Below the pieces are notes generated by a model. It was not told the DNA's origin. It searched no databases and was given only the letters and a program-made list of their open reading frames with translations. This document shows positions 1-64,000 of a stretch of DNA of 64,000 bases, piece by piece. This stretch comes from Rubrivivax sp. GTDB lineage: Bacteria; Pseudomonadota; Gammaproteobacteria; Burkholderiales; Burkholderiaceae_C. Every line of letters begins with the position of its first letter. The stretch's first letter is position 1. The position numbers and the translations under genes were made by a program. The stretch lies in the NCBI GenBank assembly GCA_019635285.1, contig JAHBZS010000005.1:62001-126000 (forward strand), in the 5' to 3' direction.

Positions 1-212
1 GTGAGGCCGGTGTGGCCTGGGACTGGGTGCAGGTCTGCGGTGAAGTCGTGGCCATGGCCGATCCGATGTGCGTGGTGACCAACCTGCGCCTCGTCGGCGA
101 GGAGGGTGAAGTGTTGACCGCGCTGGAATCAGCGCGCTTTCTCAACGAGATCGTGCACGCGCTGCCTTGGCAGACGGAAGTGCAGCGCGCCCTGCAGGTG
201 GGCGAAGCCTGA
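1..212 (+). CDS. C-terminal part of an unknown protein, cut by the window edge
   Basis: An open frame enters from the left edge (codon phase starts at base 3) and stops at 210-212, giving about 69 residues. The visible part is acidic and soluble. It starts EAGVAWDWVQVCGEVVAMADP and ends in a helix-like stretch (LNEIVHALPWQTEVQRAL). No signal peptide, membrane segment or recognisable motif is visible. GTG at 12 and the downstream ATGs could act as starts, but the frame is already open before them, so I treat the gene as truncated by the window. It converges on the minus-strand ABC transporter genes, 20 bp away. I do not recognise the family. Confidence 0.5.
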   Translation, partial: EAGVAWDWVQVCGEVVAMADPMCVVTNLRLVGEEGEVLTALESARFLNEIVHALPWQTEVQRALQVGEA

Positions 213-232
213 ACGCCATGGCCTGAGGGGTG

Positions 233-1399
233 TCACCTGGACACGCTGTGGCGCAAGGTGCGTGCCACGAACGCCAGGCACAGCGCACCCAGCAACGTAC
301 AGACAACCAGCGGCAGCAGAAGTTCCCAGCCCGCCATCGACTCGCCCTTGAGCACGCGGGCCATCAAGGTGGTCTGCGCCAGCACCGGCATCCACAGGTG
401 CCAGGGGGCTTCGCCGCTGCGGCCGAACAGGGTCAGCAACGGCAGCAATGACACCAGCAGCACCACCACGGTGGCATTGGCCTGGGCCTCCTTGACGCTG
501 CGGCAGCGGATGGCGATGGCCATCAGCAGCGCCGCCAGCGCGCCGGCCAGCGGCAGCAGCAGCGCCAGGAACATCGCGCCCTCGCGCCAGCCGAAACGGA
601 ACATCGCGGCCAGCAGTTCGCTGCGCAGCAGCCATTGACCGGGCAGGAAGCTGGCGCAACTGAGCAGCGCGATGAGCATGGCCACCGCGGCCACCGCGGC
701 CCATTTGCCGAGCACCAGTGCCAGCGGCGGCACCGGGTTCATCATCAGCGGCTCGAGCGAGCCGCGCTCGCGCTCGCCGGCGGTGGTGTCCAGCGCCGCA
801 TGCAATGCGCCGTAGACCACGGCCATCAGCACGAAGAACGGCACCAGCGTGGCCCACTGCGCCGCCCGTGCCGCCGGGCTGGCCAGGTCGCGCTCGTCCA
901 CCTCGATGGCCTGTAGCGACCCCGGCGCCACGCCGCGCCACGCCAGGCGCAGCATGGCCTGCTCCTGTGCGAAGCCCTGCAGCAGCCGCGCCACGCGCGC
1001 GGCGCCGGTGGCGGCGCGCGGGTTGGCCGAACTGCTGAGCAGCTCGACGCGCGGCGCCTCGCCCCGGGCCAGCGCCGCCTCGAAGCCCTCGCCCACCACC
1101 AGCACCGGCTCGCCCAGACGGTTGCCCTGGAGCAGCCGCTCATGGTCGGCCGGGGCCGGTCGGATGCGGTAGGTCTGCCGCTCCAGGTAGTTGCGCAAGC
1201 TCGGCGCGTGCTCGATGCCGGCGACGATGATCTCGCGCGCCTCGGCACGCTCCTCCAGGTCGGCCACCAGCGTCGACAGCAGCACCAGCACCAACGGGCC
1301 GATGGCCACCGAGCTGAAAAGGATGACCAGCAGCGTGCGCCGGTCGCGCAGCGCATCCAGCAGTTCCTTGCGCAACACGATCCACGCGGCCGACATCAT
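233..1399 (-). CDS. ABC transporter permease, NatB type
   Basis: 388 residues with the layout of ABC-2 type exporter permeases of the NatB family. There is one membrane segment near residues 24-46 (VILFSSVAIGPLVLVLLSTL), a long extracytoplasmic domain to about residue 180, then a block of four or five membrane segments. The sequence DTTAGERERGSLEPLMMNPV after the second segment is the coupling-region signature of NatB/ABC-2 permeases, where GERE.GT/SLE is highly conserved. Its ATG overlaps the stop of the upstream ATPase gene by 4 bp (ATGA), so the two are translationally coupled. NatAB in Bacillus exports Na+. In proteobacteria the substrate is generally unknown, and the sequence does not settle it. 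Confidence 0.85.
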   Translation of the reverse strand: MMSAAWIVLRKELLDALRDRRTLLVILFSSVAIGPLVLVLLSTLVADLEERAEAREIIVAGIEHAPSLRNYLERQTYRIRPAPADHERLLQGNRLGEPVLVVGEGFEAALARGEAPRVELLSSSANPRAATGAARVARLLQGFAQEQAMLRLAWRGVAPGSLQAIEVDERDLASPAARAAQWATLVPFFVLMAVVYGALHAALDTTAGERERGSLEPLMMNPVPPLALVLGKWAAVAAVAMLIALLSCASFLPGQWLLRSELLAAMFRFGWREGAMFLALLLPLAGALAALLMAIAIRCRSVKEAQANATVVVLLVSLLPLLTLFGRSGEAPWHLWMPVLAQTTLMARVLKGESMAGWELLLPLVVCTLLGALCLAFVARTLRHSVSR

Positions 1400-2169
1400 G
1401 CCGCGCCCTCCGCCGCAAGCGCGTCATCGCCGAAGGCCAGGCGCACGAAGCAGCGTTCGAAGTCCTCGTCGCCGGTGCGTGCGCACAGCTCGGCCACCGT
1501 GCCTTCGGCCACCGCGCGGCCGTGCGCCATCACCACCACGCGGTCGCACAGCCGCTGCACCTCCTGCATCAGGTGGGTGGAGAAGACGATGCACTTGCCC
1601 TGTTCGTCGCGCAGCCGGCGCAGGCCTTCGCGCAGCGCGCGCGTGGCCTGCACGTCCAGCCCGTTGGTCGGCTCGTCCAGGATGATGTTGTGCGGGTCGT
1701 GCACCAGCGCGCGCGCCAGCGCCGTCTTCATGCGCTCGCCCTGGCTGAAGCCCTCGGTGCGCCGCTCCAGCAGCGGCTCCATCTGCAGCATGCGCGCCAG
1801 GCTGTCGGCCCGCGCCTGCGCCGCAGACGGCGTCAGGCCGTGCAGCCGGCCGTAGTAGACGATGTTCTCGCGCGCCGTCAGCCGCGGGTACAGCCCGCGC
1901 GCGTCGCTGAGCACGCCGACGCGCGCCAGCGCCGCGGCGCGTTGCGTGGCCACATCGATGCCGTCGATCCGCACTTGCCCCGCGTCGGCCTCCAGCAGCC
2001 CGGCGACGATGCGCAGCAGCGTGGTCTTGCCCGCGCCGTTGGGCCCGAGCAGGCCGCTGATGCGGCCGTCGCCGGCCTGCCAGTCCAGACCGTCCACGGC
2101 CTGCACGACCCGCGCCGCGCGGCCGCGACCCTGCACAAAGCGCCGCGAGACCCCACGCACCTCGATCAT
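1396..2169 (-). CDS. ABC transporter ATP-binding protein, NatA type
   Basis: 257-residue nucleotide-binding subunit, partner of the NatB-type permease that follows. Walker A GPNGAGKT lies at residues 42-49. The signature is a variant FSQGERMKTALARAL. Walker B is NIILDEPTNGLD, followed by the switch histidine in FSTHLMQEV. The SQGE signature (instead of SGGQ) is typical of the drug/Na+ exporter subfamily. The start codon overlaps the end of the preceding secreted hydrolase gene by 4 bp, so hydrolase, ATPase and permease form one coupled operon transcribed leftwards. The pairing of a secreted peptidase-like hydrolase with an exporter hints that the exporter may act on a peptide or antibiotic, but this is only inference. 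Confidence 0.9.
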   Translation of the reverse strand: MIEVRGVSRRFVQGRGRAARVVQAVDGLDWQAGDGRISGLLGPNGAGKTTLLRIVAGLLEADAGQVRIDGIDVATQRAAALARVGVLSDARGLYPRLTARENIVYYGRLHGLTPSAAQARADSLARMLQMEPLLERRTEGFSQGERMKTALARALVHDPHNIILDEPTNGLDVQATRALREGLRRLRDEQGKCIVFSTHLMQEVQRLCDRVVVMAHGRAVAEGTVAELCARTGDEDFERCFVRLAFGDDALAAEGAA

Positions 2170-3641
2170 GGCGCGGCCCCGGGGGGAACGAAGGCCGCCG
2201 GCCGGGGGATGTCGCGCGCGCAGGACGTGTCGAGCTGCAGCGCCACGGCGTCGTCGGGTGCATCGACGAAGCGGAACACCAGATCGCGCACGCAGGGCAG
2301 CGCCATCAGGCCGTGGCCGGCGTTCGGCACCACCACATGCCGCGCCTGCGGCCCCAGCGCCTGCGCGACGCGCGCGCCGTGTCGCGGCGGGGTGGCCGGA
2401 TCGATGCCGCCGGACAGCAGCAAGGTCGGTACGGGCGCCGGCGGCACGCGCCGGAAGGATTCATCGACGCGCCCACGTGGCCAGGTCTCGCAGACCTGCA
2501 CGTAGAGCGCCGCCAGGCTCGCGCCGAAATCGGGCGCCGGCGCTGGCCGATCCGCGGCGACCGGCATGTCCTCGCTGCACACCACCGAGAAGTGCATGCC
2601 TTGCGCCAGGGCCGCGTCGCCCCGCGGCAGGGCCAGCGCGCTGGCCAGGCCCAGCAACGGGGTGAAGCGTCCCTGCGCTGCCGCATCCAGCGCCGCGGGC
2701 AGCGCCGACGCCGTGGTCGGCGCATACAGCGCGGCGCGCACCAGGCCGAGCAGCATGTCGCGCGTCAGCCGCAGCGTCTCATCACGGCCTGTCGCCGGGT
2801 TCGGCACCGTCACGTCCCGCGGCAGCGACGCCAGCAGCGTCGCCCAGGTTTCCGGCAACCGCGGGTAGCGCGCGCGGCACGCGGCCTCGCCCGCGCAGGC
2901 CTGCAGCAGCGCGTCGAAGGTGGCCTGCGCATCGGCGGCCGACGCCCAGGGCAGCGCCATGTCCGGCGGCACCACGCCGTCGAGCACCACGCGACGCACG
3001 TGCGTGGGGAAGCGGCGCAGGTATTCCAGTGCCACGCGCGTACCGTAGGACGCACCGACCAGGTTCACGCGCGGCGCGGCCAGCGCCTCGCGCACGGCGT
3101 CCAGGTCCTGCGCGGCGAGGGTGGTGGTGAAGTGGCGCAGGTCGCCGTAGGGCAGCGCCTGCAGCCGCGCCAGGCAGGCACGGGCGCGCTGCGCCTGGCG
3201 TACGGGGTCGACGCTGTCGGCCAGCGGCAGCTCCGCGGCATCGTCGGCGCAGCGCAGCGGCGCGCTGCGGCCCGTGCCGCGCTGGTCGACGAGCACGATG
3301 TCGCGGCGGTTGCCGAAGCGGGCCAGCATGCCGCTGATCGGCCCGGCCAGCGCGACGGCACTCTGCCCCGGCCCGCCGGCGATGAAGAACACCGGGTCGG
3401 GCTTCTTGTGCCGCGCCAGCGCCGGCAACACCGCGAAGTGCAGGTCGAAATGCGTGCCTTGCGGCTGCGCCGGATCGAGCGCGCGCGACACCGCCCCGCA
3501 CAGCGCCGGATGCGCCACGCCTTGCAGCCAGCACGGCGCCAGCTCCGTGGCATGCACCGGCAAGCATGGCGCGGCGGCGAGCAGCAGGCCGGTCAGGCCT
3601 GCGGCTGCCGCGCGATGCAGGGCCGGCAGGCGCCGCCGCAT
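2166..3641 (-). CDS. Secreted alpha/beta hydrolase, TAP / proline iminopeptidase-like
   Basis: 491 residues. The N-terminus (MRRRLPALHRAAAAGLTGLL, then a cleavage region before ATELAPC) is a Sec signal peptide, so the enzyme should act in the periplasm or outside. Hydrolase elements visible are the oxyanion motif GGPGQS at 89-94, the D-Q-R-G-T-G-R-S strand at about 119-126, and the nucleophile elbow GASYGT with Ser198. A C-terminal TAP-like domain carries the acid (SGGIDPATPP) and the His (PNAGHG). This order is that of tripeptidyl aminopeptidases such as Streptomyces SlpD/E and proline iminopeptidase relatives. Six bases separate it from the upstream glutaredoxin-like gene, and it overlaps the downstream ATPase by 4 bp. 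Substrate specificity cannot be read from the sequence. Confidence 0.85.
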   Translation of the reverse strand: MRRRLPALHRAAAAGLTGLLLAAAPCLPVHATELAPCWLQGVAHPALCGAVSRALDPAQPQGTHFDLHFAVLPALARHKKPDPVFFIAGGPGQSAVALAGPISGMLARFGNRRDIVLVDQRGTGRSAPLRCADDAAELPLADSVDPVRQAQRARACLARLQALPYGDLRHFTTTLAAQDLDAVREALAAPRVNLVGASYGTRVALEYLRRFPTHVRRVVLDGVVPPDMALPWASAADAQATFDALLQACAGEAACRARYPRLPETWATLLASLPRDVTVPNPATGRDETLRLTRDMLLGLVRAALYAPTTASALPAALDAAAQGRFTPLLGLASALALPRGDAALAQGMHFSVVCSEDMPVAADRPAPAPDFGASLAALYVQVCETWPRGRVDESFRRVPPAPVPTLLLSGGIDPATPPRHGARVAQALGPQARHVVVPNAGHGLMALPCVRDLVFRFVDAPDDAVALQLDTSCARDIPRPAAFVPPGAAP

Positions 3642-3647
3642 GCCGCG

Positions 3648-4013
3648 TCAGGCCAGCAGGCGCTGCAGTTCGCCGCTGGCGATCAGCTTGGCCACGTCGT
3701 CCGCCCCGCCGACCAGCGTGCCCTTGACGAAGACCATCGGGAAGGTCGGCCAGCCGGTCCACATCTTCAAGGCCAGGCGGCGGCGCCAGTCGCTGAAGTA
3801 GCTGCCGTAGGACAGGTAGTGGTAGCGCACCCCCGCGGCGTCCAACGCCCTGCGGGCCTTGCGCGGAAAGGGGTTCTGCGCCATGCCGATGACGACCACC
3901 GCGTGCTCGCGCAGGCTCGCCTGCACCTCCTGCAGCAGCGACGCCTGGTAGCTGGCCACACGCTCGCGGATGGCGGGATGAATCTGCGATGGGTCGAGTA
4001 CGCTGCGCGACAT
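3648..4013 (-). CDS. Glutaredoxin-like protein lacking the active-site cysteines
   Basis: 121 residues from the ATG at 4013, which has GGAG about 6 bp upstream; an upstream in-frame start is less likely. The C-terminal 85 residues follow the glutaredoxin fold: strand VVVIGM, helix KARRALDAAGVRY, then the WPTFPMVFVKGTLVGGADDV region that matches the glutaredoxin T-V/F-P...G..VGG.DD substrate site. The catalytic Cys-X-X-Cys or CGFS motif is replaced by NPFPRKA, and the protein contains no cysteine at all. It therefore cannot do dithiol or monothiol exchange. It may be a glutathione or Fe-S-binding relic, or a structural partner. It lies just upstream of the hydrolase gene and is divergent from the glutathione S-transferase gene. 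Confidence 0.8.
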   Translation of the reverse strand: MSRSVLDPSQIHPAIRERVASYQASLLQEVQASLREHAVVVIGMAQNPFPRKARRALDAAGVRYHYLSYGSYFSDWRRRLALKMWTGWPTFPMVFVKGTLVGGADDVAKLIASGELQRLLA

Positions 4014-4109
4014 GGGGCTCTCCTTCGCGTAGGTTACCCCAGGCCAACGCGGCGGCCGCCTTTCACGTAGGATTTCCAGCCCGCCCATTCACACCCAAAG
4101 GGACCCTCG

Positions 4110-4718
4110 ATGAAGCTCTACTACAGCCCCGGCGCCTGTTCTCTCAGCCCGCACATCGTGCTGCGCGAAGCCGGCCTGCCTTTCACGCTGGTGATGGCCA
4201 GCACCAAGACCCACAAGCTGGCCGACGGCACCGACTACTACAGCATCAACCCGAAGGGCTACGTGCCGCTGCTCGAGCTGGACGACGGCCAGCGCCTCAG
4301 CGAAGGCCCGGTGATCGTGCAATACGTGGCCGACCAGGTACCCGGCAAGAAGCTGGCTGCGGCCTGGGGCTCGATGGAGCGCTACCGGCAGATGGAGTGG
4401 CTGACCTTCATCGGCACCGAGATCCACAAGGGCTTCAGCCCGCTGTTCGCGCCCAGCACGCCCGAAGAGACCAAGGCCGCGTCGCGCGCCCGCGTCCTGT
4501 CGCGGCTGGAGTGGGTGAACCAGCAGCTCGAAGGCAAGCAGTACCTGATGGGCGACAGCTTCTCGGTGCCCGACGCCTACCTGTTCGCCGTCACCAACTG
4601 GGCGAAGTTCGTCAACCTCGACATCTCGTCGCTGTCCCACCTGGGCGCCTTCATGGCGCGCATGGCGGCGCGCCCGGCGGTGCAGGAAGCGTTGAAGGCA
4701 GAAGGCCTGCTGAAGTAG
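4110..4718 (+). CDS. gstA: Glutathione S-transferase, beta class
   Basis: 202 residues, the usual length of bacterial beta-class enzymes. The N-terminus MKLYYSPGACSLSPHIVLRE carries the Cys10 (GACSLSPH) that forms the mixed disulfide with glutathione in this class. The thioredoxin-like domain ends around residue 80 with the glutathione-binding NPKGYVPLLELDDG (cis-Pro) and LSEGPVIVQY. An all-helical C-terminal domain follows, with the folding motif YLMGDSFSVPDAYLF (S/T-X-X-D). An AGGGA ribosome site precedes the ATG. It is divergent from the glutaredoxin-like gene and 5 bp upstream of a small secreted protein. Expected role: cytosolic conjugation and detoxification with glutathione. Confidence 0.93.
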   Translation: MKLYYSPGACSLSPHIVLREAGLPFTLVMASTKTHKLADGTDYYSINPKGYVPLLELDDGQRLSEGPVIVQYVADQVPGKKLAAAWGSMERYRQMEWLTFIGTEIHKGFSPLFAPSTPEETKAASRARVLSRLEWVNQQLEGKQYLMGDSFSVPDAYLFAVTNWAKFVNLDISSLSHLGAFMARMAARPAVQEALKAEGLLK

Positions 4719-4723
4719 GCGCG

Positions 4724-5146
4724 ATGCGCAGCGCGCGGCGGCGTTGGGGTCTGGTCGCTCTGGCGCTGGCCTGGCTGCCGGCGCTGGCCGCCAGCGACCG
4801 CGGCCCGGTGGGCGTGGCCGGCGACGTGCTGAAGGCCGCGCCGCCACCACCCGGCCGCTACGACGCGGTGCTGTGCGTGACGGTGGGCGTCACCGCGCCC
4901 AACTGCGGGCCGGTGACCGTGGACCTGGGCGGTGCCGGCCAGGCGCTGGTGCGCGTCAGCGACATCGCCTACCGGCTGGAGGTACTGGCCGACCAGCTGG
5001 GCGTGTCGCTGTTCCACGGCACGATGCAGATCGACGGCTTCTTCGCGCCCTACCAGTGGCACGGCAACCAGCTGCAGTTCAACGACACCGAAAAGAGCAC
5101 CCGCTACGAGCTGAAGCTGGGGCCGCGGCGCTTCGACGGCCTGTAG
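4724..5146 (+). CDS. Small secreted protein of unknown function
   Basis: 140 residues. MRSARRRWGLVALALAWLPALAA is a clear signal peptide. The mature part has two cysteines (LCVTVGVTAPNC) that could form a disulfide, and its C-terminal half looks like beta strands (DGFFAPYQWHGNQLQFNDTE). The chosen ATG lies 5 bp after the stop of the glutathione S-transferase gene, and the two are probably co-transcribed. It ends 3 bp before the end of the convergent yejF gene, with no terminator hairpin visible between them. I do not recognise the family. The mature protein is probably periplasmic. Confidence 0.65.
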   Translation: MRSARRRWGLVALALAWLPALAASDRGPVGVAGDVLKAAPPPPGRYDAVLCVTVGVTAPNCGPVTVDLGGAGQALVRVSDIAYRLEVLADQLGVSLFHGTMQIDGFFAPYQWHGNQLQFNDTEKSTRYELKLGPRRFDGL

Positions 5147-5149
5147 CGC

Positions 5150-6735
<1,586 letters not shown>

Positions 6736-6739
<4 letters not shown>

Positions 6740-7800
6740 GACTTGCGCGTGTCGAAGGCGTCGCGCAGCGCGTCGCCGATGAAGGTCAGCGCCAGCATCG
6801 TCAGCACCAGCACGACGAAGGTGGGGAAGATGATCCACCAGGCGTCGAGGTTGTTCTTGCCCTGGCGCAGCAGGTCGCCCAGCGACGGCACCGTGGCCGG
6901 CACGCCCAGCCCCAGGAAGTCCAGTGACGTCAACGCGACGATCGCGCCGCTCATGCGGAACGGCAGGAAGGTGATCACCGGCGTCATCGAGTTGGGCAGC
7001 ACGTGGCGCCAGATGATCTGCCCGCTGGACAGGCCCAGGGCGCGCGCCGCCTTGACGAATTCCAGGCTGCGGTTGCGCAGGAACTCGGCGCGCACATAGT
7101 CCGACAGCCCCATCCAGCCCCACAGCGACAGCAGCACCAGCAGCAGCAGCAGCGAGGGCTCGAAGATCGACGCGAAGATGATCAGCAGGTACAGCTCCGG
7201 CACCGCGCCCCAGATCTCCATCAGCCGCTGCAGCACCAGGTCGACGCGGCCGCCGAAGTAGCCCTGCAGCGCGCCGGCGGCGATGCCCATCGCGGTGCCG
7301 ACCAGCGTCAGCGCGAAGGCGAACCAGATGCTCACGCGAAAGCCATAGAGCAGCCGCGCCACCATGTCCTGGCCCAGGCTGTCGGTGCCCAGCCAGTGCA
7401 GGCCACTGGGCGGCGCCGGACTGGCCACCGCCTCAAAGGGGTTGCTGGTGCGTGCGCCGTAGCGGTTGAGGGTGAAGAGGGCCCAGTTGCCCGGCTTGGC
7501 GAACTGGCCGGCGATCAGCGGGTCGGACCAGTCGGTGGGCGTTTCGAAGTCACCGCCGAAGGTGGTCTCCGGAGGGTTCTTCAGCAGCGGGAAGTAGATC
7601 TGCCCGTCGTAGCGCGCCACCAGCGGCCGGTCGTTGCTGAAGAGTTCGGCGAAGGTGGCCAGCACCAGCACGACGATAAAGGCCCATAGCGACCAGGTGC
7701 CGACGCGGTTGCGCTTGAAGCGCGCCCAGGCGCGCTGGTTCGGCGACATCGGCTTGGGCGCGGCGGGCGCCGCCACCGGCGAGGGCAGCACCGCGCTCAT
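6736..7800 (-). CDS. yejE: Peptide ABC transporter permease YejE
   Basis: 354 residues from the ATG at 7800. The N-terminus has the OppC/DppC-like RAWARFKRNRVGTWSLWAFIVVLVLATFAE segment (Pro-rich leader, then first membrane helix). The soluble loop has the YejE-type PETTFGGDFETPTDWSDP. The core has the EAA loop (EFVKAARALGLSSGQIIWRHVLPN), which contacts the ATPase. Its start is set by the repeat found immediately upstream: three ATGAGC sequences occur at 7948, 7874 and 7800, but only the last is in frame. Coupled to yejF by ATGA. The run of Gs just before the ATG, contributed by the upstream 74-bp element, may serve as ribosome binding site. Confidence 0.94.
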
Positions 7801-7948
7801 GCGGCCCCCCAGGCGCTGCGCGCCGGCCCCCCAAGGGGGCGCGAGCGCCTTCGGATCGGCCGGGCGGCGCTCATGCGGCCCCCCAGGCGCTGCGCGCCGG
7901 CCCCCCAAGGGGGCGCGAGCGCCTTCGGGTCGGCCGGGCGGCGCTCAT
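7801..7948 (-). repeat. Two tandem copies of a 74-bp element at the yejB/yejE ATGA junction
   Basis: Copies at 7875-7948 and 7801-7874 differ at one base (minus strand GACCCG versus GATCCG). On the minus strand each begins with ATGAGC, contains a palindromic CGCCCCCTTGGGGGGC, then CGGCGCGCAGCGCC and a G-run, and ends where the next ATGA begins. Each copy reads as a 25-codon open frame, MSAARP.RRRSRPLGGPARS then AWGAA, whose TGA overlaps the next ATG. The yejB stop opens the first copy and the yejE start closes the second. Removing 148 bp would restore an ordinary ATGA overlap between yejB and yejE. The same architecture occurs at 26061. GC-rich palindromic intergenic repeats are common in Comamonadaceae. 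The placement exactly at a coupled junction is what I find notable. Confidence 0.85.
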
Positions 7949-8979
7949 TTCCCCACCGCCTCGAACTGCACGCGCGGGTCCACCGCCACGTACAGCAGGT
8001 CCGACACCAGCTTGACGACCAGCCCGATCAGCGTGAACAGATACAGCGAGCCCAGCACCACCGGATAGTCGCGCCGCACCACCGACTCGTAGGACAGCAG
8101 CCCCAGCCCGTCCAGCGAGAACAGCGTCTCGATCAGCACGGAGCCGGCGAAGAAGGCACCGACGAAGGCCGCCGGAAAGCCGGTGACCAGCGGGATCAGC
8201 GCGTTGCGGAAGATGTGCTTGTACAGCACCGCCTTCTGCGACAGCCCCTTGGCGCGTGCCACCAGCACGTACTGCTTGCGCGTCTCCTCGACGAAGGTGT
8301 TCTTGGTCAGCATGGTGGTCACGGCGAAGCTGCTGATGACCAGGCAGATCAGCGGCAGCGTCAGGTGCCAGAAGTAGTCCAGGATGCGCGCCGGCCAGCT
8401 CAGCTCCTCCCAGTTGTCGGAGGTCAGCCCGCGCAGCGGAAACCATTCGAAGAAGCTGCCGCCGGCGAACAGCACGATCAAGAAGATGCCCAGCACGAAG
8501 CCGGGGATCGCATAGCCGACCAGCACCACCAGCGAGGTCATCACGTCGAAGCGCGAGCCCTCGCGCACCGCCTTGGCCACGCCCAGCGGCACCGAGACCA
8601 GGTAGCTGATGACGAAGGTCCACAGCCCCAGGCTGATCGACACCGGCAGCTTCTCCTTGATCAGCGTCCACACGTCCTTGTTCTGCAGGAAGCTGCGGCC
8701 CAAGTCGAAGCGCAGGAAGCTGCCCAGCATCTCGAAATAGCGCACGTGGGCCGGCTTATCGAAGCCGTACAGCTTCTTCAGCTCGGCCACCTGCCGGGCA
8801 TCGCTGTCGCGCCCGGCCTTGTAAGCGCCGCCGCCTTCGCCCTGGCCGGCGCGGGCCTCGGCCATGAGTTGCTCCACCGGCCCGCCGGGCACGAACTGGA
8901 TGACGACGAAGGTGATGGTCAGCGCCCCCAGCAAGGTGGGCACCATCAGGGCGATGCGCTTGAGGATGTAGAACAGCAT
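7945..8979 (-). CDS. yejB: Peptide ABC transporter permease YejB
   Basis: 344 residues beginning MLFYILKRIALMVPTLLGAL, the standard first helix of DppB/OppB-type permeases. It has the YejB-specific insertion after FVPGGPVEQLMAEARAGQGEG and the EAA-loop sequence YVLVARAKGLSQKAVLYKHI. Six hydrophobic segments are visible. The stop TGA (7945-7947) overlaps the ATG of the first 74-bp repeat copy rather than the yejE start. yejA ends 4 bp upstream. The protein sits in the inner membrane with YejE and forms the peptide pore. Confidence 0.95.
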   Translation of the reverse strand: MLFYILKRIALMVPTLLGALTITFVVIQFVPGGPVEQLMAEARAGQGEGGGAYKAGRDSDARQVAELKKLYGFDKPAHVRYFEMLGSFLRFDLGRSFLQNKDVWTLIKEKLPVSISLGLWTFVISYLVSVPLGVAKAVREGSRFDVMTSLVVLVGYAIPGFVLGIFLIVLFAGGSFFEWFPLRGLTSDNWEELSWPARILDYFWHLTLPLICLVISSFAVTTMLTKNTFVEETRKQYVLVARAKGLSQKAVLYKHIFRNALIPLVTGFPAAFVGAFFAGSVLIETLFSLDGLGLLSYESVVRRDYPVVLGSLYLFTLIGLVVKLVSDLLYVAVDPRVQFEAVGK

Positions 8980-8983
8980 GCGT

Positions 8984-10903
8984 TCAGCGCTTGGCGGGGT
9001 CCTTGATCCACCAGGTCTCCAGTGGCCAGGCCGGAAAACCGGAGCCGGTGTCGATGGTGAAGTAGCGCGGCCGCCGCGCCGGCATGCCGAACTTGTTCCA
9101 GTACGACGCCTTCTGGTCCGAGGTGTACAGGTCCGGGATCTGCCAGTAGCTCCACATGATCACGCGGTCGAGCGCGCGTGCGGCGTCGCGCAACTCGTCC
9201 AGCGTCTTCGCCTCGGAGATGCGCTTGATCAGGGCGTCGGCCGCGCGGCTCTTGACGCCGCGGAAGTTGTTGTCGCCCTTCTCGTCGGCGGACTTCGAGC
9301 CGTAGACACTCTGCAGCCCGGTGGCATCGGGCAGCGTGAAGTCGCCGCCGGCGATGGCGATCATGTCGAAGTCGTATTGCTCCAGCCGGCGGCGGTAGAG
9401 CGCGAAGTCGACGTTGCGCTCCTTCATGGTGATGCCCAGCTTCTCCAGGTTCGCCTGCCAGTCGGTCATGCGCCCCGGTTCGCCCGGGCTCAGGTACTCG
9501 AATTCGAAGGCCTCACCTTTGGCATTTCGCAACTTGCCGTCGGCCGCCAGCTTCCAGCCGGCCTGCGCCAGCAGCTCGCGCGCCTTCAGCAGATTCTGGC
9601 GCAGCCGCGCGGGGTCTCGCCCGGTGCCCGGCGCCACATAGGCCGGGCCGAAGACCGCCGGCGGCAGTTCGGCGCGGAACGGCTCCAGCAGCTTCAGCTC
9701 ACCCGGCGACGGCAGGCCCTGCGCCGCGAACTCCGAGTTGTTGAATTCGCTGTTGGCGCGCTTGTACAGCCCCAGACGGTTGCTGGTGTCGAAGTCGTAG
9801 GTGTAGACCAGCGCCTCGCGCACGCGGATGTCCTGAAACAGCGGCCGGCGCATGTTCAGCAGATAAGCCTGCAGCCCCTGGCCGATCGAGGTCTCGAACA
9901 GGTCCTTCTTGATGCGCCCGTCGTCCCACTTGACGCCCTTGTGCTGGCGCACCCAAGCGCGGCCGCCGTATTCCTTGTAGATGTCGAACTCGCCGGCCTT
10001 GAAGGCCTCGCGCGCCACCGCCTGGTCGCCGTAGTAGCGGTAGACCACGCGGTCCCAGTTGAACATGCCGCGGCGCACGCCCAGGTCGCGCGCCCAGTAG
10101 TTGGGGTCGCGCTTGAATTCGAGCCGACGGCCCGAATCGGCCTTGGCAATGGTGTAGGGCCCGCTGGTGATCGGGTACTCGCTGACGATGTCGTCGAAGC
10201 GCTTCGGCTTGCCGTCGGCGCCGAGCGCCCACTTGCGCGAGAACACGGCCAGCGAGCCGACGGTGAAGAGCATGTCGTTGGTGCGCTCGCGCAGGTCGAA
10301 GCGCACGGTGCGCTCGTCGAGCACCTCGACGCGCGCCACGCCCGCCAGCGAGGCACGCAGGCCCGGCGACGCGTACTTGCCGGACATCGACTCGAAGCTG
10401 TACTGCACGTCCGCGGCCGTCACCGGGTCACCGTTGGTGAAACGCGCCTTCGGGTTCAAACGGAAGCTGATGGACGACTTGTCCGGCGCCACCGCAATGG
10501 CCTCGGCCAGCAGACCGTACATGGTCTGCAACTCGTCGCTGCCCAGCACCGTCAGCGACTCGAACATGAAGATGCTCATGCCCGCCGGGGCGTTGCCCTT
10601 GGTGGTGAAGGGATTGAACTTGTCGAAGCTGGAGCGCCGGTCCGGGTTGCGCAGGTTAATCGTGCCGCCCTTGGGGGCATCCGGGTTGACGTAGTCGAAG
10701 TGGGCGAATCCGGCCGGGTACTTGGGCTGGCCGAACGCAGCGTAGGCGTGCGTCCACTGGCTCGTGGCAGCGTCCGAGGGCTGAGCCAGCAGCGGCGCCG
10801 ACGGTGGGCCCAACAGCGGTCCAAGCAAGACCAGCCTGAGCAGAGACCGACGCGCCGGGGACATCTGCCAGGGCCTGATTTCGGTGGATTGCGACGCAGC
10901 CAT
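8984..10903 (-). CDS. yejA: Periplasmic peptide-binding protein YejA
   Basis: About 639 residues. The core is a family-5 extracellular solute-binding protein: mature start WTHAYAAFGQPKYPAGFAHFDYVNP, then GTINLRNPDRRSSFDKFNPF, and the diagnostic FTNGDPVTAADVQYSFE with a C-terminal SYWQIPDLYTSDQKASYWNKFG. Two starts are plausible, ATG 10903 (chosen, GGGG about 8 bp upstream) and ATG 10864. The second gives the tighter signal peptide MSPARRSLLRLVLLGPLLG. Open sequence continues further upstream but loses protein character. The protein delivers peptides to YejBE. A decayed copy of part of this gene lies at 11808-11884, upstream on the same strand. Confidence 0.92.
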   Translation of the reverse strand: MAASQSTEIRPWQMSPARRSLLRLVLLGPLLGPPSAPLLAQPSDAATSQWTHAYAAFGQPKYPAGFAHFDYVNPDAPKGGTINLRNPDRRSSFDKFNPFTTKGNAPAGMSIFMFESLTVLGSDELQTMYGLLAEAIAVAPDKSSISFRLNPKARFTNGDPVTAADVQYSFESMSGKYASPGLRASLAGVARVEVLDERTVRFDLRERTNDMLFTVGSLAVFSRKWALGADGKPKRFDDIVSEYPITSGPYTIAKADSGRRLEFKRDPNYWARDLGVRRGMFNWDRVVYRYYGDQAVAREAFKAGEFDIYKEYGGRAWVRQHKGVKWDDGRIKKDLFETSIGQGLQAYLLNMRRPLFQDIRVREALVYTYDFDTSNRLGLYKRANSEFNNSEFAAQGLPSPGELKLLEPFRAELPPAVFGPAYVAPGTGRDPARLRQNLLKARELLAQAGWKLAADGKLRNAKGEAFEFEYLSPGEPGRMTDWQANLEKLGITMKERNVDFALYRRRLEQYDFDMIAIAGGDFTLPDATGLQSVYGSKSADEKGDNNFRGVKSRAADALIKRISEAKTLDELRDAARALDRVIMWSYWQIPDLYTSDQKASYWNKFGMPARRPRYFTIDTGSGFPAWPLETWWIKDPAKR

Positions 10904-11136
10904 GCTAGCAGCCCCGACCCGCCCGTCGAACGCCATCGGACGCGGCGAGATCCGTGGTCGGCGCTTGATGGACGTCGAGCGCGCGCCTGCTGCCCACCGT
11001 CGGCATTCTTGACAGTCGCGCGGATCGAGCTTCGCGGGCGCGGCCCAAGTCCTTGTCAGACAAGAAGATGTTCTTCGGGGCGCACTTCTTGCTGCCGAGC
11101 GCCGCGGGCGCAGTGCCCTTGCTGAAAGTCTGTCAG

Positions 11137-11742
11137 ATGACCAAGCACCTCCGGACGGCCATGGCCGCAGCACTCTTGGCCGGCGCTGGTTTGTCTGCCC
11201 AGGCAAGCCTGGTTGGCGCGACGGTCACGACGTCGTTCTATTCCACCGACGGCAGCCTGCAGTGCCAGCAGCAAGCGGTCGCGGGCTCCGGCGTTGAATT
11301 CAGCGGGGGCGCCTGTACGCCCAGTCTGGGCCCCATGACTCTTGATATTGCGGGTGACACGATCACCGTTGGCAACGCGAACAGTTTTGCCCTCGGCGTC
11401 TTTCTAGGGTTTGTCATCAAGGTGGATGACCCTGCAGGCACGGTGTTCCAAGGGGTCGAGCTGGTCAGTAGCACCTTCACCCCATACACCCCCGTCCCGT
11501 GCGACGATGAAGAGGGGTGCCCCGCCATACCGTTCGTGAACGCGCCTGTCGGGACTGTGGTGAACGGGTCGATCCATCTCGACTTTTCAGGTTTGCAGGT
11601 GCCCCCCGGCGCAGCGCAGGGCCAGGCGGTCTTCAGATACGAAACCAATGCCATCTCCGTCCCGGAGCCGGCTTCGTTGGCTTTGGTGGGTCTGGCCTTG
11701 GCCGCTCTGGGCGCAGCAGGTCATAAGCGCCGTCGCAGCTGA
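11137..11742 (+). CDS. PEP-CTERM sorting domain protein
   Basis: 201 residues. The Sec signal is MTKHLRTAMAAALLAGAGLS, followed by a beta-rich mature part with four or more cysteines (SLQCQQQ, GGACTP, PVPCDDEEGCP). The C-terminus is VPEPASLALVGLALAALGAA followed by HKRRRS: the PEP-CTERM signal (VPEP, membrane helix, basic tail) recognised by an exosortase (EpsH family) at the inner membrane. The start chosen is the ATG that begins the signal peptide; an upstream TTG at 11053 would bury it. Proteins of this class are usually exported to the exopolysaccharide matrix. No exosortase gene is in this window. A/T content is higher than in neighbouring genes. Confidence 0.85.
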   Translation: MTKHLRTAMAAALLAGAGLSAQASLVGATVTTSFYSTDGSLQCQQQAVAGSGVEFSGGACTPSLGPMTLDIAGDTITVGNANSFALGVFLGFVIKVDDPAGTVFQGVELVSSTFTPYTPVPCDDEEGCPAIPFVNAPVGTVVNGSIHLDFSGLQVPPGAAQGQAVFRYETNAISVPEPASLALVGLALAALGAAGHKRRRS

Positions 11743-11807
11743 TTGAGGCCGGCGGCTGGCGGCCTTGGGTTGGCTGGGCCCTGTGCGGGGGTGCCATTGG
11801 CTTCCAC

Positions 11808-11884
11808 GGGAAGGTGCTTGACGACTTCTCCAGCGCCAGCGCGATGGACTCGGCGAGCAAGGCCGTACAGGGTCTGCAACTCGT
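11808..11884 (-). pseudogene. Decayed fragment of a yejA-like gene in the 11743-12165 gap
   Basis: The 423-bp stretch between the two PEP-CTERM genes has no plausible gene. Within it, 11808-11884 matches yejA 10461-10536 on the same strand with about 13 mismatches and one single-base indel over 77 positions, which is roughly 82 percent identity by hand count. In yejA this segment encodes ELQTMYGLLAEAIAVAPDKS. In the fragment the encoded peptide switches frame at the indel (ELQTLYG, then LLAESIALALEKSSS). Weaker similarity may extend to about 11789. The rest of the gap (11885-12165) shows no recognisable feature apart from the region just before the next gene. I read it as the remnant of a second yejA-like copy. 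Confidence 0.7.
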
Positions 11885-12165
11885 GGCCACGCCCACGCGC
11901 ATCTGTGGGCCTCGTCACATGTCGGATTTCCTTACATCGAAACCACCCCAAGCACGAGGAGTGCCGCTAAATGCTTGTCACTCAACGAGTTCTAGCTTCA
12001 GGCGCGATTCTTGATGTATCCCGTTTTAGGGCGGTCGCCAGAAAGTGGGCGAGGCTGCCCCCCGCACTGCGGGATGTCGCCGGCGTGGACATCCCTTCAT
12101 AATGTTCTACTTGTAACCGTTGGTAGCCTGCAGGTCGCGGGCTGCAAAGGCGACGTGGGGAAAAC

Positions 12166-12969
12166 ATGATCAAGGCAAGCGCAACCAGACTGCTCCTTTG
12201 TGGCGTGCTTGCCGTGGCAGGCGGCCTCGCGTCGTTGCAACCTGCCGACGCCGCGCCGGCGCGGGTGCGCTTCACGCCGCCGTACGGCACCCCATTCCCC
12301 AACCTCGAATGGTTCGGCGAGGCCGTCATCGACGACGGCAGTTGCGCCGCCAGCGGGACGATTTCCAACTTGGTCGGCGGTTGTGCCGGGCAATTCAGCA
12401 TCACCAGCGCCACGGTGTATTTCGCGGACGTCAGCGCGCCCACCGTGCCGCTGGGGCACATCGATTTCAATGGCGGGCAGGTCGTCCAGGTCGAGCGCAA
12501 CAGCCCCGCGCCGACGGACTGGACCTCCGTGTTTTCGACGCCCTTCAATCCGCAACTGGGCATGATCGAGCAGACGAAGTACGACCCCGACGGCGCTGGT
12601 GGCCTGCCCGCGCAGCAGGCGTACTTCAGTCTTATCTTCGTCGGCGACTATGCCCAGCTCTACTGGTTCCAGAAGGACCCGGGGGATCCCTTGCTGGATC
12701 CGCTGGCGTTTCCCTACGTCAACTTCGCCAGCGCGCCGTACTACGTGCTCTGCGCCCAGGAGGGTGATAACGCAGTTGGCAACCGATGGTTGCACATCGC
12801 ACCCAATCGCTGTGGCTTCTCGGACAACGTAGAAGGCCAGAGCGGCAAGCTCTTCTTCGCCAACGTGCGGCCGTCCGAGGTCCCCGAGCCCGGCAGCTTG
12901 GCCCTGGTGCTGGCCGCCGGCATCGGCGCGGCCGGTCTGGCGCGGCGCGCCCGCGGCGCGAAGTCCTGA
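12166..12969 (+). CDS. PEP-CTERM sorting domain protein
   Basis: 267 residues with signal peptide MIKASATRLLLCGVLAVAGG and a beta-rich exported body. The C-terminal VPEPGSLALVLAAGIGAAGL plus ARRARGAKS is the PEP-CTERM tripartite signal. GGGG sits 6 bp before the ATG (ACGTGGGGAAAACATG). The mature part is not recognisably similar to its PEP-CTERM neighbour at 11137 beyond the sorting signal, so this is not a simple tandem duplication. Expected to be exported, cleaved by exosortase and anchored or released into extracellular matrix. It ends 24 bp before a strong intrinsic terminator. Confidence 0.86.
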   Translation: MIKASATRLLLCGVLAVAGGLASLQPADAAPARVRFTPPYGTPFPNLEWFGEAVIDDGSCAASGTISNLVGGCAGQFSITSATVYFADVSAPTVPLGHIDFNGGQVVQVERNSPAPTDWTSVFSTPFNPQLGMIEQTKYDPDGAGGLPAQQAYFSLIFVGDYAQLYWFQKDPGDPLLDPLAFPYVNFASAPYYVLCAQEGDNAVGNRWLHIAPNRCGFSDNVEGQSGKLFFANVRPSEVPEPGSLALVLAAGIGAAGLARRARGAKS

Positions 12970-12993
12970 CCAGGGCCTCAGGCCGATCTCCCC

Positions 12994-13019
12994 AGCGGCG
13001 CTCGATGAGCGCCGCTTTT
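12994..13019 (+). terminator. Intrinsic terminator after the PEP-CTERM gene
   Basis: A perfect 10-bp stem AGCGGCGCTC / GAGCGCCGCT (12994-13003 and 13007-13016) with a GAT loop is followed by TTTT. It faces rightwards and closes the plus-strand PEP-CTERM gene. The convergent minus-strand gene stops at 13019, so it may also weakly stop the opposite transcript, though there is no T-run on that side. Confidence 0.8.
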
Positions 13020-15844
13020 CATTGGGGCGTCACCGCATCGCAAGCCGACGGCAGCGCGCGCGCGCTGCGAATCGCGTCCTCGGTTTCCCACTGGTCCCAG
13101 GCTTCGTTCCAAGCCGCGACGAAGCGCTCGTCGCCAAGCGCCTGGCGCAGCGCTTCCAGGCGCGCCTGGGCGCGCGCCTCGGCGGCCGGCCGCCGCAGCA
13201 GCCCCAGCCGCTGCCGGCTCAGCGTCGCCGCCGCGGCGATGCGCACCGCGGCCTCGTGCAGGCTGGCGTGCTCGGCCAGGCCGGCAAAGTCCTCCAGGCA
13301 GCCCAGCAGCTCCTTCCACATCTCCGCGCCATGGAAGGCCGCCAACGCCGCGTCGAGCTGCGCGCGCGCCGCCGCATAGTCGCCCTCGGCCAGATAGACC
13401 TTGCCCAGATGCCACTGCGCATTGGCCTCGCCGCGCTTGTCGGCGCCCCGGCGGCTGGCCGCCAGCGCGCGCTCGACATGCTGGCGCGCCGTCGGCAGCT
13501 GCCCTTCGTCGAAGGCCACCTCGCCCAGCAGCAGCTCGCATTCGCCTTCTTCGGTGGCGCTTTCGATCGAGCGCGACAGCGCCAGCGCCTCTTCGAGACA
13601 GCTCTTCGCCTGCGCCAGATCCCCTTCGTGAAGCGCGATCTGCCCCAGGTTGCGCAGGCCGATGACTTCGTTGAGCTGCAGCCCCAGCCGCTTGAAGATC
13701 TCGATCGCCTCGAGTTCGTCGGCCCGGGCCCCCGCGGTATCCCCCGCCTCCAGCCGCGCGGTGGACAGCGTCGACAGGGTGACGGCGATGTTCTCGGGAT
13801 CGTCCAGCTCCCGATAGGTGGCCAGGCTGATCTCGAGCATCTTCTGCGCCTCGGCGTGGTCGCTCTGGCATTCGGCCAGCGCCGCGCCGACGTACAGCGC
13901 CGCCGCCTTGGCCGGAATGAAGTCCTGCACCGCCGGCAACTCGAGTGCCGCCCGCACCAGCCGCCGGCCCTCGGTGATGTGGCCGCGCAGGATCCAGAAG
14001 TGCTGCATCGCCACGGCCAGCTTCACGGCGATCACCGGGTCCACGCCCTCGGCCAGCGCCAGCGACATCGCCGCGCGCAGGTTGTCCAGCTCGGCGCTCA
14101 GCCGCGTCAGCCAGCGGGCCTGCTCGGCACCGTCCATGCCTTCGTTGGCGTCCTTGGCCAGCTGGAAGTAGTGTTCGCAATGGCGCACCGTGGCCGACGT
14201 GGCCTCGTCGCCCTCGGCCTTCAGCTTTTCGGCCGCGTACTCGCGGATCGTCTCCAGCATGCGGTAGCGCGAACCCTCCTCGCGCTCTTCCAGCATGGCC
14301 AGCGACTTGTCGACCAGCGAGCCCAGCAGGTCCAGCACCTCGAAGTCCTCGATCGGTTCGACGCCGCACACCTTCTCCGCGGCCTCCAGGTCGAAGCCGC
14401 CGACGAACACCGCCAGCCGGCGCAGCATCAGCTGCTCGCCCTCGCTCAGCAGCTCGTAGCTCCAGTCGACCAGCGCGCGCAGCGTCTGCTGGCGCTCCTG
14501 CAGCACGCGGCTGCCGCCGGTGAGCAGCTTGTAGCGGTCGGTCAGGCGCTTGTTGATGTCGGCCACGCTCATGGCCCGCACGCGCGCCGCAGCGAGTTCC
14601 AGCGCCAGCGGAATGCCTTCGAGCCGCGCCACCAGCTCGGCCACCGCGGGCGCCTCGCGCTCGTTCAGCTCGAAGGCCGGCTTGTGCGCCTGCGCACGCT
14701 CGACGAACAGCCGCACCGCCGGCGTGGCCTGCAGCACCGCCAGGCTGGCGTCGCGGCTCGGCACCGGCAACGGCAGGATCGGGTAGGTCTTCTCGCCGGG
14801 CACGTGCAGCGGCTCGCGGCTGGACGCAACCATGCGCACCTGCGGCGCGTTCTTCACGATGGCATGCGCCAGGTCGGCCGACGGCTTGATCAGGTGCTCG
14901 CAGTTGTCCAGGATGATCAACGCGCGCTTGGTCCGCAGGTGCGCGCCCAGCGTGGCCAGCATCGGGCGGCCGGGCTCTTCGGCCACGTCCAGCACACGCG
15001 CCGCCTCGGCCGCCACCAGGGCGCCATCGCTCAGCGGCGACAGGTCCAGGAACCACACTCCATCGGGGTACAGGTGCATGTGCTCGGCCGCCACCTGCAG
15101 CGACAGCCGCGTCTTGCCCAGGCCGCCCATGCCCAACAGGGTGACCAGCCGCGCGCTGCCCAGCATGTTCTCGACCTCGTCGATCTCGCGCTCGCGGCCG
15201 ATGAAGGACGTGCCCTGGTGCGGCAGGTTGTTGGGGATGTCCTTCGCCGGCATCCACCAATCGCCGGCCTTGACCACGCGGAAGACCTTGTCGCTGTCCG
15301 GCGGCGCGACCAGCCGCGCATCGGCCTCGCCCACCTCGAACAGCTCGATCGGATCGGCCACGCCCTTGATCTGCCAGTGGCCGTGCGACTGCAGCTTCAG
15401 CGTCGTCTTGCCCAGGTCCTCGCGCGCCTCGGTGGTGAGCAGCGTCTGGCCGCCCCGCGCCAGCGACATCACGCGCGCCGCGGTCGGCTTGGCCAGGCCG
15501 TCCACCTCCAGCGGCTTGGCGCCGCGCGCCACGTCGTCGGCATTGTTCTCGCGCAGGATCACCGGCCCGACGTGCAGCCCGGCACGCGCCTTCAAGGGCA
15601 CGGCCATCTCGGCCAGTGCGCGGTGGTAGTGCAGCGCATAGTCGACCGCATCGCGGGCGCTGTCGAACAGCAGCAGCATGCCGTCGGTCTTGTCGATCTC
15701 GCGGCCGCGCCAGGTCGGCAGCAGGTCGCGCGCCACGCGGTCGTGGGCCGCCCAGACCTCGGCCATGGCTTGGTCGCCGATGGTCTCGGACAGCTTGGTA
15801 CTGTCCACCACGTCGGTCAGCAGCAGCGCGCGGAAATCAGCCAT
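13019..15844 (-). CDS. Class III cyclase domain - STAND ATPase - TPR regulator
   Basis: 941 residues in three parts. Residues 1-175 are an adenylate/guanylate cyclase homology domain: metal-binding Asp11 in LLTDVVDSTKLSE and Asp54 in DKTDGMLLLF. In the segment corresponding to G-X-X-V-N-X-A-A-R the Asn is missing (GLAKPTAARV; Arg kept), so catalysis is doubtful. Residues 210-500 are a STAND/NB-ARC-like ATPase with FIGRERE, Walker A GMGGLGKT at 238-245 and Walker B RALIILDNCEHL, plus the MalT/AfsR-like RMLETIREYA region. The remainder is TPR-like helical repeats. There is no LuxR or SARP DNA-binding domain, so output is probably through the cyclase domain or protein contacts. It ends at the terminator shared with the convergent gene. 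Confidence 0.85.
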   Translation of the reverse strand: MADFRALLLTDVVDSTKLSETIGDQAMAEVWAAHDRVARDLLPTWRGREIDKTDGMLLLFDSARDAVDYALHYHRALAEMAVPLKARAGLHVGPVILRENNADDVARGAKPLEVDGLAKPTAARVMSLARGGQTLLTTEAREDLGKTTLKLQSHGHWQIKGVADPIELFEVGEADARLVAPPDSDKVFRVVKAGDWWMPAKDIPNNLPHQGTSFIGREREIDEVENMLGSARLVTLLGMGGLGKTRLSLQVAAEHMHLYPDGVWFLDLSPLSDGALVAAEAARVLDVAEEPGRPMLATLGAHLRTKRALIILDNCEHLIKPSADLAHAIVKNAPQVRMVASSREPLHVPGEKTYPILPLPVPSRDASLAVLQATPAVRLFVERAQAHKPAFELNEREAPAVAELVARLEGIPLALELAAARVRAMSVADINKRLTDRYKLLTGGSRVLQERQQTLRALVDWSYELLSEGEQLMLRRLAVFVGGFDLEAAEKVCGVEPIEDFEVLDLLGSLVDKSLAMLEEREEGSRYRMLETIREYAAEKLKAEGDEATSATVRHCEHYFQLAKDANEGMDGAEQARWLTRLSAELDNLRAAMSLALAEGVDPVIAVKLAVAMQHFWILRGHITEGRRLVRAALELPAVQDFIPAKAAALYVGAALAECQSDHAEAQKMLEISLATYRELDDPENIAVTLSTLSTARLEAGDTAGARADELEAIEIFKRLGLQLNEVIGLRNLGQIALHEGDLAQAKSCLEEALALSRSIESATEEGECELLLGEVAFDEGQLPTARQHVERALAASRRGADKRGEANAQWHLGKVYLAEGDYAAARAQLDAALAAFHGAEMWKELLGCLEDFAGLAEHASLHEAAVRIAAAATLSRQRLGLLRRPAAEARAQARLEALRQALGDERFVAAWNEAWDQWETEDAIRSARALPSACDAVTPQ

Positions 15845-15991
15845 GCGGTCCTTGGTGAGTCGGTGCGCCCTTCGCGGGGCGGCATCCGAAGGTCCTCGGC
15901 GGCGGCGGCGTCCAGCCCGCCGCGGCCGGCGGGCGCAATGCTACGCGCCCGCGGTGACCGCCGCGCGGCGCATTGGCGCGGCCGCGTCGGC

Positions 15992-16717
15992 TCAGGGCCC
16001 GGAGGCCGCGTCCGGGGCCTCGACCAGCCAGGGCTGCGCATCCTCGTCCGCCGCCTGCGGCTCCATCGGCGCGGCACGCGCCAGCGCCATCCACAGGCCG
16101 AAGCTCATGCGCATCGCCCGCTTCGGCGCCGGCCGCGCCACCTGCAGGCCCGCGTCGCCGGCGATCATCACGCCGCACTCCGGCGGGATCTCCTCGGGGC
16201 GCGCGATGCCTTCACGCAGCACGTACCAGCATTCGCCGCTGAGCGCCAGGTAGGCGACCCGCTTGGCCTCGTGCCGCAGGTCGGCCAGCAGGTCGGCACG
16301 CCGCACCTTGATCTCGTGCGCCACCGGCTCCAGGTAGGCCTCCACCGTCGTGTGGCGAATCGAGTAAACGTCCGGCAGGGCCACGGCCCAGCGCATGGCA
16401 TCGCCTTCGCCGATGGGCGCGCGCAGGCTCAGCCCGCGCCAGACCACGCGCCCGGCGCGCTGCATCTGCTGCGCCACGCGCTGCACCAGCGACTCGTGCG
16501 CATCGCGCGCGGCGCGGTTCTTCTGCAGCGTGTGCGCCAGCAGCGCCACGCCGGCGTCGGTGACGCGCAAGGTCTCGCGCCCGTCGGCGTCGTACAGCCG
16601 CTGCAGCAGGCCGGCAGCCAGCAACTCCGCCTCCAGCATGTCGCGGCACGGCCAGCCGGCCGAGCGCCAGATCTGCCGCAGCCGGCGGTGGTGCGTGACG
16701 CGGAGTTCGACGGCCAT
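15992..16717 (-). CDS. Hypothetical protein with a PD-(D/E)XK nuclease-like core
   Basis: 241 residues from ATG 16717; a TTG 6 codons upstream is possible. Residues 1-60 look like a winged helix (LRQIWRSAGWPCRDMLEAEL, then LRVTDAGVALLAHTL). The second half has ALPDVYSI, later HEIKVRRADLLADLRH, then KRVAYLALSGECWYVLREGI and IPPECGVMIAGDAG. The spacing of Asp, E-X-K and the following helix and strand resembles MmcB-type restriction-endonuclease-fold proteins. The family assignment is inference from motif layout. It lies between the cyclase/STAND gene and divergent pirin, with about 150 bp of featureless sequence on its downstream side. Confidence 0.6.
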   Translation of the reverse strand: MAVELRVTHHRRLRQIWRSAGWPCRDMLEAELLAAGLLQRLYDADGRETLRVTDAGVALLAHTLQKNRAARDAHESLVQRVAQQMQRAGRVVWRGLSLRAPIGEGDAMRWAVALPDVYSIRHTTVEAYLEPVAHEIKVRRADLLADLRHEAKRVAYLALSGECWYVLREGIARPEEIPPECGVMIAGDAGLQVARPAPKRAMRMSFGLWMALARAAPMEPQAADEDAQPWLVEAPDAASGP

Positions 16718-16801
16718 GCCGCGAGCGTAGTTCAACGCGGCGCAATGGGGTGTTCAGGCGCGCTGCACCCCGCCGCGCCGCCGCCGTGTCACCATGCCTG
16801 C

Positions 16802-17686
16802 ATGAACACTTCCACCCCCACGTCCACCGCCGTTTCCACCCTCACCCAACCGCGCGGCGTCGAGCGCGTGATCACCGGCCAGCCCACCAGCGACGGCGCC
16901 GGCGTCAAGCTCACGCGCGTGCTCACGCAGGACCTGCAGCGTCGGCTCGACCCCTTCCTGATGCTCGATGCCTTCGGCACCGACAACCCGGGCGACTACA
17001 TCGGCGGCTTCCCCGACCATCCGCATCGCGGCTTCGAGACCGTGACCTACATGCTCGACGGCCGCATGCGCCACCGTGATTCGGCCGGCCACGAAGGCCT
17101 GCTGTCGGGCGGCGGCGTGCAATGGATGACCGCCGGCCGCGGTGTCATCCACAGCGAGATGCCCGAGCAGGAAGCCGGCCGCATGGAAGGCTTCCAGCTG
17201 TGGCTCAACCTGCCGGCCAAGGACAAGATGTGCGCACCCTGGTACCGCGACATCCCGTCCGAGGAGATCCCGCTGCTGCGCACGCCGCAGGGCGTGACGG
17301 CGCGGCTCATCGCCGGCCACAGCCACGGCCTGGACGGCGCCATGCAGCGCGAGGCCACGCAGCCGCTGTACCTGGACCTGGAGCTGCCCGCCGGCGCGGT
17401 GTTCGAGCAGGCGCTGCCGCCGGGGCACAACGCCTTCGTCTACGTCTACCGCGGCGAGCTGGTCATCGCCGGCCAGGCGGTGCCGCGCCAGCGCATGGCG
17501 ATCCTCGCCAACACCGCCGGCAGCGACGGCGTGCGGCTGCAGGGTGGGTCGGAAGGCGCGCGCGCCATCCTCGTCGCCGGCCAGCCGCTGAACGAGCCCA
17601 TTGCCCAGTACGGCCCGTTCGTGATGAACCGCAACGAGGAGATCTTCCAGGCGGTCGAGGACTACCGCGCCGGGCGCCTGGCCTGA
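16802..17686 (+). CDS. Pirin family protein
   Basis: 294 residues. The N-terminal cupin has the iron site of pirins: FPDHPHRGFETVTYMLDG (two His and later ligands) and HSEMP. The second half is the C-terminal cupin, with PAGAVFEQALPPGHNAFVYVYRGE. The PFVMNRNEEIFQAVEDYRAG tail is standard for bacterial pirins. Bacterial pirins are iron-containing cytosolic proteins, some with quercetinase activity and others redox sensors; which applies here cannot be told. Its TGA is directly adjacent to the stop of the convergent DUF427 gene with no gap. Confidence 0.93.
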   Translation: MNTSTPTSTAVSTLTQPRGVERVITGQPTSDGAGVKLTRVLTQDLQRRLDPFLMLDAFGTDNPGDYIGGFPDHPHRGFETVTYMLDGRMRHRDSAGHEGLLSGGGVQWMTAGRGVIHSEMPEQEAGRMEGFQLWLNLPAKDKMCAPWYRDIPSEEIPLLRTPQGVTARLIAGHSHGLDGAMQREATQPLYLDLELPAGAVFEQALPPGHNAFVYVYRGELVIAGQAVPRQRMAILANTAGSDGVRLQGGSEGARAILVAGQPLNEPIAQYGPFVMNRNEEIFQAVEDYRAGRLA

Positions 17687-17968
17687 TCAGTCCACCACCT
17701 GCACGCCCTTCCAGAAGGCGACGCGGCCCTTGATCTGGGCCGCCGCCTCGCTGGGTTCGGGGTAGTACCAGACGGCGTCCGGGTTCATCTCGCCGTTGAC
17801 GAACAGGCTGTAGTAGCGCGCCTGCCCCTTCCACGGGCAGCTGCTGCGGTGGTTGCTGAAGCTGGTGTACTCCCGCTTCAGGCTGCCCTCGGGAAAGTAG
17901 TGGTTGCCCTCCACCACCACCGTGTCGTCGCTCTCCGCGACGACCACGCCATTCCACACTGCCTTCAT
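17687..17968 (-). CDS. DUF427 family protein
   Basis: 93 residues from ATG 17968. It starts MKAVWNGVVVAESDDTVVVE. The hallmark sequence of DUF427 is present: NHYFPEGSLKREY, then SSCPWKGQARYYS and AVWYYPEPSEAAAQIKGRVAF. DUF427 proteins are small cytosolic beta-rich proteins of unknown function. It follows a small conserved gene by 8 bp and forms a two-gene minus-strand operon. An in-frame start 9 codons upstream would overlap that gene's end and is less likely. Confidence 0.9.
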   Translation of the reverse strand: MKAVWNGVVVAESDDTVVVEGNHYFPEGSLKREYTSFSNHRSSCPWKGQARYYSLFVNGEMNPDAVWYYPEPSEAAAQIKGRVAFWKGVQVVD

Positions 17969-17976
17969 GTCGCCAC

Positions 17977-18285
17977 TCACTGTCGCGGCATGCAAGGCCG
18001 CGCGGGCTGAAGCTTATCCGGCACGGCCACGCCGTGCGCCTGCCAGTCCAGCCACCAGCCCAGCGGCACCTCGTTGGCCACGCGTTCGGGCGTCAGGTGC
18101 TCGGTCACCTGCAGCCCGGCATGCAGCTCGTGGCTGGAATCGAACCAGCCGCAGCCCAGCAGCGCGTCGTCGAGCTGGGCCTCGCTGGGCGCGCCGCAGG
18201 CGCTGACCCAGTCCGGCGCGGCCGGGCGGCGTGCGTGCACCGGGCGCGCGGGGCGCCACCATTGCAGGTATCGCAGCAGGTTCAT
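17977..18285 (-). CDS. Small conserved-looking protein of unknown function
   Basis: 102 residues with a strong ribosome site (GAGGAGCC, 6 bp before ATG). It is rich in Trp and Pro: MNLLRYLQWWRPARPVHARR, then a segment GCGWFDSSHELHAGLQVTEH, and PLGWWLDWQAHG near the C-terminus. There is no signal peptide or membrane segment. The pattern SSHEL..GL.V.EH suggests a folded domain, but I do not recognise the family. It is the first gene of the two-gene operon with DUF427. Confidence 0.6.
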   Translation of the reverse strand: MNLLRYLQWWRPARPVHARRPAAPDWVSACGAPSEAQLDDALLGCGWFDSSHELHAGLQVTEHLTPERVANEVPLGWWLDWQAHGVAVPDKLQPARPCMPRQ

Positions 18286-18400
18286 GAGCGGCTCCTCGCG
18301 GGCAGGTCTGACATGGGCTCATGCTCGCGCGCCGCACCCCGGCCCTCAATCGCTCGGAGGATGGGCCCGTGGGGGGCCCTCTTTGGGGGGATCGTCCGGG

Positions 18401-18871
18401 TCAGCCACCCGGCGCGTGGTGCTCGATCAGGCTGCGCAGGATGCGCTTGAGCGTGCGCGCGTCCGCCGCGCCCAGCCTCTGCACCACCGCCGCCTCGTGC
18501 GCGCGCGCCTGCTGCACCAGCCGCGCCGCCAGCTTCAGGCCCTTGGCGCTGAGGCGGATGCGCGTGATGCGCCGGTCCTGCGCATCGTCGGCACGCAGCA
18601 GCAAGCCGGCCTGCACCATGCGCTCGGCCACGCGCGTCGCCGTGGACTGCGGCACCAGCACGATGGCCGCCACCTCGCCGACGCTCAGGGCCTGGCCGTC
18701 GGCCAGCGTGGCCAGCACGCGCCACTGCAGCACCGGCAGCCGCGAACGCCGCACCACCACATGGAACTCGGCCGAAATCAGCTGGCTGGCGCGCGCCAGC
18801 AGATAGGCCAGGTAGCCGTCGATGAACGGCTCCGCCGCCGGTGCGGCTTGCAGGGCCCCCTGGGTGCGCAT
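18401..18871 (-). CDS. MarR family transcriptional regulator of the catabolic operon
   Basis: 156 residues with the MarR winged-helix layout: dimer helix FIDGYLAYLLARASQLISAE, recognition region LSVGEVAAIVLVPQSTATRVAERMVQAGLL, wing DDAQDRRITRIRLSAKG, and C-terminal helices. It is transcribed away from the long iorA...dctM operon, and a palindromic operator lies between the two starts. The arrangement implies autorepression and control of the operon, released by a small aromatic ligand. In Variovorax-type auxin loci a MarR protein plays this role and binds indole-3-acetate. Here the ligand is inferred, not shown. Downstream (18286-18400) no terminator with a T-run is visible. Confidence 0.92.
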   Translation of the reverse strand: MRTQGALQAAPAAEPFIDGYLAYLLARASQLISAEFHVVVRRSRLPVLQWRVLATLADGQALSVGEVAAIVLVPQSTATRVAERMVQAGLLLRADDAQDRRITRIRLSAKGLKLAARLVQQARAHEAAVVQRLGAADARTLKRILRSLIEHHAPGG

Positions 18872-18875
18872 GGGC

Positions 18876-18916
18876 TTTACAAATGCAATTGCATATGTTT
18901 AGATGTCAACTATATG
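18876..18916. promoter_or_regulatory. MarR operator and divergent promoter region
   Basis: An AT-rich island in GC-rich DNA. It contains the perfect palindrome ATGCAATTGCAT (18883-18894) inside the 20-bp near-palindrome ACAAATGCAATTGCATATGT (18879-18898), typical of MarR sites in size and symmetry. Possible rightward promoter elements overlap it: TTGCAT (18889-18894), a 16-bp gap, then TATATG (18911-18916). The MarR start codon is 8 bp to the left and iorA starts 50 bp to the right. Confidence 0.75.
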
Positions 18917-18965
18917 CCGTGGTCCTGCGCGGCACAAGCACCCCGCGAAGCCAAAGCGATCCACG

Positions 18966-21089
18966 ATGGCCGAACGTTCGTTTGCCGAGGAAGTGAAGAA
19001 GCTGCGCCTGGGCGCCGGCGAAACCTTTGCCGGCGAAGGCATCCTGGCCGTCACCAAGGCGCTGCTGCAGTCCGGCGTGGCCTACGTGGCCGGCTACCAG
19101 GGCTCGCCGATCTCGCACCTGATGGACGTGCTGGCCGACGCGCAGGACATCCTGGCCGAGATGGGCGTGCGCTTCGAGACCAGCGCCAGCGAGGCCACCG
19201 CCGCCGCCACGCTGGCCGCCAGCGTCAACTATCCGCTGCGCGGTGCGGTCACCTTCAAATCGACAGTGGGCACCAACGTCGCATCGGACGCGCTGGCCAA
19301 CCTGGCCTCGGGCGGCGTGACCGGCGGCGCGCTGGTCATCGTCGGCGAGGACTACGGCGACGGCTCCAGCATCATGCAGGAGCGCAGCCACGCCTTCGCC
19401 ATGAAGTCGCAGATGTGGCTGCTGGACCCGCGGCCCAACCTGCCCAGCATCGTGCGCGCGGTGGAGCAGGGCTTCGAGCTGTCGGAAGCCACGCACACGC
19501 CGGTGATGCTGCAGCTGCGCATCCGCGCCTGCCATGTGCACGGCCGCTTCACCGCCAAGGACAACCTGCGCCCGGCCTTCGGCATCGCCGACGCGCTGGC
19601 CGCGCCGAAGCGCGACGTCGACCGCATCGTGCTGCCGCCGGCCAGCTTCCTGCACGAGCGCGAGAAGGTCGAGCAGCGCTGGCCCGCGGCGCAACGCTTC
19701 ATCCAGGAACGCGGGCTCAACGAGTTCTTCGCCGAAGACGCGGCCGATGTCGGCGTCATCGTGCAGGGCGGCCTGACCAACTCGCTGCTGCGTGCGCTGG
19801 AGCGCCTGGGCCTGGCCGACGTCTACGGCCGCAGCCGCGTGCCGCTGTACGTGATGAACGTCGCCTACCCGCTGGTCGACGACGAGCTGCTGCGCTTCTG
19901 CGCCGGCAAGCGCGCCGTGCTGCTGGTCGAGGAAGGCCAGCCCAACTTCATCGAGCAGGGCATCGCCAGCGTGCTGCGCCGGCACGACCTGCAGACCCGG
20001 CTGGCCGGCAAAGGCCCGTTCCCGATGGCCGGCGAATACAGCCCCGACGTGCTGCACAAGGGCCTGCGCGCTTTCTTCGGCACACACCAGCCGGCGTGGC
20101 TTCCCCCCGCACCGCCCAAGCTCATCCCCATCCAGCCGATGAGCGTGCACGCGCGCCCGCCGGGGCTGTGCACCGGCTGCCCCGAACGCCCGGTGTTCGC
20201 CGCGCTGAAGCTGGTGCAGCGCGAACTGGGCGAACACCACGTCAGCGCCGACATCGGCTGCCACCTGTTCTCGATCCTGCCGCCCTTCCACATCGGCAAC
20301 ACCACCATGGGCTACGGGCTGGGCGCGGCCGGCGCGGCGGCCTTCAACACGCCGTCGGCCAAACGCGCCATCAGCATCATGGGCGACGGCGGTTTCTGGC
20401 ACAACGGCCTGACCAGCGGCATCGCCAACGCGGTGTTCAACAAGAGCAACAACCTGACGCTGGTCATCGACAACAACTACACCGCCGCCACCGGCGGGCA
20501 GGACATCCCGTCGTCGCGCGCCAGCAACCGCACGCGCAGCACCTGGCACCCCATCGAAAAGGCGGTGCGCGGCGTCGGCGTCGAATGGGTACGCACGATG
20601 CGCCGCACCTACGACGTGGCCGGCATGCGCGCGGCCATCCGCGAGGCGCTGACCACCCAGGAGCCCGGGCCGAAGGTCATCGTCGCGCAGAGCGAATGCA
20701 TGCTCAACCGCCAGCGCCGCGAGAAGCCGCTGGTCAAGCAGGCCATCGCCGCCGGGCGGCGCCAGGTGCGCGAACGCTTCGGCGTCGACAGCGACACCTG
20801 CACCGGCGACCATTCCTGCATCCGCATCAGCGGCTGCCCGTCGTTGAGCATCAAGCCCAACCCCGACCCGCTGCGCAGCGACCCGGTGGCCACCGTGCTG
20901 GACTCCTGCGTCGGCTGCGGCATGTGCGGCGAGGTCTCGCATGCCGCGGTGCTGTGCCCGTCGTTCTACCGCGCCGGGCTGATCAGCAACCCCAGCGCCT
21001 GGGACCGCTGGCTGGCCAAGCTGCGCGCCGCCGTCATCGGTGCGCTGCAGCGCCGCCGCGCGCGGCGGCTGGCGGCCAGCGCGTTCTGA
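18966..21089 (+). CDS. iorA: 2-Oxoacid (indolepyruvate) ferredoxin oxidoreductase, alpha subunit type
   Basis: 707 residues. The family converts aryl 2-oxoacids to acyl-CoA with CO2 release, using thiamine diphosphate and Fe-S clusters. The N-terminal transketolase-like domain is present (AYVAGYQGSPISHLMDVLAD). Next is the cysteine motif LCTGCPERP. The thiamine diphosphate motif is GDGGFWHNGLTSGIANAVFN with downstream NNYTAATGGQDIPS. A C-terminal ferredoxin-like region follows with DTCTGDHSC, GCP and the cluster motif SCVGCGMCGEVSHAAVLCPS. ATG 18966 is chosen because it starts the conserved sequence. First gene of the operon, 50 bp from the MarR operator. In the pathway proposed here its substrate would be isatinate (2-aminophenylglyoxylate). 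Confidence 0.88.
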   Translation: MAERSFAEEVKKLRLGAGETFAGEGILAVTKALLQSGVAYVAGYQGSPISHLMDVLADAQDILAEMGVRFETSASEATAAATLAASVNYPLRGAVTFKSTVGTNVASDALANLASGGVTGGALVIVGEDYGDGSSIMQERSHAFAMKSQMWLLDPRPNLPSIVRAVEQGFELSEATHTPVMLQLRIRACHVHGRFTAKDNLRPAFGIADALAAPKRDVDRIVLPPASFLHEREKVEQRWPAAQRFIQERGLNEFFAEDAADVGVIVQGGLTNSLLRALERLGLADVYGRSRVPLYVMNVAYPLVDDELLRFCAGKRAVLLVEEGQPNFIEQGIASVLRRHDLQTRLAGKGPFPMAGEYSPDVLHKGLRAFFGTHQPAWLPPAPPKLIPIQPMSVHARPPGLCTGCPERPVFAALKLVQRELGEHHVSADIGCHLFSILPPFHIGNTTMGYGLGAAGAAAFNTPSAKRAISIMGDGGFWHNGLTSGIANAVFNKSNNLTLVIDNNYTAATGGQDIPSSRASNRTRSTWHPIEKAVRGVGVEWVRTMRRTYDVAGMRAAIREALTTQEPGPKVIVAQSECMLNRQRREKPLVKQAIAAGRRQVRERFGVDSDTCTGDHSCIRISGCPSLSIKPNPDPLRSDPVATVLDSCVGCGMCGEVSHAAVLCPSFYRAGLISNPSAWDRWLAKLRAAVIGALQRRRARRLAASAF

Positions 21090-21093
21090 AAGC

Positions 21094-22590
21094 ATGGCCA
21101 TGCAGGCGCAGCCGATCAAGATCGCCATCCTCGCCATGGGCGGCGAAGGCGGCGGCGTGCTCGCCGACTGGATCGTCGACCTGGCCGAGCACGAAGGCCA
21201 CATTGCACAGACCACCTCGGTGGCCGGCGTGGCGCAGCGCACCGGCGCCACCATCTACTACCTGGAGCTGTTCCCGCGCGCCGCGGCCGAGGCCACCGGC
21301 GCCGAGCCGGTGCTGGCGCTGATCCCCACGCCCGGCGACGTCGACGTGCTGCTCGCCTCCGAGCTGATGGAAGCCGGCCGCGCGCTGCAGCGCGGGTTGG
21401 TGACGCCCGAGCGCACGACACTCATCGCGTCCACGCACCGCGTCTACGCCATCGCCGAGAAGTCGGCGATGGGCGACGGCCGCGCCGACGTCGGCCAGCT
21501 CGAAGCCGCCTGCGCCGCCGCGGCGCTGCGCTTCCTGCGCTTCGACATGGCAGCCGCGGCCGAGCGCCATGGCAGCGTCATCAGCGCGGTGCTGTTCGGC
21601 GCGCTGTACGGCAGCGGCGCGCTGCCCTTCGACCGCGAGGCCTTCGAAAGCACCATCCGCCGCGGCGGCGTCGGCATCCAGGCCAGCCTGGCGGCTTTCG
21701 CCGAAGGCGCGACGCTGGCCGTGGCCCGGCCCGCGCCCGTCGGGGTGGACGCACCGCCCAAGCCGCTGCCCGCCAGCCACCCCAACGCCGCCATCCAGGC
21801 GCTGCTGCAGCGCCTGCGGAGGCAGTTCGCGCCCGCGCAACAAACGCTGCTGGCCGAGGGACTGCGCCGCCTGGTCGACTACCAGGACGCGGCCTATGCC
21901 GCGCTCTACCTCGACCGCATGCAGGCGCTGGCCGCCCATGGCCACGACGCGCTCACCGCCGACACGGCGCGCCACCTGGCGTTGTGGATGAGCTACGAGG
22001 ACACGGTGCGCGTCGCCGACCTGAAGACCCGTGCCACGCGCTTCGACCGCGTGCGCGGCGAGGTCCGGGTGAGTGCGCAGCAGGTGCTGCAGATCAACGA
22101 ATACATGCACCCGCGACTGCAGGAGATCTGCGACACCCTGCCCGCCGGCCTGGGCCGCTGGCTGCAGCATTCGGGCGCGCCGCGGCGCTTCGTCGAGCGC
22201 TTCACCGCCCAGGGCCGCGTCGTGCAGACCAGCTCACTGGGCGGCTTCCTGCTGCTGTACATGCTGGCCGGCCTGCGCCGCTGGCGCCGCGGCAGCCTGC
22301 GCTACGCGTTGGAGAACGCGCGCATCGAGGCCTGGCTGCAGGCCGTCCATGCCGCGGCGCAGGCCGACCCGGCGCTGGCGCTGGAGATCGTGCGCTGCCA
22401 GCGCCTGGTCAAGGGCTACGGCGACACGCACGAGCGCGGCCTGCGCAACTTCGAGCGGCTGATGGCCGCGGCCCGGCAGCTGGCCGGCCGCGCCGACGCC
22501 GCACCCGCCTTGGCCCGGCTGCGCGAGGCCGCGCTGGCCGACGAACACGGCCAGGCCCTGGACCACGCCTGGGCCGCTGCCGCACTCTGA
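21094..22590 (+). CDS. iorB: 2-Oxoacid (indolepyruvate) oxidoreductase, beta/gamma subunit type
   Basis: 498 residues. The N-terminal 190 residues are the gamma-type domain of 2-oxoacid:ferredoxin oxidoreductases: IAILAMGGEGGGVLADWIVD and TTSVAGVAQRTGATIYYLEL. The C-terminal 300 residues are the helical extension typical of long proteobacterial IorB proteins (DYEDTVRVADLKTRATRFDR-like). The ATG is 4 bp after the iorA stop. Partner of IorA in the cytosol. The order iorA-iorB followed by a Rieske dioxygenase is unlike a pure amino-acid fermentation locus and ties the oxidoreductase to aromatic breakdown. Confidence 0.88.
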   Translation: MAMQAQPIKIAILAMGGEGGGVLADWIVDLAEHEGHIAQTTSVAGVAQRTGATIYYLELFPRAAAEATGAEPVLALIPTPGDVDVLLASELMEAGRALQRGLVTPERTTLIASTHRVYAIAEKSAMGDGRADVGQLEAACAAAALRFLRFDMAAAAERHGSVISAVLFGALYGSGALPFDREAFESTIRRGGVGIQASLAAFAEGATLAVARPAPVGVDAPPKPLPASHPNAAIQALLQRLRRQFAPAQQTLLAEGLRRLVDYQDAAYAALYLDRMQALAAHGHDALTADTARHLALWMSYEDTVRVADLKTRATRFDRVRGEVRVSAQQVLQINEYMHPRLQEICDTLPAGLGRWLQHSGAPRRFVERFTAQGRVVQTSSLGGFLLLYMLAGLRRWRRGSLRYALENARIEAWLQAVHAAAQADPALALEIVRCQRLVKGYGDTHERGLRNFERLMAAARQLAGRADAAPALARLREAALADEHGQALDHAWAAAAL

Positions 22591-22604
22591 GCAAGGAGCC
22601 CGCG

Positions 22605-23930
22605 ATGGACCGCTACACCGGACCGACCGAAGACCTGAAGGCGCGCATCCTGGCGCTGGTGCAGCCCGACCGCGTGCACCGCGACCTGTACGTCAGCGAC
22701 GAGATCTTCCGCCTGGAGCAGGAACACTTCTTCGCCAACACCTGGAACTACGTCGGCCACGGCAGCCAGATCCCCAAGCCCGGTGACTACCTCACCGTGG
22801 ACATCGCCGGCCGGCCGCTGATCGTCGTGCGCCAGCCCGACGGCTCGCCCAAGGTGCTGATGAACCGCTGCGCGCACAAGGGCTCGCGGCTGGTGTCGCA
22901 GGCCTGCGGCCACGCCGGCAAGTTCTTCCGCTGCCCATACCACGCCTGGACCTTCCGCACCGACGGCTCGCTGCTCAACACGCCGGTGAAAGAAGGCTAC
23001 GACGGCACGGCGATGCGCGACTGCGAAGCGGGCCAGGGCCTGGTGGTCATCCCGCACGTGCGCGAATACCGCGGCTTCCTGTTCGCCAAGATCAACGACG
23101 TCGGCCCCGGCTTCGAGGACTACTTCGGCGAGTCGCTGTCCAGCATCGACAACATGGCCGACCGCTCGCCCGAAGGCGAGCTGGAGATCGCCGGCGGCTG
23201 CCTGCGCTACCTGCACAACTGCAACTGGAAGATGTTCGTCGAGAACCTGAACGACACCATGCACCCGATGGTGGCGCACGAGTCCTCGGCCGGCACGGCC
23301 GTGAAGATGTGGATGGGCCAGCCGGCCGACGCGCCCAAGCCGATGGCCATCGAGCAGTTCGCGCCCTTCATGTCCGACTACCAGTTCTTCGACGACATGG
23401 GGGTGCGCGTGTTCGACAACGGGCACAGCTTTTCCGGCGCCAAGTTCAGCATCCACAGCAAGTACTCGGGGGTGCCGGCCTACGAAGAAGCCATGGTCAA
23501 GGCCTACGGCGAGCAGCGCGCGCACGACATCCTGGGGCTGACGCGGCACAACACCGTGTACTTCCCCAACCTGACGATCAAGGGCGCGATCCAGGCCATC
23601 CGCGTCGTCAAGCCGCTGGCCGTGGACAAGACCCTGATCGAGAGCTGGACCTTCAGGCTCAAGGGCGCGCCGCCGGAGCTGCTGCGCCGCACCGCCATGT
23701 ACACGCGGCTCATCAACTCGCCCTTCTCGGTGGTCGGCCACGACGACCTGCATGCCTACCGCGGCATCCAGGAAGGCCTGCGCGCCAGTGGCAACGACTG
23801 GATCAGCCTGCACCGCAACTACGACCCCGCCGAGCGCGAGCAGACGGACCTGACGGTCAACGGGCTGAGCGAGATCTCGATGCGCAACCAGTACCGCGCC
23901 TGGGCCAGGTACATGACCTTGGACATGTGA
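22605..23930 (+). CDS. Rieske aromatic-ring dioxygenase, large (alpha) subunit
   Basis: 441 residues. The Rieske [2Fe-2S] site is Cys89-X-His91 (RCAHKGSR) and Cys110-X2-His113 (FRCPYHAWTF). The mononuclear iron site has His220 and His225 in NDTMHPMVAHES, with the bridging Asp217 that carries electrons between subunits. AAGGAG lies upstream of ATG 22605. With the next gene it forms the terminal oxygenase. No ferredoxin or reductase gene is seen in this operon, so electrons must come from a partner encoded elsewhere. In the inferred pathway it would correspond to the IadD-type oxygenase acting on indole-3-acetate. Benzoate- or phthalate-type substrates are the alternative. Confidence 0.93.
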   Translation: MDRYTGPTEDLKARILALVQPDRVHRDLYVSDEIFRLEQEHFFANTWNYVGHGSQIPKPGDYLTVDIAGRPLIVVRQPDGSPKVLMNRCAHKGSRLVSQACGHAGKFFRCPYHAWTFRTDGSLLNTPVKEGYDGTAMRDCEAGQGLVVIPHVREYRGFLFAKINDVGPGFEDYFGESLSSIDNMADRSPEGELEIAGGCLRYLHNCNWKMFVENLNDTMHPMVAHESSAGTAVKMWMGQPADAPKPMAIEQFAPFMSDYQFFDDMGVRVFDNGHSFSGAKFSIHSKYSGVPAYEEAMVKAYGEQRAHDILGLTRHNTVYFPNLTIKGAIQAIRVVKPLAVDKTLIESWTFRLKGAPPELLRRTAMYTRLINSPFSVVGHDDLHAYRGIQEGLRASGNDWISLHRNYDPAEREQTDLTVNGLSEISMRNQYRAWARYMTLDM

Positions 23931-23941
23931 TGGAGGCCGCC

Positions 23942-24436
23942 ATGACCACCGCCCGGGACGTGACGGCCGAGCACCTGGTGAAGCTGGTGCTGCACGAGGC
24001 GCGGCTGCTCGACGCGCACGACTACGACGCCTGGAACCGCCTGTTCACCGACGACGCCTTCTACTGGATCCCGCTGCAGCACGACCAGCCCGACGGCATC
24101 GACCACACCTCGCACATGTACGAGGACAAGTTGCTGCGCGAGCTGCGCATCGAGCGGCTGAAGAGCCCGCGCGCGTTCTCGCAGCAGCCGCCCAGCCGCA
24201 GCCACCACCTGCTGCAGCAACCCAGCGTGGAGACGCTGGACGCGGCGGCCAACCACTTCGTCACGCGCACCGAGTTCCACTACAGCGAAGCGCGCGGCGA
24301 CGAGATGCTGATGCTCGTCGGCACCGCCTTCCACCATTTCCGCGTCGACGGCGACGGCGCGCTGCGCTTCACGCTCAAGCGCGTCAACCTGCTCAACTGC
24401 GACGCGGCGCTGCCGTCGATCCAGCTGTTCATCTGA
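23942..24436 (+). CDS. Rieske aromatic-ring dioxygenase, small (beta) subunit
   Basis: 164 residues of the NTF2-like beta-subunit fold: ARLLDAHDYDAWNRLFTDDAFYWIP near the N-terminus, a middle RIERLKSPRAFSQQPPSRSHH and a C-terminal strand RFTLKRVNLLNCD. Two starts are possible. ATG 23930 overlaps the alpha stop. ATG 23942 is preceded by a perfect GGAGG 6 bp upstream, so I chose the latter. It forms the alpha3beta3 oxygenase with the preceding gene product and has no catalytic residues of its own. Confidence 0.92.
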   Translation: MTTARDVTAEHLVKLVLHEARLLDAHDYDAWNRLFTDDAFYWIPLQHDQPDGIDHTSHMYEDKLLRELRIERLKSPRAFSQQPPSRSHHLLQQPSVETLDAAANHFVTRTEFHYSEARGDEMLMLVGTAFHHFRVDGDGALRFTLKRVNLLNCDAALPSIQLFI

Positions 24437-24438
24437 GC

Positions 24439-26064
24439 ATGGCCGACAGCGTCTACCAGGCCTTTGCCGAGCGCGCGCGTCGGCAACCCGACGCCGACTT
24501 CCTGTGCACCGAGCCGGTCACCGCGGCGGCCTACGGCATCGCCGCCGGCACGCTGCGCTATGGCGAGGCGCTGGCCCGGGTCGAGACGCTGCGCCAGCGC
24601 TACGCCGCCGCCGGCTACGGCCACGGCCACCGCGCCGGGCTGCTGCTGGAGAACCGGCCGGACTTCTTCCTGCACTGGTTCGCGCTCAACGCGCTGGGCG
24701 TCGGCGTGGTGCCCATCAACAACGACCTGCGCGCCGCCGAGTTGGGCTACCTGCTGGCGCACAGCGAGCTGTGCCTGGCCATCAGCCTGGCCGCACGCAT
24801 CGACGACCTGCGCGCCGCGGCCGTGCCCGGCCGCGCGCCGGTGCTGCTGCCGCCGGACCATGCCGGCCCCGTGCCGGCCGCACCCTGGCCGGCGCCTGCG
24901 GCAGGGCAGCCGCTGGCCCGCGCCAGCGAATGTGCGCTGCTCTACACCTCGGGCACCACCGGCCGGCCCAAGGGCTGCGTGCTCAGCAACGACTACTTCC
25001 TGCGCGCCGGCGCCTGGTACGCCACGATCGGCGGCCTGTGCACGCTGCACGAAGGCCGCGAAAGGATGATCACGCCGCTGCCGCTGACGCACATGAACGC
25101 CATGGCCTACTCCGCCATGGCCATGCTCATGACCGGCGGCTGCCTGGTGCAGCTGGACCGCTTCCACCCCGGCAGCTGGTGGGACTCGGTGCGTGCGTCG
25201 CGCGCCACCGTCGCGCACTACCTGGGCGTGATGCCGGCCATGCTGCTGGGCGCGCCGCCGTCGCCGGCCGACCGCGACCATGCCGTGCGCTTCGGCTTCG
25301 GCGCGGGCGTCGACCGGCGCCAGCAGGCAGTGTTCGAGCAGCGCTTCGGCTTTCCGCTGCTCGAGGCCTGGGCCATGACCGAGACCGGCGCGGGCGCGGT
25401 GGTCATTGCCAACCACGAGCCGCGGCACGTGGGCCAGAGCTGCTTCGGCCGCGCCGAAGCCGCGGTGCAGTGGCGCCTGGTCGGCGAGGACGGCGCCGAC
25501 GTGGCCACCGGCCAGCCGGGCGAGCTGTGGGTGCGCGCCGCGGGCGCCGACCCGCGCGCCGGCTTCTTCAGCGAATACCTGAAGGACGCCGTGGCCACGG
25601 CCGAGGCCTGGGCCGACGGCTGGTTCCACACCGGCGACCTGGTGCGCGCCGATGCCGACGGCCACCTGTACTTCGTCGACCGCAAGAAAAACGTCATCCG
25701 CCGCAGCGGCGAGAACATCTCCGCGGTGGAAGTGGAAAGCGTGCTCGCGTTGCATCCGCGCGTGGCCGCGGTGGCGGTGGCCGCCGTGCCCGACGCGGTG
25801 CGCGGCGACGAGGTGCTGGCCTGCATCGTGCGGCGCGATGCGCAGCCCGACGAGGACCTGCCCGCGCTGGCCACGCAGATCACGCAGCATGCGCTGCAGC
25901 AGCTGGCCTACTACAAGGCGCCCGGCTACGTGGCCTTCGTCGACGCGCTGCCGCTGACCCTGTCGCAGAAGGTGCAGCGCGCGCAGCTGAAGACGCTGGC
26001 GCAGACCTTGCCCGGCCAGCCGGGCTGCGTCGACACCCGCGGCTTGAAGAAGCGCACGGCATGA
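24439..26064 (+). CDS. AMP-forming acyl-CoA ligase
   Basis: 541 residues of the ANL superfamily. Motifs are LLYTSGTTGRPKGCVLSN (ATP-binding loop), EAWAMTETGAG (adenine motif), WFHTGDLVRADADGHLYFVD and the hinge RKKNVIRRSGENISAVEVE. The catalytic Lys is near the C-terminus (LPLTLSQKVQRAQLK). It starts 2 bp after the beta-subunit stop. It activates a carboxylic acid as CoA ester in the cytosol. In the inferred route that acid is dioxindole-3-acetate made by the dioxygenase. The stop codon overlaps the ATG that opens the 74-bp element at 26061. Confidence 0.9.
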   Translation: MADSVYQAFAERARRQPDADFLCTEPVTAAAYGIAAGTLRYGEALARVETLRQRYAAAGYGHGHRAGLLLENRPDFFLHWFALNALGVGVVPINNDLRAAELGYLLAHSELCLAISLAARIDDLRAAAVPGRAPVLLPPDHAGPVPAAPWPAPAAGQPLARASECALLYTSGTTGRPKGCVLSNDYFLRAGAWYATIGGLCTLHEGRERMITPLPLTHMNAMAYSAMAMLMTGGCLVQLDRFHPGSWWDSVRASRATVAHYLGVMPAMLLGAPPSPADRDHAVRFGFGAGVDRRQQAVFEQRFGFPLLEAWAMTETGAGAVVIANHEPRHVGQSCFGRAEAAVQWRLVGEDGADVATGQPGELWVRAAGADPRAGFFSEYLKDAVATAEAWADGWFHTGDLVRADADGHLYFVDRKKNVIRRSGENISAVEVESVLALHPRVAAVAVAAVPDAVRGDEVLACIVRRDAQPDEDLPALATQITQHALQQLAYYKAPGYVAFVDALPLTLSQKVQRAQLKTLAQTLPGQPGCVDTRGLKKRTA

Positions 26065-26134
26065 GCCGCGCACAGCCACCCGAAACTGTCCATCCCCGCC
26101 TGGCGGGGCGGCGCGCAGCGCCTGGGGTGCCTGC
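26061..26134 (+). repeat. Single 74-bp coupling element between CoA ligase and thiolase-like gene
   Basis: From the ATGA overlapping the ligase stop (26061-26064) to the GTGA that starts the thiolase-like gene (26135) is exactly 74 bp, the same length as each copy at 7801-7948. Shared parts are ATGAGC at the left end, ACCCGAA, a C/G palindrome (CCCCGCCTGGCGGGG versus CGCCCCCTTGGGGGGC), then CGGCGCGCAGCGCCTGGGG and GCC at the right end. It reads as a 25-codon frame, MSRAQPPETVHPRLAGRRAA then PGVPA, whose TGA overlaps the GTG of the next gene. The left half is diverged from the yej copies, so it is an older or different family member. Confidence 0.75.
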
Positions 26135-27301
26135 GTGACGCGGCGCGGCTACGACGGCGTGGCGGTGGCGGTGCCGGTAACGGTGCCCTACGAACGCTTC
26201 TCCACACGCGGCGCGCCGTGGTTCCTGGGCCGCGTGCTGGCCGAGCTGGTGCGGCAGGCCGGCGTGCCCAAGGACGCCATCGACGGGCTGTGCGTGTCCA
26301 GCTTCTCGTTGACGCCCGACACCGCGGTGGGCCTGACGCAGCACCTGGGCGTGAGCCCGCGCTGGCTGGACCACATTCCGATGGGCGGCGCCAGCGGCGT
26401 GGTGGCGGTGCGCCGCGCCGCACGCGCGGTGCAGGCGGGCGACGCCGACATCGTGGCCTGCATCAGCGGCGACACCAACCATGTCGACTCCTTCCGCTCG
26501 ATGCTCGGAAGCTTCAGCGCCTTCGCGCGCGACGCCACCTGGCCCTACGGCTCGGGCGGGCCGAACTCGATGTTCGCCTTCATCACCGCGCACACCATGC
26601 GCACGCGCGGCGCCCGGCGCGAGGACTTCGGCAAGATCTGCGTCGCGCAGCGGCAGAACGCGCTGGGCATCCCGCACGCCATGTTCAAGAAGCCGCTGAG
26701 CTTGGACGAGTACATGGCCGCGCGGATCATCGCCGACCCGATCCACCTGTTCGACTGCGTCATGCCCTGCGCCGGCGGCGACGGCGTGCTGGTGATGAGC
26801 GAAGCCCGCGCCCGCGACCTGGGCCTGCCCTTCGTGCAGGTGCTGGCCGCCACCGAGCGCCACAACGCCTGGCGCGACGACCCCATCATGACCCGCGGCG
26901 GCTGGTCGGTGGACCGCGACGACTTGTTCGCCATGGCCGGCGTGCAGCCCAAGGACCTGGACCTGCTGCAGTTCTACGACGACTACCCGGTCATCGTGAT
27001 GATGCAGTACGAAGGCCACGGCCTGTGCGCCGAAGGCGAGGGCGCGGAGTTCGTGCGCGCCCATACGCTGGACTGCGCCGGGACGATGCCCACCAACACC
27101 AGCGGCGGGCAGTTGTCGATGGGCCAGGCCGGGGCGGCTGGCGGCTATCTGGGGCTGGTGGAAACGGTGCGGCAGCTGACCGATCGGCCTTTGGGCGCGG
27201 CGGTGCCCGATGCGAAGGTGGGGCTGGTCAGTGGCTTCGGCATGATCACCTACGACCGCTGCTTGTGCACGGGTGCGTTGATCCTGGGGCGGGCTTCATG
27301 A
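26135..27301 (+). CDS. Thiolase-superfamily protein without nucleophilic Cys, probable retro-aldolase
   Basis: 388 residues with GTG start in the GTGA overlap at the end of the 74-bp element. The fold is SCP-x / DUF35-partnered thiolase: IDGLCVSSFSLTPD, then LGVSPRWLDHIPMGGASGVV. In this last segment the usual nucleophilic Cys position is Gly/Ala (residues 84-86). Later come MPTNTSGGQLSMGQAG, where the catalytic GHP His is absent, and CLCTGALILG. Thiolase-like proteins of this kind, such as Ltp2 of steroid side-chain degradation, work with DUF35 proteins as aldolases that split tertiary beta-hydroxyacyl-CoAs. The next gene encodes a DUF35 domain, which supports this. Dioxindole-3-acetyl-CoA would be such a tertiary alcohol, giving isatin and acetyl-CoA. 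Confidence 0.8.
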   Translation: MTRRGYDGVAVAVPVTVPYERFSTRGAPWFLGRVLAELVRQAGVPKDAIDGLCVSSFSLTPDTAVGLTQHLGVSPRWLDHIPMGGASGVVAVRRAARAVQAGDADIVACISGDTNHVDSFRSMLGSFSAFARDATWPYGSGGPNSMFAFITAHTMRTRGARREDFGKICVAQRQNALGIPHAMFKKPLSLDEYMAARIIADPIHLFDCVMPCAGGDGVLVMSEARARDLGLPFVQVLAATERHNAWRDDPIMTRGGWSVDRDDLFAMAGVQPKDLDLLQFYDDYPVIVMMQYEGHGLCAEGEGAEFVRAHTLDCAGTMPTNTSGGQLSMGQAGAAGGYLGLVETVRQLTDRPLGAAVPDAKVGLVSGFGMITYDRCLCTGALILGRAS

Positions 27302-27705
27302 GTTGCGTGCGCGGCGTTCAGCGTGGCGCGCGGTGCGGGTCCGCGTTCTCCGGCCCACATCGCGGGCCAGCGACTTCTGTCCGCGCAGGTTGCCTCGTGC
27401 TCACCGACCAGGCAGGGACGGAGCCAGCGTACCGCGAACGGGGCCTGCGCCCGCGAACCCGCACCCCACGCCCTGCCACCATCGCAGGCATGCCACCAAG
27501 CGCACAGCGAGCGCCGCTCGCAGTGCGGCGGTGGTGCCCCCGGGCGCAGGCCCCGTTCGCGGCACGCTGGCCGGTGACCCGCATGGCCGGTATTGATGAG
27601 GAAGCAGGCCGCGACCAGAAACCCGTCGCCCGCGATGTGGGCCGGAGAACGCGGGTGCCGCCGGCGCGCTGCCGCAGCGGTGCAGGCACCGAGGACTTCA
27701 CATGA
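27298..27705 (+). repeat. 404-bp giant inverted-repeat element filling the gap between thiolase-like and DUF35-SDR genes
   Basis: The roughly 400 bp without a recognised gene form one long imperfect hairpin centred near 27497. Outer arms 27341-27367 and 27628-27654 are perfectly complementary over 27 bp. Inner arms 27424-27453 and 27541-27570 match at 29 of 30. A smaller hairpin around GCGAGCGCCGCTCGC sits at the centre. It is bounded by ATGA at 27298 (overlapping the thiolase stop) and ATGA at 27702 (the next start). A 135-codon open frame begins at the first ATG and ends in the TGA that overlaps the second. Its product is Arg/Pro-rich and unlike any family I know. I see a MITE-like insertion rather than a gene. 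Confidence 0.75.
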
Positions 27706-28958
27706 CCATGCCCCTGATGCGCCCCAAGCGCAAGAACCCGGTCCTGCGCACGCGGCTGCCGACCTTGCCGCCGGGACAGCGAGGCCGCGTCGCGCTGGGC
27801 ATGACGGCAGCAGCAGCAGAAGGCCGCTTCGAACTGCAGCAGTGCGACGACTGCGGCGCCGTGCAGTACCCGCCGCGCGAGGCCTGCCACCGCTGCCTGT
27901 CGCCGCAACTCAAGTGGCGCGAGCAGAGCGGCGACGGCGAACTGCTCAGCCAGACCACGCTGGCGCACAGCAACGACCTGTTCTTCCGCGAACGCCTGCC
28001 CTGGCGGCTGGGCCTGGTGCGGCTGGATGCTGGCGCCACGCTGATGCTGCATCTGCATGGCGACGTGCCCGACGCCCCCGCGCGCGTCAAGGTCGGCGCG
28101 CGGCTCGACCGCGCCGGCCAGGCGGTGCTGATCGCTTTTCCCCAAGAGGAGACCCCCCACATGGCCGACGACCCGATGCTGCGCGAAATGGGCTGCGACC
28201 CCAAGTTCCGCAAGGTGCTGGTCAGCGACGGCAAGTCCGCGGTCGGCCAGGCGCTGGTGCAGGCGCTGGTGAAGGCCGGCGCCGACCTGGTCTGGGTGGG
28301 CCATGCAGAACCGTGGAAGAAACTGCCCGGTGTCGACGCCATCGCCGCCTTGCCGCAAGTCACGATGGTGCCGCTGGACCTGACGAACGGCCGCTCGGTC
28401 AGCGAGCTGGCCGGCGCCATCGCCGGCAAGGTGGACATCGTGATCAACAACGCCGAAGTGCACCGCACGCAGGGCGTGGCCAGCCGGCGCGGCACCGACG
28501 TGGCGCGCGCCGAGATGGACATCAACTACTTCGGCGCGCTGCGCCTGGCGCAGGAGTTCGGCCCGGCGCTGAAGGGCCGCGGCGCCGACGGCCAGAGCCA
28601 TGCCATCGCCTGGGTCAACCTGCTGTCGATCTTCGCGCTGAGCAACTTCCCGTCGCATGGCACCTTCTCGGCGTCGAAGGCCGCGGCGTATTCGCTGGCG
28701 CAATGCCTGCGCGCCGAGATGCGGCCGGCCGGCATCCGCGTGCTCAATGTCTTCCCCGGGCCGATCGACGACGAATGGAACCAGCTGATGCCACCGCCGA
28801 AGGTGGCACCCGCAGCGCTGGCCTCGGCCATCGTCAAGGCGTTGCGCGATGGACTGGAGGACATCTACCCCGGCGACGTGGCGCAGGAATGGCTCAGCCG
28901 CTGGCGCGACAACCCGAAGGTGCTCGAAAGAGAACTGGCTGCCGGGAGCGGGCTGTGA
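27702..28958 (+). CDS. DUF35 (Zn ribbon / OB-fold) fused to a degenerate SDR domain
   Basis: 418 residues. Residues 1-150 are a DUF35 acyl-CoA-associated protein: zinc ribbon Cys48-X2-Cys51 and Cys62-X2-Cys65 (QQCDDCGAVQYPPREACHRC), then an OB fold ending LDRAGQAVLIAFP. Residues 154-418 are a short-chain dehydrogenase fold, but the cofactor loop is SDGKSAVG instead of TGXXXGXG, NNAG is NNAE, and the catalytic Tyr is Phe322 in TFSASK (Lys326 kept). The SDR part is therefore probably structural or non-redox. An internal ATG at 28161 with GGAGA upstream could make the SDR part separately. Expected partner of the preceding thiolase-like protein. Confidence 0.82.
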   Translation: MTMPLMRPKRKNPVLRTRLPTLPPGQRGRVALGMTAAAAEGRFELQQCDDCGAVQYPPREACHRCLSPQLKWREQSGDGELLSQTTLAHSNDLFFRERLPWRLGLVRLDAGATLMLHLHGDVPDAPARVKVGARLDRAGQAVLIAFPQEETPHMADDPMLREMGCDPKFRKVLVSDGKSAVGQALVQALVKAGADLVWVGHAEPWKKLPGVDAIAALPQVTMVPLDLTNGRSVSELAGAIAGKVDIVINNAEVHRTQGVASRRGTDVARAEMDINYFGALRLAQEFGPALKGRGADGQSHAIAWVNLLSIFALSNFPSHGTFSASKAAAYSLAQCLRAEMRPAGIRVLNVFPGPIDDEWNQLMPPPKVAPAALASAIVKALRDGLEDIYPGDVAQEWLSRWRDNPKVLERELAAGSGL

Positions 28959-29740
28959 ACGGCACCGAAATCCTCGGCGCACTGGCCGGCGCGCTGCGCG
29001 GCGGGCAGATCCAGGTCATCGACCTGACGCAGACCTTGACGCCGGAATTTCCGCAGATCGCGCTGCCGCCGGAGTTCGGCCAGTGCTGGCCCTTCCGCAT
29101 CGAGGAGGTGTCCAGGTACGACGAGCGCGGCCCCGGCTGGTACTGGAACAACTTTTCCTGCGGCGAACACACCGGCACCCACTTCGACGCGCCGATCCAC
29201 TGGATCAGCGGCCGCGACCTGCCCAACAACTCGGTGGACACCATTCCGGTGGGCCACTTCGTCGCGCCGGCAGTGGTCATCGACTGTTCGGCGCAGGCCG
29301 CGGCCGACCCCGACCACCTGCTCACCGTCGACGCGGTGCTGGCCTGGGAAAAGACGCACGGACGCATCCCCGAAGGCGCGTGGGTGCTGATGCGCACCGA
29401 CTGGTCCAAGCGCAGCGACCCGGAGGCCTACCAGAACTTCGACGAGACCGGCCAGCACACGCCCGGCCCCGATGCGGAGGTGGCGCGCTTCCTGGTCGAA
29501 GAGCGCGGCGTGCTGGGCTTCGGCAGCGAGGCCATCGGCACCGACGCCGGCCAGGGCTACCACCTGCGCCCGCCCTACCCCTGCCACTACTACATGCATG
29601 GCGCGGGGCGCTACGGGCTGCAGTGCCTGAGCCACCTGGACAAGCTGCCGCCCACCGGCGCGCTGCTGATCTGCCCGCCGTTGAAGATTCAGAAAGGCAG
29701 CGGCAGCCCGCTTCGCGTGCTGGCGCTGGTGGCAACATGA
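28955..29740 (+). CDS. Cyclase-family metal hydrolase, isatin hydrolase / kynurenine formamidase type
   Basis: 261 residues with a GTG start overlapping the previous stop (GTGA), GGGAGC upstream. The family metal motif H-X-G-T-H-X-D-X-P-X-H is complete: His72, Gly74, Thr75, His76, Asp78, Pro80, His82 (CGEHTGTHFDAPIHW). Other family features are VIDLTQTLTPEFP near the N-terminus, GAWVLMRTDWSKR, and GFGSEAIGTDAG. These Mn2+/Zn2+ enzymes hydrolyse N-formylkynurenine, isatin or similar cyclic amides. Given an upstream dioxygenase and a possible isatin-forming retro-aldolase, isatin hydrolase (isatin to isatinate) is the best guess. N-formyl or lactone hydrolase are alternatives. Confidence 0.85.
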   Translation: MNGTEILGALAGALRGGQIQVIDLTQTLTPEFPQIALPPEFGQCWPFRIEEVSRYDERGPGWYWNNFSCGEHTGTHFDAPIHWISGRDLPNNSVDTIPVGHFVAPAVVIDCSAQAAADPDHLLTVDAVLAWEKTHGRIPEGAWVLMRTDWSKRSDPEAYQNFDETGQHTPGPDAEVARFLVEERGVLGFGSEAIGTDAGQGYHLRPPYPCHYYMHGAGRYGLQCLSHLDKLPPTGALLICPPLKIQKGSGSPLRVLALVAT

Positions 29741-30471
29741 ACATTCCGAAGCAACGCCTCGCGGTGGTCACCGGCGGCAGCGCCGGCATCGGCGAGGAAA
29801 TCTGCCGCCAGCTGCTGGCCGACGGCGGGGCCGTGGTGTCGATGGCGCGCCGGCCGCCGTCCTTCAGCCACGAACACCTGCATTCGATCGAGGTGGACCT
29901 TGCCGACCGCGCGGCCACCGCGCAGGCCGCCGACGAGGTGGCGCGCCGCTTCGCGCCCGACACGATCATTCACAACGCCGGCGTCATCCTGCCCGCGCTG
30001 CTGCCGGACGTGAAGCTCAGCGACCTGGACACCTTGGTCGAGATCCATCTGTCCACGGCGATCCTGCTGGCGCAGGCCTGCGTGCCGGCCATGCAGGCGG
30101 CGGGCTTCGGCCGCATCGTGCTGCTGTCGTCGCGCGGCGCCCTGGGGCTGGCCACACGCACCGCCTATGCCGCCACCAAAGCCGGCATGCTGGGCATGGC
30201 GCGCACCTGGGCGCTGGAGCTGGCGCCGCACGGCATCACCGTCAACGTGGTGTCGCCCGGCCCGGTGCAGACCGACATGTTCCACGGCGTCATTCCGGTG
30301 GGCGACCCCAAGGTGGCGCAGATCGCCGCCGGCATTCCGGTCAAGCGCCTGGGGCAGCCCGCGGACGTGGCGCATGCGGTGCGCTTCTTCTGCGATGCAC
30401 AGGCCAGCTTCGTCACCGGCCAGGTGCTGTACGTGTGCGGCGGCACCAGTGTCGGGAGCCTGACCTTATGA
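29737..30471 (+). CDS. Short-chain dehydrogenase/reductase
   Basis: 244 residues, ATGA overlap with the previous gene. It is a classical SDR with all functional motifs: cofactor loop TGGSAGIG at 12-19, HNAG, catalytic Ser in LLSSRGA, and Tyr-X3-Lys in TAYAATKAG. SPGPVQTDMF and the C-terminal FVTGQVLYVCGG complete the fold. Asp/Glu at the end of beta2 is not obvious (SMARRPP), which would favour NADP(H). It contrasts with the degenerate SDR domain encoded just upstream. A hydroxy-intermediate dehydrogenase of the same pathway is likely; the exact substrate is unknown. Confidence 0.88.
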   Translation: MNIPKQRLAVVTGGSAGIGEEICRQLLADGGAVVSMARRPPSFSHEHLHSIEVDLADRAATAQAADEVARRFAPDTIIHNAGVILPALLPDVKLSDLDTLVEIHLSTAILLAQACVPAMQAAGFGRIVLLSSRGALGLATRTAYAATKAGMLGMARTWALELAPHGITVNVVSPGPVQTDMFHGVIPVGDPKVAQIAAGIPVKRLGQPADVAHAVRFFCDAQASFVTGQVLYVCGGTSVGSLTL

Positions 30472-31544
30472 AGATCGCCGTCCTGGGTGGTGGCCACGGC
30501 TGTTATGCCGCCGCCGCCGATTTAAGCGAGGCCGGCCACGAGGTGCGGCTGTGGCGCCGCGACGCGGCGGCGCTGGCGCCGGTGCAGCAAGGCGGCATCC
30601 TCCTCAAGGACCAGAAGGGCCCACGCGACGTGCGCCTCGCGCTGGCCAGCGGCGACCTGGGCGCCGTGCTGCGCGGCGCCGAGCTGGTGCTCATCCCGTC
30701 GCCGGCTGTCGCACAAGACGACATCGCGCGCGCCATGGCGCCGCACCTGGTCGATGGCCAGGTGGTGTTCCTGCCGCCGGGCACCTTCGGCAGCGTGACC
30801 ATGGACCGCATCGTGCGCGCCGCCGGCAACGCGGCCGAGGTGACCTATGCCGAGACCGGCACCTTGCCTTGGCTGGCGCGCAAGCACGGTGCGGCGGAAG
30901 TGGCCATCACCATTCGCGCCATCCATCTGCCCACCGGCGTGTACCCGCAAGCGCGCAGCGCGCATGCGCTGGCGGTGATCTCGAAGGCCTTCCCGGGCGT
31001 GATCGAGGACTGCGGCGATGCGCTGTCGGGCGCGCTGATGAACGCCGGGCCGATCATCCACCCGCCGCTGATCCTGATGAACGCGGCGCCGCTGCAGCAC
31101 TTCGAGCGCTGGGACATCCACAACGAAGGCACGCAGCCGGCGGTGCGCGCCGTGACCAGCGCGCTCGATGCCGAGCGCATGGCCACGCGCGAGGCGCTGG
31201 GCTATGGCGCGCCGCACTTCCCGCTGGCCGACCACTACGACAACGACCGCTGGATGTACGGCGACGCGCACAAGAAGCTCACCGACAGCGGCGACTGGCG
31301 CGAGACCATCGACCTGCACACGCACCGCTACATGCTCGAGGACACGGTGCTGGGCCTGGCCTTCCTGGCCTCGGTGGCGCGCTACGCCAATGTGGACGCC
31401 CCGGTGGCGCACGGCCTGCTGGCGCTGGCCGGCGCCATCCTCGGCCGCGACCTGCGCCAGGGCCCGCGCACCTTGGACGCGCTCGGCCTGTCCGGCTTGA
31501 GCCGAGCGCAGTTGCAGGCGCGGCTGCGCAGCGGCCCGGCATGA
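30468..31544 (+). CDS. Opine/octopine-dehydrogenase family NAD(P)-binding protein
   Basis: 358 residues starting MKIAVLGGGHGCYAAAADLS, ATGA-coupled to the SDR gene. The N-terminal Rossmann domain has GGGHG and then LWRRD. The C-terminal helical domain has GALMNAGPIIHPPLILMNAA and the His-containing YMLEDTVLGLAFLASVAR, both characteristic of the NAD/NADP octopine/nopaline dehydrogenase family. Such enzymes reduce imines formed between an amine and a 2-oxoacid, or act on related 2-hydroxy acids. Its place in this operon is unexplained. One possibility is handling of amine/2-oxoacid adducts of isatinate. That is speculation. Confidence 0.82.
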   Translation: MKIAVLGGGHGCYAAAADLSEAGHEVRLWRRDAAALAPVQQGGILLKDQKGPRDVRLALASGDLGAVLRGAELVLIPSPAVAQDDIARAMAPHLVDGQVVFLPPGTFGSVTMDRIVRAAGNAAEVTYAETGTLPWLARKHGAAEVAITIRAIHLPTGVYPQARSAHALAVISKAFPGVIEDCGDALSGALMNAGPIIHPPLILMNAAPLQHFERWDIHNEGTQPAVRAVTSALDAERMATREALGYGAPHFPLADHYDNDRWMYGDAHKKLTDSGDWRETIDLHTHRYMLEDTVLGLAFLASVARYANVDAPVAHGLLALAGAILGRDLRQGPRTLDALGLSGLSRAQLQARLRSGPA

Positions 31545-32521
31545 TGGAGCGCATCGCCTGCGTCGGCGCCGGCCGCATGGGCCGGGGCATCGCCCTGGCC
31601 TTCGCCTACGCCGGCATGCCGGTGGCGCTGATCGACCTGAAGCCGCGCAGCGCCGACGCCTGGGCGCGCCTGGCGGCCGAGGCATCGGCAGAGATTCACG
31701 GCAGCCTGCAGCTGCTGGCCCAGTTGGGCGCGGTGCCGGCCGATGCGGTGGCACGCATCGCCGCGCGCATCACCCTGGTGCCCGACGCCGAGGCCGATGC
31801 CGTGCTGGCGGCGGCCACGGTGATCTTCGAAGGTGTGCCGGAGACGCTGCAGGCCAAGCGCGAGGTGCTGGCGCGTGTGTGCAAGGCGGCCGCGCCGGAC
31901 GCGATCATCGCCTCCACCACCTCGACCATCCTGGTCACCGACCTGCTGCCGCTGGTCACGCAGGCCGAGCGGCTGATCAACGCCCACTGGCTGAACCCGG
32001 CCTACCTCGTTCCGCTGGTGGAGCTGAGCGTGCACGACGGCACCTCGGCCGCCGTGCGCCAGCGCCTGGGCGCGCTGCTGCAGGGCATCGGCAAGCAGAC
32101 CGTGACCTGCGGCCCGGCGCCGGGCTACATCGTGCCGCGGCTGCAGGCGCTGATCATGAACGAGGCCGCGCGCATGGTCGAAGATGGCGTGGCCACGGCC
32201 GAGGACATCGACAAGGCCACGCGCTACGGCCTGGGCCTGCGCTTCGCCGCGATGGGCGTGGTCGAGTTCATCGACTTCGGCGGCAACGACATCCTGTACC
32301 ACGCCAGCCGCTACCTGAGCCGCACCCTGAGCGCCGAGCGCTACACCGCGCCGGCCATCGTCGACACGATGATGGCCGAGGGCCGCAACGGGCTGAAGAG
32401 CGGGCAGGGCTTCTACGACTACCAAGGCATCGACGTCGCCGCCTATCGTCTGGACGTGCTGCGGCGCACGCTGGGCATGCTCAAGCATGCCGGCCTGTTC
32501 AGACCCCCCGTCACCGACTGA
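31541..32521 (+). CDS. 3-Hydroxyacyl-CoA dehydrogenase family protein
   Basis: 326 residues, start overlapping the previous stop (ATGATGG, two adjacent possible Met codons). The NAD-binding domain is GAGRMGRGIALAFAYAG, with EGVPETLQAKREVLARV and the catalytic-loop His in NAHWLNPAYLVPLVEL followed by SVHDGT. The C-terminal dimerisation domain has PGYIVPRLQALIMNEAARMVEDG and GRNGLKSGQGFYDY. It belongs to the short HAD enzymes resembling carnitine or 3-hydroxybutyryl-CoA dehydrogenase. The canonical HFFNP motif reads HWLNP. It could oxidise a hydroxyacyl-CoA derived from the side chain. Last enzyme gene before the transporter genes. Confidence 0.87.
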   Translation: MMERIACVGAGRMGRGIALAFAYAGMPVALIDLKPRSADAWARLAAEASAEIHGSLQLLAQLGAVPADAVARIAARITLVPDAEADAVLAAATVIFEGVPETLQAKREVLARVCKAAAPDAIIASTTSTILVTDLLPLVTQAERLINAHWLNPAYLVPLVELSVHDGTSAAVRQRLGALLQGIGKQTVTCGPAPGYIVPRLQALIMNEAARMVEDGVATAEDIDKATRYGLGLRFAAMGVVEFIDFGGNDILYHASRYLSRTLSAERYTAPAIVDTMMAEGRNGLKSGQGFYDYQGIDVAAYRLDVLRRTLGMLKHAGLFRPPVTD

Positions 32522-32537
32522 CCCCACGGAGAAGATC

Positions 32538-33509
32538 ATGCAAAGACGCAACCTGATCGCCCATGCCTGCGGCCTGGCGCTGCTTGGCGCCGGCAGCGCG
32601 GCGCTCGCCCAGGAGGTGACGCTGAAGGCCGTGAACGCCTTCCAGGAAGGCACCTACTTCGCGCGCGGCTTCGAGAAGTTCGTCAAGAAGGTCAACGACG
32701 AAGGCAAGGGGCTGGTGCAGATCAACTACATCGGCGGGCCCAAGGCCATCCCCACCTTCGAGCAGCCGAACGCGCTGCGCGCCGGCGTGGTCGACATGGC
32801 CAACACCACCTCGTCCTTCACCGCCGGGCTGGTGCCCGACGGCCTGGCGCTGAACTACACCCACTTGACGCAGGCCGAGATGCGCAAGAACGGCATCTTC
32901 GATCAGATCAACGCCAGCTATGCCGACAAGGGCCTGTACTACTACGCGCGCACCGGCGAGGGCGTGCAGTACTACATCTACAGCAACAAGAAGATCGACA
33001 AGGCCGACTTGACCGGCCTGAAGCTGCGCGTGGCGCCGATCTACCGCGACTTCCTGCAGAAGCAGAACGCCACCGTGGTGCAGATGGCGCCGGGCGAGGT
33101 CTACACCGCGCTGGAACGCGGCGTGGTCGACGGCTATGCCTGGCCGATGATCGGCATCTTCGACCTGGGCTGGCAGGAGAAGACCAAGTACCGCCTCGAA
33201 CCCGGCTTCTACGCCATCGAGCTGGGCGTGGTCTTCAATCTCAACAGCTGGAACAAGCTCAACGCGCAGCAGAAGGCCTTCCTGCAGAAGCAGGCCGAGT
33301 GGCTGGAGGCGCAGAACGTCGAGATGGGCAAGGTCGACGGCCCGGCCGACGCCAAGAAGCAGGCCGACGCCGGCATCCAGGTGCTGAAGCTCGACGACGC
33401 GCAGTCCAAGATCCTGCTCAAGGCGGCCTACGACGGCGGCTGGGAGCAGATCATCAAGGCCAGCCCGACCAAGGGCCCGCAGTTGCGCGCGCTGATGGAA
33501 CCCAAGTAG
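32538..33509 (+). CDS. TRAP transporter periplasmic binding protein, DctP type
   Basis: 323 residues. Signal peptide MQRRNLIAHACGLALLGAGSAALA is followed by a DctP-type ligand-binding fold. The conserved Arg that holds the substrate carboxylate is in GLKLRVAPIYRDFL, followed by APGEVYTALERGVVDGYAWP. ACGGAG precedes the ATG by 9 bp. With the next two genes it forms a complete TRAP system for sodium-driven uptake of a carboxylate. Position in the operon implies that it imports the pathway substrate (an aryl carboxylate such as indole-3-acetate) or a related acid. Confidence 0.93.
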   Translation: MQRRNLIAHACGLALLGAGSAALAQEVTLKAVNAFQEGTYFARGFEKFVKKVNDEGKGLVQINYIGGPKAIPTFEQPNALRAGVVDMANTTSSFTAGLVPDGLALNYTHLTQAEMRKNGIFDQINASYADKGLYYYARTGEGVQYYIYSNKKIDKADLTGLKLRVAPIYRDFLQKQNATVVQMAPGEVYTALERGVVDGYAWPMIGIFDLGWQEKTKYRLEPGFYAIELGVVFNLNSWNKLNAQQKAFLQKQAEWLEAQNVEMGKVDGPADAKKQADAGIQVLKLDDAQSKILLKAAYDGGWEQIIKASPTKGPQLRALMEPK

Positions 33510-33513
33510 CCCG

Positions 33514-34002
33514 ATGCGCAGCACCGCCTGGGGCCGGCTGATGCAGGCCTGCGGCGTGGCCGCCGCGCTGACCATCGGCGTCATGGTCGTGTTCGTCGGC
33601 TACGACGTGCTGGCCCGCAACACCGGCCTGCCCGCCATGGCCTGGGTGGCCGAGCTGAGCGAGTACGGGCTGGCGCTGGCCACGCTGCTGGCTGCGCCCT
33701 GGCTGCTGTGGACCGAGCAGCACGTGCGGCTGGACCTGCTGCAGATGAGCCTGTCGGCACGCGCCTGGGCGCGGCTGTACCGCGCCGCGGCGCTGCTGTG
33801 CCTGCTGATCAGCGCCACGCTGGCCTGGGTGACGCTGGCGGTGATCGCCGACCTGCGCCAGTCCGGCGCGCTGATCATGAAGAGCTTTACCTTCCCCGAG
33901 TGGTGGGTGTACGTGCCGGCGCCGCTGTGCTTCGGCCTGATGATGCTGGAATCCGCCCGGCAGCTGCGCGCCGGGCCGCGGCCCAAGGACGGCACGCCAT
34001 GA
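33514..34002 (+). CDS. TRAP transporter small membrane subunit, DctQ type
   Basis: 162 residues with four hydrophobic segments, the DctQ layout. VVFVGYDVLARN is the standard first-helix motif, followed by WVAELSEYGLALATLLAAPW and LLWTEQHVRLDLL (the H-V-R-X-D motif of DctQ). It is placed between dctP and dctM genes, overlapping the latter by 4 bp. Inner membrane protein of the TRAP system. Confidence 0.92.
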   Translation: MRSTAWGRLMQACGVAAALTIGVMVVFVGYDVLARNTGLPAMAWVAELSEYGLALATLLAAPWLLWTEQHVRLDLLQMSLSARAWARLYRAAALLCLLISATLAWVTLAVIADLRQSGALIMKSFTFPEWWVYVPAPLCFGLMMLESARQLRAGPRPKDGTP

Positions 34003-35318
34003 TCTGGTGGCAGACGCTGCTGCTGCTGTTCAGCGCACTCACCGCGCTGCTGATGCTGGGCCTGCCGGTGGGCTTCGCCTTCCTGGGCGTCAACCTGGTG
34101 GGGGCGCTGTTCTACCTGGGCGGCGAGCCGGGGCTGATGCAGGTAGTGCGCAACGGCGTCGCCTCGGTCACCAGCTTCTCGCTGACGCCGATCCCCTTCT
34201 TCGTGCTGATGGGCGAGGTGCTGTTCCACACCGGCGTGGCGATGAAGGCCATCGACGCCTTCGACCCGCTGATCTCGCGCGTGCCCGGCCGGCTGTCGGT
34301 GATCGCCATCGTCGCCGGCACGGTGTTCTCGGCGATCTCCGGCTCGACCATCGCCACCACCGCGCTGCTGGGCGGGCTGCTGCTGCCGCAGATGCTCAAG
34401 CGCGGCTACGAGCCGGGCATGGCGATGGGCCCGATCATGGCCATCGGCGGCGTGGACATGCTCATCCCGCCGTCGGCCTTGACGGTGCTGCTGGGCAGCC
34501 TGGCCGGCATCTCGATCACCGGGCTGCTGGTGGCCGGCGTGCTGCCGGGCCTGCTGCTGTCGGCGCTGTTCGTCGGCTACATCGTCATGCGCTGCAGCCT
34601 CAACCCCGCGCTGGCGCCGCGCTTCGAGCAGCAAAGCGTGGTCGGCTGGGCGCGCTGGCGCGCGTTGCTGCTGTACGTGACGCCGCTGGTCGGCATCTTC
34701 GTCGTCGTCGTCGTGGCCATGTCGGCAGGCTGGGCCACGCCCACCGAATCGGCAGCCATCGGCGCGCTGGCCACGGTGGCGGTGTGCGTGGCCTACCGCT
34801 CGCTGAGCTGGCGCGCGCTGCTGGACGCGCTGCGCGGCACCGCGGCCATCTCGGGGATGATCCTGTTCATCATCATCGGGGCGACCACCTTCTCGCAGAT
34901 CCTCAGCTTCTCGGGCGGCACCAACGGGCTGGTGACGCTGGTGCGCGATTCGGGCCTGTCGGCCTTCGGCGTGCTGCTGGTGATGATGGCCATCCTGCTG
35001 GTGCTGGGCTGCTTCATCGACCAGGTGAGCACGATGCTCATCACCTTGCCGTTCTACATGCCACTGGTGCAGCACTACGGTTTCGACCCGCTGTGGTTCG
35101 GCGTGATGTACCTGATCTGCATGCAGCTGGGCCTGCTGACGCCGCCCTTCGGCATGCTGCTGTTCACCATGCGCAGCGTCGCGCCGCCGCACATCAGCAC
35201 GCGCCAGATCTACGCGGCGGTGACGCCGTACGTGGTCTTCGGCATGCTGATGCTGGCCGCCGTGATGGCCGTGCCCGGGCTGGCCACCTGGCTGCCCCAA
35301 TGGTTACTGGCAAAGTAG
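33999..35318 (+). CDS. TRAP transporter large membrane subunit, DctM type
   Basis: 439 residues with about 12 hydrophobic segments. Family motifs are SFSLTPIPFFVLMGEVLFHTG, FSAISGSTIATTALLGGLLLPQMLKRGY, IPPSALTVLLGSLAGIS and the second-half repeat GCFIDQVSTMLITLPFYMPL. ATGA overlap with dctQ. This is the ion-coupled translocation channel. It is the last clearly coupled gene of the operon that starts at iorA; the next gene is 24 bp on and may be read through. Confidence 0.94.
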   Translation: MIWWQTLLLLFSALTALLMLGLPVGFAFLGVNLVGALFYLGGEPGLMQVVRNGVASVTSFSLTPIPFFVLMGEVLFHTGVAMKAIDAFDPLISRVPGRLSVIAIVAGTVFSAISGSTIATTALLGGLLLPQMLKRGYEPGMAMGPIMAIGGVDMLIPPSALTVLLGSLAGISITGLLVAGVLPGLLLSALFVGYIVMRCSLNPALAPRFEQQSVVGWARWRALLLYVTPLVGIFVVVVVAMSAGWATPTESAAIGALATVAVCVAYRSLSWRALLDALRGTAAISGMILFIIIGATTFSQILSFSGGTNGLVTLVRDSGLSAFGVLLVMMAILLVLGCFIDQVSTMLITLPFYMPLVQHYGFDPLWFGVMYLICMQLGLLTPPFGMLLFTMRSVAPPHISTRQIYAAVTPYVVFGMLMLAAVMAVPGLATWLPQWLLAK

Positions 35319-35342
35319 CGCCTGAAACTCAGCGGAGACCCC

Positions 35343-36536
35343 ATGGCTACCAGGAAGACCCCCAGCAAAACCACCACGGCGCCGGCCAAGGCACGACCCG
35401 CCGCCCGCAAGACCACCCCCCAGACCGCCGCGAAGAGCCCGGCGAAGGCGCCCGCGAAGGCACGCGCCAAGGCCCCGGTGGCCGCCGCGCCGGCGGCCGA
35501 GGCGCCAGCGCGCAAGACGCCACGGCGCCCGCCCTCGGTGGTCAAGACCGTCGCCAAGGTCATCGAAAGCAGCCCCGTCGGGCAAGCCGGCGCCGTCGCC
35601 AACGCCGTGCTGCGCACGCGCCGCGCCGGCCAGCTGAGCCGACGCGTGCGCAACAAGATCATCGTCGTCACCGGCGCCACCTCCGGCATCGGGCAGGACA
35701 GCGCGTTGAAGCTGGCCGCGGCCGGCGCCACCGTCATCCTGGCGGCGCGCACGCCGTCCAAGCTGGACGAAACCGTGGAGCGCATCCGCGCCGACGGCGG
35801 CAAGGCCTTCGCCTACGCCTGCGACATCTCCGACATGGCCGACTGCGACCGCTTCGTCGCCAAGGTGCTGGCCGAGCACCGCCACGTCGACATCCTGATC
35901 AACAACGCGGGGCGCTCGATCCGCCGTTCGGTGAAGTTCTCCTTCGACCGCTTCCACGACTTCGAGCGCACCATGCAGCTCAACTACTTCGGCGCGCTGA
36001 AGCTGATCTTCGGCTTTGCGCCGGTGATGCTGGAGCGCAAGGCCGGGCACATCATCAACATCAGCTCCATCGGCGTGCTGGCCAGCCCGCCGCGCTTTTC
36101 GGCCTATGTCGCGTCGAAGGCCGCGCTGGATGCGTTCTCGTGGTGCGCGGCGCCCGAGTTCGCCGACAGCAACGTGCGCTTCACCACCATCAACATGCCG
36201 CTGGTGCGCACGCCGATGATCGCGCCGACCAAGCTGTATGACGCCTTCCCCACACTGTCGCCGGACGAAGCGGCCGAGCTGGTGATGACCGCGGTGATCG
36301 ACAAGCCCAAGCGCGTGGCCACCGGCCTGGGCCTGGCCGGCGCGGTGGCGCAGGCCGTGGCGCCTGGCGTCAGCGAGTTCGTGCTGAACCAGGCCTACCG
36401 GCTGTTCCCCGACTCGGCGGCGGCGCGCGGACTGAGCGACGAAGAAGCCGCGGCCGAGATGGCCAAGGTGCCGAAGTCGCCGGTGGACATGGCGCGCAAG
36501 CTGTTCGCGCAGGTCTTCAACGGCGTGCACTGGTAG
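35343..36536 (+). CDS. SDR with a histone H1-like basic N-terminal extension
   Basis: 397 residues. The first 65 are Lys/Ala/Pro-rich, with repeats such as AKAPAKARAKAP and KTPRRPP, like bacterial histone H1-type tails (AlgP/Hc1-like). A short amphipathic linker follows (VVKTVAKVIESSPVGQAGAV), then a complete SDR domain: TGATSGIG, NNAG, catalytic Ser (NISSIGV) and Tyr-X3-Lys (SAYVASKAA). The C-terminal 100 residues (KPKRVATGLGLAGAVAQAVAP, then VLNQAYRLFPDSAAARG) resemble acyl-CoA reductase-type SDRs of mycobacteria. A basic tail of this kind normally binds DNA or polyanions, so its presence on an oxidoreductase is unusual. It follows dctM by 24 bp, with CGGAG before the ATG. Confidence 0.82.
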   Translation: MATRKTPSKTTTAPAKARPAARKTTPQTAAKSPAKAPAKARAKAPVAAAPAAEAPARKTPRRPPSVVKTVAKVIESSPVGQAGAVANAVLRTRRAGQLSRRVRNKIIVVTGATSGIGQDSALKLAAAGATVILAARTPSKLDETVERIRADGGKAFAYACDISDMADCDRFVAKVLAEHRHVDILINNAGRSIRRSVKFSFDRFHDFERTMQLNYFGALKLIFGFAPVMLERKAGHIINISSIGVLASPPRFSAYVASKAALDAFSWCAAPEFADSNVRFTTINMPLVRTPMIAPTKLYDAFPTLSPDEAAELVMTAVIDKPKRVATGLGLAGAVAQAVAPGVSEFVLNQAYRLFPDSAAARGLSDEEAAAEMAKVPKSPVDMARKLFAQVFNGVHW

Positions 36537-36600
36537 CGCCGCGCCAAGGGCCCGCCCGTTTTTTTGGCGGCCCACCGCCGCGGTCCGCGCCCGAGCTCAC

Positions 36601-36996
36601 ATGAACGCCCAGACACGTGCCCTCATCGACGAAGCCGCCCAGGGCTCCAACCAGGGCTGCCTGCACTTCGGCCAGGTCATCGGCCTGCTGGTGCAGGCCG
36701 GCGTCGAGGCCTACAGCGTCGACTACCGCGCCCGGCGCAGCACCTACTACCTGCCGGAAGGCGCGACGCTGGACGTCGACACGCCGATGCCCGACGTGGC
36801 CATCGCGCCGGACTTCGACGCCACGGCGCTGCGCGCCGCGATCCGCGGCGCGCAGCAGGGCGTGGTGATGTACCCGCAGTTCAAGGCGCTGTCGCGGCAG
36901 GCGGGCTGCGTCGGCTACACGGTCTGGATCGCCGGGCGGCACGTCAGCTACTTCGGCCGCCAGGGCGAAACTCACGTCGAGCGCTTCCCCGACTGA
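36601..36996 (+). CDS. DUF1398 family protein (YbcV-like)
   Basis: 131 residues. CLHFGQVIGLLVQAGVEAYSVDY, RSTYYLPEGATL, YPQFKALSRQAGCVGYTVWI and the C-terminal HVSYFGRQGETHVERFP match the DUF1398 layout (E. coli YbcV), whose hallmark is the final YxGR.G..HVE.FP. Cytosolic, function unknown. It lies alone between the SDR gene and the convergent six-gene operon. The 64 bp before it contain a T7 run but no convincing terminator. Confidence 0.85.
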   Translation: MNAQTRALIDEAAQGSNQGCLHFGQVIGLLVQAGVEAYSVDYRARRSTYYLPEGATLDVDTPMPDVAIAPDFDATALRAAIRGAQQGVVMYPQFKALSRQAGCVGYTVWIAGRHVSYFGRQGETHVERFPD

Positions 36997-37037
36997 GCCG
37001 CCGGCCGGGCCGGGCGTCCGCCCCCCGGCGCGCGGCG

Positions 37038-37589
37038 TCAGCCCGAATCGTCGTCGACGATCTTCAGCACCGACGCCGGCTTGAGGTTGAACTTCAGCAC
37101 GCTCACGCTCTGCACGCCCAGCGCGCTGGCCGGCAGCTGGGTGATGTGCAGGCCGTCCTGCACGTCGATGCCGCCGCGCACTTCCACCTCCACGCTGTCC
37201 ACCAGCATGCCGCTGGTCTTCTGGCTCAGCACGTCGGCATTGATGCGGTCCACGTTGACCTTGAACTGGCTGACCAGGTCCTGCACGCCGATCTTCGGCG
37301 GGCTGGTCTGCAGCAGCTTCAGCTTCTCGGACAGGTCCTGCAGGCGGCCGGCCTGGCTGGCCAGTTCCTTGCGCGCCGCGTCCAGTTCGGCGCTGCGGCT
37401 GGCCAGCGCCTTCTGCGCCTCGGCGGCGCGCTGCGACAGTTCCGTGTTCACGCTGGCCAGGCGGTCGATCTCGGTGTCGCGCACCTTCACCGCAGCCACC
37501 GCTTCGTTGAACTTGGCGCGCACCAGCTCGGGCTTCTGCAGCGTGGCGTCGTCCAGCTTCCCCGGATCGAAGGGCACGAAAGTGGCCAT
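37038..37589 (-). CDS. Coiled-coil protein of unknown function, last gene of the paralogue operon
   Basis: 183 residues. Residues 25-95 form a heptad-rich coiled coil (DTEIDRLASVNTELSQRAAE onward to LQDLSEKLKLLQ). The C-terminal 85 residues are a beta-rich domain (PPKIGVQDLVSQFKVNVDRI, then VDSVEVEVRGGIDVQDGLHI) ending VLKFNLKPASVLKIV. This tail echoes the S-X-L-K/R-X-X-X-K/V-P pattern that ends the three paralogues upstream. AGGAGA is 5 bp before the ATG. There is no signal peptide or membrane segment. I do not recognise a family. It probably assembles with the products of the genes at 37617-40979. Confidence 0.7.
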   Translation of the reverse strand: MATFVPFDPGKLDDATLQKPELVRAKFNEAVAAVKVRDTEIDRLASVNTELSQRAAEAQKALASRSAELDAARKELASQAGRLQDLSEKLKLLQTSPPKIGVQDLVSQFKVNVDRINADVLSQKTSGMLVDSVEVEVRGGIDVQDGLHITQLPASALGVQSVSVLKFNLKPASVLKIVDDDSG

Positions 37590-37616
37590 GGTCTTCTCCT
37601 GCGGGCGGCGGCTTGG

Positions 37617-37988
37617 TCAGGCGCCCGTGTGCGGCGGCACGGGCACGATGCGCAGCTTCAGCGTGCTGCTGCCTTCGGCGGAGAAGCCCAGCACGTTGCG
37701 GTACTTGGTGTTGAAGGGCGCCAGGTACATGCGCGCCGGGCCGGCCGGCTGCGTCTTCTCGAAGTGCAGCGCCATCTTCATTTCCACGCTGGCCTCGGGA
37801 ATCTGGTACCAGGTGACCTGGTAGCCCAGCGCCTGCAACTCGGGGTGCTCGGCGGCCAGGCGGGCCTGGTTGTCGATGGCGGCGGCGTCCAGCGCGCGCT
37901 GCGCATCGGCCACGCTGGCGCCGATCTCGCGCACCATCGTGGCCAGCGGCGAGATCAGCACTTCGTTCATGTTCACGTCGGTGGCCAT
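37617..37988 (-). CDS. Unknown protein, shortest of three AEGSS-tail paralogues
   Basis: 123 residues, with AGGAG 5 bp before the ATG and 27 bp between it and the coiled-coil gene. The N-terminal helix SPLATMVREIGASVADAQRA then LDAAAI aligns with DVPIADMVRDLAGAVAEGQLALD and DVPFPDMIYKMANAIAQGQR in the genes at 38030 and 40332. The middle strand YQIPEASVEMKMALHFEKT corresponds to FTEALIEVKLSVTL / FTESLIEVRISISH. The end is GFSAEGSSTLKLRIVPVPPH. It is therefore a shortened version of the same fold: helix, beta segment and an AEGSS...PVP tail. It is cytosolic by sequence, function unknown. Confidence 0.75.
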   Translation of the reverse strand: MATDVNMNEVLISPLATMVREIGASVADAQRALDAAAIDNQARLAAEHPELQALGYQVTWYQIPEASVEMKMALHFEKTQPAGPARMYLAPFNTKYRNVLGFSAEGSSTLKLRIVPVPPHTGA

Positions 37989-38029
37989 GGGGGCTCCTGT
38001 GTCGGGCTGCGGGCGCCGGATGCTCTGCG

Positions 38030-38620
38030 CTAGCGCTCGGTGCGCGTCACCACCGGCGGGTTGACCAGGGCATTCACCGTCACCACGTCGGGCGCCAGGC
38101 GCACCGGTGCGGGCACGGGTTTCATGGTCACGCGCAGCAGGCTGGAGCCTTCGGCGGTGTGCGTGTAGGTGCTGGCATTGCGGAAGTTCACCGGCGCGGC
38201 GAAGGCCATGATGCTGCGCTTGCTGAAACCGGGGCGCGTGCTGGTCTGCACCGTGCCGGCTTCCTTGAGGGTCACCGACAGCTTCACCTCGATCAGCGCT
38301 TCGGTGAACTGGTAGAAGGTGGGCAGCAGCCCGGCCTGCAGCAGCGTGGTCTTCACCGGCGTGGTCGGCTGCTGCGTCACGCTGACGCCGGCCACGGCCA
38401 CGTTCTGCCCGTTGACGACGACGTTGCTGTTGTTCGGCGCGATGACCTCCACCACCTCGGGAATCAGGTCGATGGCGTTGGCCTGGTCGGCCAGGAACTT
38501 CAGCGTGTCGATCGACGCGCGGTCCAGCGCCAGCTGGCCTTCGGCCACGGCGCCAGCCAGGTCGCGCACCATGTCGGCGATGGGGACGTCCAGCAGTTCT
38601 TGTCCGATGGCCATGGCCAT
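38030..38620 (-). CDS. Unknown protein, AEGSS-tail paralogue
   Basis: 196 residues. Two Met codons (38620 and 38614) follow GAGGAG, and the first is chosen. It starts MAMAIGQELLDVPIADMVRD, nearly the same opening as the gene at 40332 (MSIGQELLDVPFPDMIYKM). It then has LLQAGLLPTFYQFTEALIEV and ends with YTHTAEGSSLLRVTMKPVP followed by a V-T-V-N-A-L-V-N-P-P tail. A variable loop (VVVNGQNVAVAGVSVTQQ) replaces the longer Ser/Gly-rich loop of the paralogue. The repeated use of LLPTFYQFTE.LIEV suggests a packing interface. No export signal. Function unknown. Confidence 0.75.
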   Translation of the reverse strand: MAMAIGQELLDVPIADMVRDLAGAVAEGQLALDRASIDTLKFLADQANAIDLIPEVVEVIAPNNSNVVVNGQNVAVAGVSVTQQPTTPVKTTLLQAGLLPTFYQFTEALIEVKLSVTLKEAGTVQTSTRPGFSKRSIMAFAAPVNFRNASTYTHTAEGSSLLRVTMKPVPAPVRLAPDVVTVNALVNPPVVTRTER

Positions 38621-38637
38621 GCTCCTCGAGGGTTGCG

Positions 38638-40311
38638 TCAAGCAGCCGGTGGTCCGTCGCCGGTCGGCGGCTGCAGGCTGTGGAACAGCGCGCGCTGCCA
38701 GGCCAGCTGCCAGCGGTCGGGAAGTAGGCGCGCGCTGCGCGTCCGTTCGGGTCCGGGCGACATGGCGGCTGCGTCGCACCGCGCCAGCCAGCCGATGCCG
38801 CCCTGCTGGCACAGGCGCATCAGGCGGTCGTCGGCCAGCGGATGCCGCGGGTTGGGCTGCCAGCCGTCCAGCAGCAGCGGCGCGCGCAGGCCCCCGGCCA
38901 GGCCCGGCGCACGCGGGGCCTGCGGGCGCACGGCGTCCCACAGCAGGCCGACGCGTGGGTCCGGCAGCGAGGCGCAGGCGCTGCGCGCCGACTCCAGCGG
39001 CAGCCACACGCAGGCCGCCGGGTGCCATGCGCGCAACGCCAGCAGGGCCCGCAGCAGCTTGTCGGCCAGGCGTTCGCGCCCCAGCAACGCGAACATCACC
39101 GCGCTGTGCCCGGCATAGCGGCGCGCCAGCTTCAGATGGTGACCGTGCAGCCACAGGCGGGCGTCGACGCGCAGCAAGCTGTAGGCGCCGGCCTCGGCCA
39201 GCGCGGCGATGGTCTCGTCCAGCCGCGCCAGGGCCGCGGGCGTGAGTTGCGCCACGACGCGCAGCGGCAGCGACACGCAGCGCTGGCCGGCGGGCACGCC
39301 GGCCATCAGCGCCTGAAGGTCGCACGGCGCGCCGTCGCCTTCACTGCGCAGGCCGATCAGACGCAGCGGCTGGCCGCGGCTGTCGACCAGCGCGCCGGCG
39401 CGGATGGACAACCAAGGCAAGGTCGACGCCGACACCGCCGACGCGCGCGTCCGGGCCGCACCCAGCGCGCGGGTCGCGGCCGGCTTCGCCACCTGGCGCG
39501 CAGGCGGCAGGGCGCCTGCACAACCATCTGCGCCCGCGCCACCGCCTGCGCGCGGGCCGGCCCGGGCGGCGGGGCGGGCGCTGTGTAGGCCGCGTGCCCG
39601 CGCCATGGCTGGGTGGCGCGGCAGGGTGCCGGGCCGTTCGGATGGCGCACCGTGCCTCCTCTTGCTCGACAGGCGCACGCGTCGGGGACGACCGGTCGCG
39701 TGGCGGGGGCGTCGGGCGCACGGTGGACGGGCGCGCGGCGGGCAGGCGGTCGATGATGGGCTTCGCTCGCTCAGGGCGACCGCGCGGCGCCGGCGCGGTA
39801 GGCCGCCCGGGTCGGTCGGCGCGTCCGGCAACATCAACGTGCGGCGCGGTCGGCAGATCTGCTGGCGTCTGGGCTGCTCCGGCCGCAAGGGCTGGGCGGG
39901 AGCCGCCGGCTGCCGCTGCGCGGCGCGCGGTCGGCGCGCGAGCGCCGTGACCGTGCGGGCAGCGCAGGCCGGTGACGCGTGGCGCGGTCGCGCGCCGTGG
40001 TTGCCGGCGGATCGGTGGCGGCACACCGGGCCTGGGCCGGCGGGGTCGCCGGCCGGTGCAGGGCCCTGCCGCGGCATGGCGGTACGTGCGGCCGGCGCCA
40101 GTGGTTTGCGCGACGCGCGTTCCGGCAGCGGCCGCGGCGGCGGCGCGCGCCCCCGCTCCATCGCGGAGCGTTCGCGCGGGCCACCCGCCTTGCGCGTCTC
40201 GTCGTTTGCCGCCTCACGCCCTTGCGCCAGCTCGCGCTGGCGCTGCAGCTGCCGCGCGCGTGCACGCTGCTGCCGCGCCTGCGCGCTGCGTGCCGATCGA
40301 GGCTTGGCCAT
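38638..40311 (-). CDS. Unknown protein: basic Pro/Arg/Ala-rich N-terminus, possible TIM-barrel-like C-terminal domain
   Basis: 557 residues from ATG 40311. The first 60 residues are Q/R/A-rich helix (AKPRSARSAQARQQRARARQ). Residues 60-300 are low-complexity Pro/Arg/Ala sequence, where the reading frame is hard to prove because other frames are also open. From about residue 305 the sequence becomes protein-like: LPWLSIRAGALVDSRGQPLR, CVSLPLRVVAQLTPAALARL, AEAGAYSLLRVDARLWLHGH and GLLWDAVRPQAPRAPG. GALVDSRGQPLRLIG resembles the N-terminal strand of GH5-type barrels, but no catalytic N-E-P is seen. It is embedded between two paralogue genes, 17 and 20 bp from its neighbours. A frameshift in the middle cannot be excluded. 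Confidence 0.5.
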   Translation of the reverse strand: MAKPRSARSAQARQQRARARQLQRQRELAQGREAANDETRKAGGPRERSAMERGRAPPPRPLPERASRKPLAPAARTAMPRQGPAPAGDPAGPGPVCRHRSAGNHGARPRHASPACAARTVTALARRPRAAQRQPAAPAQPLRPEQPRRQQICRPRRTLMLPDAPTDPGGLPRRRRAVALSERSPSSTACPPRARPPCARRPRHATGRPRRVRLSSKRRHGAPSERPGTLPRHPAMARARGLHSARPAARAGPRAGGGAGADGCAGALPPARQVAKPAATRALGAARTRASAVSASTLPWLSIRAGALVDSRGQPLRLIGLRSEGDGAPCDLQALMAGVPAGQRCVSLPLRVVAQLTPAALARLDETIAALAEAGAYSLLRVDARLWLHGHHLKLARRYAGHSAVMFALLGRERLADKLLRALLALRAWHPAACVWLPLESARSACASLPDPRVGLLWDAVRPQAPRAPGLAGGLRAPLLLDGWQPNPRHPLADDRLMRLCQQGGIGWLARCDAAAMSPGPERTRSARLLPDRWQLAWQRALFHSLQPPTGDGPPAA

Positions 40312-40331
40312 GACGGCCGCCGCTCGCCGCG

Positions 40332-40979
40332 TCAGGCGCCGAAGCTCACCTTGGGTGGCGTCAGGGTCGCGTCCACGGTGATGATGCGCGGGATGATGCG
40401 CGGCGGTGGCGGCACCGGCTTCAAGGTGGTGCGCAACAGGCTGGAGCCTTCGGCCGAGTAGTCGTAGGTCGAACTGCTCTTGTAGTTGACGTGCGAGGCG
40501 AAGGTCGTGCTCACCGAGGTCGACCCGCCAAAGCCGAACAGGCCGCCGTGCGCTTCGGCCTCGGTGCTGATCTCGAACTCGGCGCCGGCCTCGAACTCGC
40601 TCGACGACGAACTGCGGTGGCTGATGGAGATGCGCACCTCGATCAGCGACTCGGTGAACTGGTAGAAGGTGGGCAGCAGGCCGGCCTGCATCAGCGTCAT
40701 GTCCACCGCCTTGGCGGTTTCGGTGCGCACCGCGATGGTCTCCACGTCGCCGGTGTCGGCGCCGGGCAGCGCGACGCCGGCCTCCAGCGTGTCGGAGATC
40801 TTCTTCTTCTCGACGATCTCGTAAATGTCCGGAATGACCTTGACCTTGGCCTTGGCCAACGCGCGCGCGGTGTCCAGCGACGCCTTGTCCAGCTTGCGCT
40901 GGCCCTGGGCGATGGCGTTGGCCATCTTGTAGATCATGTCCGGGAAGGGGACGTCCAGCAGTTCCTGACCGATGCTCAT
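40332..40979 (-). CDS. Unknown protein, longest AEGSS-tail paralogue
   Basis: 215 residues with AGAGGTGA before the ATG. Layout: helix MSIGQELLDVPFPDMIYKMA, a Lys-rich helix (AKAKVKVIPDIYEIVEKKK), the shared strand block LMQAGLLPTFYQFTESLIEV, and a Ser/Glu/Gly-rich loop (HRSSSSSEFEAGAEFEIST, then AHGGLFGFGGSTSVSTTF). The tail is YDYSAEGSSLLRTTLKPVP with PPPRIIPRIITVDATLTPP. It shares start, centre and end with the gene at 38030, and start and end with that at 37617. The pattern is somewhat like DUF2589-type proteins, but I could not confirm this. First of the paralogues in operon order. Confidence 0.75.
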   Translation of the reverse strand: MSIGQELLDVPFPDMIYKMANAIAQGQRKLDKASLDTARALAKAKVKVIPDIYEIVEKKKISDTLEAGVALPGADTGDVETIAVRTETAKAVDMTLMQAGLLPTFYQFTESLIEVRISISHRSSSSSEFEAGAEFEISTEAEAHGGLFGFGGSTSVSTTFASHVNYKSSSTYDYSAEGSSLLRTTLKPVPPPPRIIPRIITVDATLTPPKVSFGA

Positions 40980-40982
40980 GGT

Positions 40983-41396
40983 TCACCTCTGCGAAGGTTG
41001 GGTGCGGATGCTCACGCCGGTGGCGCTGGCGGGGTCGTGAAGCGCTGGCCGGTGCCAGACCAGCGGGCGATGGCGCGGGCCCGCCGCCTGCGCCGTGGAA
41101 GCTGTGGGTTCGCGCGTAGCCAGTTGCGCGGCGACGTTGGTGGCGAACAGATGGCGCAGCTTGTGCGCGGCCGCGCCCTGGGGGTCGAGGCTCAAGCCCC
41201 CGCAGAAGGCCACCGCCTCGTGGCGCCGGAACAGCGGCAGCCATTGCTCGTCGAAGGCGGCGATCAGCGCCTCGCGGCCTGCGGCCATCAGCACGAAGCC
41301 GCCCACGCCGTGCACCAGGTCGGCGATGTCGTCGCGCACCGCGTCGTCGTCGCAGTGGCTGGCCTGCAGGCTGACGAGGAAGATCTGATGGGCCAA
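40983..41396 (-). CDS. Small protein with TTG start, first gene of the unknown operon
   Basis: 137 residues starting at TTG 41396, supported by a perfect GGAGG 6 bp upstream; no ATG is near the beginning of the conserved-looking part. Residues 1-92 look globular (QIFLVSLQASHCDDDAVRDD, VHGVGGFVLMAAGREALIAA, RRHEAVAFCGGLSLDPQGAA). The rest is a Pro/His/Thr-rich tail. It ends 3 bp before the next start. The use of TTG suggests deliberately low translation relative to the downstream genes. Not recognised. No clear sigma70 promoter was found in the 180 bp upstream (41397-41577), which it shares with the divergent acuI gene. Confidence 0.6.
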   Translation of the reverse strand: MAHQIFLVSLQASHCDDDAVRDDIADLVHGVGGFVLMAAGREALIAAFDEQWLPLFRRHEAVAFCGGLSLDPQGAAAHKLRHLFATNVAAQLATREPTASTAQAAGPRHRPLVWHRPALHDPASATGVSIRTQPSQR

Positions 41397-41577
41397 GGCG
41401 CGCCTCCGTCGGGGCTGGTGCCATGCTGCGCGATCCGGGCCCGGGGAACATACCTACAACTAGGGAGCGCGCGGCCACGTCGTAGGGGTCGCCGGTGCGC
41501 TGCCGGCGGGGGCTCGCCGCACCCGCACGATGGCCGGGGCATACTTTGAAGCTGCCCTTCGGAACATGGAGCACCCG

Positions 41578-42564
<987 letters not shown>

Positions 42565-42604
42565 AGGCTGGCGCGCGCCGGAGCCCGCTCACGCGGCGCA
42601 GGTC

Positions 42605-43186
42605 CTAGGCGCCCAGCGGGCTGACGCCGAACAGCCAGGCATGCGCCCAGAAGGCGAACAGCGCCCACACCAGCGTGCCGGCGACCACCGCGATCAGCGT
42701 GCCGCGCAGCGTGCCCGGCGGGTAGACGGTGCCGGCGGCGCGGTCGCGCTGCCGCGCCGAGCGGAAGTCCAGCACCGCCCAGACCAGGAAGCTGCCGAAC
42801 AGCAGCAGGTCGGCCAGCGTGTGGTTGGCCAGCAGGTGCGCAAAGGCCCAGACCTTGACGCTCAGCACCATCGGGTGGTGCAGCCGGCTCTTGATGCCAT
42901 TGCGCGGCACGTAGGCCGCCACCAGCAGGATGAAGCTGACGAGCATCAGCAACACCGCCAGGTGCCGCGCCCACAGCTGCGGCGTCCACAGCACCACCGG
43001 CTGCGTGCGCGCCTGACCGTAGCCCCAGACGATGAGGCCGAAGCCGACGATCGACACCACGGTGTACAGGCCCTTCCACGCGCCGGCGCCGCGCCGGGCG
43101 ATCTGCGCGGTGCGCCAGTCGTCGGCAAAGATGCGCACCGAATGCGCGCCGAGGAAGAGGATCAGGCCGAGCACGAGCAGCGTCAT
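42605..43186 (-). CDS. NnrU family membrane protein
   Basis: 193 residues with about six membrane segments. Family signature HSVRIFADDWR near the N-terminus, then GAWKGLYTVVSIVGFGLIVWGYG and the conserved RLHHPMVLSVKVWAFAHLLANHTLADLLLFGSF. NnrU was first described near nitric-oxide/nitrite reductase genes and is related to NnrU/isoprenylcysteine methyltransferase-like membrane proteins. No denitrification genes are seen here. Function in this context unknown. Convergent with acuI (40 bp apart) and divergent from the MaoC gene. Confidence 0.9.
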   Translation of the reverse strand: MTLLVLGLILFLGAHSVRIFADDWRTAQIARRGAGAWKGLYTVVSIVGFGLIVWGYGQARTQPVVLWTPQLWARHLAVLLMLVSFILLVAAYVPRNGIKSRLHHPMVLSVKVWAFAHLLANHTLADLLLFGSFLVWAVLDFRSARQRDRAAGTVYPPGTLRGTLIAVVAGTLVWALFAFWAHAWLFGVSPLGA

Positions 43187-43253
43187 GGGGAAGGGCGGGG
43201 TCGTTGCGACGCGCGCATTCTCGCCCCGCCGCCCGCGCTATGCTCGCCGCACC

Positions 43254-43730
43254 ATGCCAGAAGCCACCCCGCGCAGCCCGCGCCACTACTGGGAAGACTT
43301 CGTCGTCGGCTCGGTGCGCGACTTCGGCGCGATGCCGGTCACGCGCGAGGCGGTGCTGGCCTTCGCGCGCGACTTCGACCCGCAGCCCTTCCACCTGGAC
43401 GACGCCGCCGCGGCGCAGTCGCTGTTCGGCAGATTAGCCGCCAGCGGCTGGCACACCTGCGCCATGGCCATGCGCATGATGTGCGACGACTACGTGCTGG
43501 ATTCGGCCAGCCTGGGCTCGCCCGGCATCGACAACCTGCGCTGGCTGAAACCCGTGTTCCCCGGCGACACCTTGAGCATGCGCCTGACCATCCTGGCCGC
43601 GCGGCCGATGAACAGCCGCCCCGGCGTGGGCCTGGTGCAGTCGCGCTGGGAGGTCTTCAACCAGCAGCGCGAGGCGGTGCTGTCGATGGAAGGCTGGGGC
43701 ATGTACCGCATGAAAAAAGCCGCGCCGTGA
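43254..43730 (+). CDS. MaoC-like hot-dog dehydratase
   Basis: 158 residues. The (R)-hydratase motif region is FARDFDPQPFHLDDAAAAQSLFG followed by ASGWHTCAMAMRMM, the R-hydratase 2 / MaoC signature (catalytic Asp and His of the hydratase motif: D-P-Q-P-F-H). It continues with PVFPGDTLSMRLTILAARPM and a final strand NQQREAVLSMEGWGMYR. Single hot-dog domain, dimeric in the family. Likely acts on an enoyl-CoA or related thioester; substrate unknown. It ends 39 bp before the convergent iron-binding protein gene. Confidence 0.88.
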   Translation: MPEATPRSPRHYWEDFVVGSVRDFGAMPVTREAVLAFARDFDPQPFHLDDAAAAQSLFGRLAASGWHTCAMAMRMMCDDYVLDSASLGSPGIDNLRWLKPVFPGDTLSMRLTILAARPMNSRPGVGLVQSRWEVFNQQREAVLSMEGWGMYRMKKAAP

Positions 43731-43769
43731 CGCCACGGCGCGGCCCTCGACGGGGCGGCGGCCGCAGAC

Positions 43770-44813
43770 TTACTTGAAGCCCACGCGGTCCAGCATCTGC
43801 TGCACCTGCGTCTGGTTGGCGCCGGCCTGGGCGATGGGCAGCGCGTCCACCTTGAACGTGCCCATGGCTTCCAGCGCCGGGTTCTTCACCTTGATGCCGG
43901 CCACCGCCGGCCATTCGTTGTTGCCGTCGGCGAAGTACACCTGGGCCTCGTCGCTGGCCAGGTACTCCAGGAACTTCTGCGCCTCGGCCGGGTTCTTGGC
44001 GTGTTTGGCCATCGCGCCGCCGGAGATGTTGATGTGCGTGCCCCAGCTGTCCTGGTTGGGGAACACGAAGCCGATCTTCGACATCGTCTCCACGTCCTCC
44101 GGCTTGGTCGAGCGCATCAGCCGCGCCAGGTAGTAGCTGTTGGTCAGCGCGATCTGGCACTCGCCGGTGGCGGCGGCCTTGATCTGGTCGGTGTCACCGC
44201 CCTTGGGCGCGCGCGCCATGTTGTCCACCACACCCTTCAGCCAGGCCTCGGTGGCCGGCGCGCCCAGGTGCTGCAGCATCGCGCCGACGAGCGTCAGGTT
44301 GTAGGGGTGCGAACCCGAGCGCGTGCACACCTTGCCCTTGTTCTTCGGGTCGGCCAGCTTCTGGTAGCTGTCCACGTCGGCGCGCTGCACCGTCGCCTTG
44401 TTGTAGACGATGAGGCGCGCCCGCGTCGAAAAGCCGAACCACTGCGGGCCGCCGCTGGTGTTGTCGCGCAGGTGCGCCGGGATGCGCTGCAGCAGCACGG
44501 GCGAATTCAGCGGCTGGAACATGCCCTCGGCTTCGGCCTTGGTCAGCCGCGCCGCGTCCACCAGCAGGATGACGTCGGCCGGGCTGGCGGCGCCCTCCGC
44601 CTTCAGCCGCGTGATCACGCCGGCGTCGTCCGCGTCGATGCGGTTGATCTTGATGCCGGTGGCCTTGGTGAAGTTGGCGTACAGCGCCTCGTCGGTCTGG
44701 TAGTGGCGCGCCGAGTACAGGTTCAGCACCTTGTCCTGGGCCGTGGCGGCCAGCGACGCGCCGGCCAGCAGCGTGGCCACGATCGAGCGCAGCGTGAAGG
44801 TGAGGTGGGCCAT
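43770..44813 (-). CDS. Periplasmic Fe(3+)-binding protein of an ABC transporter (FutA/FbpA type)
   Basis: 347 residues from ATG 44813, which starts the signal peptide MAHLTFTLRSIVATLLAGAS. The mature start VLNLYSARHYQTDEALYANF, then PADVILLVDAARL, and the iron-ligand region ALTNSYYLARLM (two adjacent Tyr) are typical of FutA1/FbpA ferric-binding proteins. WGTHINISGGAMAKHAKN and YFADGNNEWP complete the family pattern. Permease and ATPase genes are not adjacent, so the transporter must be completed elsewhere. A Fur-box-like sequence lies 40 bp upstream, consistent with iron repression. Confidence 0.92.
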   Translation of the reverse strand: MAHLTFTLRSIVATLLAGASLAATAQDKVLNLYSARHYQTDEALYANFTKATGIKINRIDADDAGVITRLKAEGAASPADVILLVDAARLTKAEAEGMFQPLNSPVLLQRIPAHLRDNTSGGPQWFGFSTRARLIVYNKATVQRADVDSYQKLADPKNKGKVCTRSGSHPYNLTLVGAMLQHLGAPATEAWLKGVVDNMARAPKGGDTDQIKAAATGECQIALTNSYYLARLMRSTKPEDVETMSKIGFVFPNQDSWGTHINISGGAMAKHAKNPAEAQKFLEYLASDEAQVYFADGNNEWPAVAGIKVKNPALEAMGTFKVDALPIAQAGANQTQVQQMLDRVGFK

Positions 44814-44852
44814 GCATCCGACTCCAAAGTGAGGAGCGGCGATTCTAATGCG

Positions 44853-44873
44853 GATGCGAACCATTCCTATTGC
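44853..44873 (-). promoter_or_regulatory. Putative Fur box upstream of the ferric-binding protein gene
   Basis: On the minus strand the sequence GCAATAGGAATGGTTCGCAT lies about 40 bp before the ATG at 44813. It matches the usual Fur-type pattern GCAAATGAGAATGATTCGCAT at most positions and sits in an otherwise GC-rich gap. It would allow iron-dependent repression. Confidence 0.6.
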
Positions 44874-45061
44874 GTTTCATCTGCCGCAGCAGGGTCATGC
44901 CACGGGTGATGATCAACCAATGTCGATGCCAGAACGGCTGGCCTGCCGCGGCGCCGTGCCCTGTGGCGGGCGCGGGCGCGCTGCCCGTCGCGGGTGGCCG
45001 GCGCGGGCGCGACGCGAAGGCTTGCCGCGCCCGGCCTGACGCCGGCATGCGCGGCGCGCGC

Positions 45062-45094
45062 TTGACTTTTATTTAACCGACACCTTAAATAAAA
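45062..45094 (+). promoter_or_regulatory. Promoter with perfect ArsR-type operator
   Basis: TTGACT (45062-45067), a 17-bp spacer and TTAAAT (45085-45090) form a good sigma70 promoter. A perfect 10-bp inverted repeat TTTTATTTAA / TTAAATAAAA (45067-45076 and 45085-45094, 8 bp apart) overlaps both promoter hexamers. It ends 2 bp before the ArsR gene, as expected for autorepression. This is the most AT-rich stretch nearby. Confidence 0.82.
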
Positions 45095-45096
45095 GC

Positions 45097-45453
45097 ATGG
45101 ATAGCCTCTCCGCCACCTTCGCCGCGCTGGCCGACCCGACGCGGCGCGCCATCCTGGAGCGCCTGGCGCAGGGCGACACGCACGTCGGCGAGCTGGCACG
45201 GCCCTTCGACATCTCGGCGCCGGCCATCTCGCGCCACCTGCGTGTGCTGGAGGCGGCCGGGCTGGTGCAACGCGAGGTGAATGCGCAGTGGCGCCTGTGC
45301 CGCCTGCGCACGCCCCCGCTGCAGCAGGCGCACGGCTGGCTGCAGCACTACGCCGCGCACTGGGAACACAGCCTCGACCGGCTCAGCGACCTGGTCGAGG
45401 CACGCCACGCACAACGCCCGCGCAAGCCATCCCGCAGGAGCCCGCCCCGATGA
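45097..45453 (+). CDS. ArsR family transcriptional repressor
   Basis: 118 residues with the helix-turn-helix of the SRPBCC-linked ArsR group: FAALADPTRRAILERLAQGD, HVGELARPFDISAPAISRHLRVLEAAGLV, then wing QREVNAQWRLCRL and the C-terminal HWEHSLDRLSDLVEA. It has no metal-binding Cys motif (E-L-C-V-C-D is absent), which is normal for ArsR genes paired with SRPBCC genes. It lies 2 bp from its palindromic operator and is coupled by ATGA overlap to the SRPBCC-GST gene. Confidence 0.92.
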   Translation: MDSLSATFAALADPTRRAILERLAQGDTHVGELARPFDISAPAISRHLRVLEAAGLVQREVNAQWRLCRLRTPPLQQAHGWLQHYAAHWEHSLDRLSDLVEARHAQRPRKPSRRSPPR

Positions 45454-46535
45454 ACGCCCCCGACCGCTTCGAGCTGCAGCAGACCCGCTTCATCCGCGCG
45501 CCGCGCGAGCAGGTCTTCGACGCTTTCACCGAAGAAGCGCTGCTGCGCCAATGGCACTGCCCGCGCGGCATGCGCGTGCTGCACTGTCGCGCCGAAGCGC
45601 GCGCCGGCGGCGAATGGCAGCTGGGCATGGTGGCGCGCGACGGCACACGCCTGGCGGTGGGCGGCGCCTATCGCGAAGTCAGCCGGCCGCAGCGCCTGGT
45701 CTACACCTGGGCCTGGCAGGGCGAGAACTCGCCGATGGCCGGGCTGCAGACGCTGGTCGAGGTGGACTTCGTGGCGCGCGACGGCGGCACCGAACTGCGC
45801 CTGCGCCACAGCGGCTTCCCGGCGCCGGCGGCCAGCGAAGCGCATGCCGTCGGCTGGCGCTCTACCCTCAACCGGCTGGTCGACCAGGTCGACGAACGCG
45901 GCAGCGCCGCCACGCTGACGCTGCTGGGCGACGTGCGCAGCAGCTACACGCGCACCGTGCGCATGGCGCTGGCCGAAAAGAGCCTGGCCTACAGCTTCCA
46001 GCCCTGCGCGCCGCACTCGCCGCAGGTCCTGGCGCTGCACCCCTTCGGGCGCATCCCCGCGCTGCGCGACGGCGAGACCACGCTCTTCGAAACCAGCGCC
46101 ATCGTGCGCTACCTCGACGAAGCCTTCGGCGCCGGCCCCCTGCTGCTGCCCGGCAGCCCGCTGGCCCGCGCGCATTGCGAGCAATGGGTCAGCGCCGTCA
46201 ACGCCTACCTCTACGACACCATGGTGCGGCGTTATGTGCTGCCCTACCTCTTTCCCCAAGGGCCGGACGGCCAGCCCGACCGCGGCGTCATCGACGGCGC
46301 GCTGCGCGACATGCCGGCGCAGCTGGCCGCGCTGGACCGAGCCTACGGCAGCAGCGACTGGCTGGCCGGCGGCGCGCTGTCGATGGCCGACCTGTTCGTC
46401 GCGCCGATCCTGGCCGGCGTGGAGCGCATGCCCGAAGGCCCGTCGCTGCTCGCCGCCGTGCCCAACCTGCGGCGCGCACAGGCCACGCTGCGCCGCCGCG
46501 ACAGCTTCATGCAGACCGAAGGAACCACGCCATGA
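45450..46535 (+). CDS. Fusion of SRPBCC (AHSA1-like) domain and glutathione S-transferase
   Basis: 361 residues. Residues 1-145 are an SRPBCC/AHSA1 domain: FIRAPREQVFDAFTEEALLRQWHCPRGM, GGEWQLGMV, RLVYTWAWQ and a final HAVGWRSTLNRLVDQV helix. From about residue 153 (LTLLGDVRSSYTRTVRMALAEKSLAYSF) a full glutathione S-transferase follows, with HPFGRIPALRDGE, FETSAIVRYLDEAF and the C-terminal helical domain with GALSMADLFVAPIL. SRPBCC domains bind hydrophobic ligands; coupling to a transferase may deliver the substrate. In most relatives the SRPBCC protein alone follows ArsR. ATGA-coupled on both sides. No frameshift is needed to explain the fusion. Confidence 0.88.
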   Translation: MNAPDRFELQQTRFIRAPREQVFDAFTEEALLRQWHCPRGMRVLHCRAEARAGGEWQLGMVARDGTRLAVGGAYREVSRPQRLVYTWAWQGENSPMAGLQTLVEVDFVARDGGTELRLRHSGFPAPAASEAHAVGWRSTLNRLVDQVDERGSAATLTLLGDVRSSYTRTVRMALAEKSLAYSFQPCAPHSPQVLALHPFGRIPALRDGETTLFETSAIVRYLDEAFGAGPLLLPGSPLARAHCEQWVSAVNAYLYDTMVRRYVLPYLFPQGPDGQPDRGVIDGALRDMPAQLAALDRAYGSSDWLAGGALSMADLFVAPILAGVERMPEGPSLLAAVPNLRRAQATLRRRDSFMQTEGTTP

Positions 46536-47299
46536 GCCAACCCACCCCTCGTCACCCCGGCAAGTTCGTCTGGTTCGAGCACCTGTCCGGCGACCGCGAC
46601 GCCGCGCGCCGCTTCTATGAGGCGCTGTTCGGCTGGCAGGTCGAAGCGGTGCCGATGGGCAGCGGCGAGCCCTACCTGCGCATCCTCAACCGCGGCGAAG
46701 CCATCGGCGGCCTGCGCAGCGCGCCGCCCGGCGCGCCCAGCCTGTGGATGCCGTACCTGTCGGTGACCGACGTCGACGCGAGCCATGCCACGGCGCTGGC
46801 GGCGGGTGCGAAGTCACTGATGCCGCCGACCGACTTCGCGCCGGTGGGCCGTGGCGCCACCCTGGCCGACCCCACCGGCGCCGCGTTCTCGCTCTGGACC
46901 AGCGCGCTGGGCGACCGCGCCGACCTGGCCGCTCCGCCGGTCGGCGACTGGACCTGGAACGAGCTGATGACGCCCGACGTGCCGCGCGCGCTGGCCTTCT
47001 ACGCGCGGGTCTTCGGCTACCGCCACGACACCCTGGACTCGGGCCCGCAGCGCGAATACCACCTGCTGAAGCAGGGCGAGCGCATGCGCGGCGGCGTGAT
47101 GCCTTCGCCGATGCCCGACACGCCGCCGCTGTGGGTGCCCTACGTCGCGGTGGCCGACTGCGATGCCACCGCCGCCCAGGTACCGGCCTTGGGCGGGCGG
47201 CTCATCGTGCCGCCCACCGACATCCCGCAGGTCGGCCGCTTCGCCGTGCTGCTGGACCCGCAGCAGGCCTGCGTCGCCTTCATCACGGCCGCGGGCTGA
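46532..47299 (+). CDS. Two-domain VOC (glyoxalase/bleomycin resistance) family protein
   Basis: 255 residues made of two VOC repeats: KFVWFEHLSGDRDAARRFYEALFGWQ (residues 11-36) to about 125, and WTWNELMTPDVPRALAFYARVFGYR to the end. Ends of both repeats show the DP.GA/Q..F pattern (ADPTGAAFSLW, LDPQQACVAFI). It is coupled by ATGA to the SRPBCC-GST gene and so under ArsR control. Proteins of this kind may bind metal or act as antibiotic- or electrophile-binding proteins. Together with the GST it suggests an electrophile-detoxifying operon. Confidence 0.88.
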   Translation: MSQPTPRHPGKFVWFEHLSGDRDAARRFYEALFGWQVEAVPMGSGEPYLRILNRGEAIGGLRSAPPGAPSLWMPYLSVTDVDASHATALAAGAKSLMPPTDFAPVGRGATLADPTGAAFSLWTSALGDRADLAAPPVGDWTWNELMTPDVPRALAFYARVFGYRHDTLDSGPQREYHLLKQGERMRGGVMPSPMPDTPPLWVPYVAVADCDATAAQVPALGGRLIVPPTDIPQVGRFAVLLDPQQACVAFITAAG

Positions 47300-47366
47300 A
47301 CGCGCCCTCGCGCGGGCGAAAGCGCCGCCCGCGGCGGGCCGTGCCGCGCCTGCCTAAGATCCGGCC

Positions 47367-48302
47367 ATGGACCTGAGGCAAATGCGTTACTTCGTCGCGC
47401 TCGCCACCCAGCAGCACTACGGCAAGGCGGCCAGCGTGCTGCACGTGACGCAGCCCGCGCTGAGCCGGCAGATCCGCCTGCTCGAAGAGGAGCTGGGCGT
47501 GCAGCTCTTCGAGCGCCACGCGCGCGGCGCCGCGCCCACCGCCGAGGCCGACCTGCTGCTGGAGCGCGCGGTGTTCCTGCTGCGCTACGCCGAGCAGATC
47601 AAGGCCGACCTGCTGGCGCGCCAGAGCGCACCCCGCGGCCCGGTGGCCGTCGGCATGTCGCCCGGCCTCGCGCAGCAGCTCACGGTGCTGCTGACGCAGG
47701 CCGTGCGCGAGCAACTGCCCGACGTGCGGCTGCGCCTCATCGAAGGCTTCGCGCCGTCGCTGCAGGACATGCTGGCGCGCGGCGAGGTGGACATCGCGCT
47801 GCTGGTCGACCCCTTCGATCGCTCGAACCTGGTCAGCGTGCCGCTGCTGGACGAACAGATCTGCCTGATCGGCCTGCCGGGGGATGCCCGGCTGCGCAAG
47901 GCGCGGCTGAAGATCCGCGACCTCGCCGGCGTGCCGCTGGTGATGACCGGCCTGGTCAAGTCGGGCGTGCGGCTGAAGCTGGAGGACGCCGCGGCGCGCG
48001 CCAAGGTCGAGCTGCTGCCCGTGGTGGAGGTCGAAACCGCCGAAGTCGCACGCCGCCTGGTGCTGCACGGCGTCGGCCTGACGGTGCACTTCGCCGCTGC
48101 CGTCAAGGAAGACCTCGACGCCGGCCGCCTGCGCGCCGTGCCCATCGAAGGCCTGTCGCTGCATCGCGCCATCGCGCGCGCCGCCGACCGGCCCGTGTCG
48201 CGCGCCACCGATGCCGTGCTCGGCCTGCTGCGCACGGTCATCGAGACGCAGGTGCGCGAAGGCCGCTGGCTCAACACCCGCCTCGATGCCCACCGGTTAT
48301 GA
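47367..48302 (+). CDS. LysR family transcriptional regulator
   Basis: 311 residues. The winged helix MDLRQMRYFVALATQQHYGK and ASVLHVTQPALSRQIRLLEEELGVQLFERH is followed by a substrate-binding domain (VAVGMSPGLAQQLTVLLTQA, then DMLARGEVDIALLVDP). It precedes, in the same direction, the Bug receptor / hydrolase / monooxygenase / VOC genes and probably regulates them. Most LysR genes are divergent from their targets, so here control would have to include the 88-bp gap 48303-48390. Confidence 0.92.
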   Translation: MDLRQMRYFVALATQQHYGKAASVLHVTQPALSRQIRLLEEELGVQLFERHARGAAPTAEADLLLERAVFLLRYAEQIKADLLARQSAPRGPVAVGMSPGLAQQLTVLLTQAVREQLPDVRLRLIEGFAPSLQDMLARGEVDIALLVDPFDRSNLVSVPLLDEQICLIGLPGDARLRKARLKIRDLAGVPLVMTGLVKSGVRLKLEDAAARAKVELLPVVEVETAEVARRLVLHGVGLTVHFAAAVKEDLDAGRLRAVPIEGLSLHRAIARAADRPVSRATDAVLGLLRTVIETQVREGRWLNTRLDAHRL

Positions 48303-48390
48303 GGCCGGTCAGAAAATTGACTTGGACTTGAGCGGCGCCGACACCTAGCCTTCCGACCTCGTCAAGGGACCACGAGGAAGGAGACAAGTC

Positions 48391-49350
48391 ATGCTGCAAG
48401 GCCGCAGGGCATTTCTGGGTGCCGCTGCCGCGGCGACGCTGCTGCCGCGTCTGGCACACGCGCAGGACGGGCAGATGCGCATCGTCGTGCCGTTCGCCGC
48501 AGGCAGCGGCACGGACGTCACGGCGCGCGTCATCGCCGAGGCCGTCGGCAAGAACACCGGCCGCGTCGTCATCGTCGACAACCGCGGCGGCGCCGGCGGC
48601 TCGATCGGCGCCGCGGAGGTCGCGCGGGCCAAGCCCGACGGCAACACGGTGCTCTACACCACCGGCGGCTTCACCACCAATGCGGCACTGTTCAAGTCCC
48701 TGCCCTTCGACCCGATCGCGGATTTCACGCCGGTGACGCTGCTGACGCGGTCTTCGGGCTTCGCCTTGCTGGTCGGCGAGAAGTCGCCCTACAAGACGCT
48801 GGAGCAGTTCGTCGCCGCGGCCAAGAAGGAGCCCGGCCGGCTGAGCTACGGCTCGTCGGGCGTCGGCAACACCACGCATGTGATGGGCGTGCTCTTCGGC
48901 AAGGACGTCGGCGTCGACCTGCTGCACGTGCCGTTCAAGGGCACACCGATCAACGAGCTGATTGGCGGCACGGTCGATTGCGCCTTCATCGGGCCGGCCA
49001 CCGTGGCGCAGCAGATCCGCGCCGGCCAGCTGCGTGCCCTGGGCATCTCCGGGCCGACGCGCTCGAAGCTGCTGCCGGACACGCCGACCTTCGCCGAGGC
49101 CGGCCTGCAGGTGCGGGACATCCCCGGCTGGACCGGCATCTGGGCCCCGGCAAAGCTGCCGCCGGAGGTGCTGGCCGCCCTCTACGAGAAGTTCCAGAAG
49201 GCGGCGCAGACGCCCTTGCTGAGCCACTACGTTCGCGAGAACGGCGGCGACCTGGTGGTCATGCCGCCGGAGCCGTTCAAGGCCTACGTCACCAGCGAGA
49301 TCGAGCGCTTCCGCAAACAGCTGCCGCCGCTGGGCATCCAGCTGGGCTGA
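48391..49350 (+). CDS. Bug-type (TctC) periplasmic solute-binding protein
   Basis: 319 residues with signal peptide MLQGRRAFLGAAAAATLLPR (Tat-like RR) followed by the TctC fold: RIVVPFAAGSGTDVTARVIAE, VIVDNRGGAGGSIGAAEVARAKPDG, YGSSGVGNTTHV and GWTGIWAPAKLP. Such receptors are greatly expanded in Comamonadaceae and bind carboxylates or amides. A strong AAGGAGA site precedes the ATG. No TctA/TctB genes are adjacent, so it either feeds a remote transporter or acts as a sensor for the pathway. Confidence 0.92.
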   Translation: MLQGRRAFLGAAAAATLLPRLAHAQDGQMRIVVPFAAGSGTDVTARVIAEAVGKNTGRVVIVDNRGGAGGSIGAAEVARAKPDGNTVLYTTGGFTTNAALFKSLPFDPIADFTPVTLLTRSSGFALLVGEKSPYKTLEQFVAAAKKEPGRLSYGSSGVGNTTHVMGVLFGKDVGVDLLHVPFKGTPINELIGGTVDCAFIGPATVAQQIRAGQLRALGISGPTRSKLLPDTPTFAEAGLQVRDIPGWTGIWAPAKLPPEVLAALYEKFQKAAQTPLLSHYVRENGGDLVVMPPEPFKAYVTSEIERFRKQLPPLGIQLG

Positions 49351-49356
49351 CGCGCC

Positions 49357-50133
49357 ATGCCCGACCTCATCGACCTGAACGGCACGCGCACCGCCTTCGA
49401 AGCGGTGGGCAGCGGCCCGCCGCTGCTGATGCTGCACGGCGCCGAAGGCAGCCGCCGGCAGTTCGCGGCCATCCGCCCGGCGCTGAGCGAGCACTACAGC
49501 GTCATCACCTACGACCAGCGCGACTGCGGCGAGACCCTCAACCCGGAATCGCCGGCCACCTTGGCGATGCTCGCCGACGATGCGCACGCGCTGCTGCAGG
49601 CGCTGGGCCATGCGACGGCCTTCGTCTTCGGCACCTCCTTCGGCGGCCGCGTCGCGCAGGCCCTGGCACTGCGCCAGCCCGCGGCGGTGCGGCGCCTGGT
49701 GCTGGCCAGCACCTGGCCCTTGCCGGTGTCGCTGGCCACGGCCAATGCCGAGGTCGCGCAGCAACTGGCGCAGCTGCGTGCGCGCCTGCCGGACAGCGCG
49801 GAGCAGGTCGCCGAGATCTTTTTCCCCGAGGACTTCCTGGCGGCGCAGCCGGCCTTTCGCGCGCACTTCAAGTCGGCGCCGCCGCGCTCGGCGCGCTCGG
49901 AGCGCCGCGCGGCAGCCGTGGGCGACGTGCCGCAGCTGGACCTGGCCGCCATCACGCAGCCGACGCTGCTCATCGCCGGTGCGGTGGATCGGGTGGTGCC
50001 GGCCGCGCTGACGCTGTCGCTGGCGCAGACGCTGCCCGATACCCGCTCGATCGTGCTGCCCGAGGTCGGGCACCTGAGCCTGGCGCAAGTGCCTCAGGTG
50101 GTGGCCGCGCACCTGCGCGAGTTCCTGGTTTGA
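49357..50133 (+). CDS. Alpha/beta hydrolase, ring-cleavage-product hydrolase-like
   Basis: 258 residues. MLHGAEGSRRQF is the oxyanion region. The nucleophile elbow is FGTSFGGRVAQALALR (Ser in G-T-S-F-G), the acid Asp is in LIAGAVDRVVP and the His in PEVGHLSLAQVP. It starts 6 bp after the Bug gene. Sequence style and context (next to an FAD hydroxylase and a VOC protein) fit hydrolysis of a lactone or a meta-cleavage product, but 3-oxoadipate enol-lactonase-like activity is equally possible. Confidence 0.88.
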   Translation: MPDLIDLNGTRTAFEAVGSGPPLLMLHGAEGSRRQFAAIRPALSEHYSVITYDQRDCGETLNPESPATLAMLADDAHALLQALGHATAFVFGTSFGGRVAQALALRQPAAVRRLVLASTWPLPVSLATANAEVAQQLAQLRARLPDSAEQVAEIFFPEDFLAAQPAFRAHFKSAPPRSARSERRAAAVGDVPQLDLAAITQPTLLIAGAVDRVVPAALTLSLAQTLPDTRSIVLPEVGHLSLAQVPQVVAAHLREFLV

Positions 50134-50155
50134 ACCAACAAAAGTGGAGTGGTCG

Positions 50156-51772
50156 ATGATCGACGTACCCGTGCTGATCGTGGGCGGCGGCCCGGTGGGC
50201 CTCACCGCCTCGATCTACCTGTCCCATTTCGGCATCCCGTCGCTGCTCGTCGAGCGGCATCCGGGCACCGCCATCCTGCCCAAGGCGCGGGGGCTGAATG
50301 CCCGCACCATGGAGATGTACCGCCAGATCGGCCTGGAAGCGCCCATCCGCGCCGTGGCCATGCCGGCGCGCTTCGGCCAGATGATCCTGTGGTCCGAAAG
50401 CCTGGCCGGCGCCGAGATCAAGCGGCTGCAGCCGGGCCGCGGCACCGGCGCCAACCAGGTGCTGTCGGTGGCGGCCAACTGCGGCTGTTCGCAGGACCTG
50501 CTGGAGCCGGTGCTGCGGCAGCGCGCCGAAACCGCCGGCCCCGGGCAACTGCGCTTCCACACCGAGCTGACCCGCCTCGACCTGTCGCCCGACGGCGCAC
50601 GCGCCGTGCTGCAGGACGCGATGGGCGGGCGTGACGAGGTGCGGGCGCGCTACGTCATCGCCGCCGATGGCGCGCAAAGCCGCATCCGCGCGCAGCTCGG
50701 CATCGAGCGGCGCGGCGAGCGCGACGTCTACGACAGCGTCAACATCCACCTGCTCGCCGACCTGCGCCCCTGGGTGGACGAGCGGCCGGCGGCGCTTTAT
50801 CTGGTGGAGCAGCCCGAGCTGCGCGGCACCTTCATGACCATCAACGGCACCGACCGCTGGGGTTTCCTCGTCACCTCGCTGTCGCACTACGGCTTCACGC
50901 CCGAGCAGTTCACGCCGGAGTTCAGCGCCGAGATCGTGCGCCGCGCCGTCGGCGTGCCGGCGCTGGACATCGAGGTGCTGGGCGTGGGTGCCTGGAAGGC
51001 GTCGGCGCTGGTCGCCGAGCGCTACCGCGACGGCCCGGTGTTCCTGGCCGGCGACGCGGCGCACGAGATGCCGCCGACCGGCGGCTTCGGCCTGAACACC
51101 GGCGTGCAGGACGCGCACAACCTGGCCTGGAAGCTGGCCGCCGTGCTGCACGGCCAGGCCGGCGAGGCGCTGCTCGACACCTACGACGCCGAACGCCGCC
51201 CGGTGGGCGAAGCGGTGACGCGCTCGAGCCTGCTCAACGCGCTGTCGATGGGCCGCACCTCACGCCAGGCCGAGCCGGTGCTGCCGCGCAAGGAGTTCCT
51301 CAACGAGATCGGGCTGATCTTCGGCGCGCGCTACGTCTCCGCGGCGGTGCTTCCGGACGGGCAGGCGCTGCCCGCGGGCGACCCGGTGCAGGACTACACG
51401 CCCAGCGCCACGCCCGGCTGCCGGGCGCCCCACGCCTGGGTGCAGCAGGCCGGCGCGAAGGTCTCGACGCTCGACCTGCTGGGCCGCGAGTTCGTGCTGC
51501 TCACCGCGCCGCAGGGCAGCGCCTGGCGCGAGGCCGCCGCCGCGCTGCCGGCGCCGCGCATCCACAGCGTGGTCATCGACGGCGACGACCCCGAGGCGAC
51601 GACCGGCTGGCAGGCGCTGTATGACATCGACGCCGACGGCGCGGTGCTGGTGCGGCCCGACGGCCATGTGGCCTGGCGCTCGCGCAGCGGCGCCGGCAAC
51701 GATGGCGCCGCGGTGCTGTCCGCCGCGCTCGACGCCGTGCTGTGCCGCAGCGCCGCGGGGAGCGCACGATGA
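50156..51772 (+). CDS. FAD-dependent aromatic monooxygenase (phenol hydroxylase / TfdB-like)
   Basis: 538 residues from ATG 50156 (GGAG 7 bp upstream). The FAD-binding N-terminus is VLIVGGGPVGLTASIYLSHF. The DG-type motif is YVIAADGAQSRIRAQLGI, and the second FAD motif is GPVFLAGDAAHEMPPTGGFG followed by LNTGVQDAHNLAWKL. The C-terminal thioredoxin-like domain is that of TfdB/PheA-type hydroxylases. It uses NAD(P)H and O2 to hydroxylate an aromatic ring in the cytosol. It is coupled by ATGA to the VOC gene, which may be the ring-cleavage or binding partner. Confidence 0.92.
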   Translation: MIDVPVLIVGGGPVGLTASIYLSHFGIPSLLVERHPGTAILPKARGLNARTMEMYRQIGLEAPIRAVAMPARFGQMILWSESLAGAEIKRLQPGRGTGANQVLSVAANCGCSQDLLEPVLRQRAETAGPGQLRFHTELTRLDLSPDGARAVLQDAMGGRDEVRARYVIAADGAQSRIRAQLGIERRGERDVYDSVNIHLLADLRPWVDERPAALYLVEQPELRGTFMTINGTDRWGFLVTSLSHYGFTPEQFTPEFSAEIVRRAVGVPALDIEVLGVGAWKASALVAERYRDGPVFLAGDAAHEMPPTGGFGLNTGVQDAHNLAWKLAAVLHGQAGEALLDTYDAERRPVGEAVTRSSLLNALSMGRTSRQAEPVLPRKEFLNEIGLIFGARYVSAAVLPDGQALPAGDPVQDYTPSATPGCRAPHAWVQQAGAKVSTLDLLGREFVLLTAPQGSAWREAAAALPAPRIHSVVIDGDDPEATTGWQALYDIDADGAVLVRPDGHVAWRSRSGAGNDGAAVLSAALDAVLCRSAAGSAR

Positions 51773-52173
51773 TCCACGTGTCGGCGCTGCATCACGTGAC
51801 CATCGGCTGCGCGCCCGAGGACCTGCCGCGCCTGCTGGCGTTCTACACGACGACGATCGGCCTGCAGCAGGGTTACCGCCCGGCGCTGCGCCATCCCGGC
51901 TACTGGCTGTACGCCGGCGGGCATGCCATCGTGCACCTGAATGCCCTGCTGCCGCAGACGCCGCCGGTGCATGGGCCCGTCGACCATGTGGCGCTGATGG
52001 CGCACGGCCTGGACGCCACGCGCAAGCAGCTTCGGGAGGCGCGCATTCCGTTCGCCGAAACGCCGCTGAAGGGCACCACGCTGTACCAGGTCTTCCTGCA
52101 GGACCCGCTGGGGCTGCGGGTGGAGCTCAACTTCGACCTCAGCGTCGAAGGCGACTCGGCCGGCACGGCCTGA
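51769..52173 (+). CDS. VOC family protein, extradiol dioxygenase / glyoxalase-like
   Basis: 134 residues, ATGA overlap with the monooxygenase. A single VOC domain: SALHHVTIGCAPEDLPRLLAFYTTTIGL, potential metal ligands His8/His9 and the later HAIVHLNAL, VDHVALMAHGLDATRKQL and the end FLQDPLGLRVELNF with the Glu ligand. It is too short for a two-domain extradiol dioxygenase and more like a glyoxalase-type or accessory protein. Last gene of the LysR-headed cluster. Confidence 0.87.
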   Translation: MIHVSALHHVTIGCAPEDLPRLLAFYTTTIGLQQGYRPALRHPGYWLYAGGHAIVHLNALLPQTPPVHGPVDHVALMAHGLDATRKQLREARIPFAETPLKGTTLYQVFLQDPLGLRVELNFDLSVEGDSAGTA

Positions 52174-52179
52174 GCGGGG

Positions 52180-53379
52180 TCAGATGCGCGCGTCGGCCTG
52201 CAGCAGCGACTCCAGGCACTGCTCACGGATGCCGTAGAAGTCCTTGACCTCGCGCACCTGCGCCAGCAGCGGCGCGGCGTCGCGCGGCTGTGCGCGCTTC
52301 ACCGCCAGCAGCATCTTGTTCTTCGCGGTGTGCTCCAGCGACACGAACTCGAAGACCTGGGTGTCGTAGCCGCAGGCGTCGAGCAGCAGCGCACGCAGGC
52401 CGTCGGTCAGCATCTCGGCCTCCTGCCCCAGGTGCACGCCGTGGCGCAGGATCGGCCGCAGCGGGTGCGGCTGCAGCAGCTGCGGGCGCAACTGCTGGTG
52501 GCAGCAGGGCGCGCAGCAGATGATCGCCGCGCCGCCGCGGATGCCCATGTGGATCGCATGATCGGTGGCGGTGTCGCAGGCATGCAGCGCGATCATCACG
52601 TCCACCGCGCGCGGCGCGTAGCTGCCCACGTCGCCCTGCTCGAAGCGCAGGCCCTGCAGCCCCAGCTGGTCGACGATGCCGTTGCACAGCGCCACCAGCT
52701 CGGGCCGCAGCTCGACGCCGGTGACTTGCGCGTCGCGGCCCAGCGCGTGGCGCAGGTGGTCGTGCAGCGCAAAGGTCAGGTAGCCCTTGCCCGCGCCGAA
52801 GTCCAGCACCTCGATGCGCGTGGCCGCGGCCAGCGGCGACGCGTTCAGCGCGGCGTCGAGGGTCTCGAGGAACTTGTTGATCTGCTTCCACTTGCGCGCC
52901 ATCGCCGGCACCAGCCGCTGCTGCGCGTCGGTGACGCCCAGCCGCGCCAGGAAGGGCCGGTCCAGGCTCAGCAGGCGCGCTTTGTCGCGGTTGTGGGCGG
53001 CCGTCAGCGGCGCGGCGGCCTCGCCGCCACGGCGCACCCCGGTGCGCAGGCTGGCGCGGCCCTTGCGGCTGTAGGCCAGCTGCAGCTCCTGCTGCGGCGT
53101 GTGCAGATGGGCGTTGGCGAAGTCGCGGCCGAGCAGGGTGCGCAGCATCTGCCAGCCTTCGGCCAGCGGCAGGTTCTGCGTCTCGTCGCGGCGCGCGTGG
53201 CTGGTGGTGAAGCTCAGTTGCGGCTGGCCGCGCAGCACGATGGCACGCACCGCCACGCGCTTCAGGTCCGGCGACGCGCCGCGGTAGCCGGCCAGCAGCA
53301 GTCGCTCGAAGCGGCCGTCGCGCACCGCCGCCTCGCACGCGGCGATGAAGCGTTCCCGGGTGGCGTCGTCCGTATCCAT
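52180..53379 (-). CDS. SAM-dependent methyltransferase with CCAPCCH motif (GSTCD-like)
   Basis: 399 residues from ATG 53379; upstream open sequence lacks a good start. The N-terminal 150 residues are a specificity domain with repeated Arg/Leu (RFIAACEAAVRDGRFERLLL). The methyltransferase core begins at KWKQINKFLETLD, with the SAM-binding VLDFGAGKGYLTFALHDHLR and ALHACDTATDHAI, then CCAPCCHQQLRPQL. That last motif typifies the PF13679-type family to which human GSTCD belongs. It likely methylates RNA or a small molecule in the cytosol. Only 47 bp separate its start from the divergent alkB-type gene. Confidence 0.85.
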   Translation of the reverse strand: MDTDDATRERFIAACEAAVRDGRFERLLLAGYRGASPDLKRVAVRAIVLRGQPQLSFTTSHARRDETQNLPLAEGWQMLRTLLGRDFANAHLHTPQQELQLAYSRKGRASLRTGVRRGGEAAAPLTAAHNRDKARLLSLDRPFLARLGVTDAQQRLVPAMARKWKQINKFLETLDAALNASPLAAATRIEVLDFGAGKGYLTFALHDHLRHALGRDAQVTGVELRPELVALCNGIVDQLGLQGLRFEQGDVGSYAPRAVDVMIALHACDTATDHAIHMGIRGGAAIICCAPCCHQQLRPQLLQPHPLRPILRHGVHLGQEAEMLTDGLRALLLDACGYDTQVFEFVSLEHTAKNKMLLAVKRAQPRDAAPLLAQVREVKDFYGIREQCLESLLQADARI

Positions 53380-53426
53380 GGGCGAGATGGTGCCAGACGC
53401 CGCGCGTGCGCGTAGAGTGCTCTGCC

Positions 53427-54632
53427 ATGCACAGCCCGAGCTACAGCGCCGTCGATGCATCCCACGGCCACGTGGTCTACCGCGACCGCAAACGCCGGCT
53501 GTGGGCGCTGTCGGTGGTCTACCCGCTGGTGCCCTTCGCCGGCATCGGCCTGCATGCCTGGACCGGCCAGCCGCTGTGGCTGCTGCTGCCGCTGGTCATC
53601 GGCTACGTCGGCGGGCCGCTGCTCGACGCCTGGCTGGGCGAGGACGAGAACAACCCGCCCGAAGCCGTGGTGCCGAAGCTCGAGGCCGACCGCTACTACC
53701 GCCGGCTGACCTATGCGGTGGTGCCGTTGCACTTCCTGGCGCTGATCGGCTGCGCGGTGTGGGCCGGCACGCAGCCGCTGCCGTGGTGGGCGGTGGGCGT
53801 GCTGGCCTATGTGGCCGGCACGACCTCGGGCCTGGGCATCAACACCGGCCACGAGCTGGGCCACAAGCACACGCCGCTGGAGCAGTGGCTGGCCAAGCTG
53901 GTGCTGGCGGTGCCGGCCTACGGCCACTTCCGCGTCGAACACAACCGTGGCCACCACGCGTCGGTGGCCACGCCCGAGGACCACGCCAGCGCGCGCATGG
54001 GCGAGAGCATCTACCGCTTCGCGCTGCGCGAGCTGCCCGGCGGCATGCGCCGCGCCTGGCGCCTGGAGACCGAGCGCCTGCGGCGCGAGGGCCGCCACCC
54101 CTTCGGCCCGCACAACGAGCTGCTGCAGAGCTACGCCGTGACGCTGGTGCTGCAGGGCACGCTGATCGCGCTGTACGGCTGGAAGATGGTGGTCTTCCTG
54201 GCCATCCACAACCTGGTCGCCTGGTGGCAGCTGACCAGCGCCAACTACGTCGAGCACTACGGGCTGCTGCGCCTGAAGGGCGCGGACGGGCAATACGAGC
54301 GCTGCCAGCCGCACCATTCGTGGAACGCCAACCACACCTACACGAACCTGGTGCTGTTCCAGCTGGAGCGGCACAGCGACCACCATGCCAACGCCGCGCG
54401 CCGCTACCAGAGCCTGCGCCACTTTCCCGACCTGCCACAGCTGCCCAGCGGCTACTTCGGCATGTTCCCGCTGGCCTACGTGCCGCCGCTGTGGTTCAAG
54501 GTGATGGACCCGCGTCTGCTGGCGCTGCCGCACATCCGCGGCGACTTCGGCCGCATCAACGTCTGCCCGAAGCGCCGCGCGGCGCTGCAGGCGCGTTACG
54601 CCGCTCAGGCGGCCAGTGCCAGTTCGCCCTGA
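53427..54632 (+). CDS. alkB: Alkane 1-monooxygenase, AlkB type
   Basis: 401 residues. An integral membrane di-iron hydroxylase with the three His boxes: GHELGHKHT, EHNRGHHASV and LERHSDHHANAAR (AlkB-type LQRHSDHH). The extra AlkB motif is NYVEHYGLLR. Six hydrophobic segments are arranged before and between them (LSVVYPLVPFAGIGLHAW and others). It hydroxylates terminal methyl groups of medium-chain alkanes with rubredoxin as donor. No rubredoxin gene or fusion is nearby. The C-terminus overlaps the convergent Nudix gene by 28 bp. Confidence 0.95.
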   Translation: MHSPSYSAVDASHGHVVYRDRKRRLWALSVVYPLVPFAGIGLHAWTGQPLWLLLPLVIGYVGGPLLDAWLGEDENNPPEAVVPKLEADRYYRRLTYAVVPLHFLALIGCAVWAGTQPLPWWAVGVLAYVAGTTSGLGINTGHELGHKHTPLEQWLAKLVLAVPAYGHFRVEHNRGHHASVATPEDHASARMGESIYRFALRELPGGMRRAWRLETERLRREGRHPFGPHNELLQSYAVTLVLQGTLIALYGWKMVVFLAIHNLVAWWQLTSANYVEHYGLLRLKGADGQYERCQPHHSWNANHTYTNLVLFQLERHSDHHANAARRYQSLRHFPDLPQLPSGYFGMFPLAYVPPLWFKVMDPRLLALPHIRGDFGRINVCPKRRAALQARYAAQAASASSP

Positions 54633-55087
54633 GGGCCCAGGCGCCGCATCAGGCGCGGCAGGTCGATGCGGCCGTGCAGCACCGCGCTCATCTTGCCGGT
54701 GCACAGCTCGGCGATGCGCTCGAAACCGAACCAGCCGTAGCCGTCCATCTCCGGCAGGCGCCGGCCGGTGCCCAGCTGCGCGAAGTGGCTTTCGCAGTGC
54801 AGCTGCGCCACGTCGAAGCGCGGCATGAGCAGCGCGAACAGGTGCAGGTCCTTCTTCGGCCGGTAGTCGAAGCGGCCCAGCTCCAGCAGCGCCGCGGCGT
54901 CCAGTCGCAGGCCGGTCTCTTCGCGCGTCTCGCGCAGCGCCGCCTGCAGCGGGCTCTCGCCGTCGTGCCGGCCGCCCTTGGGCAGGTCCCAGTGGTCCTG
55001 GCCGGTGACGTGGCACAGCAGCAGCTCGTGCTGCGGGTTCAGGATGAGGATGCCGCAACTCAGGCGGCGGGCGGTGCTCAGGTCCAT
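54605..55087 (-). CDS. Nudix hydrolase
   Basis: 160 residues from ATG 55087. The Nudix box G-X5-E-X7-R-E-U-X-E-E-X-G-U is complete: GGRHDGESPLQAALRETREETGL. It begins CGILILNPQHELLLCHVTGQ and has DLPKGGRHDGE, which resembles diadenosine polyphosphate hydrolases. FDYRPKKDLHLFALLMPRFD follows. It hydrolyses a nucleoside diphosphate linked to another group. Convergent with alkB; their 3' ends overlap by 28 bp (54605-54632), so mRNA pairing is possible. Confidence 0.92.
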   Translation of the reverse strand: MDLSTARRLSCGILILNPQHELLLCHVTGQDHWDLPKGGRHDGESPLQAALRETREETGLRLDAAALLELGRFDYRPKKDLHLFALLMPRFDVAQLHCESHFAQLGTGRRLPEMDGYGWFGFERIAELCTGKMSAVLHGRIDLPRLMRRLGPQGELALAA

Positions 55088-55188
55088 GGTGGGGTCAACG
55101 GCCGAAGCTTGCCCGCGGTTGAACCGGATGCTGGCGCGGCTGCATGACAGCCGCACACAAATGCACGGCCTGCGCTGCCGCTGCGGCG

Positions 55189-55659
55189 TCAGCGCAACGG
55201 AATCCTCGTCGCCGGGTCCACCGGCACCACGTCCACGCTGTTCTGCGGCGAGCCTTCGATGACCCGGTCGGAATAGGTCAGGTAGACCAGCGCGTTGCGC
55301 TTGGGGTCGACCATGCGCACCACACGGAGCTTCTTGAAGACCAGCGAGATGCGCTCGGTGAACATGTCCTCCTGCTTGGGCAGGGGCTTGTCGATGCGGA
55401 TCGGCCCCACCTGCTTGCAGGCGATCGAAGCTTCGGCCTTGTCCTCCGCCAGGCCCAGCCCGCCCTTGATGCCGCCGGTCTTGGCACGCGACACATAGCA
55501 GGTGACGCCGGCCACCTTGGGGTCGTCATAGGCGTCGACGACGATCTTGTGGTCCGGGCCGATCCACTGGAACACCGTGTCCACCTCACCGATGGCGTCG
55601 GCGCGGGCCGCCGCGGCGGCCCCGGCCAGCAAAGCCAGGGCGACGAGTTGTTTGTTCAT
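55189..55659 (-). CDS. creA: CreA family periplasmic protein
   Basis: 156 residues with signal peptide [20 protein letters not shown] and a GGAGG site 7 bp before the ATG. CreA hallmarks: [40 protein letters not shown] with [41 protein letters not shown] and [20 protein letters not shown]. It has two conserved cysteines. In E. coli CreA is a conserved periplasmic protein of unknown function. It is divergent from the DUF169 gene. Confidence 0.93.
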
Positions 55660-55714
55660 GACAGTCCTCCGTTGGGCGCGTAGCCTACTTGCATCGCCCG
55701 CCCAAGGAAGTCCC

Positions 55715-56500
55715 ATGTCCGAAAACACCCGCATCGACTGGCCATCGCTGGTCGACGAACTGAACCGGCTGCTGCGCCTGAAGACCACGCCCATCGGCAT
55801 GAAGCTGTTCGAGCGCGTCGAGGACATGCTCGCCATCCCGAAAGTGCGGCGGCCGGGCGCCATCCACACCACCGACCAGATCGTCGCGCAGGCCGCGCGC
55901 CTGGGCTTCACCGTCGGCATCACGCGCGAGGACCTGGTCGGCGCGCAATGCGGCGCGGTCATCGGCCTGCACCCGCAGGACGAGGACTGGCTGTCCGGCC
56001 GGGCGATGGCCGGCGTGTGGTTCGCCACCGTCGAGGACTCCGCCGCGCACCAGCGCGCGATGAGGGTGGTGCCGCACGGCAAGTACCGGGCGCTGGCGGT
56101 GTCGCCGCTGGCCAGCGGCCGGCTCGACCCGCCGGACATCTGCCTGGTCTATGCCACGCCGGGACAGATGATCCTGCTCATCAACGGGCTGCAATGGGCC
56201 GGCTACCAGCGCTTCGACTGGAGCGTGGTCGGCGAATCGTCCTGCGCCGACAGCTGGGGCCGCGCGCTGGCCACCGGCCAGGCCAGCCTGTCCATCCCTT
56301 GTTATGCCGAGCGCCGCTACGGCGGCGTGCCCGACGACGAGCTGCTGATGGCGCTGCCGCCGGCCGACCTGCCCAAGGCCATCGCGGGCATGCAGGCGCT
56401 GGCCAAGAACGGGCTGCGCTACCCGATCCCGTCCTATGGCATCCAGGCCGATGCGCGCGCCGGCCTGGGCGCCAGCTACCCGGCCAAGAGCGGCGGCTGA
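55715..56500 (+). CDS. DUF169 family protein
   Basis: 261 residues. The protein starts [20 protein letters not shown] and has [44 protein letters not shown], and the C-terminal [23 protein letters not shown], typical of DUF169. Two to three conserved Cys ([24 protein letters not shown]) could bind a metal or cluster. Some members are found with methyl-coenzyme or carbon-monoxide-type proteins; no such genes are nearby. Cytosolic. Function unknown. Confidence 0.87.
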
Positions 56501-56575
56501 AGCCGGCGGATTGCGCCCCGTTTCGGTGCTTGTTCGGCGCAGTGCGGGGGCAGGCGGCGGTCTACGCTGACCGCC

Positions 56576-57895
56576 ATGCTGAACGCCCTGCTCAACCGCT
56601 TTCGCGCCAAGCCGCCGGTGCCTCCACCGCCGCCGCGTTCGGCACCGCCCTTGGCCCGCCCGCAGCCGCAGTCGCAGTCGCAGTCGCAGTCGCTGCGACA
56701 AGATGTGTCCGCGCCGACCGGCGCCGGCGCGCGCCGGCCACTGGTGTCCGCGCAGGGCCGGTTGGCCGGCTTCGAGTTCCAGCTCGGCAGCGGCATGCTC
56801 GGCCGCCTGCAGGGGCCGGCGGCCGCCGCCTACACCGCCAACCTGCTGGGCGCGATGCGGCTGTGTGCCTCCCAGGGCATGGGCGCGCTGGCCGAGCTGC
56901 CGGCCAGCTGGCTGGCGCGCACGCCCGACCGTGACCTGTCCCGCGGCCTGCACCTGCTGCTGCGCGCCGATGCGCTGTTCGAGGACGCCGACGCCGTCAG
57001 CGACCTGATCACGCGCCTGCGCCGTGCCGGCGTGCTGGTCGGCTGGAGCCCGCGGTCCACGCCGCCCATGCCGCGGGCCGCCGGCCGGCCCGACTTCATG
57101 CCGCTGCCCGCGCCGGCCGCGCCCGACGAAGCGTCGTGGCGCGCGGCGCTGCAGCAGGCCGCGGAACGCTGGCCCGGCATCCCGCTGGTGCTGCTGGAGC
57201 TGCCGTCGGTGGAGGTGATGGAAGCCGTGCTGGCGCCGCCGGTCGTCTGGGCGGCCTGCAGCCTGGGCGGCTGCACCGAACCGGCGCGCGCCCAGGCTTT
57301 GCCGCCGCACGCGCATCGCGCGCTGCGGCTGCTCAACCGGCTGCTGCACGACGACGACCATGCCGCGGTGGTCGAGGACGTCAAGGCCGACGCCGCGCTG
57401 AGCCTGCGCCTGCTGCAGTACCTGAACAGCGCCGGCGCGCTGCCCGGCCGCGAGCTTGATTCGATCGACCAGGCGGTGATGCTGCTCGGCCGCGACACGC
57501 TGTACCGCTGGGTGGCGCAGATGCTGGTGCGCATGTCGCCGCCGCGCCCCGCGGCGCACGCGCTGCAGGCCTGCGCGCTGGCCCGCGCCCGGCTGTTCGA
57601 GCTGCTGGCGCGTGCCGACCAGGCACCCAACCCGGGCGGGCTGTACCTGCTGGGGCTGGCGACGATGCTGCCGTTGCTGATGTCGTGCAGCATCGAAGAG
57701 GCCGCAGAGGCCATGCACCTGCCGCCGCCGGCGGTGCAGGCGCTGCGCAAGGAAGGCGGCCCCTGGCAACCCTACCTGGACCTGCTGCAGGCGCTGGAAG
57801 CGGGCGACATGGCCGCCATCGAAAACTTGTCCGGCCCCTTCGGCGGGCCGCAGCCGGTGTTCGCCAGCTGGGCCGAAGCCTGGCGCACGGCCTGA
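56576..57895 (+). CDS. HDOD-domain protein with degenerate EAL-like N-terminal half
   Basis: 439 residues. Residues 1-55 are a Pro/Gln/Ser-rich linker with a hexanucleotide repeat (CAGTCG x4 at 56669-56692, encoding alternating Q and S). Residues 55-245 look like a degenerate EAL domain (LAGFEFQLGSGMLGRLQGPA, then LPASWLARTPDRDLS) without the E-A-L triplet. Residues 250-439 are an HDOD domain (RALRLLNRLLHDDDHAAVVE, DAALSLRLLQYLNSAGALPG, SIDQAVMLLGRDTLYRWVAQ). This is the YuxH/CdgJ layout, a cytosolic c-di-GMP-linked signalling scaffold without catalytic residues. Upstream neighbour DUF169 ends 75 bp before. Confidence 0.85.
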   Translation: MLNALLNRFRAKPPVPPPPPRSAPPLARPQPQSQSQSQSLRQDVSAPTGAGARRPLVSAQGRLAGFEFQLGSGMLGRLQGPAAAAYTANLLGAMRLCASQGMGALAELPASWLARTPDRDLSRGLHLLLRADALFEDADAVSDLITRLRRAGVLVGWSPRSTPPMPRAAGRPDFMPLPAPAAPDEASWRAALQQAAERWPGIPLVLLELPSVEVMEAVLAPPVVWAACSLGGCTEPARAQALPPHAHRALRLLNRLLHDDDHAAVVEDVKADAALSLRLLQYLNSAGALPGRELDSIDQAVMLLGRDTLYRWVAQMLVRMSPPRPAAHALQACALARARLFELLARADQAPNPGGLYLLGLATMLPLLMSCSIEEAAEAMHLPPPAVQALRKEGGPWQPYLDLLQALEAGDMAAIENLSGPFGGPQPVFASWAEAWRTA

Positions 57896-57913
57896 GCCGC
57901 CGCCACGTGGGCC

Positions 57914-58225
57914 TCAGCCCGCGCTGAGCCGCGCCGGCGGGGCGCGGCGCAGCCAGGCGTAGCTGCCCTGCACCAGGCCGGCGGCCAGGCCCAGCGCCAC
58001 GCCGACCTGCCAGGCCAGCGTGTACGAACCCGCCAGATCGAACACCAGCCCGCCGCCGAAGGCGCCGCCGAGCATGGCCATCCATTTCAGGCCAAAGGTC
58101 TCGGCGATCCAGCCGCTGACCAGCGGCGCCACCCCCAACCACAGGAAGCCCATGATGGCCGCGAAGACCAAGGTGCCGGTGGGCGTGGGCAGCGCGGTGA
58201 AGTACCAGGCCAGCGTCGCGGCCGC
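57914..58225 (-). pseudogene. Remnant of an MFS transporter (C-terminal end, with internal deletion)
   Basis: The minus strand encodes ATLAWYFTALPTPTGTLVFA, then AIMGFLWLGVAPLVSGWIAE and TFGLKWMAMLGG, which match the last part of monocarboxylate-type MFS transporters. No transporter body lies upstream: an in-frame TGA (58259-58261) is reached after about 11 unrelated codons, and 58226 onward belongs to the next gene's 3' flank. The expected segment with F-X-S-H-Q-X-G-S-F-L-G between AMLGG and AFGGGLVFD is missing, consistent with a roughly 40-bp deletion between repeated Gly codons. The end ARLSAG is intact. If translated from TTG 58171, it would be 85 residues. I judge it a decayed gene. Confidence 0.75.
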
Positions 58226-58258
58226 GCGCGGCGGTCTATCGCCGCCGGGACAAGCGTG

Positions 58259-58465
58259 TCAGTCCGCGGCGCTGGCGGCACGCGCCGCGCCGGCGTCCAG
58301 CGCACTGTGCAGCTTGTCCGTCACCTGGGCTTGTTGCGCACGGGCCTGCTGCGCGCCGGTCGCCGCCAGGCTGCCGGCCGTGGCGGCAGTGCCGGCCACC
58401 TCGGCACCGCAGGCCGCCAGCAGCATGCAGACCAGGCCGAGGCACGGACGAAGGGCGTTGCGCAT
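58259..58465 (-). CDS. Small lipoprotein
   Basis: 68 residues. MRNALRPCLGLVCMLLAACG is a lipoprotein signal peptide with lipobox L-L-A-A-C, Cys19 being the lipidated residue. The mature peptide is Ala/Gln-rich and helical (GAQQARAQQAQVTDKLHSAL), ending ARAASAAD. Similar Ala-rich small lipoproteins often sit at gene boundaries in Burkholderiales and probably stay in the envelope. Function unknown. Divergent from the gene at 58598. Confidence 0.65.
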   Translation of the reverse strand: MRNALRPCLGLVCMLLAACGAEVAGTAATAGSLAATGAQQARAQQAQVTDKLHSALDAGAARAASAAD

Positions 58466-58597
58466 GGCGTCGATTCTGGCGAGAAGTGCGGCGCGCGGAT
58501 GCGCAACGCAGCCGCGACGCCAAAGAACTTCACGGCCGCGCGGTGCTCGCGCCCGGCAGCGCCGCACGCGCCGGCCGCGGCGCGCAAGAATAGGCGT

Positions 58598-58816
58598 GTG
58601 AAACAGACTCCTCACACCGCGTCCGGACCCGAACGTCGTTCGGGCGGAGACCGCCGACGTAGCGACAGCGGCGCCTCGCCCAACGGCTGGGAGCGACGCC
58701 GCGGCGTCGAGCCACGCCGCCCCGAGGTCGTCGAACTGGAGATGACCGCCTCGCAATGGGACGCGCTGCACGAGGCGCCGACACCCCTCAAAGGCGCGCC
58801 TGGCGGCCAAGCCTGA
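58598..58816 (+). CDS. Small basic protein of unknown function
   Basis: 72 residues from GTG 58598. [15 protein letters not shown] and [20 protein letters not shown] are Arg-rich, and the end [17 protein letters not shown] looks like a helix. It recalls small conserved proteins with repeated ERRSG.DRR motifs seen in betaproteobacteria, but I cannot name a family. It is located 10 bp upstream of queC in the same direction and may be co-transcribed. The start is not strongly supported by a ribosome site. Confidence 0.5.
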
Positions 58817-58826
58817 ACGCGTGACC

Positions 58827-59543
58827 ATGGACGAAGCGGCGGGCACGCGCGCCCTGGTGCTGTTCTCCGGCGGCCAGGACTCCACCACCTGCCTGGCCTG
58901 GGCGCTGCAGCGCTACGCGCACGTCGAAACCCTGGGCTTCGACTACGGCCAGCGGCACCGCGTGGAACTGGACTGCCGCCTCACCGTGCTGCAGCGCCTG
59001 CGCGACGACTTTCCGGCCTGGGCGCGGCGCCTGGGCGAAGACCACCTGCTGGACCTGTCGGTGCTGGGCCAGGTGAGCGACACCGCGCTGACCAGCGACA
59101 AGGCCATCGAGCTGCAGGCCAGCGGCCTGCCCAACACCTTCGTGCCCGGGCGCAACCTGCTGTTCTTCACGCTGGCGGCGGCGCTGGCCTACCGGCGCGG
59201 CATCGGCGTGCTGGTGGGCGGCATGTGCGAGACCGACTACTCCGGCTACCCCGACTGCCGCAACGACACGCTGCAGGCGCTGCAGCGCGCGCTGAGCCTG
59301 GGGCTGGACCAGCCGCTGGCGCTGGAAACGCCGTTGATGTGGATCGACAAGGCCGGCACCTGGCGCCTGGCGCAGCAACTGGGTGGCGAGGCGCTGGTGG
59401 CGCTGGTGCGCGACGACACGCACACCTGCTACCTGGGCGACCACCACACCCGCCACGACTGGGGCCTGGGCTGCGGCGACTGCCCGGCCTGCGCGCTGCG
59501 CGCCAAGGGCTACCACGCGTTCCGCGCCGCCGGCGCGGGCTGA
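58827..59543 (+). CDS. queC: 7-Cyano-7-deazaguanine synthase
   Basis: 238 residues from ATG 58827 (GTG 58821 is also possible). ATP-pyrophosphatase loop [18 protein letters not shown], then [45 protein letters not shown] and the zinc-binding C-X-X-C cluster [14 protein letters not shown] at the C-terminus define QueC. It converts 7-carboxy-7-deazaguanine to preQ0 with ATP and ammonia in queuosine synthesis. queD, queE and queF are not in this window. Confidence 0.95.
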
Positions 59544-59559
59544 CGGCAGGCGGGTTCTC

Positions 59560-60075
59560 TCAGTCCACCAGCCGGATCTCGACGCGGCGCGCTTCTTCCG
59601 GCGGGCCGCCCAGCGCCGTCTGTTCCGGCTTGCGCAGCTGCACGTGCGTCGCGTCGACCCCCAGCGCAACCAGCGCCAGGCGCACGGCGACGGCGCGGCG
59701 CTTGGCCAGGTCGGCGTTGTGGGCGGCGTCGCCGCTGGGGTCGTGGAAGCCGGCGAGGATCAGCTTCTTGGCCGGCTCGTCGGCCAGCGCCTTCACCGCC
59801 GGGGCCAGCGCCGCGGAGGCGTCGGACGGCAGATCGGCCTTGTCCAGCTCGAAGAACACGCGCGCCACGACCACGCCGCTCAGCGGCACGTCGACCAGCA
59901 CGTCGGTCTCGGCCGCCGCCGCGGGCGCGGCCGCCGCGGCCATCGCCGCCGGCTTGGCCTGCTTGGCATGCATGCTGCGGATCACCAGCCCGCCGATCAG
60001 CCCGAAGAGCAGCAGCGTGATGATGCCCAGCGTCACCCACAGCCCGACCTTGGCGCCGTCGTCTTGTTCGTCCAT
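59560..60075 (-). CDS. Membrane-anchored OmpA-C-like protein
   Basis: 171 residues. MDEQDDGAKVGLWVTLGIIT with the hydrophobic LLLFGLIGGLVI is a single N-terminal membrane anchor. An Ala-rich linker (AAAAAPAAAA) follows, then an OmpA/MotB-like peptidoglycan-binding domain: RVFFELDKADLPSDASAALA, LAGFHDPSGDAAHNADLAKRRAVAVR and the end RRVEIRLVD. The typical NxxLSxxRA is here HNADLAKRRA. It would sit in the inner membrane with its domain contacting peptidoglycan. Convergent with queC. Downstream of its start (60076-60278) there is about 200 bp without recognisable features. Confidence 0.85.
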   Translation of the reverse strand: MDEQDDGAKVGLWVTLGIITLLLFGLIGGLVIRSMHAKQAKPAAMAAAAAPAAAAETDVLVDVPLSGVVVARVFFELDKADLPSDASAALAPAVKALADEPAKKLILAGFHDPSGDAAHNADLAKRRAVAVRLALVALGVDATHVQLRKPEQTALGGPPEEARRVEIRLVD

Positions 60076-60278
60076 CGGGTCTTCCGGGCCGCGGCCCGCT
60101 CCTCGTTGTTGAATCAACCCGCGATTTTGCCAGCCGCAGTGCGGCGGGGTTGGCGGCCCCGGGGCGGCGCGACCAGACTGCGGATGCGCGCGTCAGCGAC
60201 CGCCGACGCGGCGCACAGGATGCCGGAACGCGGCTGGTATCCGGCGTCCGGCCCTAGCAGGGCCGCTGCCGCGCCAGA

Positions 60279-60671
60279 CTACTTCGGCCGATGCAGCGCG
60301 CAGAGCTTGTTGCCGTCCGGGTCGCGCACGTAGGCCAGGTGCATCGCGCCCATCTTGCCTTCGCGCAACCCCGGCGGGTCTTCGATCGACGTGCCGCCGT
60401 GCGCCACGGCGGTGTCATGGAACTGCCGCACCTGCTCGGGCGAATGGCACTTGAAGCCGATGGTGCCGCCGTTGGCAAAGGTCGCCGACTCGCCGTCGAT
60501 CGGCTCGCTGACGCAGAAAGTGCTGCCGTCGTGCCGGTAGAACAGCCGAGTCTGGCCGGTGGCGTTCTGGTTGCGCAGCGGCTCGCCCGCCCCGAGCACC
60601 CCGAGCAGCGCGTCATAGAAGCGCTTCGAACGCTCGATGTCGTTCGATCCGATCATCACGTGGCTGAACAT
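60279..60671 (-). CDS. VOC family protein (glyoxalase-like)
   Basis: 130 residues. MFSHVMIGSNDIERSKRFYD and ALLGVLG is the VOC opening with His4 as likely metal ligand, then RLFYRHDGSTFCVSEPIDGE, TIGFKCHSPEQVRQFHDTAV and the end MHLAYVRDPDGNKLCALHRP. The latter has the D-P-D-G-N-K-L motif of the glyoxalase/fosfomycin-resistance superfamily. A single domain, probably dimeric and cytosolic. Not obviously linked to gyrB, which ends upstream of it on the same strand orientation with a 90-bp gap. Confidence 0.87.
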   Translation of the reverse strand: MFSHVMIGSNDIERSKRFYDALLGVLGAGEPLRNQNATGQTRLFYRHDGSTFCVSEPIDGESATFANGGTIGFKCHSPEQVRQFHDTAVAHGGTSIEDPPGLREGKMGAMHLAYVRDPDGNKLCALHRPK

Positions 60672-60758
60672 GCGGTGGTCTCCGTGCTGTGGGCGGTTGA
60701 CTTCGGTCGCGGTGGCGGCATTCTGCCGTGCGCTCGGTGAGGTCCTCGTCGTCGTCCG

Positions 60759-64000
<3,242 letters not shown>

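Follow-up and report, generated by a model that had tools for sequence, protein, structure and literature searches.

The window, a stretch of 64,000 nucleotides from a Rubrivivax sp. contig, carries at positions 18401 to 35318 a MarR-controlled operon that is syntenic with the Variovorax sp. Root473 iad locus, reported to be inducible by indole-3-acetate (IAA). From its sequence, we consider it probable (about 75%) that this locus is an iad-type operon for IAA catabolism in which the side chain is removed by a retro-aldol cut. An initial annotation had proposed a MarR-controlled operon degrading IAA via isatin, and sequence, gene order, active-site residues, and the regulator all agree with it; every gene named there was found in place as an intact frame. 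We rejected the idea of a new pathway, as accessible parts of PMC9613470 and PMC11630574 already describe iad loci, isatin, and MarR control, the former reporting that iad loci degrade IAA via isatin to anthranilate.

In the proposed route, IAA would lift the repression of the operon by IadR. IadDE would oxygenate IAA using a reductase encoded elsewhere, and IadJ would oxidize the hydrated product to dioxindole-3-acetate, from which IadF would form the CoA ester, a tertiary beta-hydroxyacyl-CoA. IadG, aided by the DUF35 domain of IadH, is predicted to split this ester into isatin and acetyl-CoA. IadI would then open isatin to isatinate, and IadAB (IorAB) may convert isatinate by oxidative decarboxylation to anthraniloyl-CoA, to be taken over by a flavin monooxygenase/reductase encoded elsewhere in the genome.

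The proteins encoded by genes A to J are 65-84% identical to those of Root473 (locus L051), and the order A-B-(C)-D-E-F-G-H-I-J is common to the window and the named genomes. As the identical order recurs in these genomes, the gene set is not due to chance. A search for similar clusters, suggested in the initial annotation, was productive: IorAB, thiolase, DUF35, and cyclase genes occurred together in 45 of the 60 adequately flanked loci among the 80 fetched as the best of 593, a set dominated by Variovorax in which L020 and L021 are one strain and from which 20 loci with short flanks were left out of the count. L096, L102, and L121 were dropped as duplicates of L030, L006, and L051, and after removal of partial and low-identity matches the alignments comprised 53 of 63 IadG and 50 of 51 IadH sequences plus the window. 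Accessible text of PMC11630574 defines an iad-like locus by adjoining iadD and iadE genes that match templates at >50% identity over >60% coverage. The two genes are adjacent in the window, with identities of 71% over 427 aa (IadD) and 70% over 158 aa (IadE) to Root473, used here instead of that study's own templates, and the F-G-H-I-J genes follow in order. Hydantoinase and mutase domains were not among the Pfam domains of the 15 operon proteins scanned; genes for these two enzymes mark the anaerobic iaa pathway. Rfam gave no match at the gathering threshold between 18000 and 36600.

The iad loci of Variovorax paradoxus CL14/CL014 and Root473 share with the window the R-A-B-D-E-F-G-H-I-J set and order as well as octopine-dehydrogenase-like (ODH-like) and 3-hydroxyacyl-CoA dehydrogenase-like (HAD-like) genes. 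In contrast to them, the window lacks iadC between iadB and iadD and a second Rieske gene in the operon, has a spacer between iadG and iadH, and carries the ODH- and HAD-like genes after iadJ, whereas in the Variovorax loci they stand upstream of iadR. Its terminal genes encode a TRAP transporter, whereas CL14 was published with ABC-type solute-binding proteins there. Plasmid-borne loci of Roseibium aggregatum and Sulfitobacter dubius share iadR, the D-E-F-G-H-I-J genes (43-62% identity for D to J), and TRAP genes, but have a reductase gene and no IorAB within 11 kb of iadG.

On the plus strand downstream of iadJ lie the genes for the iad-associated ODH-like protein (30468..31544; in 37 of the 60 flanked loci) and HAD-like protein (31541..32521; NF006125 above cut-off; in 39 of 60). 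Together with the canonical short-chain dehydrogenase (SDR) gene iadJ, they precede the TRAP genes and were missing from the initial annotation. The TRAP genes encode the solute-binding protein DctP (32538..33509), the small permease DctQ (33514..34002), and the large permease DctM (33999..35318), all on the plus strand; going by gene position, our guess is that they import IAA.

IadAB and the proposed exit from isatinate

The gene iadA (18966..21089, plus strand) encodes an IorA-type 2-oxoacid oxidoreductase alpha subunit (TPP) with a TPP_enzyme_C domain and 74% identity to Root473; its TIGR03336 IOR_alpha score of 285 bits lies below the 651-bit cut-off. The beta subunit encoded by iadB (21100..22590, plus strand) is of the IorB type, with POR and DUF6537 domains and an NF006179 score of 723 bits, above cut-off. 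At the search threshold (E 1e-250), IadA was found in 14 of 16 genomes with IadG and in 12 of 184 others (p 9e-13); at 1040 bits, a limit set in a gap picked after the scores were known, the counts were 14 of 16 and 5 of 184 (p 1e-15). These p-values assume independent genomes, which the genomes are not, and much of the co-occurrence reflects one shared locus. Two genomes whose locus lacks IadA, G146 and that of L012, were tested, and both encode it elsewhere. The family NF006101, a 2-aminobenzoyl-CoA/salicylyl-CoA-type monooxygenase named for salicylyl-CoA hydroxylase, was above cut-off in all 16 IadG genomes, in 99 of 184 others (p 9e-5), and in 0 of 14 control genomes; it is common in the family (115 of 200), and in 5 of the 16 its gene lay no more than 13 kb from iadG. 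TIGR03228 (anthranilate dioxygenase) had no match above cut-off in the window's genome, so that this enzyme is not supported as the exit there.

Because IadA occurs in 14 and the monooxygenase in 16 of the 16 IadG genomes, we favor the exit via anthraniloyl-CoA and regard it as somewhat more likely than not. The IorAB step postulated in the initial annotation gains indirect support from co-occurrence and gene linkage, and is weakened by two IadG genomes (G176, G196) in which IadA did not reach the threshold. Accessible parts of PMC3788728 report a 7.6- and 30.7-fold induction of the IorAB genes by IAA in B. japonicum.

A different role of IorAB, such as indolepyruvate oxidation, is possible but distinctly less likely; isatinate would then be decarboxylated to 2-aminobenzaldehyde and oxidized to anthranilate. 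According to excerpts of PMC12633357, anthranilate formation in V. paradoxus could be restored with nine genes, iadC-K2, that do not include iadAB, and IorAB is therefore not strictly needed in that species. Compounds with the formulas of aminobenzaldehyde (C7H7NO) and isatinate (C8H7NO3) were reported alongside anthranilate in the iadC-K2 strain, whose background had genes 77-53 deleted, including iadA; their build-up may, however, represent isatinate left over in the absence of IadAB, and overexpression alone may explain it. An aldehyde dehydrogenase gene lies beside the Sulfitobacter locus with no IorAB nearby, and this fits the alternative, as do the two IadG genomes lacking IadA at threshold. 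The co-occurrence of IadA with IadG and the off-locus copies argue against it.

Predicted side-chain cleavage by IadG and IadH

The acyl-CoA ligase gene iadF (24439..26064, plus strand; AMP-binding domain, 67% identity to Root473) is followed by iadG (26135..27301, plus strand), which encodes a thiolase-fold protein and predicted retro-aldolase. In alignments, IadG has Gly85 in place of the thiolase Cys and the motif Y281-D-D-Y284; the Gly was found in 67 of 67 sequences, a count for which L100 is partial, and YDDY in 68 of 68. Among solved structures, the steroid aldolase Sal-Shy(DUF35) (9myr) is its closest relative and also its best fold match. The Sal-Shy and Ltp2-ChsH2(DUF35) aldolases (PMC12329534) share with IadG the thiolase fold, the Gly for Cys replacement, a Tyr base in YDxY/F, and a DUF35 partner, here encoded by iadH directly after iadG, and their substrates are of the beta-hydroxyacyl-CoA type predicted for IadG. 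As Asp283 replaces the Cys of Sal (YDCY) and the His of Ltp2, which comes with a second Tyr (YDHF), we placed IadG in neither clade; it nevertheless likely works as these enzymes do. The benzoylsuccinyl-CoA thiolase BbsAB (7pxp) has the same thiolase plus DUF35 architecture, but in the alignment BbsB has a Cys and HDAF where IadG has Gly and YDDY.

Between iadG and iadH lies a 400-bp spacer (27302..27701) with a long imperfect palindrome, of which no second full-length copy was found in the window's genome. In iadH (27702..28958, plus strand), a DUF35 zinc ribbon/OB domain and an SDR-like domain form one protein, a fusion missing from the initial annotation; the DUF35 domain of Shy is instead fused to MaoC, and L071 has an unfused DUF35 version. 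The four zinc Cys residues are present in 65 of 65 sequences. In the SDR-like domain, the glycine motif is altered and the catalytic Tyr is Phe322 in the window; the Tyr and Lys pair occurs in 4 of 65 sequences and Tyr alone in 3 more, for which reason we softened a strict dead-enzyme claim. Like those four sequences, the related SDR 5u4s, which was crystallized with NADP, counts against the route proposed here. The predicted models of IadG (pLDDT 72.2) and IadH (pLDDT 68.6) are moderate and weak, respectively, and were therefore used for fold-level statements only, the active-site claims being derived from sequence.

The published model casts IadG as a ketothiolase and IadH as an alcohol dehydrogenase, with IadFGH stripping the acetyl side chain reductively to dioxindole, on which IadI acts next. 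As far as accessible, PMC12633357 reports an IadFGH product, C8H7NO2, with the formula of dioxindole and not of isatin, which builds up when iadI is deleted and also in a strain expressing iadCDEFGH_JK2; gene annotation was the basis for assigning the steps that lead from dioxindole-acetate to C8H7NO2. Against this model stand the missing Cys of IadG, a substrate without a beta-keto group, the rarely kept Tyr and Lys pair and altered glycine motif of IadH, and the identity of IadI as an isatin hydrolase by sequence; without IadI, unspecific reduction of isatin could moreover yield dioxindole. We consider it unlikely. Because of the Gly and YDDY of IadG, its kinship to Sal-DUF35, and the rarity of the Tyr and Lys pair in IadH, a retro-aldol release of isatin is preferred to a ketothiolase acting with an alcohol dehydrogenase, and the residues of both proteins favor it over the published assignment. 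The retro-aldol cleavage by a Cys-less thiolase/DUF35 pair, put forward in the initial annotation as an inference, is supported by the same observations.

Regulator, oxygenase, and substrate

The divergent gene iadR (18401..18871, minus strand), adjacent to iadA, encodes a MarR repressor whose best PDB match, 7kfo, is MarR_73 of V. paradoxus CL14. Five of the seven IAA-contact residues are identical, among them the three carboxylate contacts Ser28, His32, and Arg46, while Ala18 is changed to Tyr and Val65 to Ile; 3 of the 5 indole contacts are kept, with Arg46 counted. Repression by IadR is known in relatives. The iadR-iadA intergenic region (18872..18965) contains the 12-bp palindrome ATGCAATTGCAT at 18883-18894 and is likely an operator/promoter. 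The published 24-bp site of MarR_73 lies within the corresponding gap of CL14, and we infer that it and the palindrome may represent the same operator. Individual 9-mers were common to up to 38 of 47 iadR-iadA regions and were not seen by eye in that of the window; no common operator is claimed.

The Rieske oxygenase alpha subunit is encoded by iadD (22605..23930, plus strand), which matches 9o71, the IadD of V. paradoxus CL014 (E 1.5e-232), and 14 of 14 metal and IAA residues given in PMC10374108 are identical in the window. The beta subunit gene iadE (23930..24436, plus strand; start at 23930 or 23942) encodes a Ring_hydroxyl_B protein with 70% identity to Root473. A Rieske enzyme converting IAA to dioxindole-3-acetate had been proposed initially; the residues of IadD agree with IAA as the substrate, but published tracing assigns dioxindole-3-acetate to monooxygenation plus dehydrogenation by IadJ, so that the Rieske enzyme alone is insufficient. 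The canonical SDR gene iadJ (29737..30471, plus strand) encodes YxxxK, as do all 60 aligned sequences. Only 14 bp separate iadB from iadD, where the reductase gene iadC is usually found; iadC is also absent from 14 of 59 comparable loci, several being short contigs. In CL14, iadDE was reported to be sufficient, and iadC is not part of the published iad definition in the accessible text. An overlooked reductase inside the operon was rejected, given this gap and the position of the best IadC-like protein of the genome (38%) beside a vanillate-demethylase-type (VanA-type) oxygenase. An unlinked reductase presumably serves IadDE.

That the locus serves a related substrate and not IAA appears quite improbable: the two exchanged IadR contacts, the missing iadC, and the different transporter would fit, but the fully kept IadD residues, the three carboxylate contacts of IadR, and the 65-84% identity to Root473 oppose it.

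Ring opening and significance

The cyclase-family enzyme presumed to open isatin bears out as an isatin hydrolase, IadI (28955..29740, plus strand). Its best match is isatin hydrolase A (5nnb; E 2.1e-110), and together with this closest kinship it carries the HxG[T/A]HxDxPxH metal motif of these enzymes, as HxGTHxDxPxH in 50 of 50 aligned sequences and as EHTGTHFDAPIHW in 49 of 50, with V for I in one. It is very improbable that ring cleavage comes first, with C10H9NO4 being 2-formamidobenzoylacetate (by our calculation identical in formula to dioxindole-3-acetate), IadG acting as a genuine beta-ketothiolase, and IadI as a formamidase that yields N-formylanthraniloyl-CoA: a comparable route is mentioned for an old isolate in accessible supporting text of PMC11630574, and the preprint PMC12633357 annotates IadI as kynurenine formamidase, but IadG lacks the Cys nucleophile, IadI scores 27 bits against the 223-bit arylformamidase cut-off, CL14 showed isatin and isatinic acid in the accessible part of PMC9613470, and MS/MS in excerpts of PMC12633357 excluded N-formylanthranilate.

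On balance, we lean slightly towards a wider reading in which IadG represents a third, YDDY-type class of DUF35-dependent thiolase-fold aldolases, isatin is released from dioxindole-3-acetyl-CoA without a redox step, the SDR-like part of IadH is mostly a silent scaffold, and the end product is anthraniloyl-CoA, formed via IorAB and passed to a 2-aminobenzoyl-CoA monooxygenase/reductase, and not free anthranilate. If true, the roles published for IadG and IadH would no longer hold, and IadAB would become part of the pathway. According to excerpts of PMC12633357, iad loci enable root bacteria to clear auxin that other bacteria have produced, and such loci are being transferred into commensals; a complete pathway may need extra genes, namely iadAB and that for the 2-aminobenzoyl-CoA monooxygenase. 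The residue patterns of the iad proteins give a redox-neutral, testable chemistry for side-chain removal and would extend the steroid-type retro-aldolases to an aromatic heterocycle.

The indole-3-acetate locus and its published counterparts

Domain scans confirmed all genes named in the initial annotation. In the window they form a single rightward operon from iadA (18966) to the TRAP permease gene (stop at 35318), with the MarR gene iadR (18401-18871) divergent from it. A search of public genomes with the Rieske alpha subunit IadD yielded 593 relatives, the best 80 of which were fetched. The three nearest (85-95%) come from bin fragments whose labels read Proteobacteria, Rubrivivax sp., and Burkholderiales, and on this basis the host is probably Rubrivivax-like and belongs to the Burkholderiales. 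Within the family sample, an IadG match was missing from two other genomes of the host's genus. The gene order A-B-(C)-D-E-F-G-H-I-J behind iadR is common to the window, Variovorax and kin, and A to J show 65-84% identity to Variovorax sp. Root473 (L051), which is reported among the strains with an iad-like operon up-regulated by indole-3-acetate (IAA) (PMC11630574). IadD matched two deposited IadD sequences with E values of 8.7e-230 or better (9O71 is IadDE of V. paradoxus CL014), and 14 of 14 published residues of the iron-sulfur cluster, the iron and the IAA pocket were identical. In IadR the carboxylate-binding residues Ser28, His32, and Arg46 are conserved, as are Tyr15 and Trp45; because Ala18 is replaced by Tyr and Val65 by Ile, the affinity may differ. 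The cyclase-family protein IadI is closest to isatin hydrolase A (5NNB, the isatinate complex) and scored far under the arylformamidase cut-off, and the canonical YxxxK motif of IadJ (29737-30471) was present in 60/60 aligned sequences. We regard IAA degradation by this iad locus as nearly certain (probability about 0.95).

Iad loci are reported to convert IAA via isatin to anthranilate under repression by MarR (Conway et al. 2022, PMC9613470), with IadCDE acting as a monooxygenase and IadJ completing the oxidation to dioxindole-3-acetate (Jiang et al. 2025, preprint, PMC12633357). The IAA route of the initial annotation is in essence this published one (PMC9613470, PMC12633357); its Rieske step to dioxindole-3-acetate was simplified, and it overlooked IadJ. 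The locus itself is of known type, and what is new here are mechanistic reassignments. Among the matches listed in the open-access literature, we found no paper that describes IadG as aldolase-like or connects iad loci with anthraniloyl-CoA.

Features that set the operon apart

The reading frames overlap or almost touch, except for a 400-bp gap between iadG and iadH, which overlap in several other iad loci (L012, L015, L036). This non-coding spacer (27302-27701) carries a long imperfect palindrome with arms at 27326-27385/27610-27669 and 27403-27453/27541-27591 and an RNA fold z of -10.4. When this genome was searched with the spacer, it matched only itself, on both strands, and one 33-base stretch, with no second full copy.

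Like 14 of the 59 loci in which iadB precedes iadD, the operon lacks the usual reductase gene iadC, so that IadDE would draw its electrons from an unlinked donor. As IAA turnover by purified IadDE is reported to fail without IadC (PMC10374108), whereas iadDE was enough for activity in cells (PMC9613470), a surrogate reductase is plausible. A second Rieske alpha subunit of this genome (L082, G000:C22:13149-14441; 40% to IadD) has, by eye, a beta-subunit-like neighbor.

TRAP transporter genes form the end of the operon. The plasmid-borne iad loci of Roseibium and Sulfitobacter likewise have TRAP genes beside them, so exchange of the transporter type for TRAP seems recurrent; that the cargo of the transporter is IAA is our guess. 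Octopine-dehydrogenase-like and 3-hydroxyacyl-CoA-dehydrogenase-like genes follow iadJ (30468-32521), whereas in most Variovorax loci they lie upstream of iadR; both were present in 37 of 60 flanked iad loci.

Probable side-chain cleavage by IadG and IadH

From annotation, IadF was described as a CoA synthetase, IadG as a ketothiolase, and IadH as an alcohol dehydrogenase (Jiang et al. 2025, PMC12633357). The best match of IadG among solved structures, by sequence and also by fold of its predicted model (pLDDT 72.2, moderate), was 9myr, the bile acid aldolase Sal-Shy(DUF35) (PMC12329534). In aldolases of the thiolase fold, Gly replaces the Cys that serves thiolases as nucleophile, and a Tyr within the motif YDCY (Sal) or YDHF (Ltp2) acts as the base; the corresponding motif of SCP-2 thiolases is HDCF (PMC12329534). 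IadG of the window has Gly85 and Y281-D-D-Y284. In a set comprising 54 sequences of the main alignment, 4 plasmid loci, 6 other-family loci, and 4 further loci (one partial), Gly occurred in 67/67 and YDDY in 68/68, whereas a benzoylsuccinyl-CoA thiolase subunit has Cys and HDAF at the aligned positions. IadG, supported by the DUF35 part of IadH, would cleave dioxindole-3-acetyl-CoA, a tertiary beta-hydroxyacyl-CoA, by retro-aldol reaction to isatin and acetyl-CoA; such cleavage by IadG-IadH is probable. We infer that Asp at this motif position would supply the acid residue in a third way, beside those of Sal and Ltp2. Against retro-aldol cleavage stands C8H7NO2, the formula of dioxindole, reported as the FGH product (PMC12633357); we presume it to be reduced isatin that would form in strains lacking IadI.

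IadH contains a DUF35 zinc ribbon and OB domain, and its four zinc cysteines are kept in 65/65 sequences. The Tyr/Lys pair of its SDR-like part is complete in just four (L004, L029, L060, L076), and 51 have Phe-Lys. Of the other ten, which are distant, three have Tyr-Gln and one each has Phe-Asn, Phe-Gln, His-Gln, Val-His, His-His, Ala-Ala, or His-Cys. By our alignment, Asp replaces the initial Gly of the Rossmann motif in 51/51 sequences of the main alignment, and in an alphaproteobacterial bin (L071, 5727-7240) a DUF35-only equivalent lies directly 3' of iadG. The simplest reading of these sequences is that DUF35 would be the working part, supporting IadG, and the few proteins with the full pair may be active. 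The related SDR 5u4s, which lacks the Tyr, was crystallized with NADP, which counts against a silent SDR part.

Seven flanked Paraburkholderia loci (L055, L057-L059, L061, L065, L066) have D-E-F-J and iadR, but close counterparts of G, H, I, A, and B are missing, and the opposite strand carries just a distant thiolase (36-38%); they perhaps process dioxindole-3-acetyl-CoA alternatively. Conversely, F-G-H-I or G-H-I modules with no IadD match within the fetched stretch occur in L105, L106 (a Shinella plasmid, where IorAB accompanies the module), L115-L118, and L120, which suggests that the genes for isatin formation also operate after a different initial oxygenase.

IorAB and the exit from isatinate

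Conversion to anthraniloyl-CoA by IorAB (IadAB) is somewhat favored. Against it, anthranilate was reportedly still made by a nine-gene set without iadAB (PMC12633357). Strong accumulation of C8H7NO3 and C7H7NO, which match isatinate and aminobenzaldehyde in formula, was confined to overexpressors of that whole set (PMC12633357), whose background was deleted for genes 77-53, including iadA (gene 72) (PMC9613470); this build-up is weak evidence for isatinate left over without IadAB and can also be read as a mere overexpression effect. In B. japonicum, IAA raised iorB 7.64-fold and the alpha-subunit gene 30.70-fold (PMC3788728).

Gene content was counted in the 60 of 80 fetched loci with enough flank. 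AB accompanied G, H, and I in 45 (uncorrected for shared ancestry), A, B, and I were all missing in 11, and the others had AB without I (2), GHI without AB (1), or B only (1). For the sole GHI locus without AB (L012) and the G146 locus, likewise without AB, IadA is present elsewhere in the genome (71% and 67%). IadG occurred in 16 of the 200 family genomes. At E 1e-250, IadA was found in 14 of these 16, G176 and G196 being the exceptions, and in 12 of 184 others; with a minimum score of 1040 bits, chosen after the scores were seen, it was found in 14/16 versus 5/184 (both comparisons uncorrected for shared ancestry). Beside a Sulfitobacter iad locus without nearby IorAB lies an aldehyde dehydrogenase gene (L104, 15978-17474), a possible aminobenzaldehyde exit.

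NF006101, which takes its name from salicylyl-CoA 5-hydroxylase, is a family of flavin monooxygenase/reductases; from its architecture we take it to be also the family of 2-aminobenzoyl-CoA monooxygenase/reductase. It was over cut-off in 16/16 IadG genomes, 99/184 others, and 0/14 control genomes, and lay within 13 kb of iadG in five of the 16 (G045, G090, G146, G173, G199), neither count being corrected for shared ancestry; it was also near G-H-I in two of six other-family loci (L116, L120). Relatives could also form anthraniloyl-CoA from anthranilate by a ligase. The check for anthranilate or anthraniloyl-CoA genes elsewhere in this genome, proposed in the initial annotation, turned up an NF006101 gene (C63:1845-4172) with an enoyl-CoA hydratase gene some 0.5 kb away, and in the profile search no anthranilate dioxygenase (TIGR03228) over cut-off. 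Given this gene content and the linkage of NF006101 in relatives, anthraniloyl-CoA would be the more likely exit in this genome.
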